This document shows, in pieces, positions 1 through 32,122 of a stretch of DNA of 32,122 bases (position 1 is its first letter; every line of letters begins with the position of its first letter). The DNA is taken from positions 1-32,122 of the forward strand of contig CAMWUH010000003.1 of the NCBI GenBank assembly GCA_947177325.1, written 5' to 3'. Made by a program: the position numbers and the translations under genes. This stretch comes from an uncultured Bacteroidales bacterium. GTDB lineage: Bacteria > Bacteroidota > Bacteroidia > Bacteroidales > Muribaculaceae. Under the pieces are notes generated by a model. The model saw only the letters and a program-made list of their open reading frames with translations. It was not told where the DNA came from and ran no database searches.

Positions 1-51
1 ACGACCCCCTGATTAACAGTCAGGTGCTCTAACCAACTGAGCTACTGAAGC
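1..51 (-). tRNA. tRNA-Asn (GTT), 3' end cut by window edge
   Basis: Reverse complement reads GCTTCAG-TAGCTCAGTTGGTTAGAGC-ACCTGACTGTTAATCAGGGGGTCGT: D-arm plus anticodon loop CTGTTAATC with GTT anticodon. Confidence 0.92.
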
Positions 52-63
52 ATTTGCAGTTTT

Positions 64-83
64 AAGCCCCGCTATCGGGGCTT
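64..83. other. GC-rich hairpin (AAGCCCCG-CTAT-CGGGGCTT)
   Basis: Perfect 8-bp stem with 4-nt loop between the tRNA-Asn promoter and the tRNA. A T-rich tail is present only on the + strand. Confidence 0.6.
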
Positions 84-91
84 TTGCTTTG

Positions 92-122
92 CAAATTTAC
101 ATCTTTTATTTTTTATGTGCAA
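92..122 (-). promoter_or_regulatory. Bacteroidetes-type promoter for tRNA-Asn
   Basis: Minus strand TTG (122-120), 20-nt spacer, TAAATTTG (99-92), matching TTG-N19-21-TAnnTTTG. Confidence 0.7.
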
Positions 123-169
123 CATTTTGTACCATTTTTTTGGTATAGTTTTTTTTAACGAATTTTTGA

Positions 170-218
170 CGGAGGGGATATTTTGAGATTTTTCGGGTAT
201 GGGTAACCCTTAACTTTG
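170..218 (+). promoter_or_regulatory. Composite promoter of the holin/amidase operon: 24-bp box + 17-nt spacer + TAACTTTG
   Basis: CGGAGGGGATATTTTGAGATTTTT (170-193) is identical to the reverse complement of 18824-18847. -7 box TAACTTTG is at 211-218, with identical spacing at both loci. Confidence 0.75.
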
Positions 219-343
219 TACTACAATAACCGGTCATTGATTCAGTAATCACTTATTTTTAAACTTTATTATTCATTCTCACAATTCATTAATCCAATCC
301 CTGACAACTATTCTATAACCCTAACCCTAAAAAACAACAATCT

Positions 344-829
344 ATGCTTTACGATTTTTTTATCATTCATTATCTTGAATTTTGTGTGTGGCTAACTATT
401 GTTTATGTAGCCGTAACCGTGGCCGTTGCCTTAGACCTCATTACCGGCATCCGCAAATCGCGCATCAACGGCACGAAAATGAACTCGCGCGGACTGAAGC
501 GCACCTGCAGCAAGTTGACCCACTATCTTTTGCCTATGGTTGCTTTCACGCTCGTCGATGTAGTGATTGCAGTGAAGTTCGCTGCCCCCTGGCTCACTTT
601 GACCTATGGCGCTTTCTGCATCATCTGCGAGGCGTGTTCGATATTTGAATCGGCCGCCGATAAACGCCAGCTTCGTCGATCGGCCGACATGCTTGCCCGC
701 TTGCGCAAACTCGATAATAAGGAGGCTATCGACTTGCTTGAGCAATTAATCCGTGAATTTACCGAGCGCCAAGTCAGTGGCGATGAGAAAAAGTGTGAAA
801 TGACTGCCGGGAAAGGGGGTGAACAATGA
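344..829 (+). CDS. Phage holin family protein
   Basis: 161 aa with several hydrophobic segments (VWLTIVYVAVTVAVALDLITGIRKS...; LLPMVAFTLVDVVIAV). Resembles the phage_holin_4 type; followed by an overlapping amidase. Confidence 0.75.
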   Translation: MLYDFFIIHYLEFCVWLTIVYVAVTVAVALDLITGIRKSRINGTKMNSRGLKRTCSKLTHYLLPMVAFTLVDVVIAVKFAAPWLTLTYGAFCIICEACSIFESAADKRQLRRSADMLARLRKLDNKEAIDLLEQLIREFTERQVSGDEKKCEMTAGKGGEQ

Positions 830-1251
830 GTTCAGCTACATCTCAGCCGCAAGCTCGCTTGATAAATTTGATTGTGGTGCACTGCTCGGCCACGGAGCAA
901 GGGCGTGATTTCTGCGCTGCCGACATTGACCGCTGGCATCGCGAGCGCGGGTTTGCCCGCATCGGCTACCACTATGTTATCCGTCTTGACGGCACTATTG
1001 AGCAGGGGCGCCCTGAATCGGCCGTTGGCGCTCACTGCCAGGGCTATAATTGCAACTCTATCGGCATCTGCTATACCGGCGGCCTATGTCGAGGGGTGCC
1101 GGCCGATACTCTGACCGAGCCGCAGCTTGCATCATTGCGACGATTGATTGCCGATTTGAAAAGACGCTATCGGGGGGCGCGGGTAGTTGGGCATCGCGAT
1201 TTAAATCCCCACAAAGCTTGCCCATGCTTCGATGTGGCTGCCCGACTTTAG
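826..1251 (+). CDS. N-acetylmuramoyl-L-alanine amidase (Amidase_2-type endolysin)
   Basis: IVVHCSATEQG..., GYHYVIRLDGTIEQGRP, GAHCQGYNCNSIGICYTGG and VVGHRDLNPHKACPCFD retain the amidase_2 zinc-ligand pattern. ATGA overlap with the holin. Confidence 0.9.
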   Translation: MSSATSQPQARLINLIVVHCSATEQGRDFCAADIDRWHRERGFARIGYHYVIRLDGTIEQGRPESAVGAHCQGYNCNSIGICYTGGLCRGVPADTLTEPQLASLRRLIADLKRRYRGARVVGHRDLNPHKACPCFDVAARL

Positions 1252-2366
1252 TCAATGATTATCCGGGCGGCACGCTCGGGCGCGTTGAGCTCGGGGTTGA
1301 GGCGGGCGCGCATTTCGGCGTAGCCGTGAAGCTGCTCTTGTCGCTCCGGAGTGTCAGCAAGCAGAGGTGTCAGCCGGGCATCGACTGCCTCGGGGGTGCA
1401 TTGGTGAAGCAGCATTTCCGGTATGATTTCGCGATCGGTAATCAAGTTGGGAAGTGACACGAATTTCACTTTCAGCAGACGCTTGAACAGGTTGTAGGTC
1501 AATCGGCTTCCGTTAGCGCGGTAACACACCACTTGGGGCGTTCCTAACAGGGCGGCTTCAAGGGTGGCCGTACCGCTGGTGACGAGGGCGGCTTCGGCGC
1601 CTGCCATCAGGTCGAATGTAACGCCGCTGAGGCGTGGCAGACTTGACAAGCCGTTGTAGAAATCGTCGCCAATTCCCGGGGCTGCCGCCACTACGGCTCT
1701 GAATTCAGGGTGACGCTTTGCCACTGACTCCATTATAGGCAAATTATTGCGGATTTCGGCTTTTCGGCTGCCGGGCACGAGCAGCAGGAGTTTGCCGTCG
1801 GCCGGTGCTCCGGCTCGCTCCAACAGTTCTTCGCGGCCAATAATCGTTTTTCGCCGTTCATCAACTTCAGCCAGCGAGGGATTGCCCACGTATATGGCTT
1901 CATAGTCGTGGCGCTCCCGGAAATATTTCGGCTCAAAGGGGAGTATCGACAAGATTCTGATGCCCAGTTTCTTGAATTGCTTCACGCGCCCCTCTTTCCA
2001 TGCCCACACTTTTGGCGATATGTACCAATAAACCGGTATCCCCATCTCAGCAGCCTCACGCGCCAGCTTGAGGTTAAATGAGGGGTAGTCAACCAGCACT
2101 AATCGGTCGGGCTTGGCTTGTCGCAGTGCTTGTCGGGCCGTCGAGAGATTGCGCATCACTGCCTTCAAGTGCTTCACAACCTCCACAAATCCCATATATG
2201 CCATTCGGTTGTAGTGAATCACCGGAGCGTGACCTGCAACCTCGGCCATCATGTCGCCGCCTAAAAATGTAAATTGCGCTTCCGGGTCTGCCACGCGTAG
2301 TGATTGCATTAATTGCGAGGCGTGGAGGTCGCCCGAGGCTTCGCCGGCTGAAATAAAATAGTGCAT
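1248..2366 (-). CDS. lpxB: Lipid-A-disaccharide synthase
   Basis: MHYFISAGEASGDLHASQLMQSL, FLGGDMM, YISPKVWAWKEGRVKQ and LVTSGTATLEAALLGTPQVVCYR. Start set at MHYF; the supplied ORF extends upstream to 2423. Confidence 0.93.
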   Translation of the reverse strand: MHYFISAGEASGDLHASQLMQSLRVADPEAQFTFLGGDMMAEVAGHAPVIHYNRMAYMGFVEVVKHLKAVMRNLSTARQALRQAKPDRLVLVDYPSFNLKLAREAAEMGIPVYWYISPKVWAWKEGRVKQFKKLGIRILSILPFEPKYFRERHDYEAIYVGNPSLAEVDERRKTIIGREELLERAGAPADGKLLLLVPGSRKAEIRNNLPIMESVAKRHPEFRAVVAAAPGIGDDFYNGLSSLPRLSGVTFDLMAGAEAALVTSGTATLEAALLGTPQVVCYRANGSRLTYNLFKRLLKVKFVSLPNLITDREIIPEMLLHQCTPEAVDARLTPLLADTPERQEQLHGYAEMRARLNPELNAPERAARIIID

Positions 2367-2703
2367 AGTTGGGGGAATTGTGAAGTGTATTGCAAATTTA
2401 CCATATTGGCAAGAAAAAAGCAAGAAGCGGCAGACGGCAGCAATAACGGGAATTGATTAGATGTGATGTAAATGTAACAGGAATAAAACTATTGTAACCG
2501 TAATGTATTAAATGAAAAATTAGATTTTTTTAAAAATATTTCGTCTTATAAACTGTTGTAAAATAGCAAAATACGCGAAATTCAGTATTTTTCTTGGAAA
2601 AAATTCAAAAATAATCTGAACAAAACAAAATTTGTCAATGTTATATAATCGTAACAAAGATGTAACTAAGTGATGTTTGTGTAACATGATTGAACTTTCT
2701 TAA

Positions 2704-2744
2704 AGACCTACAGAATTCACTATTCAGACCTTAAGAATTCACTA
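2704..2744 (+). repeat. Tandem repeat, 2 copies of AGACCT(AC/TA)AGAATTCACTA, period 22
   Basis: 2704-2722 AGACCTACAGAATTCACTA and 2726-2744 AGACCTTAAGAATTCACTA; 17/19 identical. Confidence 0.85.
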
Positions 2745-2767
2745 CATTTCCTTTGAACTATCAGCTG

Positions 2768-2801
2768 ATGCTCCGGTCCCGAAAGCCGGAGCATTTTTTT
2801 T
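2768..2801 (+). terminator. Rho-independent terminator
   Basis: ATGCTCCGG-tcccgaaag-CCGGAGCAT followed by a T run. Confidence 0.85.
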
Positions 2802-2837
2802 GCTTGTACCGTAGCATTGCTTCCCGCAAAGAAATAA

Positions 2838-2874
2838 TCTCCCCTCTCTGCGCCGATGGCGGGGAAAGGGGAGA
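2838..2874 (-). terminator. Probable terminator downstream of the GH31 gene
   Basis: Imperfect TCTCCCCT.../...AGGGGAGA stem with a T-rich tail (ATTATTTCTTTG) on the minus strand. Confidence 0.5.
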
Positions 2875-2888
2875 CTATTTATAGTGGC

Positions 2889-5273
2889 TTATTTAATGGT
2901 TGCTTTGATATCGCCCGAAGCGGGGCAAACTACTGTGAATTTCAGGCAACGGAGTTTTTTGGAGTAGCTGAATTTCAGTTTTTGATTGCCTGCGGTCACT
3001 TGACTCGGTTTGCGGTTAACATCGTAGATTTCAATGTTGAAGGTGGTTTCGGGCGTGTCAGGAGAGCCGGATACGGTCAGCGTTTTTTCGCCGTTGTTGT
3101 CCACTTCAAGGTAGAGGCCGAAACCTGTCAATTCGTCAGCTGTTGGTTTGGAGCCTTGCGGTATGGCAAGCATCCCTACTGCTTCACCGTCGGCGGTGGG
3201 GAAGATACGGGCTGTGAAGAGGTCGTTGCGATAGTCGGCGGTAGAGGTCATGGGATAGTCGGCCATGAAGATGACAGAGCCGTCGGCAGCATAGTGGGGC
3301 AACACATTCAGGGGTGCCTTAACAACCTCGGTATTGCCGCCGGTGATGATGGTGGCGGGGTTGTTGAGGTCAAACCATCGGTTGCCGCCGGGGAAGAACA
3401 CCGGGCGCTCCGTGGTGCCGGGGGTAAGCACAGGTGCCACCATCACATCCTCGCCCCACATAAATTGGTCGACTATAGTATCGGTAGCGGCTGTCAGCGA
3501 ATTGTCGCGGAAGTTGAGGGGACGCACAAGCGATGAGCCGTAAACGTGGTTGTCGAAGGCCAGCGTCACGTTGTAGGGGAGCCAACGATAGCGCTCTTTG
3601 ATGATGGGAAGGAGAATTTCTTTTTCAAGCTCAGGGTAGTTGAAAGGCTCGGCATATTCCTGAGCGTGAGTGCGGAGCATCGGGGAGAAGAGCCCGAGTT
3701 GCAGCCATCGCACATATAGCTCCGGCAAGAAGGGGTTTTCGGGGTCAACGGCAAATCCGCCTACGTCATGGCCCATATAGCCAAGGCCGGAAAGGCCTGA
3801 GTTGATCATGATGGGGATTTGGGCCTGGAGGCCGGCCCATGAGCGCGACACGTCGGTCGACCAGGGGAACACGCCGTAGCGTTGCAGGCCTATAGTGCCG
3901 CCGCGCATCATAATCATGGGACGCTCGTCGGGGAAGTTTTCAGCCAGCATGTCAGCGATGATTTTCGACCATTCGTTACCGTAGAGGTTATGGTATTGGC
4001 GAGTGGTCAGGCCATTATGGTGAACGAGCGAGTCGGGGTGAACTTCAGGTTCGCCCAAGTCGCCCCAGAAGCCGTCAACGCCGTCGAGGTGCATCTGCTT
4101 GTATTGCTCGGCAAGCCATGAGCGGGTGGCGGGGTTGGAAACGTCGAGCATGCCGCCTTCGCCCACCCAGATTTTCACTTCGCCGGGGCGTCCAAGCGAG
4201 TCGGGCACGAGCATACCGTTCTCGGCCAGGAAGTTATAGTTGTCGATGCCACGGCCGTTGCGGAGCACGTAGGGCTGCGAGATGCTGACGAGGTTAACGT
4301 TCTTGTCTTGCAGGGTCTTGAGCATCTGCTTGTAGTCGCCCCATTGCTCGGGGTCCCAGGCCAAGCGGCCCATATCCTGCTCTTGGCCATACCAGTAGAG
4401 GTCGAGCACGATGCCGTCGAGCGGATAGCCGGCTTGCTGCAGGCGTTCAACGGTCCGGAGAGTTTCGTCGGCGGTTTTGTAGCCATATTTCGAGGTGATG
4501 TAACCGAGGGTCCAGAGCGGGGGGAGGGGTTGAAAACCGGTGAGGAATGCTGTGGCGCCAACGGTTTGCGACAGAGAGGTCTGCTGGTTGTCGTCGAAGA
4601 GGGCGGCAACATAATATGTGATGGGATAGTTGGCCTCTGATGTATAGGTGATTGGGTCGGAGAGTACCAGCTCGGCAGCGGCATAGTCGTCGAAGATGAG
4701 AGCGAAGCCGCCCGACGTAATCACCATAGGCATGGTGATGTTCATTTGAGAAATGCGAGGGTCGCCGGCTCCGTAGCCGTAGTTCTGACGGTTATACATC
4801 ACAAGGGTGTCGCCGGCTAAGTTAACCTTGTGGCCACGCTCGCCGGCGCCGTAATACGACAGGCCGGCCGGGGTAGTGAGCTGCATGGTGCGGAAGCCCT
4901 CGGGAGTAATGCCGCGCATGCCGGTGTCGATGATGTTGGCGTCGCCGACTTCTATTGAAACTGCACCTGAGTTATTGTTGAGCAACACATTGATGGGCTG
5001 CACCGGCGACGACAGTGTCTGGGTGTTGCCGACGCGCGAGGTAGTGGCCTCAAACTCTTTATAGGTTTGCAGATTATCCAACGCGATAACCTTCGAGTCG
5101 GGTATGACTTCACCGACAGGAGCGTTGGTGATACGCACAGCGAAGGGGGTAACCATAGTCGCGGTTACCTGACGGCCGTCGCGAGTGATGGTAGTGATTG
5201 AATTTCGCTCTTGAGCCACGCTTGCAACGAGCGAAGCAGCCATGATGAGCGATGTAACGATTATTTTTTTCAT
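2889..5273 (-). CDS. Glycoside hydrolase family 31 (alpha-glucosidase / 4-alpha-glucosyltransferase-like), secreted
   Basis: Signal peptide MKKIIVTSLIMAASLVASVAQ; GH31 motifs GIVLDLYWYG, GVDGFWGDLGEPE and MMRGGTIGLQRYGVFPWSTDVSRSW. Confidence 0.9.
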   Translation of the reverse strand: MKKIIVTSLIMAASLVASVAQERNSITTITRDGRQVTATMVTPFAVRITNAPVGEVIPDSKVIALDNLQTYKEFEATTSRVGNTQTLSSPVQPINVLLNNNSGAVSIEVGDANIIDTGMRGITPEGFRTMQLTTPAGLSYYGAGERGHKVNLAGDTLVMYNRQNYGYGAGDPRISQMNITMPMVITSGGFALIFDDYAAAELVLSDPITYTSEANYPITYYVAALFDDNQQTSLSQTVGATAFLTGFQPLPPLWTLGYITSKYGYKTADETLRTVERLQQAGYPLDGIVLDLYWYGQEQDMGRLAWDPEQWGDYKQMLKTLQDKNVNLVSISQPYVLRNGRGIDNYNFLAENGMLVPDSLGRPGEVKIWVGEGGMLDVSNPATRSWLAEQYKQMHLDGVDGFWGDLGEPEVHPDSLVHHNGLTTRQYHNLYGNEWSKIIADMLAENFPDERPMIMMRGGTIGLQRYGVFPWSTDVSRSWAGLQAQIPIMINSGLSGLGYMGHDVGGFAVDPENPFLPELYVRWLQLGLFSPMLRTHAQEYAEPFNYPELEKEILLPIIKERYRWLPYNVTLAFDNHVYGSSLVRPLNFRDNSLTAATDTIVDQFMWGEDVMVAPVLTPGTTERPVFFPGGNRWFDLNNPATIITGGNTEVVKAPLNVLPHYAADGSVIFMADYPMTSTADYRNDLFTARIFPTADGEAVGMLAIPQGSKPTADELTGFGLYLEVDNNGEKTLTVSGSPDTPETTFNIEIYDVNRKPSQVTAGNQKLKFSYSKKLRCLKFTVVCPASGDIKATIK

Positions 5274-5352
5274 GATTGAAACCGGTTAAGATTGCAGTTT
5301 ATGTAGATTGATTGAGATTGGCGGTATATTGAAAAACCCAATTGGGTTACCT

Positions 5353-6009
5353 TTATTTGCGGTTGAAGTCGGCCGGAATTTCGCCCCATCGGTCTGTGTC
5401 CCATTTTAGGATGCGCGAGTGGTAGGGGTGGGATTGTATCCAGGCATCGGCACGAGCCAGCAGTTCGCGAATTTTGGCGTTTTGCTGAGTAGGCTTGAGA
5501 GTGGATTTATTTCCGCGGTTGCGAATCCACGACTGTGCGGTGCGCGAGTCAGAGTAGATGACTGTGTGGTCGTTGCCGTTTTTGTTGAGGAGGGCGAGGG
5601 CGTGGATGAGCGCCAGATATTCGGCAATGTTGTTTGTGCCCCCTTCGAGCGGCCCCACGCGGAAAATTTCAGCGCCGGTGGCAGTATCGACACATCGATA
5701 TTCAATCGGGCCGGGATTTTTGGAGCAAGCGCCGTCGACACAAATCGAGTCGCGGATAACGTCGGGGTGCTCGTCGATGTTGAAGGTAGCGAGCGAGTCG
5801 GCACGGTGGGAGGCAATGGCGCGAAGCATCGATTTCTGCTCGTCGGGGTCGCCACGAAAGGCTCGTGTGGCCATCTCTTGCGTAGGGAAGGCTTTGAACC
5901 GCGCTCCCGGGAAGCCGTCGATTTGCAGCTTTGCCTCCTCCCATGAGTCGTAGATGCCGGGGGAGTAGCCTACCCACACAACATAGAATTTCTTTCTGTA
6001 TTCACCCAT
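5353..6009 (-). CDS. rnhA: Ribonuclease H1 with N-terminal viroplasmin-like domain
   Basis: KKFYVVWVGYSPGIYDSWEEAKLQIDGFPGARFKAFPT (viroplasmin fold) plus ICVDGACSKNPGPIEYR, GTNNIAEYLALIHAL and YSDSRTAQSWI. Confidence 0.93.
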   Translation of the reverse strand: MGEYRKKFYVVWVGYSPGIYDSWEEAKLQIDGFPGARFKAFPTQEMATRAFRGDPDEQKSMLRAIASHRADSLATFNIDEHPDVIRDSICVDGACSKNPGPIEYRCVDTATGAEIFRVGPLEGGTNNIAEYLALIHALALLNKNGNDHTVIYSDSRTAQSWIRNRGNKSTLKPTQQNAKIRELLARADAWIQSHPYHSRILKWDTDRWGEIPADFNRK

Positions 6010-6024
6010 ATAGATCTTCAGAAT

Positions 6025-7200
6025 TTACATCAGTTGGAGGAAAATAGTTATGTCGGTGGCGCGACACTTCACGAGGCGGCCAACTTCGCGATTGGTCACT
6101 TTGCCCAGGAAAGTGAGCACCGCACCGCGCAGCCCGGGGGTGAGTTTCAAGGCGTTGGTGACCCCTTCACACACCATCACGTCATCGAGCAGCGTGTTGA
6201 GCGAGTTAGACAGAGCCATGGCCGCCGTGCGAGGCACAGCGTTGCCGGGGTTGACATAGACCTTGCGGCGGTCGATACCGGCCGCTTGGCGTGCCTCTGA
6301 CAGGTCGATGCAAGGGAGTGAGGGGAAAAGGCGGCCGGCACGGGGAGTCAGGTCGTAAATAAGCACTCCGCGCTTCATTTGCTCCACCATCATGGCGTCG
6401 ATGGCAAAGGTCGACGGGAAGCCGCCGGTGGCGATGACCACATCGGCCGAGCGGAGAGCCGACTCGACTACCTTGGCGTGGCAGGCCGAACCTATGATTT
6501 GCGGGCCGAGGTCGCGGATGGCTGAGCGGAGCGAGTAAACATCGTTGTCAAACATTCTGACCATCGCACCCAATCCCGTAGCTGACCTTGCGGCGGCGAT
6601 AGCTGCCAGTCCCGAGCCGAAAATGGTTACTTCGCAGGGCACAATCCCGGCTACTCCGCCGAGCAATATTCCTTTGCCTGATTGCGAATCGGCAAGCAAT
6701 GATGAAGCTAAAGCAATGGCTGCCCGGCCGTCGATTTCGGCTAAAATGTCGGCAAATGGATGGTTGCCGCGAGGGTCGGTGATAAGGTCAAGGGCAATGG
6801 TGACAATGCCGCGCATGAGCATCGCATTGATTGCCGAGGGGTGCCAGCGCTCAAGGTGCATCAGAGTGAGCAGCATGGCTCCGCGGCGCATCATGTCGAT
6901 GTCGGGGCGTTGAGGCTCGGCAGTGTAGATAACCACATCGGCAGCAAGCGCTGCCGCGCGGTCGGCAATCTCGATGCCTCGGCGGGCGTATGCGTTGTCG
7001 TTATAGTGGATTGGGTCGGCAGCCCCGGCTTCGATAATTACGCGGTAGCCTCGCTCCAAAAGCGTAGCCGCCCCCTCGGGAGTCAGAGGAAAGCGGTGTT
7101 CCGAATCAGAGTGAATGGCGGGCAGCCCTATTGACAGTTTGCGACGCGAGGTTGCTATCTGCGCAGGCTGCTCAAGCGGGGAGCCGTAAGGGTTTATCAT
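6025..7200 (-). CDS. Alanine dehydrogenase / PNT-like protein (divergent)
   Basis: IGLPAIHSDSEHRFPLTPEGAATLLERGYRVIIEAGAA; Rossmann segment VTIFGSGLAAIAAARSATGLGAMVRMFDND; SADVVIATGG. Confidence 0.75.
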   Translation of the reverse strand: MINPYGSPLEQPAQIATSRRKLSIGLPAIHSDSEHRFPLTPEGAATLLERGYRVIIEAGAADPIHYNDNAYARRGIEIADRAAALAADVVIYTAEPQRPDIDMMRRGAMLLTLMHLERWHPSAINAMLMRGIVTIALDLITDPRGNHPFADILAEIDGRAAIALASSLLADSQSGKGILLGGVAGIVPCEVTIFGSGLAAIAAARSATGLGAMVRMFDNDVYSLRSAIRDLGPQIIGSACHAKVVESALRSADVVIATGGFPSTFAIDAMMVEQMKRGVLIYDLTPRAGRLFPSLPCIDLSEARQAAGIDRRKVYVNPGNAVPRTAAMALSNSLNTLLDDVMVCEGVTNALKLTPGLRGAVLTFLGKVTNREVGRLVKCRATDITIFLQLM

Positions 7201-7757
7201 GATTGAGTCAGAAATTGTGATATAAATCGATTGGCTGATTGGCTGACTTGCTCGTCGGTTTCGAGTTGGGAGGCGTCGAATCGGTGAGGCGTCAGACTGT
7301 AGAATGGTTGACGCTGCTCCAGGGCGTTGACCACAAAGGCGTGGAGCTCGTCGTCGGGCAGATTGGCGACCAACGGACGGCGTGAGCGCTCAATGCGCAG
7401 GCGCTCTACAATGCGCTCGGGGCTGACCTGAAGCCACACGGGCACCCCTCGGCTAAGCATTAGCTCCATGTTGCGGCCATGGCAGGGGGTGCCTCCGCCA
7501 CAGGCTATAATGAGTCGGCGAGAGCCGTCGGCGCGGGCGCAGAGCTCGGCCAGGGCGGCGGTTTCGCGGCGGCGAAACTCAGCTTCGCCATATTGACGGA
7601 ATATTTCAGGTATTGACATGGAAGAGTCGGCCTCGACATAATCGTCGAGGTCGACAAATTCGATGTCGCCGGCCATTTGAGCCAGCTTGCGGCCTAAGGT
7701 GGTTTTACCCGAGGCCATATAGCCTAAAAGAAAGACAGGTCTGCGGGGTTGTTGCAT
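7197..7757 (-). CDS. aroK: Shikimate kinase
   Basis: VFLLGYMASGKTTLGRKLA (Walker A), FVDLDDYVEADSSMSIPEIFRQYGEAEFRRRET, IIACGGGTPC. Confidence 0.93.
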   Translation of the reverse strand: MQQPRRPVFLLGYMASGKTTLGRKLAQMAGDIEFVDLDDYVEADSSMSIPEIFRQYGEAEFRRRETAALAELCARADGSRRLIIACGGGTPCHGRNMELMLSRGVPVWLQVSPERIVERLRIERSRRPLVANLPDDELHAFVVNALEQRQPFYSLTPHRFDASQLETDEQVSQSANRFISQFLTQS

Positions 7758-8203
7758 TATTTTTGGTTAGCCTGACCTTTGGCAAGAAGGTCGCGGATTT
7801 CGGTAAGGAGCACCTCTTCCTTGGTGGGTGCCGGTGGTTCAGCGGGAGCTTCTTCCTCTTTTTTCTTGAATTTTTGGATAAAGCGGATAGCCATGAAGAT
7901 GCAGAAGGCGATGATCAGGAAGTCGATGATGTTTTGGATAAACAAACCGTAGTTGAAGGTAACGGCATCGACAGCTGCGCCGGTAGCTTCGTTGATTTCG
8001 GTTTTTGACCCTTCGCGAAGCATGATGTAGAGGTGGTCGAGTCGCTGACCGCCGGTAGCGAGGCTGATAAGAGGGGTCAAAAGGTCGTTGACCATAGAGG
8101 TGACGATTTTACCGAAGGCACCGCCGATGATCACACCGACTGCCATGTCAACTACATTGCCTTTCATGGCAAAGTCTTTGAAGTCAGAGAGGAATTTTCC
8201 CAT
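7757..8203 (-). CDS. mscL: Large-conductance mechanosensitive channel
   Basis: FLSDFKDFAMKGNVVDMAVGVIIGGAFGKIVTSMVNDLLTPLISL. Confidence 0.96.
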   Translation of the reverse strand: MGKFLSDFKDFAMKGNVVDMAVGVIIGGAFGKIVTSMVNDLLTPLISLATGGQRLDHLYIMLREGSKTEINEATGAAVDAVTFNYGLFIQNIIDFLIIAFCIFMAIRFIQKFKKKEEEAPAEPPAPTKEEVLLTEIRDLLAKGQANQK

Positions 8204-8373
8204 GTTGTTTAATAGTTGTTATAGTGGATGAATAATTTTATCGATGAATTCAGTAGGAGCGAGATTAGATGGGTTGCGAGAGCTAATTTGTAGTTGCCTC
8301 TCTGTTAAATAACCAAAAAGATGGCTAAATAGTTTCAACGCTATGCAAAATTTCGTTGGAGCGCTATGCAAAT

Positions 8374-9042
8374 TTACTGTTTTTTGTCAAGCGATGCAAA
8401 TCTGCGGCGGGCATATTCCACCACTATATCGGCAATATCCTCCATAGGGAGGAGCGAGGTGTCGATCATAAGGTGGTAACTGTCGGGGTGACCCCATCGG
8501 CGGTCGGTATAGAAATTATAGTAGGCGGAGCGGAGTTTGTTGGTTTTTTCGGCCATAGATCGGGCTTTGGAGCGGGAGAGCTCGGGGGTGCGCCCGACGA
8601 TGCGCTCCACGCAGTTGTCGATGGGAGCATAGACAAATACGTTGATCACGCAGGGATGGTCGCGGAGAATGTAGTCAGCCGTGCGCCCTACTATGACGCA
8701 GCTTTGCTGCTCGGCCAGGCGGCGGATTACGTCGCCCTGGGCGTTGTAGATGCGGTCGCCCGAAATCGACGACGGGCCTTGATACCATGAAGATGCCGAC
8801 ATGCCCATATTGAACGACAACACCGACGACAGGAAATTCGGCATCTTTTCATCGTTCTCCTCCACGAAACTCTGGGCCACGCCTGCATCCTTGGCAGCTC
8901 GGCTGAGCAATTCTTTGTCATAGTAGGAGATGCCGAGGCGGTCGGCTATGAGGCGGCCGAGCTGGCGGCCTCCGCTTCCGAATTGTCGGCCTATGGTTAT
9001 CACCAGCGGAGTGGTTGGGGGTTGAGGGTCAGAGTTTTGCAT
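8374..9042 (-). CDS. Cytidylate kinase-like family protein
   Basis: VITIGRQFGSGGRQLGRLIADRLGISYYDKELLSRAAKDAGV; CVIVGRTADYILRDHP. Confidence 0.85.
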   Translation of the reverse strand: MQNSDPQPPTTPLVITIGRQFGSGGRQLGRLIADRLGISYYDKELLSRAAKDAGVAQSFVEENDEKMPNFLSSVLSFNMGMSASSWYQGPSSISGDRIYNAQGDVIRRLAEQQSCVIVGRTADYILRDHPCVINVFVYAPIDNCVERIVGRTPELSRSKARSMAEKTNKLRSAYYNFYTDRRWGHPDSYHLMIDTSLLPMEDIADIVVEYARRRFASLDKKQ

Positions 9043-9096
9043 GGTTTCTGCGAGAGAGGGGGAGAAGTTGGTAGATGAAAAAATTTGGAAAATATA

Positions 9097-9126
9097 TTGT
9101 AAAGTAAAAAAAAGTTGCTAACTTTG
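9097..9126 (+). promoter_or_regulatory. Bacteroidetes-type promoter of SRP RNA
   Basis: TTG (9097-9099), 19-nt spacer, TAACTTTG (9119-9126). Confidence 0.75.
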
Positions 9127-9131
9127 CAGTC

Positions 9132-9226
9132 GGGTAAGTCCTACACGGCATGCTCCCCGGAATCCCCCAGGTCTTGACCGAAGCAAGGGTACGGGTCGTA
9201 GCGAGCGCGATGTAGTAAGCTTGCCC
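9132..9226 (+). ncRNA. ffs: Small bacterial SRP RNA (4.5S-type)
   Basis: CCAGGTCTTGACCGAAGCAAGGG matches the SRP symmetric-loop pattern AGGTC...GAAGCA. Termini GGGTAAG/CTTGCCC pair (one G-U), followed by T7 at 9227-9233. Good upstream promoter. Confidence 0.85.
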
Positions 9227-9239
9227 TTTTTTTGTGCCC

Positions 9240-9917
9240 TTACTTTTCGCCGGTGATGTCTTTGACTTGGTCAGGGTTGACGTCTTGAATCATGCGTTGA
9301 GCGCCTGAGTGATTCTGAGTGCTCTCAGAGGGTTGTCGGGCCGGTGTTTCGCCGGCTTTTTTCATTTGGCGTTTATAGTGTGAGCATATAATCATTTCGA
9401 GCAGCGAGGTAACTACAAACACCACCATGCCTATGCCGGTCACGATAAGTGCAACGTTGGCCGAGCCTTCTCTAAGCGAGCCGACGAAAAACAGCGCAAT
9501 GCCGGCCACGATGAGGGCCAACGGGCAGATGAATGACCACAAGGGGAATTTAACAGGGTGTAATCCGCTGGCCATCATATAGATGTGGTAAATGCCCCCT
9601 ACGAACAGCGATATTGCAAACACGTAGATAAACAACGGGCGGAAAGTCTCCGGCACAATCACCATGGCGCCCCCTAAAATCACGGCGGCAACGCTCGTAA
9701 TCCACCCGACGGTTTTTGCAATCACGCCCGGCTGATGCTCTTTGTGGCGCGTAGAGGTCAGGGAGAAGAAGTTGACGATAGCGGTGGCCAGAAAGGCAAC
9801 CCCGGTGATGAGGATGATTGAGTGGACTGCTTCGGGACGGCGAGAAGTGGCTATGATAACCACCCCGGCAATCAGTATGATAAGGTTGATGATGAAGGCA
9901 AAGCGTTTGTTTTGCAT
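9240..9917 (-). CDS. DUF308 / HdeD-like membrane protein
   Basis: Paired TM repeats, e.g. AFIINLIILIAGVVIIATSRRPEAVHSIILITGVAFLATAIVNFF. Confidence 0.75.
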   Translation of the reverse strand: MQNKRFAFIINLIILIAGVVIIATSRRPEAVHSIILITGVAFLATAIVNFFSLTSTRHKEHQPGVIAKTVGWITSVAAVILGGAMVIVPETFRPLFIYVFAISLFVGGIYHIYMMASGLHPVKFPLWSFICPLALIVAGIALFFVGSLREGSANVALIVTGIGMVVFVVTSLLEMIICSHYKRQMKKAGETPARQPSESTQNHSGAQRMIQDVNPDQVKDITGEK

Positions 9918-10004
9918 AGCTGTATTCAGGTTATTATTGATAAGTATTTATCAGTTTAACAAAGTTACAGAAAATAAATTATTTTCAAAAGGTAGAGGCG
10001 ATTT

Positions 10005-11336
10005 TTATTTCGCCGATGGAGTTGCGGGAGCAGCTTCGCCCACTTGGCGTGGACCTTCAGCTTGGGCAATTTCAATGTTGCCGTGGAATGTAGAGTTGAA
10101 TATCCTCAAGCCGAATTTAGGCGCGGTGGCGGCGATATGCTCGAATATTTGCGAGCGAATAGCCTCGTAGGCGAGCCATTCGGTGGTGTTGGTGAAGCAG
10201 TAAATATCGAGCGGAGTACCGTAGTTGTCGGGGTTCATCAGGCGCACGATGATATTGTTGTCGTTGGAGATTTTGGGATGAGCCAAAAGATATTGACACA
10301 TATAGGCGCGAAACAGGCCGAGGTTGGTGTCGATTGTACCGTTGACCGGAGCCACACCGCCGTTGAACACATTGCCTTGACCGTCGGCGAGAGCTTTGCG
10401 TCGGTTGGCTATGTAGGTGTTCATTTCGGGATAGGTGGCACCCACGGCATTGAGCAATTCTTCAGAGGCTTCGACAATAGAGGTGTTGTCGATGATAACG
10501 GAGCGGTCGATTTGGCGCACGCCAGACTCGCTCATGCCTCGCCAGTTCTGGAATGATGTGGAAACGAGAGTGTAGGGGGGGACCATGACGATGGTGTTGT
10601 CCCAGTTTTGAACTTTCACAACCGATAGAGATACGTCGACAACCACACCGTTGGCAATCGTAGAGGGCACTACAATCCAGTCACCTACACGAAGCATGTC
10701 GTTGCTCGACATTTGAATTCCGGCCACGAAGCCTAATATCGAGTCTTTGAAAATCAACATCAACGCGGCAGCAAAGGCGCCCAGGCCGGCTAACAGTGCC
10801 ATCGGCGATTTGCCGATAAGAATCGATGCCGCAATGATAATGAGAATGGCCCATACAACGCCTTTGATGATGTTGGCCACACCCTTGAGCGGATGGTTCT
10901 CCTTGTTGGCCTTGCGGTCGTAGTTGCTCCAGATGAAGGTGATGATGGCCGACAGGCCTATGCCAAACATTATGACAGTGTAAACACCAACTATCTTGGT
11001 GATATAGTGGAGGGTACGGGAGCCGCTTTCAAATGCAAACGGCACGAGGGCCAAAAACACCAGCGGGGGGATGATGTGGGAGCACTTTGTCAGCGTGTGT
11101 TGCTGCAGAAGCAACTTGCCGAACTCGCTCTTGCGCAACCCGACAATTTTTTTTGCTGCAAACAATATGCCCAATCTGATGAGCCAGCCGATTAATATGG
11201 CGACGGCTACGATAACTATAATGTAGATAATTTCCTCAATGCGTGGGTCGTGTTTTAGACCGAGTGAATCGAGGAAACCGGTTATAGTGTTCAAAATCCA
11301 TTGAGCCACTTGGTGGGTAGGTATTGCTGCTATCAT
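10005..11336 (-). CDS. MscS-family mechanosensitive ion channel (YbdG-like)
   Basis: AALMLIFKDSILGFVAGIQMSSNDMLRVGDWIVVPS, GVVVDVSLSVVKVQNWDNTIVMVPPYTLVSTSFQNWRGM. Confidence 0.92.
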   Translation of the reverse strand: MIAAIPTHQVAQWILNTITGFLDSLGLKHDPRIEEIIYIIVIVAVAILIGWLIRLGILFAAKKIVGLRKSEFGKLLLQQHTLTKCSHIIPPLVFLALVPFAFESGSRTLHYITKIVGVYTVIMFGIGLSAIITFIWSNYDRKANKENHPLKGVANIIKGVVWAILIIIAASILIGKSPMALLAGLGAFAAALMLIFKDSILGFVAGIQMSSNDMLRVGDWIVVPSTIANGVVVDVSLSVVKVQNWDNTIVMVPPYTLVSTSFQNWRGMSESGVRQIDRSVIIDNTSIVEASEELLNAVGATYPEMNTYIANRRKALADGQGNVFNGGVAPVNGTIDTNLGLFRAYMCQYLLAHPKISNDNNIIVRLMNPDNYGTPLDIYCFTNTTEWLAYEAIRSQIFEHIAATAPKFGLRIFNSTFHGNIEIAQAEGPRQVGEAAPATPSAK

Positions 11337-11416
11337 AAATAAAGAGTTGATTGACGTGAGAAAAATATGGTAGAGAAAGCTGGATTAAAGCCCCTGTTTA
11401 ACGGGCCCGCCGGAGA

Positions 11417-11881
11417 TTATTTGACCGGGGGCTTCTTGGGCGAGCGCGAAATGGCAATGGGTAGCCGACCCAAGTTAGAGTAGATTGATTGCACTTCGGT
11501 TGAGGTAACCTTGGGGTCGAGGCCACGCTCGGCAATGACTTGACTGACGGCGGCGGCATAGTCGTTGCGATGGAGAGAGTTAAGCTCGGTCCAGTTAACT
11601 CCGGCTAAGTTTTTTGCCAATGCCTCATCATAGGGGAGTTTGCCACGAACCATCAGCAGCGCAATGACCGGATAGCCGGGATAGCCTTGCCAATAAGTGG
11701 CGTTGTCGTTGGAGGAATAAGTGCTGACATCCCAGCTGAGGTCGTAGGTGCGGGTGCCGTCAGAAGAAGTTACTTTGGCGTAGCCTTCAGAGCGCTGAGG
11801 GTCGCCGTCGACAATGACGCGGCCATCGGCTACGGCGGTCAGTGCTTCATAAATTTTTTCGATGGGAGGGAGACGTTTCAT
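11417..11881 (-). CDS. Conserved hypothetical protein
   Basis: Open frame from MKRLPPIEKIYEALTAVADGR; the supplied ORF extends to 11980 but the start at 11881 is more plausible. No family recognised. Confidence 0.6.
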   Translation of the reverse strand: MKRLPPIEKIYEALTAVADGRVIVDGDPQRSEGYAKVTSSDGTRTYDLSWDVSTYSSNDNATYWQGYPGYPVIALLMVRGKLPYDEALAKNLAGVNWTELNSLHRNDYAAAVSQVIAERGLDPKVTSTEVQSIYSNLGRLPIAISRSPKKPPVK

Positions 11882-12012
11882 CGTGTGGAATTTTTGCGGT
11901 TTTATAATTTTAACATTAAAGAGGCTATGAAAGTTGGAGACAATGATAAAAGAAATGAAAAAAATTAGTAAATTAGCCACGAATAACGCGAAAAGCCGCC
12001 AACAGGATACCC

Positions 12013-12795
12013 ATGGAAAAAATCACAGCCATCATTCTCGCCCTTAACGAAGAAGCCCGCATAGCATCGGCCATAGAGTCGGTTCGCCCCATAGCCGATG
12101 AAATCATCGTTGTCGACAGCCTGTCGACCGACGCCACCGTAGAAATAGCCGGCCGGATGGGTTGCCGGGTTGAGAGCCGCAAGTTTACGGGCTTCGGTGC
12201 TCAACGGCAATATGCCACTTCGCTCGCCCGCAATCGCTACGTTATGTTTATCGACGCTGATGAAATCGTTACGCCGGCGCTTCAAGAGTCAATCAAAAAG
12301 CTGTTTGCCGACAAGCCGGCCCATCGCGTCTATTCAATTTCGCGCCTCAACTTTTTCTGCCAGTCACCGGTGAAGCATTGTGGCTGGTGGCCCGACAATC
12401 AGGTAAGGCTTTTCGATAAACGATATGCCACATGGAACTTCCACAACATTGGGGAGCGAGTGATTTTCCCTGACACCGTTACCCCCTTTCAGGTCGACGG
12501 AGAGATAGTGCACCATCGTTGCGCCACTCCCGAGGAATATCGCGACAAGCTGTTTCTGCAAGCTGAAATAGCGGCGCCGGCCATAGCTGTGAAATATCCG
12601 TCAATTCATCCGTTAAAGCCCTCATGGCGATGGCTTGTCAGCTATTTGAAAACGCTAATCGCTGAAGGCGGACTGCTCGAAGGGGGAGTAGGGAGAAAAA
12701 TTGCCTCTATTCAAGCCGGGGCCGAGCGGCACAAATGGGCTCGTGCGCGCCAGACACAACGTAACTTTTCCGTTTCCAATCATCAAGAGCAATGA
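12013..12795 (+). CDS. Glycosyltransferase family 2 (LPS core WaaE/KdtX-like)
   Basis: ITAIILALNEEARIASAIESVRPIADEIIVVDSLSTDATVEIA; FIDADEIVTPAL. Confidence 0.9.
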   Translation: MEKITAIILALNEEARIASAIESVRPIADEIIVVDSLSTDATVEIAGRMGCRVESRKFTGFGAQRQYATSLARNRYVMFIDADEIVTPALQESIKKLFADKPAHRVYSISRLNFFCQSPVKHCGWWPDNQVRLFDKRYATWNFHNIGERVIFPDTVTPFQVDGEIVHHRCATPEEYRDKLFLQAEIAAPAIAVKYPSIHPLKPSWRWLVSYLKTLIAEGGLLEGGVGRKIASIQAGAERHKWARARQTQRNFSVSNHQEQ

Positions 12796-13559
12796 ACGCA
12801 ATGGCAAAGAAGAATGCAGAAATACCGAAAATCATCCACCTCTGCTGGTTTAGCGGACAACCGTTTCCGGTTGAAATCAAATGGTGTCTGGAAAGTTGGG
12901 GCCGCATGCTGCCCGACTATGAAATACGCCTGTGGACAGCACGCGATGCCCGCGCCATCGGCTATCAGTATATCGACCAGGCCCTTGATGCCGGCAAATG
13001 GGCTTTTGCGGCTGATGCCGTCAGATTTTATGCCGTAATGACAGAGGGGGGATGGTATATGGACGCCGACATTCTGCTTCTTAACCCAATTCCCGCTATT
13101 TTCCCCGACAGCTCTTTCCTGGGTTTTAACGAAACGATGCCCTCCGGCATAAATATGCAAGCAGCCATTTTTGCCGGGAAGCCGGGTAATGAGTTCTGCC
13201 GCCGCATGGCCACTCACTACGAAACAGTGCCGTTTATCACTCGCGACGGGCAGCAAAATCTCGTACAAGCCACTACGCTGATGACCGACCTGGCCACGCT
13301 GATGGGTTGGGAGCCGTGGGAGCAAGTGCAAACTATCGCCGGCGACTCCACCATTCTGCCGGGTCTTTACGTGACGCCTGCCTCGAAAGGGGTAGAGCGG
13401 CGTCATGAAGCCTTCGCCCGCCACATTGTTTACGGTTCGTGGCAACCGCGTAAATTCTTCCCTAAGATGCAACGCGCAGTCAAGCATTTCTTTGCCTGGG
13501 TGCGTTACCAACTGGTCCATCTCTCCCATCCCGCCAAGCTCCCTCCTTTAGGGAAATAA
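12792..13559 (+). CDS. GT32-type (DXD) glycosyltransferase
   Basis: IPKIIHLCWFSGQPFP...CLESWGRMLPDYEIRLW; AADAVRFYAVMTEGGWYMDADILLL (DxD). ATGA overlap with the upstream GT2. Confidence 0.9.
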   Translation: MNAMAKKNAEIPKIIHLCWFSGQPFPVEIKWCLESWGRMLPDYEIRLWTARDARAIGYQYIDQALDAGKWAFAADAVRFYAVMTEGGWYMDADILLLNPIPAIFPDSSFLGFNETMPSGINMQAAIFAGKPGNEFCRRMATHYETVPFITRDGQQNLVQATTLMTDLATLMGWEPWEQVQTIAGDSTILPGLYVTPASKGVERRHEAFARHIVYGSWQPRKFFPKMQRAVKHFFAWVRYQLVHLSHPAKLPPLGK

Positions 13560-13570
13560 CTCGGCGGGTC

Positions 13571-14047
13571 TTAGTAGCCGGGTGTCAGGCGCAGTAGTTT
13601 GGCAGCTTTGACATTGGCTTCGGCAAATAGGTCGTGGGTGTTTTCCACGGCTGAGTCGGCACGGATGTTGTAGCAGTTGGCGACATTGACATCAATCGGC
13701 ACCCAAATTGAGGAGAGAACGGAGTAAACAATCGCTTCTTCAATGCTTTTGCGTACCATCGTAGCCGTTACGGCCGGCAGCAGGGAGGACATTTCAATGT
13801 TTAGCTTAATCAAGTCGGAGGCAGAATCGGGCGGAGAGTCAAGCCCGGAATCGACCGAAACGATAGGGGCGAGCCGGGCAGCTACTGTGGCGGCAGCTGA
13901 GGAAATCAGTGGACATAGCCCGCGGGAATTGTCGGCCGAGAGTTGATGCTCGGGATTTGTTTTCTCGTCGAGAAGTTTGCGGAAAGCCGAAAGAGCGGCT
14001 ATCAGGTCGATAATGCGAGCGGTTGAAAGAGAAATAGTTGTTGTCAT
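13571..14047 (-). CDS. Hypothetical protein, last gene of the terL/portal cassette
   Basis: 158-aa open frame colinear with the phage cassette; no family recognised. Confidence 0.6.
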   Translation of the reverse strand: MTTTISLSTARIIDLIAALSAFRKLLDEKTNPEHQLSADNSRGLCPLISSAAATVAARLAPIVSVDSGLDSPPDSASDLIKLNIEMSSLLPAVTATMVRKSIEEAIVYSVLSSIWVPIDVNVANCYNIRADSAVENTHDLFAEANVKAAKLLRLTPGY

Positions 14048-14137
14048 AGTTAAGTGAATTAAATTAAATTATAAGAGTTAGTAAATACGGATTAAGAAGT
14101 AGAGAGGGGGGAGAGAGCCGGCGAGGTCAGGCGCATG

Positions 14138-14635
14138 TTAGAGCAGGCGGCGCGAGCGTCGACGGGTGGTACGCCTGAGTCGACGGCCGGAATGGTATCG
14201 AGCCTGCAGAAGCAGCTTCCATGAATAGGATGGCGAAATGAAAAAAGAAGATGCGCCCCCTTCGGCCATCACACGAGTGACGGCTTCGCTAATGGTAATA
14301 TTACCTACAAAAGTTTGGGTAGCCATAGCCCGCCGGGCCAATTCCTCAATCATGGCTTGGCGCGAATGGCGGTTGGCGGAGTAAGTGATGTGGCCTGCGT
14401 GCTCCCATTGGCGTATCATGGCGGTGACGCGGTTGCGCGCATAGATCCAGGTGACGTAGTAAGCCGGGGCTTCGCTTTGGGCTGTTAGCAGAGCTATCTG
14501 CTTGAGTGAGGCAAGATTGTCGCACTCAAGGCAGTAGCTGATGCGGCGCTGAAACATTCGAGCGAAATCTTTCAGTCGGGCCGCTTGTGAATCACGGGCT
14601 GTGGGCTTCGGCCTACCCTTTAAAGTGGAAGTCAT
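14138..14635 (-). CDS. Hypothetical phage-cassette protein with Arg-rich C terminus
   Basis: 165-aa open frame colinear with the cassette; C terminus RRLRRTTRRRSRRLL. Confidence 0.6.
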   Translation of the reverse strand: MTSTLKGRPKPTARDSQAARLKDFARMFQRRISYCLECDNLASLKQIALLTAQSEAPAYYVTWIYARNRVTAMIRQWEHAGHITYSANRHSRQAMIEELARRAMATQTFVGNITISEAVTRVMAEGGASSFFISPSYSWKLLLQARYHSGRRLRRTTRRRSRRLL

Positions 14636-14729
14636 AGGTTGGTTGATTTTAGTTGTTCATAGGTTTTACATTGCAAAGATAATATCAAGGGTGGGCCAAA
14701 ACGCTGCACAGCGAGCAAAAAAATTGCGG

Positions 14730-16157
14730 TTATGTGGTAAAAATACCGCCAATTTTACCCGAGAGGTTGAGCATCAGCTCATTACGCTGCGATCGGAGAT
14801 GCTGAAAAGTTTTCAGAATGTCGTTGATGGTGATGGTGGCGTTGCGCACCTCGGCTTCGTAGCGTTCGATGCCAACGTTACCGCCACCGCCGGTTTTCCC
14901 CATCAGCGCCTGGCTTACGCCCGAAACGTCCTCAAACATTTTCAGCTGCACAGCCAGCAACTCTTTGGCTATGGCATCGCCTCCCGATGAGCACACCTGA
15001 TGCGGCTCGGCCACAGCAGTTGAGCCGGCGTAGGGGATTACGGCGTCGGGAGCTGACCACATGCGGCTGATATCGTCCCACTCAATTCCCTCAACCTTTT
15101 GCTTCACGGGGAAAAGCAAAGCACCCTTAGCCGAAGACCCCATGATATGGTCAATGAGAGTGATGAGCCGGTTGATTTGAATCTGCTGGTCAATGACATC
15201 CTCAACGAGCGAGTGTACCTCGCCGTCGATAAGCGGGTAGAGCTTGACGACAAAGGGATGGCGAGAGGCAGTTGAGCCGGCGAGCAAAGTGCCGTCGGGA
15301 GCGAGCCACCGGCAGCGCCAAAGCGAGCTGAACTTAGTGGTCAGCTTTATTTCGGCCTCACCTTTGCGGCGGCGCTGACGGTTGAGTTTGATGATTTGAT
15401 TGCGGGTGTCGGCATTGATTTCGGCCGTGGTGGCGTTGACCGGGTCGTGGGCTACCGTGACCGGCATCACCTCCAAAGTCCACACCTCCACCACCCGGCA
15501 ACGGCCCGAAGGAGCGCGGTCAAAGCAGGCATCATCAGGCTCAGAGGCCAGTGGAGAAACGGCGCCCCACCTTTGAGGCTGCTGATAAATTGCGCTCAGG
15601 CGCGTTGCCAAAGCCGGATTGTCAGAGGCAAATCGCATAATGAGCTCGGTGAAGCTCATGTCGTGGAGCATGCCTATCAATTCAATATCCCAGCCGCGGG
15701 GGTCGGTTATGGAGTTGATGAAAAATTTGTCGGGAGCCACATTGTCGACCCACACCCCGGCCCCGTGATGACGGCGTTCGGCAGAGATTTTCTGAATAGC
15801 GCAGCCTGAAATCAAAAACTCTTCGAGATTGCGGGCGTCGAGTTCCTCCAGGTTATTGAGTTGTGAAAGACGGGCAAGCATGGGGTCGGTTATGGGGTTA
15901 TCCTCTTCTAATACACGAAATCGGCCCACGATGCTTTTAATCAGTCGGCGTATGAGATTGTTGGACATCGGGCGGCGACCCCGGCGCAGCTCATGGTCGC
16001 GTTCGGTCATAATCTCGCCTGAGGATGTTTTGATGATATCGCTCCATTGATTGCCGTAGGTAAAGCGTTTGTAGCGCAAGCGACGCGAGCGCAAGTCGGC
16101 GCCGGCGTTCCATGCCCGGCGCGCTTCGCCGAGCAGGCGTAAATCAGTTGAAATCAT
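14730..16157 (-). CDS. Phage portal protein
   Basis: YKRFTYGNQWSDII...ERDHELRRGRRPMSNNLIRRLIKSIVGRFRVLEEDN...; downstream of TerL, with DQQIQINRLITLIDHIMGSSAKGALLFP typical of Bacteroides-phage portals. Confidence 0.8.
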   Translation of the reverse strand: MISTDLRLLGEARRAWNAGADLRSRRLRYKRFTYGNQWSDIIKTSSGEIMTERDHELRRGRRPMSNNLIRRLIKSIVGRFRVLEEDNPITDPMLARLSQLNNLEELDARNLEEFLISGCAIQKISAERRHHGAGVWVDNVAPDKFFINSITDPRGWDIELIGMLHDMSFTELIMRFASDNPALATRLSAIYQQPQRWGAVSPLASEPDDACFDRAPSGRCRVVEVWTLEVMPVTVAHDPVNATTAEINADTRNQIIKLNRQRRRKGEAEIKLTTKFSSLWRCRWLAPDGTLLAGSTASRHPFVVKLYPLIDGEVHSLVEDVIDQQIQINRLITLIDHIMGSSAKGALLFPVKQKVEGIEWDDISRMWSAPDAVIPYAGSTAVAEPHQVCSSGGDAIAKELLAVQLKMFEDVSGVSQALMGKTGGGGNVGIERYEAEVRNATITINDILKTFQHLRSQRNELMLNLSGKIGGIFTT

Positions 16158-16162
16158 AATAG

Positions 16163-16714
16163 TCAGAAATTTTGGTTAATAAAATCGGGAATAGTTGATA
16201 ATAATGAGGGGTCGAGAACGTAGTCGCCTTCAGCCGGCTCGACAACGGCATCTAACTGCTCTAAAACGGGAGCGGCCGCCGAGGTGGAGTAAAGAATCAA
16301 TTTGCGCCCCTCGATGATAGCTACGGGATGGCATGCACCGCCGCGAGTGTAGACTGATTGTTGCAGGTTGGCCAGCCGGGGGTTGTCGGAGGCTGAGAAG
16401 GGAGTGGCGGCTACGCGCCAGTCGGCGAGCTTCACCGCCACAGGGCGGCGACATCGGGCCGGGAGGTCAAATGTCACGATGCCGTCGCTGACAGTGAGGT
16501 TCTTAACATCGGTGGCAACCGACACTACGGGGAGCATATCGAGCGGTGCGGAGTCGAGCAGACTGAGATACCATTGGTTAATCTCCAATTGCAGCAAGTC
16601 GGCAAGGTTGTAGCCGTCGACGCGGCTCAGAGAGGTGTCGGTGCGGAGAGGTATGTGGCCCTTCTTGAGAAGCCATATCTCCGAGAGTTCTTGATAGGAG
16701 TAATGAGTTAGCAT
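16163..16714 (-). CDS. Hypothetical protein between terL and portal
   Basis: 183-aa open frame (MLTHYSYQELSEIWLLKKGHIPLRTD...), 6 bp upstream of portal and 43 bp downstream of terL. Confidence 0.65.
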   Translation of the reverse strand: MLTHYSYQELSEIWLLKKGHIPLRTDTSLSRVDGYNLADLLQLEINQWYLSLLDSAPLDMLPVVSVATDVKNLTVSDGIVTFDLPARCRRPVAVKLADWRVAATPFSASDNPRLANLQQSVYTRGGACHPVAIIEGRKLILYSTSAAAPVLEQLDAVVEPAEGDYVLDPSLLSTIPDFINQNF

Positions 16715-16756
16715 TTGAATTGAGTGTTAAGTGTTAGAGAATCAGGGTAGAGGGAG

Positions 16757-18769
16757 TTACCAGCGGAATTGGTAGAGGTAAGAGGCCATGTCGGTATCGG
16801 AGGCGTCAGAAACATTAAGGAAATCGGCAGTGGCGGCCACCTCGAATGCAATGGCGCGAGCCATGACGAGGTCGTCGTGATGGCCTTGGGAGGCGCCGAA
16901 AGCGCGAGTGCCGGGAACAGCCTCATAGGTGGTCAGCTCGTTGAAGGCCTCACGACTGCGCTCAATCCAGCCGCTGTCGCGCACCATCGCTATCAATCGG
17001 GCAATGATAAACGTTTTGGTCGAGCGGTTGACGTGGAAGCCGTAGCTGCCCCCTTGTCGGGTGTAAAGATTGGAGTAGCTGTCGGCGATCTGAGCCAAGA
17101 TGTAGTCGGCCGGCTCACCCTCTATAGCCTCGTGTTCGAGCGTGTTGCTTTCAAACACGAGCAGCCCGCGATTGTAATAAGTGGCTAACTGTGTAGCTTT
17201 CCATGCGAGGAGGTCGTGGTCGATATGTCCGCGCCACTGGGCCACAATAGCCGGCAGGGAACAGGAGTGGCCCGGTGGCCCGATGCTGACCACTACGATT
17301 ACGCTCCAGTCGGCTTTGGCCGAGCGACCGCCTATATCGACGGCCACCACATAGCGTTGGTCGGGTTTCGGGCGTTCCCAGACTTCGAGATTTCCGTTGG
17401 CCGCCGGTTGCAGTTGCAGTTGTTTAAGGGAGGCATTGCCGGTGATGTTACCCCCTTTGGCCACGATGTCGCCTTTGAATGACGGCGCCTCGACATATTG
17501 CTCAAGTTTTTGCAGATTTTCGCGGTCAAACACGCAGAGGTCCGTAGCCATAAAGGCCTCGTCGGGGGTAGAAGGGAACTCGGCCATCATGCGGTAGACT
17601 GATTGCTGCTCGCGTCGGCGGTGGCGATACCAATTGATTTGCGAGAGCGACAGGCCGCGGTCCCAAAGCCGGCGCTCTTCGTCGGTAAGCGACTGAGCGA
17701 GGGTTGCCGGGTCGTCGGGCGTGGTGCGATAGATTTCGATTTCATACCACGGCACGAAAATCGGGCGCTTGTCGCTTTCGCCCGCCACTGCCCGCAGCCA
17801 CTCGTTGTGGAAGTAGTTGCCCACCCCATTGGCCGTACTCTCGATAACAATCAGAGTCATAGGCTTATAGTTGATAGAGCCGCAAATTGCGGCGATAAAG
17901 TCCTCGGGGCGTTGGCTGGGAGTGTCGCGCCAATATGCAACCTCAGTCAAATGGGCCATAGCGATGTCAAAGCCGCGCATGGCGTCTTGATTTTCCGATG
18001 TCGAGAGCGTAACGCAACATTCGCGTCCGGCAATCAAACGGGTGTTTTGCGAGCCCTGAAATGCCTTGAAAGCCGGTTTTTCATCCTCTCGCCAATATTC
18101 GGCCGGATAATTTTCGAGAATACGGCTGTACATGCCGCGGATGTTGGCCGCCGAGTCTTTGATCTGGGCGCTGATAAGTGAGTTCCAGTTTCGACGAAGG
18201 CAGCACTGAATCCACGCCATATAGGTCTGGATAAACGTTGAAGCGCCCCATTGGCGCGCCTTGAGGAGAATGAAGCGCAGTGGACGGTCGGCGAGGCGAT
18301 CCTCCTCAAGTTGCGCCAATACCCGGCGTTGGGCGTGATTGAGGCGAAACGGCACAATGCGGGCGCTATCTTTCTCTTTGATTTTGGCGCAGGTTATGGC
18401 CCAATATTCGAAATCGTGGGCGCAGCGGAGATAGCGGAAGTCGGCGGCCGATTTAACGCGCGTGTATTCGGGATCGGCGAGCATCGATTCGGGAAGCCAA
18501 AGGGTTGAGTAGTTGGCATAACGGCAACGGTTCACTTCGCGGCGCGGGCCGGTACATCCGCGGCCGGTAGCGGGGTCGTAGTCGTTGCGGAGTAAGAAAG
18601 CTTTTTCGCGGCGAGCGTTCTCCTCAAGCATAGCTTTGATTTCGGGTGAGAGATGATTGGAGCGAGCAGCGGCGAGGTCGGAACGGGTTGATGCAGCTGT
18701 ATTGGCCGCTTCACTCAAATTAGCTGCAGCTAATGATGTTGTTGATGGTGTTGTTGAAGATGTTGTCAT
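16757..18769 (-). CDS. terL: Phage terminase large subunit
   Basis: ATPase motifs FILLKARQWGASTFIQ, MAHLTEVAYW, TLIVIESTANG; nuclease motifs VVAVDIGGRSAKADWSVIVV, LLVFESNTLEHE, GHHDDLVMARAIA. Confidence 0.93.
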   Translation of the reverse strand: MTTSSTTPSTTSLAAANLSEAANTAASTRSDLAAARSNHLSPEIKAMLEENARREKAFLLRNDYDPATGRGCTGPRREVNRCRYANYSTLWLPESMLADPEYTRVKSAADFRYLRCAHDFEYWAITCAKIKEKDSARIVPFRLNHAQRRVLAQLEEDRLADRPLRFILLKARQWGASTFIQTYMAWIQCCLRRNWNSLISAQIKDSAANIRGMYSRILENYPAEYWREDEKPAFKAFQGSQNTRLIAGRECCVTLSTSENQDAMRGFDIAMAHLTEVAYWRDTPSQRPEDFIAAICGSINYKPMTLIVIESTANGVGNYFHNEWLRAVAGESDKRPIFVPWYEIEIYRTTPDDPATLAQSLTDEERRLWDRGLSLSQINWYRHRRREQQSVYRMMAEFPSTPDEAFMATDLCVFDRENLQKLEQYVEAPSFKGDIVAKGGNITGNASLKQLQLQPAANGNLEVWERPKPDQRYVVAVDIGGRSAKADWSVIVVVSIGPPGHSCSLPAIVAQWRGHIDHDLLAWKATQLATYYNRGLLVFESNTLEHEAIEGEPADYILAQIADSYSNLYTRQGGSYGFHVNRSTKTFIIARLIAMVRDSGWIERSREAFNELTTYEAVPGTRAFGASQGHHDDLVMARAIAFEVAATADFLNVSDASDTDMASYLYQFRW

Positions 18770-18798
18770 AGTTGTCAGGTGTTTATGGTTTTTTGATG

Positions 18799-18847
18799 CA
18801 AAATTATGCTCTCCGCAAGCCTAAAAAATCTCAAAATATCCCCTCCG
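18799..18847 (-). promoter_or_regulatory. Composite promoter of the terL/portal operon: 24-bp box + 17-nt spacer + TAATTTTG
   Basis: Reverse complement CGGAGGGGATATTTTGAGATTTTT (18847-18824), spacer TAGGCTTGCGGAGAGCA, -7 box TAATTTTG (18806-18799). Same layout as 170-218. Confidence 0.75.
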
Positions 18848-18862
18848 CGAAATTTTTTTTGT

Positions 18863-18870
18863 TAACTTTG
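18863..18870 (+). promoter_or_regulatory. Putative polA -7 box TAACTTTG
   Basis: Matches TAnnTTTG 17 nt upstream of the polA ATG. No TTG at canonical spacing; the 24-bp box lies there instead. Confidence 0.5.
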
Positions 18871-18887
18871 TGATAAATCAACCTGAT

Positions 18888-21665
18888 ATGGATATGCCAA
18901 CCACTGATAAACGACTTTTCCTTCTCGACGCCTACGCGCTTATCTATCGCGCTTATTATGCGTTGATACGTGCACCCCGCATCACATCGCAGGGCTTTAA
19001 CACTTCTGCCATTTTCGGCTTCTGTAACACCCTCGATGAAATTCTCCGCAAAGAAAATCCAACCCATATAGCGGTTTGCTTCGATGTTTCCGGCCCAACG
19101 TTTCGCGACGAAATGTTTCCCGACTACAAAGCTCAACGCGATGCGCAGCCCGAAGATATAACTCTTTCTATTCCGTATATTAAGGATATAATTCGCGCCT
19201 ACAATATTGCAGTTATCGAAAAACCGGGCTATGAGGCCGACGACGTTATCGGCACTCTGGCCCATCGTGCTCAGGCAGAAGGGTTTACAACCTACATGAT
19301 GACGCCCGATAAAGACTACGGGCAGTTGGTGACCGACCGTGTGTTGATGTATCGCCCGTCGCTCAAAGGTCGCGATTTTGAAATTCGCGGGCCCAAAGAG
19401 GTGTGTGAGCGCTACGGTATTGAGTCGCCTCACCAAGTTATTGACCTGCTGGCGCTTGAGGGCGACGTTTCTGACAACATTCCCGGCTGTCCCGGCGTTG
19501 GGGAAAAAACGGCGGTGAAGCTCATCAATCAGTTTGGCTCGGTAGAGAAGTTGATTGAAAATGTTGACGAACTTAAAGGTGCTCTGCGCCTGAAAGTTGC
19601 CGATAATATCGAAAAAATAAGAATGTCGAAGGTTTTGGCAACCATCTGCACCGACGTGCCTATCGACCTTGACCTCGACTCGCTTGAGAGAAAGCCCGAA
19701 AATGTTGACCGACTGCGCGAACTCTTTACCGAACTTGAGTTTAAATCGTTTCTTGGCAGGCTTAAAGGCTCAAGTCAGGCGGTTGAATCCACCCCGCCGT
19801 CGACTCCCACCCTCCAGGGCTCGCTCTTCGATTTTGATGCCGAAGCGAGTGAGACGCCGACTCCATCTGTAGCTCAAACTTTTGAGTTTAAGGAAATTAC
19901 CTCAATTGGCGAAGCAGCAAAAGTGGTGGCTCAATGTGCAGCCGCCAAGGAATTTGGCTGGGCGCTCTATGCTCCGGGCCCTGATGCCATGACGGCACGC
20001 GCCCGCTCGCTTGCGTTGGCAGTAAGTGCCGACGCTCCGGTCAATATCCTCCATCTGCCGTCGTCGGAGACTGCCGAGCGAGCCGAATGGCTTGTGATGC
20101 TTCAGCCTTTATTCTCATCCCCGGCCACTCTCGTTGGCTTCGACCTCAAGCGCGATATGGTAGTGCTTGCTTCAGAGGGTGTTAAGTTTGATGTGGCCTA
20201 CTTCGACGTTGCTATCGCTCATTACCTGCTTCAGCCCGAAATGCGCCATCGGCTGAGCGACATAGCCATGGCTTATCTTGGCCACGCAACGGCCGATGCG
20301 CTCGATCCGGCCACTTCCCGCTCTAAAAATCCCTATCCCGAACTCCCGCGCGAGATGATTGCTCCCCGATTGGCCGAAACAGCGCTGCTCTCAATGCGCC
20401 TGCGCCCGGTTTTGCTTGCCCGAATTGAGGAAACCGATCAAACGAAGTTGCTCAACGAGATTGAGATGCCATTGGTAAAAGTGCTGGCTGATATGGAGGT
20501 GACCGGCGTCAGAATCGACGTCAAAGAGCTCAATCAAATGTCGGTGCAACTAACGGAGCGCCTTAACGCATTAGAGCAGGAGGCTTATCAGCTTGCAGGC
20601 CATCCGTTCAAGCTCGGGTCGCCTAAACAGGTGGGAGAGGTGCTTTTCGATGAACTCAAAATCGACCCGAAAGCAAAACGCACCAAATCAGGCACTTACT
20701 CTACAACAGAAGAAATTCTTGAAAGTTATCGCACGGCTCATCCCCTGGTCGACATTATTCTGAGAGTGAGGTCGCTGAGCAAATTGCTGGCAACCTACAT
20801 CAATGCTCTCCCCGAGCTGATAAATCAGTCTACCGGAAAAATCCATACCACTTTTAATCAAACGGTTACCGCCACCGGGCGCATATCATCGTCGAATCCT
20901 AACCTGCAAAACATCCCTATTCGCACTGACGATGGCCGCGAAATTCGCCGTGCTTTCATTGCCGACCCGGGTTGTTTGATTCTGTCGGCCGACTATTCTC
21001 AAATCGAACTCCGGTTGATGGCTCATTTTGCCAACGACCCGGATATGATTGCCGCCTTCACCGCCGGAGAAGATATTCACCGCGCCACTGCTGCCAAAAT
21101 CTATCACTTGCCGCTCGACCAAGTCGACGACACCCTGCGCCGCAATGCCAAAACGGCCAACTTCGGCATCATCTACGGCATCTCGGCTTTCGGCCTGTCG
21201 CAGCGCCTCGGCATACCACGCTCCGAGGCCAAAACTCTTATCGACGGCTATTTCAACTCTTATCCCTCTATTGCGCAGTATATTGAAGGCGTAACCAACG
21301 ATGCCCGCGCCAACGGCTATGTAACCACCATTTATAATCGCCGCCGCTATCTGCCCGACATCAATTCGCGCAACGCCGGCCTCCGCGGTTTTGCCGAGCG
21401 CAATGCCGTCAACGCTCCATTGCAAGGCTCTGCCGCCGACATTATCAAGCGCGCCATGATTGATATCAATCGCATGATTTCGGAGCGTGGGTTGCGCTCG
21501 CGCATGATTTTGCAAGTTCATGACGAATTGATTTTCAATGTTTACCCCGACGAGTTGGCCGAGCTGCAATCTGAAGTGACACGATTGATGGAAAATGCCT
21601 TCTCGGGCCGTGTGCGCCTTGAAGTCGCCTCCGGCGTTGCCACCAACTGGCTCCAAGCCCACTAA
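18888..21665 (+). CDS. polA: DNA polymerase I
   Basis: 5'-nuclease LLDAYALIYRAYYALIRAP...GYEADDVIGTLA...LEGDVSDNIPGCPGVGEKTA; polymerase DYSQIELRLMAHF, RRNAKTANFGIIYGIS, LQVHDELIF. Confidence 0.97.
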   Translation: MDMPTTDKRLFLLDAYALIYRAYYALIRAPRITSQGFNTSAIFGFCNTLDEILRKENPTHIAVCFDVSGPTFRDEMFPDYKAQRDAQPEDITLSIPYIKDIIRAYNIAVIEKPGYEADDVIGTLAHRAQAEGFTTYMMTPDKDYGQLVTDRVLMYRPSLKGRDFEIRGPKEVCERYGIESPHQVIDLLALEGDVSDNIPGCPGVGEKTAVKLINQFGSVEKLIENVDELKGALRLKVADNIEKIRMSKVLATICTDVPIDLDLDSLERKPENVDRLRELFTELEFKSFLGRLKGSSQAVESTPPSTPTLQGSLFDFDAEASETPTPSVAQTFEFKEITSIGEAAKVVAQCAAAKEFGWALYAPGPDAMTARARSLALAVSADAPVNILHLPSSETAERAEWLVMLQPLFSSPATLVGFDLKRDMVVLASEGVKFDVAYFDVAIAHYLLQPEMRHRLSDIAMAYLGHATADALDPATSRSKNPYPELPREMIAPRLAETALLSMRLRPVLLARIEETDQTKLLNEIEMPLVKVLADMEVTGVRIDVKELNQMSVQLTERLNALEQEAYQLAGHPFKLGSPKQVGEVLFDELKIDPKAKRTKSGTYSTTEEILESYRTAHPLVDIILRVRSLSKLLATYINALPELINQSTGKIHTTFNQTVTATGRISSSNPNLQNIPIRTDDGREIRRAFIADPGCLILSADYSQIELRLMAHFANDPDMIAAFTAGEDIHRATAAKIYHLPLDQVDDTLRRNAKTANFGIIYGISAFGLSQRLGIPRSEAKTLIDGYFNSYPSIAQYIEGVTNDARANGYVTTIYNRRRYLPDINSRNAGLRGFAERNAVNAPLQGSAADIIKRAMIDINRMISERGLRSRMILQVHDELIFNVYPDELAELQSEVTRLMENAFSGRVRLEVASGVATNWLQAH

Positions 21666-21715
21666 TGGATAACTCGGCCCATTCAGAGATAGCGAAAAAT
21701 ATTATATGAAATATT

Positions 21716-21753
21716 AGAGGGGATAATGCTACTAAGCATGATCCCCTCTTTTT
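21716..21753 (+). terminator. Rho-independent terminator after polA
   Basis: AGAGGGGATaatGCTactaAGCatgATCCCCTCT followed by TTTTT. Confidence 0.8.
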
Positions 21754-21775
21754 GCTACAATTAAGCTAAATCGAA

Positions 21776-22492
21776 TTATTCAGTCACCTCTTTTGGTACG
21801 AGCTCAAAGAAGCCGCTTATTTCCTGTTGGTCAAGGGCTTGACGGACATTAAAACGCTTAACTTGGTCTTCGTAGCCACGTTTGCTAACCTTAATTTCAA
21901 TCGTTACATCGCGAGAATTGTCGTAGGTTAACCCTTGTATGTTGAAGCTTCGGGTTTCTTCCAAGGGAGTGGTAGTCAGATAAGTTTCATTGGTATTCTT
22001 TACCTCGTTCGGAATACTTGAAATAACGCGCCAGTAGATGCGGGCTCCACGTGGGTCTGAATCAAAATACCAACGGATGATAGCTTGCTCCATTGCAGTC
22101 ATGCCGGCGTTATGGCGATCGACACGCTGCTGACTTTCACCAACAGTTACAGTTGGGTCTTGAGCCATGCGCTTGGATGCTTCAGGCGCTTTTTTCTTCA
22201 TTTTTAAAAACAGAACCGGATTGGCCTTCAGCTGTTTGACGGTATAAGATACTGTAGCTGACTTCGACTCATATCCATCTTTACGCACTTGAATAATCAT
22301 GGTTTTCGATGCAGTCTTTTTGTCTACGGAAATAATGGTCGGAGTAGTATTGCTGACAAGTTGACCGTTAACATATACTTCCGCATCCTCGGGGTCGCTA
22401 TTTATTGCAATTGCGAAGTCTTTGGCATAGGTAGCCAACGATGTAACCATAAATGCAAGTGCTACAAGCAGTCTAAAGATATTTCGTTTCAT
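21776..22492 (-). CDS. PEGA-domain protein with C-terminal repeat module
   Basis: Signal peptide; INSDPEDAEVYVNGQLVSNTTPTIISV (PEGA-like). C-terminal half is paralogous to the neighbouring gene (RWYFDSDPRGARIYWRVIS...EIKVSKRGYEDQVKRFNVRQALDQQEISGFFELV). Confidence 0.75.
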   Translation of the reverse strand: MKRNIFRLLVALAFMVTSLATYAKDFAIAINSDPEDAEVYVNGQLVSNTTPTIISVDKKTASKTMIIQVRKDGYESKSATVSYTVKQLKANPVLFLKMKKKAPEASKRMAQDPTVTVGESQQRVDRHNAGMTAMEQAIIRWYFDSDPRGARIYWRVISSIPNEVKNTNETYLTTTPLEETRSFNIQGLTYDNSRDVTIEIKVSKRGYEDQVKRFNVRQALDQQEISGFFELVPKEVTE

Positions 22493-22522
22493 AATAGGGA
22501 AGGTGTTTATAAGGATTTTGAA

Positions 22523-23319
22523 TTATTTAGCTTTTTCCACAAGTTCAAAGAATCCGCTTATTTCCTGTTGGTCAATTGCTTGACGGACATTATAGCGCTT
22601 AACCTGGTCTTCATAACCACGTTTGCTGACCTTAATTTCAACAGTTACATTGTTGGAATTTTCATAGGTGAGCCCGGGAATGTTGAAGCTTCTTGTCTCC
22701 TCAATAGGAGTGGTAGTCAGGTAAGTTTCGTTGGTGTTGGGAACTTCTCCCGGTACGTTAGAAATTACGCGCCAGAACACGCGAGCGCCACGTGGGTCTG
22801 AATCAATATACCAGCGTAAAATGGTCTTTTCCATTTCAGTTGCGCCGGGATTATTACGATTCACAGCAGCCCCGGGTGCGAAAGGAATTACGATTTCCTC
22901 TTCTGTCTCAGTTTCTGCGCCGGGGAGAGGTTGAAGAGTGACATCATACAGGCTCTCGGAATATTTCATCATCTTACCTGTAGCAGCGTCAATTGCCATG
23001 CCGGGAATACCGCCAAATGCCAGGTTACCCCAAAACCATCCTTGAATCTTAGTACTCATTGTGTAGTCCTTGGATTCGTAACCGTCTTTAGTCGCTGAAA
23101 TTTCCTTGTGGCCGAGCTGTTTGGGTACGTTGGCTGTCCAAACCCATTTGAGCCGACTTCTGCGATAATTTTGTTCTTCTTTTTGTCAATTACCGTAGTG
23201 CCGGGTACTCCTTTGAATGTGATTTCCTGATTGCGTTTCGTAACGATAGAAGCGCAAGATGTTAGCAATAGTGAATACGCTAAGGCCGTGGTCAGAAGTT
23301 TAATTGGTTTATTTCTCAT
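22523..23319 (-). pseudogene. PEGA-type lipoprotein split by a frameshift near 23147-23149
   Basis: N-terminal frame MRNKPIKLLTTALAYSLLLTSCASIVTKRNQEITFKGVPGTTVIDKKKNKIIAEVGS has a lipobox and runs off frame. The other frame continues as WVWTANVPKQLGHKEISATKDGYESKDYTMSTKIQGWFWGN..., joining ORF 22523-23059. Confidence 0.75.
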
Positions 23320-23364
23320 TTTTTCTCAGTTGCTGCCACGACCCAAGCAGCATATTTAAGGACA

Positions 23365-23392
23365 CAAAAAAACGTGGGTCGAATTGCCACGT
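23365..23392 (-). terminator. Intrinsic terminator within the leader
   Basis: Minus strand ACGTGG-caattcgac-CCACGT followed by TTTTTTT. Confidence 0.7.
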
Positions 23393-23576
23393 CCTTAGTT
23401 GATTGGTCCTGAGAAAACCATTGAGAAGCGGATGCAACAATAGCCGCCCACGTATATGCGTGAGTTACTATTTTGCCTTTTCTCGCTTCTCTTGTTTCAA
23501 AATTTCTCAGGTTCATCAACTAAGAGCGAAAAGCAAAACGTTTTCTTATCAAAATATTTGGATATGCCTCTGCAAA
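23365..23576 (-). ncRNA. Candidate structured leader RNA / attenuator upstream of the PEGA lipoprotein
   Basis: Runs from a good promoter (23583-23613) to an intrinsic terminator (23392-23365), both ahead of the ORF start at 23319. Confidence 0.5.
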
Positions 23577-23582
23577 TCGTTA

Positions 23583-23613
23583 CAAAATTATAATTTTATA
23601 ATAATTCGTGCAA
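23583..23613 (-). promoter_or_regulatory. Bacteroidetes-type promoter
   Basis: Minus strand TTG (23613-23611), 20-nt spacer, TAATTTTG (23590-23583). Confidence 0.65.
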
Positions 23614-23833
23614 ATTTTTGCTTACAAAAATCGTTCAGATTGACTGAATATAAAGAAAGGTCTATTTATAATATGTTGAATGATAATAAATTAACCCTAT
23701 GTATTCTCATTTTTTATATATACGGATAACACCTGTCTTCCATATCCACTTATCCCAAATCCCTCAACATCAGTTCGATTCATTATTCTCGGGTATTAAA
23801 TGTTGCGCCTCTTTGATGACAACCTCTAACGCG

Positions 23834-23921
23834 GTAGGGCCATGGCCTGCGATGATCGAGTGGTTGCTGATTAATGCCTGAAATTGAATGGTTTAGCGGT
23901 CGTGGCAGGCCACGACCCTAC
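23834..23921. repeat. Small inverted-repeat element (possible REP/MITE-like unit)
   Basis: GTAGGGCCATGGCCTGC (23834-23850) versus reverse complement of 23905-23921 (GTAGGGTCGTGGCCTGC), 15/17. The right arm contains the palindrome GGTCGTGGCAGGCCACGACC. Confidence 0.5.
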
Positions 23922-24120
23922 TCAGAGATGGCGAAAGAACTGAAAGCGGTTTGGGCGGATTATATATTTTGCAAATCGCAGCTATCTCTGTCTGCACGAA
24001 CTATCGGGGCGCCGGAAGCGTTTATATATAAGGGTTGTAATGAAGTTTTACTGCCCTGAATAGGAACTGAATTATAATTTATTGAAACACTGACTATTAT
24101 ATTATTATACTCTGAACAAT

Positions 24121-25893
24121 ATGGATACACTCTCTGAAACCCTCGTGCTGAAGCGCGTGAAATCGCCTGCCGATTTGCGCTCAATGTCGCTCAATGAGCT
24201 TCGCGAATTGGCAGCTGACGTGCGCCGGGCACTGCTCGACAAGGTGTCGGCCCATGGCGGACACGTGGGCCCCAACCTCGGCATGGTTGAAGCTACTATC
24301 GCTCTCCACTATGTGTTTAACACTCCCGAAGATAAACTGATTTTCGACGTTTCGCACCAAAGCTATCCTCACAAAATTCTTACCGGTCGCGCCCGGGCGT
24401 TTACCGACCCTGACCATTACGACGATGTCACCGGCTACACTAACCCGTCGGAAAGCCCTTACGACCTCTTCTCTTTAGGCCACACTTCTTCGGCCGTAGC
24501 ACTCGCAACCGGCGTGGCTAAAGCGCGCGACCTGCGCGGTGGCCAGGAAAATGTAGTGGCCGTTATCGGCGACGGCTCGCTGAGCGGGGGCGTGGCTTTT
24601 GAAGGCCTTGACTATGGCGCAACCCTCGGCTCCAACTTCATTGTTGTGGTCAACGATAACGATATGAGTATTGCCGAAAATCATGGCGGCATCTATGCCG
24701 ACCTCCGTCTGCTTCGCCACTCCAACGGCACTGCCGAGCCCAACCTTTTCCGCTCAATGGGCTATGCCTACCGCTACGTTCACTACGGCAACGACCTTCG
24801 CTCTCTTATCGAAATGTTCCGGGCCGTTAAGGATATCGATCACCCCGTTGTGGTGCATATCAACACTATGAAAGGTTTGGGCCTGCCGGTGGCCGAGGCC
24901 GATAAGGAAACATTCCATTGGTCGATGCCTTTCGACTTGAAAACCGGTGCGCTGCTCGACAATTCGGTCGATGATACTCCCGGATATGACGACATCTTCG
25001 CCACCGATATGCTCAAAATGATGCAGGCCGACCCTACCGTTGTCACCATGACCGCAGGCACTCCCGGTGTGCTCGGCTTCTCGCCCGAGCGCCGTCGACA
25101 GGCGGGTCGTCAGTTCATAGATGTAGGCATCGCCGAACAGCAGGCCGTAGATATGGCCGCCGGATTGGCTAAAGGTGGCGCAAAACCGGTGTTTGGCGTA
25201 GTCAGCTCATTCCTCCAGCGAGCCTACGACCAATTTGCCCAAGACGCTGCGCTCAACCGTCAGCCGGCTACTTTTGTGGTGTTCTACGCCACAATGTTCG
25301 GCATGAACGATGAAACCCACCTCGGTTTCTTCGATGTGGCTCTGCTTGGCAACATTCCCAACCTGCAGTTGCTCGCACCGACTTGTCGCAACGAATTCGA
25401 AGCAATGCTCTCGTGGGCGGTCACCCGCAAAGATTCAACCACTCCGGTAGTAATTCGCATTCCCGGCTCGCCGGCCGTTGACAACCCCGAAGTGGCAACG
25501 CTCGATGACTACTCGGTTGCTCCATATCAAACTGTGCGCCAAGGCGAAAAGGTGGCTCTCATCGGTGCCGGCACATTTCTCCCCACCATGCTTCAAGCTG
25601 CCGATTTGTTGAAAGAGAAAGGTGTTAACCCAACGGTTATCAACCCTCGCTCGCTTTCTGTGCTCGACACAGCCGCCCTTGATGCGCTCCGCTCCTACGA
25701 CCTTGTCATCACCGCAGAGGATGGCATTGTGGAGGGTGGTTATGGCCAGAAAGTAGCGTCGTATCTGGGTACATCGCCGGTGAAAGTCATCAACCTCGGC
25801 TTGCCTAAAGCGTTCCCCAACCACTACAGTGCCTCAGAGCTTGCTCGCCAATGTAGCCTCACTGCCGAACAGATTGCCGCTCTCGCTCGCTAA
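24121..25893 (+). CDS. 1-deoxy-D-xylulose-5-phosphate synthase-like protein
   Basis: HGGHVGPNLGMVEATIALHYVFNTPEDKLIFDVSHQSYPHKILTGR; VIGDGSLSGGVAFEGLD; VVNDNDMSIAEN; DVGIAEQQAVDMAAGLA. Shorter and divergent relative to canonical Dxs. Confidence 0.85.
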   Translation: MDTLSETLVLKRVKSPADLRSMSLNELRELAADVRRALLDKVSAHGGHVGPNLGMVEATIALHYVFNTPEDKLIFDVSHQSYPHKILTGRARAFTDPDHYDDVTGYTNPSESPYDLFSLGHTSSAVALATGVAKARDLRGGQENVVAVIGDGSLSGGVAFEGLDYGATLGSNFIVVVNDNDMSIAENHGGIYADLRLLRHSNGTAEPNLFRSMGYAYRYVHYGNDLRSLIEMFRAVKDIDHPVVVHINTMKGLGLPVAEADKETFHWSMPFDLKTGALLDNSVDDTPGYDDIFATDMLKMMQADPTVVTMTAGTPGVLGFSPERRRQAGRQFIDVGIAEQQAVDMAAGLAKGGAKPVFGVVSSFLQRAYDQFAQDAALNRQPATFVVFYATMFGMNDETHLGFFDVALLGNIPNLQLLAPTCRNEFEAMLSWAVTRKDSTTPVVIRIPGSPAVDNPEVATLDDYSVAPYQTVRQGEKVALIGAGTFLPTMLQAADLLKEKGVNPTVINPRSLSVLDTAALDALRSYDLVITAEDGIVEGGYGQKVASYLGTSPVKVINLGLPKAFPNHYSASELARQCSLTAEQIAALAR

Positions 25894-26033
25894 CATAATC
25901 CCAAGAAGAAAAAAGGCGGTGTGTGATAATTGGCCATCTGTGTCGTTGCTTTCGGAATTCGGACTCAGTCACATACTTATGTATGCTCCTATCGTCCTCA
26001 TCCTCATCGCCTAACATCTGACCTATTCTAACA

Positions 26034-26080
26034 CACCTAAAAAGCCGCTCGGCGCATTGCGCAGGGCGGCTTTTTAGGTG
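26034..26080. terminator. Bidirectional terminator between dxs-like gene and fabF
   Basis: Perfect 15-bp stem CACCTAAAAAGCCGC / GCGGCTTTTTAGGTG between convergent genes. Confidence 0.85.
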
Positions 26081-26099
26081 TGGCGAAGGTAACTATCGG

Positions 26100-27365
26100 T
26101 TACTCTTCATATTTTTTTACGATAACGGTAGCGTTGTGGCCGCCGAAACCGAATGAGTTGCTCAACGCAGCGCGCACGGGACGTTCCTGGGCACGGTTGA
26201 ATGTGAAGTTGAGCTTGTAGTCGATTTCTTCATCTTCATCGCCCTCTTCGTGGTTGATTGTGGGGGGCACGATATTGTCTTGAACGGCTTTGACAGAGAA
26301 CATTGCTTCCATTGCGCCGGTAGCGCCGAGCAAGTGGCCGGTCATTGATTTGGTCGATGAGATGTTGAGGTCATAAGCGTGGTCGCCAAACACCTCTTTG
26401 ATGGCTTTGATTTCAGAGATGTCACCAACTGGGGTTGATGTGCCGTGAACGTTGATATAGTCGATATCTTCAGGTTTCATGCCGGCATCTTCGAGGGCGT
26501 TGCGCATTGCGAGAATGGCGCCGAGACCTTCGGGATGGGTGGCGGTGAGGTGGTAGGCATCGGCCGACAAGCCGCCGCCTGCTACTTCGGCATAGATTTT
26601 AGCGCCACGGGCTTTGGCGTGTTCAAGCTCTTCGAGCACCAACACTACCGAGCCTTCGCCCATAACGAATCCGTCGCGCGACTTGCTGAAGGGGCGTGAA
26701 GCGGTTTCGGGCGAGTCGTTGCGGGTTGAGAGGGCGTGCATTGAATTGAAGCCGCCTACACCTGCGGGGAAGATAGCCGCTTCAGCACCACCGGTCACGA
26801 TAGCGTCGGCTTTGCCGAGACGAATGAGGTTGAAAGCGTCGATAATTGCGTTGTTAGAAGATGCGCAAGCCGAAACGGTGCCGAAGTTGGGGCCGTGGTA
26901 GCCATATTCCATTGAAATGTGGCCGGAGGCGATGTCGGCAATCATTTTGGGGATGAAGAAGGGATTGTATTTGGGGCCTTTATCCTCGTTGAGAGCATAA
27001 TAGCCGGCTTCTTCCTCAAAAGTGTGGAGGCCACCGATGCCGGCAGCTACGATAACGCCGATGCGGTCGCGGTTAACGTTGGGGTCTTCTTCAATTTTTG
27101 AGTCCTCAACAGCCTGGCGGGCTGCTGCGAGGGCATATTGAGCGTAAAGGTCGAGTTGGCGCACCTTTTTGCGGTCAAAAAGCTCATTGCCATTGAAGTC
27201 TTTTACTTCGCAAGCAAATTGAGTTTTAAACTTAGAGGCGTCGAAGTGAGTGATGGGGCCTGCACCGCTTACGCCGTTTTTAGCGTTGGTCCAGGCGGTT
27301 TCAACGTCGTTGCCGATAGGGGTGATTGCACCCATACCGGTTACTACTACTCGTTTTAATTCCAT
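26100..27365 (-). CDS. fabF: 3-oxoacyl-[acyl-carrier-protein] synthase II
   Basis: VVVTGMGAITPIGNDVETAW; VSACASSNNAI; NVHGTSTPVGD; KSMTGHLLGATGAMEA; SNSFGFGGHNA. Confidence 0.97.
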   Translation of the reverse strand: MELKRVVVTGMGAITPIGNDVETAWTNAKNGVSGAGPITHFDASKFKTQFACEVKDFNGNELFDRKKVRQLDLYAQYALAAARQAVEDSKIEEDPNVNRDRIGVIVAAGIGGLHTFEEEAGYYALNEDKGPKYNPFFIPKMIADIASGHISMEYGYHGPNFGTVSACASSNNAIIDAFNLIRLGKADAIVTGGAEAAIFPAGVGGFNSMHALSTRNDSPETASRPFSKSRDGFVMGEGSVVLVLEELEHAKARGAKIYAEVAGGGLSADAYHLTATHPEGLGAILAMRNALEDAGMKPEDIDYINVHGTSTPVGDISEIKAIKEVFGDHAYDLNISSTKSMTGHLLGATGAMEAMFSVKAVQDNIVPPTINHEEGDEDEEIDYKLNFTFNRAQERPVRAALSNSFGFGGHNATVIVKKYEE

Positions 27366-27497
27366 AGTGGTGAGTATCTATAGTAAATTTATGGTAACTA
27401 ATTGGGATTGACTCGGTTAGGAGTCGCGTTCAGGAGTTTGGCAGACGGCGGAGAGCGATATCCGGCGACGGGTTTGGCTCCTGACGTTATAAACGTT

Positions 27498-27544
27498 CTA
27501 AGTTTCCCCCTCAGAGCAGGGGGCCTGTTGAGGAGGAAACTTAG
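27498..27544. other. Long hairpin in acpP-fabF intergenic region
   Basis: CTAAGTTTCC-c-CCTCA ... TGAGG-a-GGAAACTTAG: 10-bp plus 5-bp stems with one mismatch. Confidence 0.65.
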
Positions 27545-27591
27545 ATAGAGGTTATGCTTAATCAGCAGGCACCGCGTGTATTTATCACTTT

Positions 27592-27627
27592 AGCTCCCGG
27601 CCTCAAATATGGCCGAAGGGGGGAGTT
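27592..27627. other. Second hairpin in acpP-fabF intergenic region
   Basis: AGCTCCC...GGGAGTT enclosing GGCC-tcaaatat-GGCC. Confidence 0.5.
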
Positions 27628-27678
27628 GAGCGTTTATCCTGCTATGGATAACTGATGCGCGGTAAAGCAGTTGTCGAC

Positions 27679-27915
27679 TTAAGCTTGAGCTTTTTCGATG
27701 TAAGCGATAGCGTCGCCAACAGTAGCGATTTTTTCAGCTTCTTCGTCGGGGATAGTGATGCCGAATTCTTTTTCGAAGTCCATGATGAGCTCTACGGTGT
27801 CGAGGCTGTCAGCGCCGAGATCAGTAGTGAAAGCTGCAGTTTCAGTTACTTGGTTTTCGTCAACACCGAGTTTGTCAACGATGATAGCTTTAACACGAGA
27901 TGCGATTTCTGACAT
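27679..27915 (-). CDS. acpP: Acyl carrier protein
   Basis: [73 protein letters not shown]. Confidence 0.97.
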
Positions 27916-28205
27916 AATGGTTTGATTTTTAAGTTTGATTTATGTTTTCGATTTTTTGCGTTGCAAAGTTAGCTAAAAATATTCAACTACGAAATTTTCA
28001 GCCAAAAAAATTGCATTTTTAGCGTAATTTTCACATTTTCAGCCCCCATATTAACGAAATATTTCCACAATTTCCACTTTTTGGCTCCATTTTCGGCCAA
28101 TTTCAAGCCGAGGGCAATTGGTCGGTTCGTGTAATTTTTTACCGGGATTGCCAAAATATTAATGAGTCGGCCATCTATAAATTGTACTACCATCTATAAC
28201 ATATA

Positions 28206-29039
28206 TTATATGTGCCGGGCATTGAAGTCGTTGGCGATATAGCGGGCAACGGAGTCGTCGTAGTTAGGTCCGATAACAACGTCGGCGGCGGCGCGGACGG
28301 CCGGCTGGGCGTTGGCAACGGCAACGGCCACGTCGGCTATCTCCATCATCGTCAGGTCGTTGAGATTGTCGCCGAACACCACTATGCGGTCGGCTTCGAT
28401 GCGGTTGGCCATGGCGGTGATTGCCGATGCTTTCGACACTCCGAGGTCAAACACTTCGATAATCGATATTTCGGGGTGGAATATTTCGGGATAGCACGAG
28501 AGGGAGTATTGGCCGGTTGCGGCAATGGCGTCGGCCAGGGGGAGCACCTGCTCCGTGGGGCCCATAGCGAAGCAAAGTATGGTGTCGGCCGCCGGCTCCA
28601 CGGGGTTAAAGGTGAAGCGCTTGAGCTTTAGGTGGGTGCGCTCGTGATAAAATTCCTCCTCGACTTCGGTCAGTTGTCGGTCGTGAGCCACAACGAGCCC
28701 CCCTTCAGAGTCAAAACGATAAATGAAAGGATTGACTCCATAGTCGGCAAAGAGCCGGAGCAGGGTGGCCGATTTGTCGGGAGCGATACATCGGGGGTGG
28801 AGGTAGCGCATGGTTCGACGGTCGAAAGTGGCGGCGCCGGTAAACACTATGAATGGCAACGGCGCGGCTGTGGCGGCCATAAGGGGCACAACCGTGGCCG
28901 GGGTGCGGGCCGTGGCTACGGTGAAGAGTGCGCCCTCCGAGGCGAGCTCAGAAAGTATGTGGGCCGAAAGGTCGCTAACGAAGCTACCGTTGTTAAGCAG
29001 CGTGCCGTCGAGGTCGGTTACATAGAGTGTTTTTGTCAT
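28206..29039 (-). CDS. Cof-type HAD-superfamily hydrolase
   Basis: LYVTDLDGTLLNNGSFVSD; TVATARTPATV; VVFGDNLNDLTMM. Confidence 0.9.
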   Translation of the reverse strand: MTKTLYVTDLDGTLLNNGSFVSDLSAHILSELASEGALFTVATARTPATVVPLMAATAAPLPFIVFTGAATFDRRTMRYLHPRCIAPDKSATLLRLFADYGVNPFIYRFDSEGGLVVAHDRQLTEVEEEFYHERTHLKLKRFTFNPVEPAADTILCFAMGPTEQVLPLADAIAATGQYSLSCYPEIFHPEISIIEVFDLGVSKASAITAMANRIEADRIVVFGDNLNDLTMMEIADVAVAVANAQPAVRAAADVVIGPNYDDSVARYIANDFNARHI

Positions 29040-29093
29040 GATAAAGGTAGCGTAAGTGTGTGTTACAACAGGTTTCTGACCATCGTGGAAAGC

Positions 29094-30158
29094 CTAAATA
29101 CCCATGAAGTCGCGGGTGATGTCGAGCGCGGCTTTGATTTTGTCGTCGTCGACCATGCAGTCAATTACCGGTTCGCCGGGAGCTTTGAGCAGGGTGAAGT
29201 TAACCTGGCCGGCAACTTTGTTTTTCTTGTCCTGACCCATGAGCGCAAGCAAGCGGGGATAGTCGTCGCAGCTGAAATCAAAGGCGCCGTAATGCTTGAC
29301 AATGTAGGCAGCGACACTGTGGAGCAGCTCCGAGTCAAAGCCCTCGATCATGTTGGAGAGCACCAGAGCGGGAATCAATCCGTAGGCAACGGCATAGCCG
29401 TGGGGTATGGGAGATTTGCGCTCCATGGCGAATGTTTCGAAGGCGTGGCCGCAAGTGTGGCCCAAATTCAGCGCGCGACGAATGTTCTGATCGGTCGGGT
29501 CTAGGTCAACAACCCCCTTCTTCACCATCACGCTCTTTTCGAGAAGGGCGAGCAGAGCGTCGGGGTCAATATCGGTAACGTCGACTTTAAGCAGGGCGGC
29601 CAGCTCGTCGGTCGACGACAACAGGGCGTGCTTGAGCATTTCAGCATAGCCGGAGTAGAGTTCCTGCGGGGTCAGTGTAGAGAAGAATGTGGTGGAGATA
29701 ATTACAGCCTCGGCTTCGGCAAACACTCCGATGTGGTTTTTCAGATTGTTGAAGTTGATGCCGGTTTTTCCTCCGACAGATGCATCTACGGCGCCGAGCA
29801 GGGTGGTGGGCACGTTGATAAATCTTACTCCCCGTTTGAATGTAGAAGCTGCAAAAGCGCCCATGTCAGTTACCATTCCACCTCCGAGATTGATGATGAG
29901 CGAGTTGCGGGTGCACCCCTCTGCGGTCAGTTTCCGCCATATCAGTTGCAGAGCGTCGAGGTTTTTATTCATGTCGCCCGCTTTGACGGTGATAACCTTA
30001 GCTTTGCTGACTGCTGTGGAGAATGATTGCAGTCGGGGCAGAACGAACGACTCGGTGTTGACATCGACAATAACGAAAATGCCGGAGGGACTGAGCGAGT
30101 CGGCTATTTCATCGATGGCTTGCGAAACGTAGTTGGTAAATATCAGTTGGGCTTGCAT
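29094..30158 (-). CDS. aroB: 3-dehydroquinate synthase
   Basis: LIINLGGGMVTDMGAFAASTFKRGVRFINVPTTLLGAVDASVGGKTGINFNNLKNHIGVF; LNLGHTCGHAFE. Confidence 0.95.
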   Translation of the reverse strand: MQAQLIFTNYVSQAIDEIADSLSPSGIFVIVDVNTESFVLPRLQSFSTAVSKAKVITVKAGDMNKNLDALQLIWRKLTAEGCTRNSLIINLGGGMVTDMGAFAASTFKRGVRFINVPTTLLGAVDASVGGKTGINFNNLKNHIGVFAEAEAVIISTTFFSTLTPQELYSGYAEMLKHALLSSTDELAALLKVDVTDIDPDALLALLEKSVMVKKGVVDLDPTDQNIRRALNLGHTCGHAFETFAMERKSPIPHGYAVAYGLIPALVLSNMIEGFDSELLHSVAAYIVKHYGAFDFSCDDYPRLLALMGQDKKNKVAGQVNFTLLKAPGEPVIDCMVDDDKIKAALDITRDFMGI

Positions 30159-30163
30159 AATTT

Positions 30164-30928
30164 CTAAAGTTTAGGGAGGGGGTGATATTTATGATTGAGA
30201 TTGTTTAGGATGATTTCAATATTATCGGCCAGAGATTGCATAGAGGGGAGCACGATGTCGGCTCCGGCTTCAGCGAGTTTTTGAGCCGGTATAGGGCCGG
30301 TGGTCAGTCCGATGGTGAACGCTCCGGAGCGTGATGCTGATTCAACACCCAATGGGGCGTTTTCGATGGCGATACACTCCGCGGGGCTTACTCCGGCCAT
30401 TGCAGCGCCGAGCAGATATGGCTCGGGATGGGGCTTGCCGTGGTTGACGTTGGCCGATGTGACCATGCGGTCGCGGTGAAATATGCCGGGAAAATCGTGG
30501 TTGAGGCGGTCAATCAAAGAATGTTGACCCGAGCCGGTCACCAATATGATTGTCAAGCCGGCCGAAGCGAGGTAGTTGAGCACCTGCGGGGCTCCGGGCA
30601 TTATCGGGGCGGTTGGCAGTTCGTTGAAATATCGGGTTTTGGCTTCGTAATAACGGCTGCACTCCTCGGGAGTGGCGTTGCGGCCGTAATGGCGGTTGAA
30701 GAGCAGATTGATAGTGGCGGCGCCGGTCATCCCTTCATAGAGGTAGATTTCGTCGAGCGAGTGAGGAATGTCGAGCTCGGTCAGCAGTCTGTGCCATGCT
30801 TGGGCGTGGCGCGGCATGGAGTCGTAGAGGGTGCCGTCCATGTCGAAAAGAGCTGCCTTGATTGGGCGCCGTCCGATAGAGTTGCGCCATCGGTCGGCTG
30901 CTTGTGATATTTCTTCGAGGGGTTGCAT
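30164..30928 (-). CDS. HAD-family phosphatase (beta-phosphoglucomutase-like)
   Basis: AALFDMDGTLYDSMPRHAQAWHRLL; ILVTGSGQHSLIDRL; GKPHPEPYLLGAAMAGVSPAECIAIENAPLGVESA. Confidence 0.9.
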   Translation of the reverse strand: MQPLEEISQAADRWRNSIGRRPIKAALFDMDGTLYDSMPRHAQAWHRLLTELDIPHSLDEIYLYEGMTGAATINLLFNRHYGRNATPEECSRYYEAKTRYFNELPTAPIMPGAPQVLNYLASAGLTIILVTGSGQHSLIDRLNHDFPGIFHRDRMVTSANVNHGKPHPEPYLLGAAMAGVSPAECIAIENAPLGVESASRSGAFTIGLTTGPIPAQKLAEAGADIVLPSMQSLADNIEIILNNLNHKYHPLPKL

Positions 30929-32118
30929 TATTTATTGACGTTTTGGAGTTGGCCTACGGAGTCGGGGTCTTCGATCAGGCCGGCTTTGATCATAAGCAGG
31001 GAGTCGGCATGGGTGATTACTGATTCGGGGATTTTCTCGATAGCCGGCATAGAGTCGCGCTTGATGTCGAGCGGACCGAGGCGAGCCTCGCGCACGGTGT
31101 GGCGGAAGAATGAGTTCATCTGGTCGATGAGGTTGATGCGGAGCGTGTCGGCCGGTGCGTTCTTGACAAAGCCGGTTTTATCGTTGAAGCGCGAGCCTCC
31201 GAGGCGAATTTTCGGGTGGTCGATGTCACCCTTGATATTGATGCCGAATTTAAACGGTAGCGGCGATTTCAGCACCGCCACGTGATAATCCAGATTCTGG
31301 TCCATATCGCTGTGGCCCATGATGCCGAGGCGATAGCGGTCGACGTTGACGATGAAGGGGTAGAGAGTGACAACATTGTCGCGCACCACCAGGTTGACAT
31401 CGATCGAGTCAATCGATGTAATGGTTTTATTCTTGAACATCAGCCACTTTGCGGCTTTGCGCATAGCCGGATTATCTTTCACGGCCAGGGAGTCGCCATC
31501 GAAATTGAGAGCTGCGCGCAGGGTCGACATTTTCAGGTTCATTTGGGGGTCTATGTCGACGGTGGCAGCCAGCTTGGCGTTGATGATGCCGCTGAAGGAG
31601 CTAAACATCGGAAGCAACTCAATGATGCGGGGAGCGAATCGTTTCAGGCCATCGATATTGATGTTGCTGAACACCATTCCAAGGCCCATCGAGATGTGCT
31701 CGGCAACCGGCGCGTTGTAGAGGGCTGAAATGCGAAGGGCTCCGGCTTCATTGGCAGCGTGGAGGTCTTTGAGCTGCACTGCGCCGCGGTCAACCAACAC
31801 TTGACCGCCTATATTGTCGAGCATCATGTCGGAGTAGACCACGTGATTGGCCTTCAGATTGAGGTCGGCAGTGATATTGACGGGGATAAGGAGTGTAGGC
31901 AGAATGGTGTCGAGGTGCATTTCGCGTTCGAGGTGTTCCACCTCGCGCTCTTCGGCAGTGAGGTCGTTGTCGGTTGAGTCGTCAAGCATGTTTTTGCGAT
32001 GACCGGCGGCGATGGCTTGCACTATCTGGTTTATGTGGATAGTGTCGGCCGCGGCGGTGAAATGTTTTCTCGGAGCGTGAGGCCGGCGGGGGGTGGGAGC
32101 GCCGCGGGGGGTAGGCAC
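30928..32118 (-). CDS. AsmA-like outer-membrane biogenesis protein, C-terminal part (continues beyond window)
   Basis: NITADLNLKANHVVYSDMMLDNIGGQVLVDRGAVQLKDLHAAN...; FNDKTGFVKN near the C terminus. Low-complexity start suggests the frame continues past the window edge. Confidence 0.75.
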   Translation of the reverse strand: MPTPRGAPTPRRPHAPRKHFTAAADTIHINQIVQAIAAGHRKNMLDDSTDNDLTAEEREVEHLEREMHLDTILPTLLIPVNITADLNLKANHVVYSDMMLDNIGGQVLVDRGAVQLKDLHAANEAGALRISALYNAPVAEHISMGLGMVFSNINIDGLKRFAPRIIELLPMFSSFSGIINAKLAATVDIDPQMNLKMSTLRAALNFDGDSLAVKDNPAMRKAAKWLMFKNKTITSIDSIDVNLVVRDNVVTLYPFIVNVDRYRLGIMGHSDMDQNLDYHVAVLKSPLPFKFGINIKGDIDHPKIRLGGSRFNDKTGFVKNAPADTLRINLIDQMNSFFRHTVREARLGPLDIKRDSMPAIEKIPESVITHADSLLMIKAGLIEDPDSVGQLQNVNK

Positions 32119-32122
32119 CGGC

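Follow-up and report, generated by a model that had tools for sequence, protein, structure and literature searches.

A dispersed set of phage-derived genes in Muribaculaceae, probably a domesticated gene transfer agent

Phage-derived genes for DNA packaging, heads and cell lysis are scattered over the chromosomes of Muribaculaceae, and we regard them as probably an ancient dispersed gene transfer agent (GTA) that stems from short-tailed phages and was domesticated by this family; packaging and transfer are predicted, as the system is known here from its genes. The preliminary description had proposed a GTA-like or otherwise domesticated packaging system, and this idea is supported by a capsid gene found behind the shared promoter box, by family-wide co-inheritance and by the contradiction of both observations that had been named as speaking against it, whereas its statement on tail genes did not hold.

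Phage-derived modules and their promoter box

The window, i.e. the whole stretch of DNA that was analysed, comprises 32,122 nt (positions 1–32,122 of contig CAMWUH010000003.1 from the Muribaculaceae assembly GCA_947177325.1). Its lysis module (344–1251, plus strand) consists of a holin of 161 aa (344–829; Pfam PF05105 Phage_holin_4_1, 8.6e-8; phrog_199 holin) and an endolysin of 141 aa, an N-acetylmuramoyl-L-alanine amidase (826–1251; PF01510 Amidase_2, 1.6e-21; phrog_822, 9.4e-60). The packaging module is read on the minus strand from 18769 to 13571 and encodes the terminase large subunit TerL (670 aa, 16757–18769; phrog_2, 4.7e-22), a head-tail connector or tail-ring protein of 183 aa (16163–16714), a portal protein of the P22/SU10 type (475 aa, 14730–16157; PF16510 P22_portal, 8.8e-14; phrog_156, 6.9e-33), a likely terminase small subunit (TerS) of 165 aa (14138–14635) and, at the end of the operon, a small protein of 158 aa (13571–14047). 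As had been described, all these genes are intact, with Pfam or phrog matches for holin, amidase, portal and TerL, and about 12 kb of ordinary genes lie between the modules (lpxB, GH31, rnhA, aroK, mscL, the SRP RNA, mscS and glycosyltransferases). A temperate prophage would be contiguous and possess integration and replication genes; here the modules are dispersed, their flanks are housekeeping genes and neither a replication gene nor an integrase was seen among them.

For the 183-aa protein a structure model was obtained (pLDDT 90.8), and its top match in a Foldseek search against the PDB was the tail barrel of phiCrAss001 (7qoj, 4.8e-5) with the SU10 tail next, while a match in BFVD is annotated as 'Head to tail adaptor'. 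By its modelled fold it is a tail-ring protein similar to those of phiCrAss001 and SU10, and the claim that the window holds no tail gene was wrong. Sequence-profile searches of the PDB with this protein and with the 894-aa protein described below gave no matches. Profile matches of the 165-aa protein (best 9e-20) point to the gene immediately 5' of terL in the phages L247–L254 and the prophages L037/L038, and it is this position that makes it a likely terminase small subunit. The 158-aa protein has few and weak homologues, one of them (9.6e-4) in a prophage, adjoining its lysis genes.

Both modules are preceded by the same 23-bp box, GGAGGGGATATTTTGAGATTTTT, which is identical at 171–193 (plus strand) in front of the lysis module and at 18824–18846 (minus strand) in front of the packaging module. 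At equal distance from the box both carry a TAnnTTTG element at −7 (TAACTTTG at 211–218 and TAATTTTG at 18806–18799), in agreement with the single promoter architecture that had been noticed for both modules. Allowing up to three mismatches the box occurs 23 times in the genome that contains the window (G000), compared to 0 times for a reversed-pattern control. Following the box through the genome led to a scaffold-like gene and an SU10-type major capsid protein on contig C201 (PF17236 SU10_MCP, 6.4e-45), just as capsid genes had been predicted to lie elsewhere behind the same box, and to an 894-aa phage-derived protein on contig C137. The latter has homologues in phages, from which we infer a role in the tail; a fold calculated for a homologue from three sequences was uninformative (pLDDT 30), and the alignment of this family offered no segment of sufficient conservation for a scan. 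The regulon also takes in uncharacterised genes on contigs C70, C82 and C80 as well as a family of about 12 noncoding loci. These loci match no Rfam family and their conserved pattern occurs in 0 of 398 other genomes of the family, and judged by sequence they are species-specific and box-driven.

Relatives from the same genus possess a different box with equal spacing 5' of terL, of the 894-aa homologue and of the holin homologues, which again adjoin the amidase, and in G002 this box also precedes the scaffold and capsid genes. A shared leader motif was seen in G002. The relatives' box is also found before some host genes, for example a threonine-dehydratase-like and an acetate-kinase-type operon (names assigned by eye), and since ordinary host genes carry it, it may not be dedicated in these strains; no dedicated regulator of the dispersed modules was identified. 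Such sites would fit a general host promoter that phage genes carry by chance, with no co-regulated system behind it, but we consider this quite improbable as G000 has only 23 sites, including the window operons, the capsid and the 894-aa gene, and as three of the only four sites present in G006 belong to phage-derived operons.

Distribution, inheritance and contiguous relatives

We found terL in 368 of 399 Muribaculaceae genomes, usually as a single copy, and in 29 of 30 genera, and portal in 24 of 41 relatives, every one of them within this family. Within Muribaculaceae terL, portal and capsid are near-universal and usually single-copy, and the capsid gene is also present in the cultured strain Duncaniella muris DSM 103720. 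In G000 and its relatives the phage-derived genes occupy at least four separate chromosomal loci, and in most relatives terL and portal/capsid are far apart or on separate contigs. In complete genomes terL and capsid are separated by 2.5 Mb (G078), 956 kb (G013), 130 kb (G146), 103 kb (G016) and 48 kb (G111, a single contig). A contiguous prophage at this site in close relatives, one of the two contrary observations named beforehand, was not found, with terL separated from portal/capsid in most of them.

In phylogenetic trees of terL, portal and capsid the domesticated copies form their own clades apart from phages (support 100 each). Compared with the host PolA tree, terL reaches a quartet agreement of 0.69 and portal one of 0.76 (null 0.33); that of capsid is weak at 0.47 (null mean 0.32 and maximum 0.45), with a Mantel p of about 0.19. 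Such family-wide co-inheritance of genes and host is the hallmark of domestication. Across the genes measured dN/dS is 0.05–0.34, with 0.05–0.20 for terL, portal and amidase together (terL alone 0.06–0.15, amidase alone 0.05–0.11), which contradicts relaxed selection in these three genes, the second of the contrary observations. The joint conservation of terL, portal, capsid and ring protein under purifying selection suggests a DNA-packaging motor in use. It also argues against a capsid kept for purposes other than DNA transfer, e.g. as a protein compartment, with terL and the lysis genes serving assembly and release. Function is predicted only, and the genes on C70, C82 and C80 and the noncoding loci in the regulon could fit such a use, which we nevertheless regard as unlikely.

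The closest phage TerLs and capsids are those of Bacteroides phages. Relatives include the phages BS-TP4, BKO1-TP3 and BF1-TP2 as well as the Muribaculaceae prophages G001:C21 and G007:C3, and they share homologues of terL (36%), capsid (37%), portal, ring protein, the gene at the TerS position, the 894-aa protein and the amidase. In contrast to the dispersed loci, theirs are contiguous genomes of 64–68 kb with fibres, giant ORFs, a methyltransferase-like ORF and, in the prophage, an integrase-like ORF; no such methyltransferase-like, integrase-like or giant ORFs were found in the dispersed loci. As both prophages occur in the same genus, one might think of a prophage that recently split or is decaying. 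They are, however, separate and distant copies (terL 36–37% identical) outside the domesticated clade, and the dispersed form is family-wide with intact frames and low dN/dS, which leaves hardly any probability for this explanation; the family survey and the trees led us to reject a recent split. Scans of IMG/VR with a few peptide patterns, which are not exhaustive, gave no match for capsid and none above 39% identity for terL, and are consistent with the absence of a free close relative.

Six other Bacteroidales families have related embedded capsid modules, five of them adjoining the same fumarase gene, and a large fibre-like ORF is present in these loci. A GTA spanning the order, with an origin in crAss/SU10-like short-tailed phages that were domesticated before the divergence of several families and with the dispersed box-driven noncoding loci, at least 12 of them in G000, marking or controlling the start of packaging on the host chromosome, is a speculative extension to which we give little credence.

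The predicted particle and known systems

In the proposed model the genes would originate from a short-tailed temperate phage with an SU10/crAss-like head and neck and would be expressed together from the shared box at at least four chromosomal sites. Through the box, a regulator of the host would turn on all modules together, presumably in some cells. Scaffold and capsid protein, the genes of which are present, would form heads, and TerS and TerL would load DNA via the portal. The cargo would be mostly host DNA, given the long distances between the genes, among which neither an integrase nor a replication gene turned up; with loci separated by as much as 2.5 Mb, joint packing of all dispersed genes in one particle appears implausible. 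The ring protein, according to its fold, and possibly the 894-aa protein would seal the head and form a short tail, and holin and amidase, judged by their families, would lyse the cell and free the particles.

According to Kogay et al. (2022, PMC9662315) GTAs consist of proteins derived from tailed phages that are able to form a particle, their genes are fully endogenised, often at several loci, and they are mostly inherited vertically and diversify along with their hosts. A GTA by this definition also has a gene set too large for complete packing into a single particle, takes up mostly random host DNA and brings DNA into other cells. Family models and the predicted fold point to such proteins at the level of genes, at least four loci are occupied in G000 and its relatives, and vertical inheritance is indicated by the occurrence of terL in 368 of 399 genomes, the separate clades, the quartets (weak for capsid) and the fumarase synteny in five other families. 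Like RcGTA of Rhodobacter capsulatus (Rhodogtaviriformidae), with genes at five loci (PMC9662315), the Muribaculaceae system has phage-derived structural, packaging and lysis genes that are fixed at several loci, vertically inherited and host-controlled. RcGTA differs in having a long tail and a single cluster that comprises the majority of its head and tail genes (PMC9662315), whereas in Muribaculaceae the distance from terL to capsid is usually between 48 kb and 2.5 Mb, the neck has the SU10/crAss type, the host belongs to Bacteroidota and phages of Bacteroides are the nearest ones. By description it can also be likened to BhGTA (VSH-1) of Brachyspira, which is believed to have its genes spread across several loci (PMC9662315), although the host phylum is unrelated.

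A particle for killing or self-lysis, which packs host DNA without delivery and is kept for harming competitors or releasing resources, would be served equally by this gene anatomy. PBSX of Bacillus subtilis, a defective phage particle, packs host pieces of about 13 kb and kills instead of transferring DNA (PMC7667829); it is a contiguous prophage, unlike the dispersed Muribaculaceae genes. The Muribaculaceae set yielded no receptor-binding fibre, and this finding can be read in both directions, as killing normally requires a variable receptor-binding part; the fibre-like large ORF in the loci of other families comes with no sign of killing. We keep this explanation as a minor but real possibility next to the GTA that we favour.

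No GTA in Bacteroidota was found in full-text searches of the open-access literature. If our reading is true, the Muribaculaceae genes represent an independent phage-to-host domestication with unusually dispersed genes, new for Bacteroidota as far as this literature shows. The rate of gene exchange among gut Bacteroidales is high. Sequencing of particles from the mouse gut revealed many Bacteroidetes contigs with transduction patterns, and about a quarter of all patterns were of unknown type (PMC7667829). A particle system that is near-universal in Muribaculaceae would then offer a candidate cause.

Lysis and packaging modules behind a common promoter box

The two modules of the preliminary description, one for lysis and one for DNA packaging, are real and intact as judged by Pfam/PHROG-type family matches. 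The lysis module consists of a holin (344–829) and an Amidase_2 endolysin (826–1251), and the packaging module on the minus strand starts with terL (18769–16757), followed by a 183-aa gene, the portal gene, a 165-aa gene and a 158-aa gene. The genes between and around them are ordinary (lpxB, GH31, RNase H, shikimate kinase, mscL, SRP RNA, mscS, glycosyltransferases, polA, dxs and others). In genus relatives, holin and amidase are followed by one more gene (about 166 aa, L208:1387–1890), which has a lipoprotein-like start and is possibly a spanin; none was seen in the window.

The promoter architecture claimed to be common to both modules could be traced to the string GGAGGGGATATTTTGAGATTTTT, which is identical at 171–193 (plus strand) and 18824–18846 (minus strand), upstream of the lysis and the packaging module, respectively. 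At up to three mismatches, 23 copies are present in the whole 1.98-Mb draft genome (84% complete, 259 contigs), and the reversed control gave 0. All sites with enough sequence, except the one on contig C141, show TAnnTTTG downstream of the box at a spacing constant within one base. Since Bacteroidetes promoters have TAnnTTTG as their −7 element, the box probably serves as the upstream element in a dedicated promoter class.

A capsid had also been expected elsewhere under the same box, and indeed the box site on C201 precedes two genes, one scaffold-like (163 aa) and one for a major capsid protein of 424 aa (Pfam SU10_MCP, 6.4e-45; phrog_26635, 1.3e-75), the latter running to the contig end. 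C137 encodes an 894-aa protein; phages carry homologs of this family, and the copy in the prophage is 45.9% identical to a protein from the Bacteroides phage BS-TP4. Further sites lie ahead of a low-complexity secreted protein (C80) and, directly, of two functionally unassigned proteins resembling each other on C70 (L094:3396–4130, minus strand) and C82 (L095:6800–7408, minus strand), which are candidate regulators or particle parts.

The absence of a tail gene noted previously has to be revised. The fold predicted for the 183-aa family is confident (pLDDT 90.8). Its structural matches are ring proteins in two phage tails, the phiCrAss001 tail barrel (7qoj, 4.8e-5) and the SU10 tail, and further proteins from crAss, Cellulophaga and SU10-like phages, one of them named 'Head to tail adaptor'; the window thus does contain a tail/neck gene. 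Homologs of the 165-aa protein in related phages are encoded directly ahead of terL, where the small terminase usually lies, and from this position we infer a putative small terminase.

Explained least within the regulon are about 15 box sites ahead of a noncoding unit without a protein gene, 12 of them complete (on C35, C160, C219, C10, C42, C51, C55, C60, C108, C161, C7 and C203; e.g. L092:750–1090) and three cut by contig ends. In the complete copies, TGAAAAGCTTTTCA recurs at the transcript start and GTAGYCGRCTAC roughly 50 bases further on; two palindromes are conserved. Often there is an ATG with an immediate stop codon, and the middle is variable and the hairpin terminator-like, all within about 200–330 bases. 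They are RNA-like and have no matching family in Rfam, and the pattern does not occur in the other 398 Muribaculaceae genomes searched. In the related genome G002 a repeated leader motif, GAGNACATTGACATTTTGGA, directly follows the promoter at unrelated loci (L212, L214, L216, L218, L220), possibly an analogue of this family.

Species of the same genus have GTATGATTTTGACGCAT in place of the box at similar spacing, preceding terL, holin-amidase and the 894-aa homolog, and in G002 also scaffold-capsid. Only four such sites were found in G006, three of them at phage-derived operons from this set. As GTATGATTTTGACGCAT also precedes host genes in some genus relatives, the regulator is not exclusive there.

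Distribution and descent of the dispersed genes

Of 399 Muribaculaceae genomes, 368 carry terL, mostly as a single copy; at a completeness of at least 90% the count is 212 of 224, and 29 of 30 genera are represented. Among 41 relatives, 24 of the 25 family members possess the portal and 23 the capsid. The family-wide gene orders are scaffold-capsid-183aa-portal, often with the 165-aa gene next, and 894aa-terL. terL and capsid are separated by 2.5 Mb (G078), 956 kb (G013), 130 kb (G146), 103 kb (G016), 61 kb (G237), 48 kb (G111, assembled as a single contig) and, at the low end, about 8 kb (G009), most relatives being metagenome assemblies.

In each of the terL, portal and capsid trees the chromosomal copies group as one clade (support 100) that excludes phages and prophages, for terL and portal even prophages within the same genomes. 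The host PolA tree is clearly matched by terL (quartets 0.69, Mantel r 0.71) and portal (0.76 and 0.50), and weakly by the capsid (0.47 and 0.15, not significant). By a simple counting method, with many synonymous distances close to saturation, dN/dS was 0.06–0.15 for terL, 0.11–0.20 for portal, 0.07–0.08 for capsid, 0.05–0.11 for amidase, 0.12–0.26 for the 183-aa ring gene and 0.16–0.34 for the 894-aa gene.

A survey of the order with a single genome for each family gave capsid matches near 50% in six other Bacteroidales families; a seventh match (37%) is an ordinary prophage. In five of the six the capsid module adjoins the same fumarase-like gene, 82–92% identical (L368, L370, L371, L372, L373). 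Several of these loci have fibre-like ORFs, the ring gene or genes of lysis type close by, and neither portal nor terL was found within about 10 kb. This is a different but related domesticated arrangement. In the capsid tree the other-family sequences branch as sister group to those of Muribaculaceae, and a single clade (support 99) unites all embedded copies, so domestication seems to be older than the family.

Contiguous phage relatives and the gene transfer agent reading

Contiguous relatives are prophages in G001 (C21) and G007 (C3), IMG/VR contigs and the Bacteroides phages BS-TP4, BKO1-TP3 and BF1-TP2. They combine the same genes with integrase-like and methyltransferase-like ORFs (both by eye), giant ORFs of 1871–5391 aa and fibre-like ORFs; the dispersed Muribaculaceae loci yielded none of these additions. 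The BS-TP4 terminase large subunit (L375:20340–22436, PQ571277.1) is annotated as 'tail spike protein' in the public record. Because the nearest viral TerL is only 39% identical, the domesticated lineage is old and separate.

Head, motor, neck and lysis genes are present, dispersed, linked by a shared box and conserved. Most likely, the modules would be induced jointly and host DNA would be packaged, since the genes probably lie too far apart for joint packaging, and lysis would release particles that deliver DNA. The dispersed system agrees with three of the six published criteria (PMC9662315) for a gene transfer agent (GTA), while random packaging and delivery are predictions at this stage; it is therefore a strong GTA candidate in the Muribaculaceae rather than a proven GTA.
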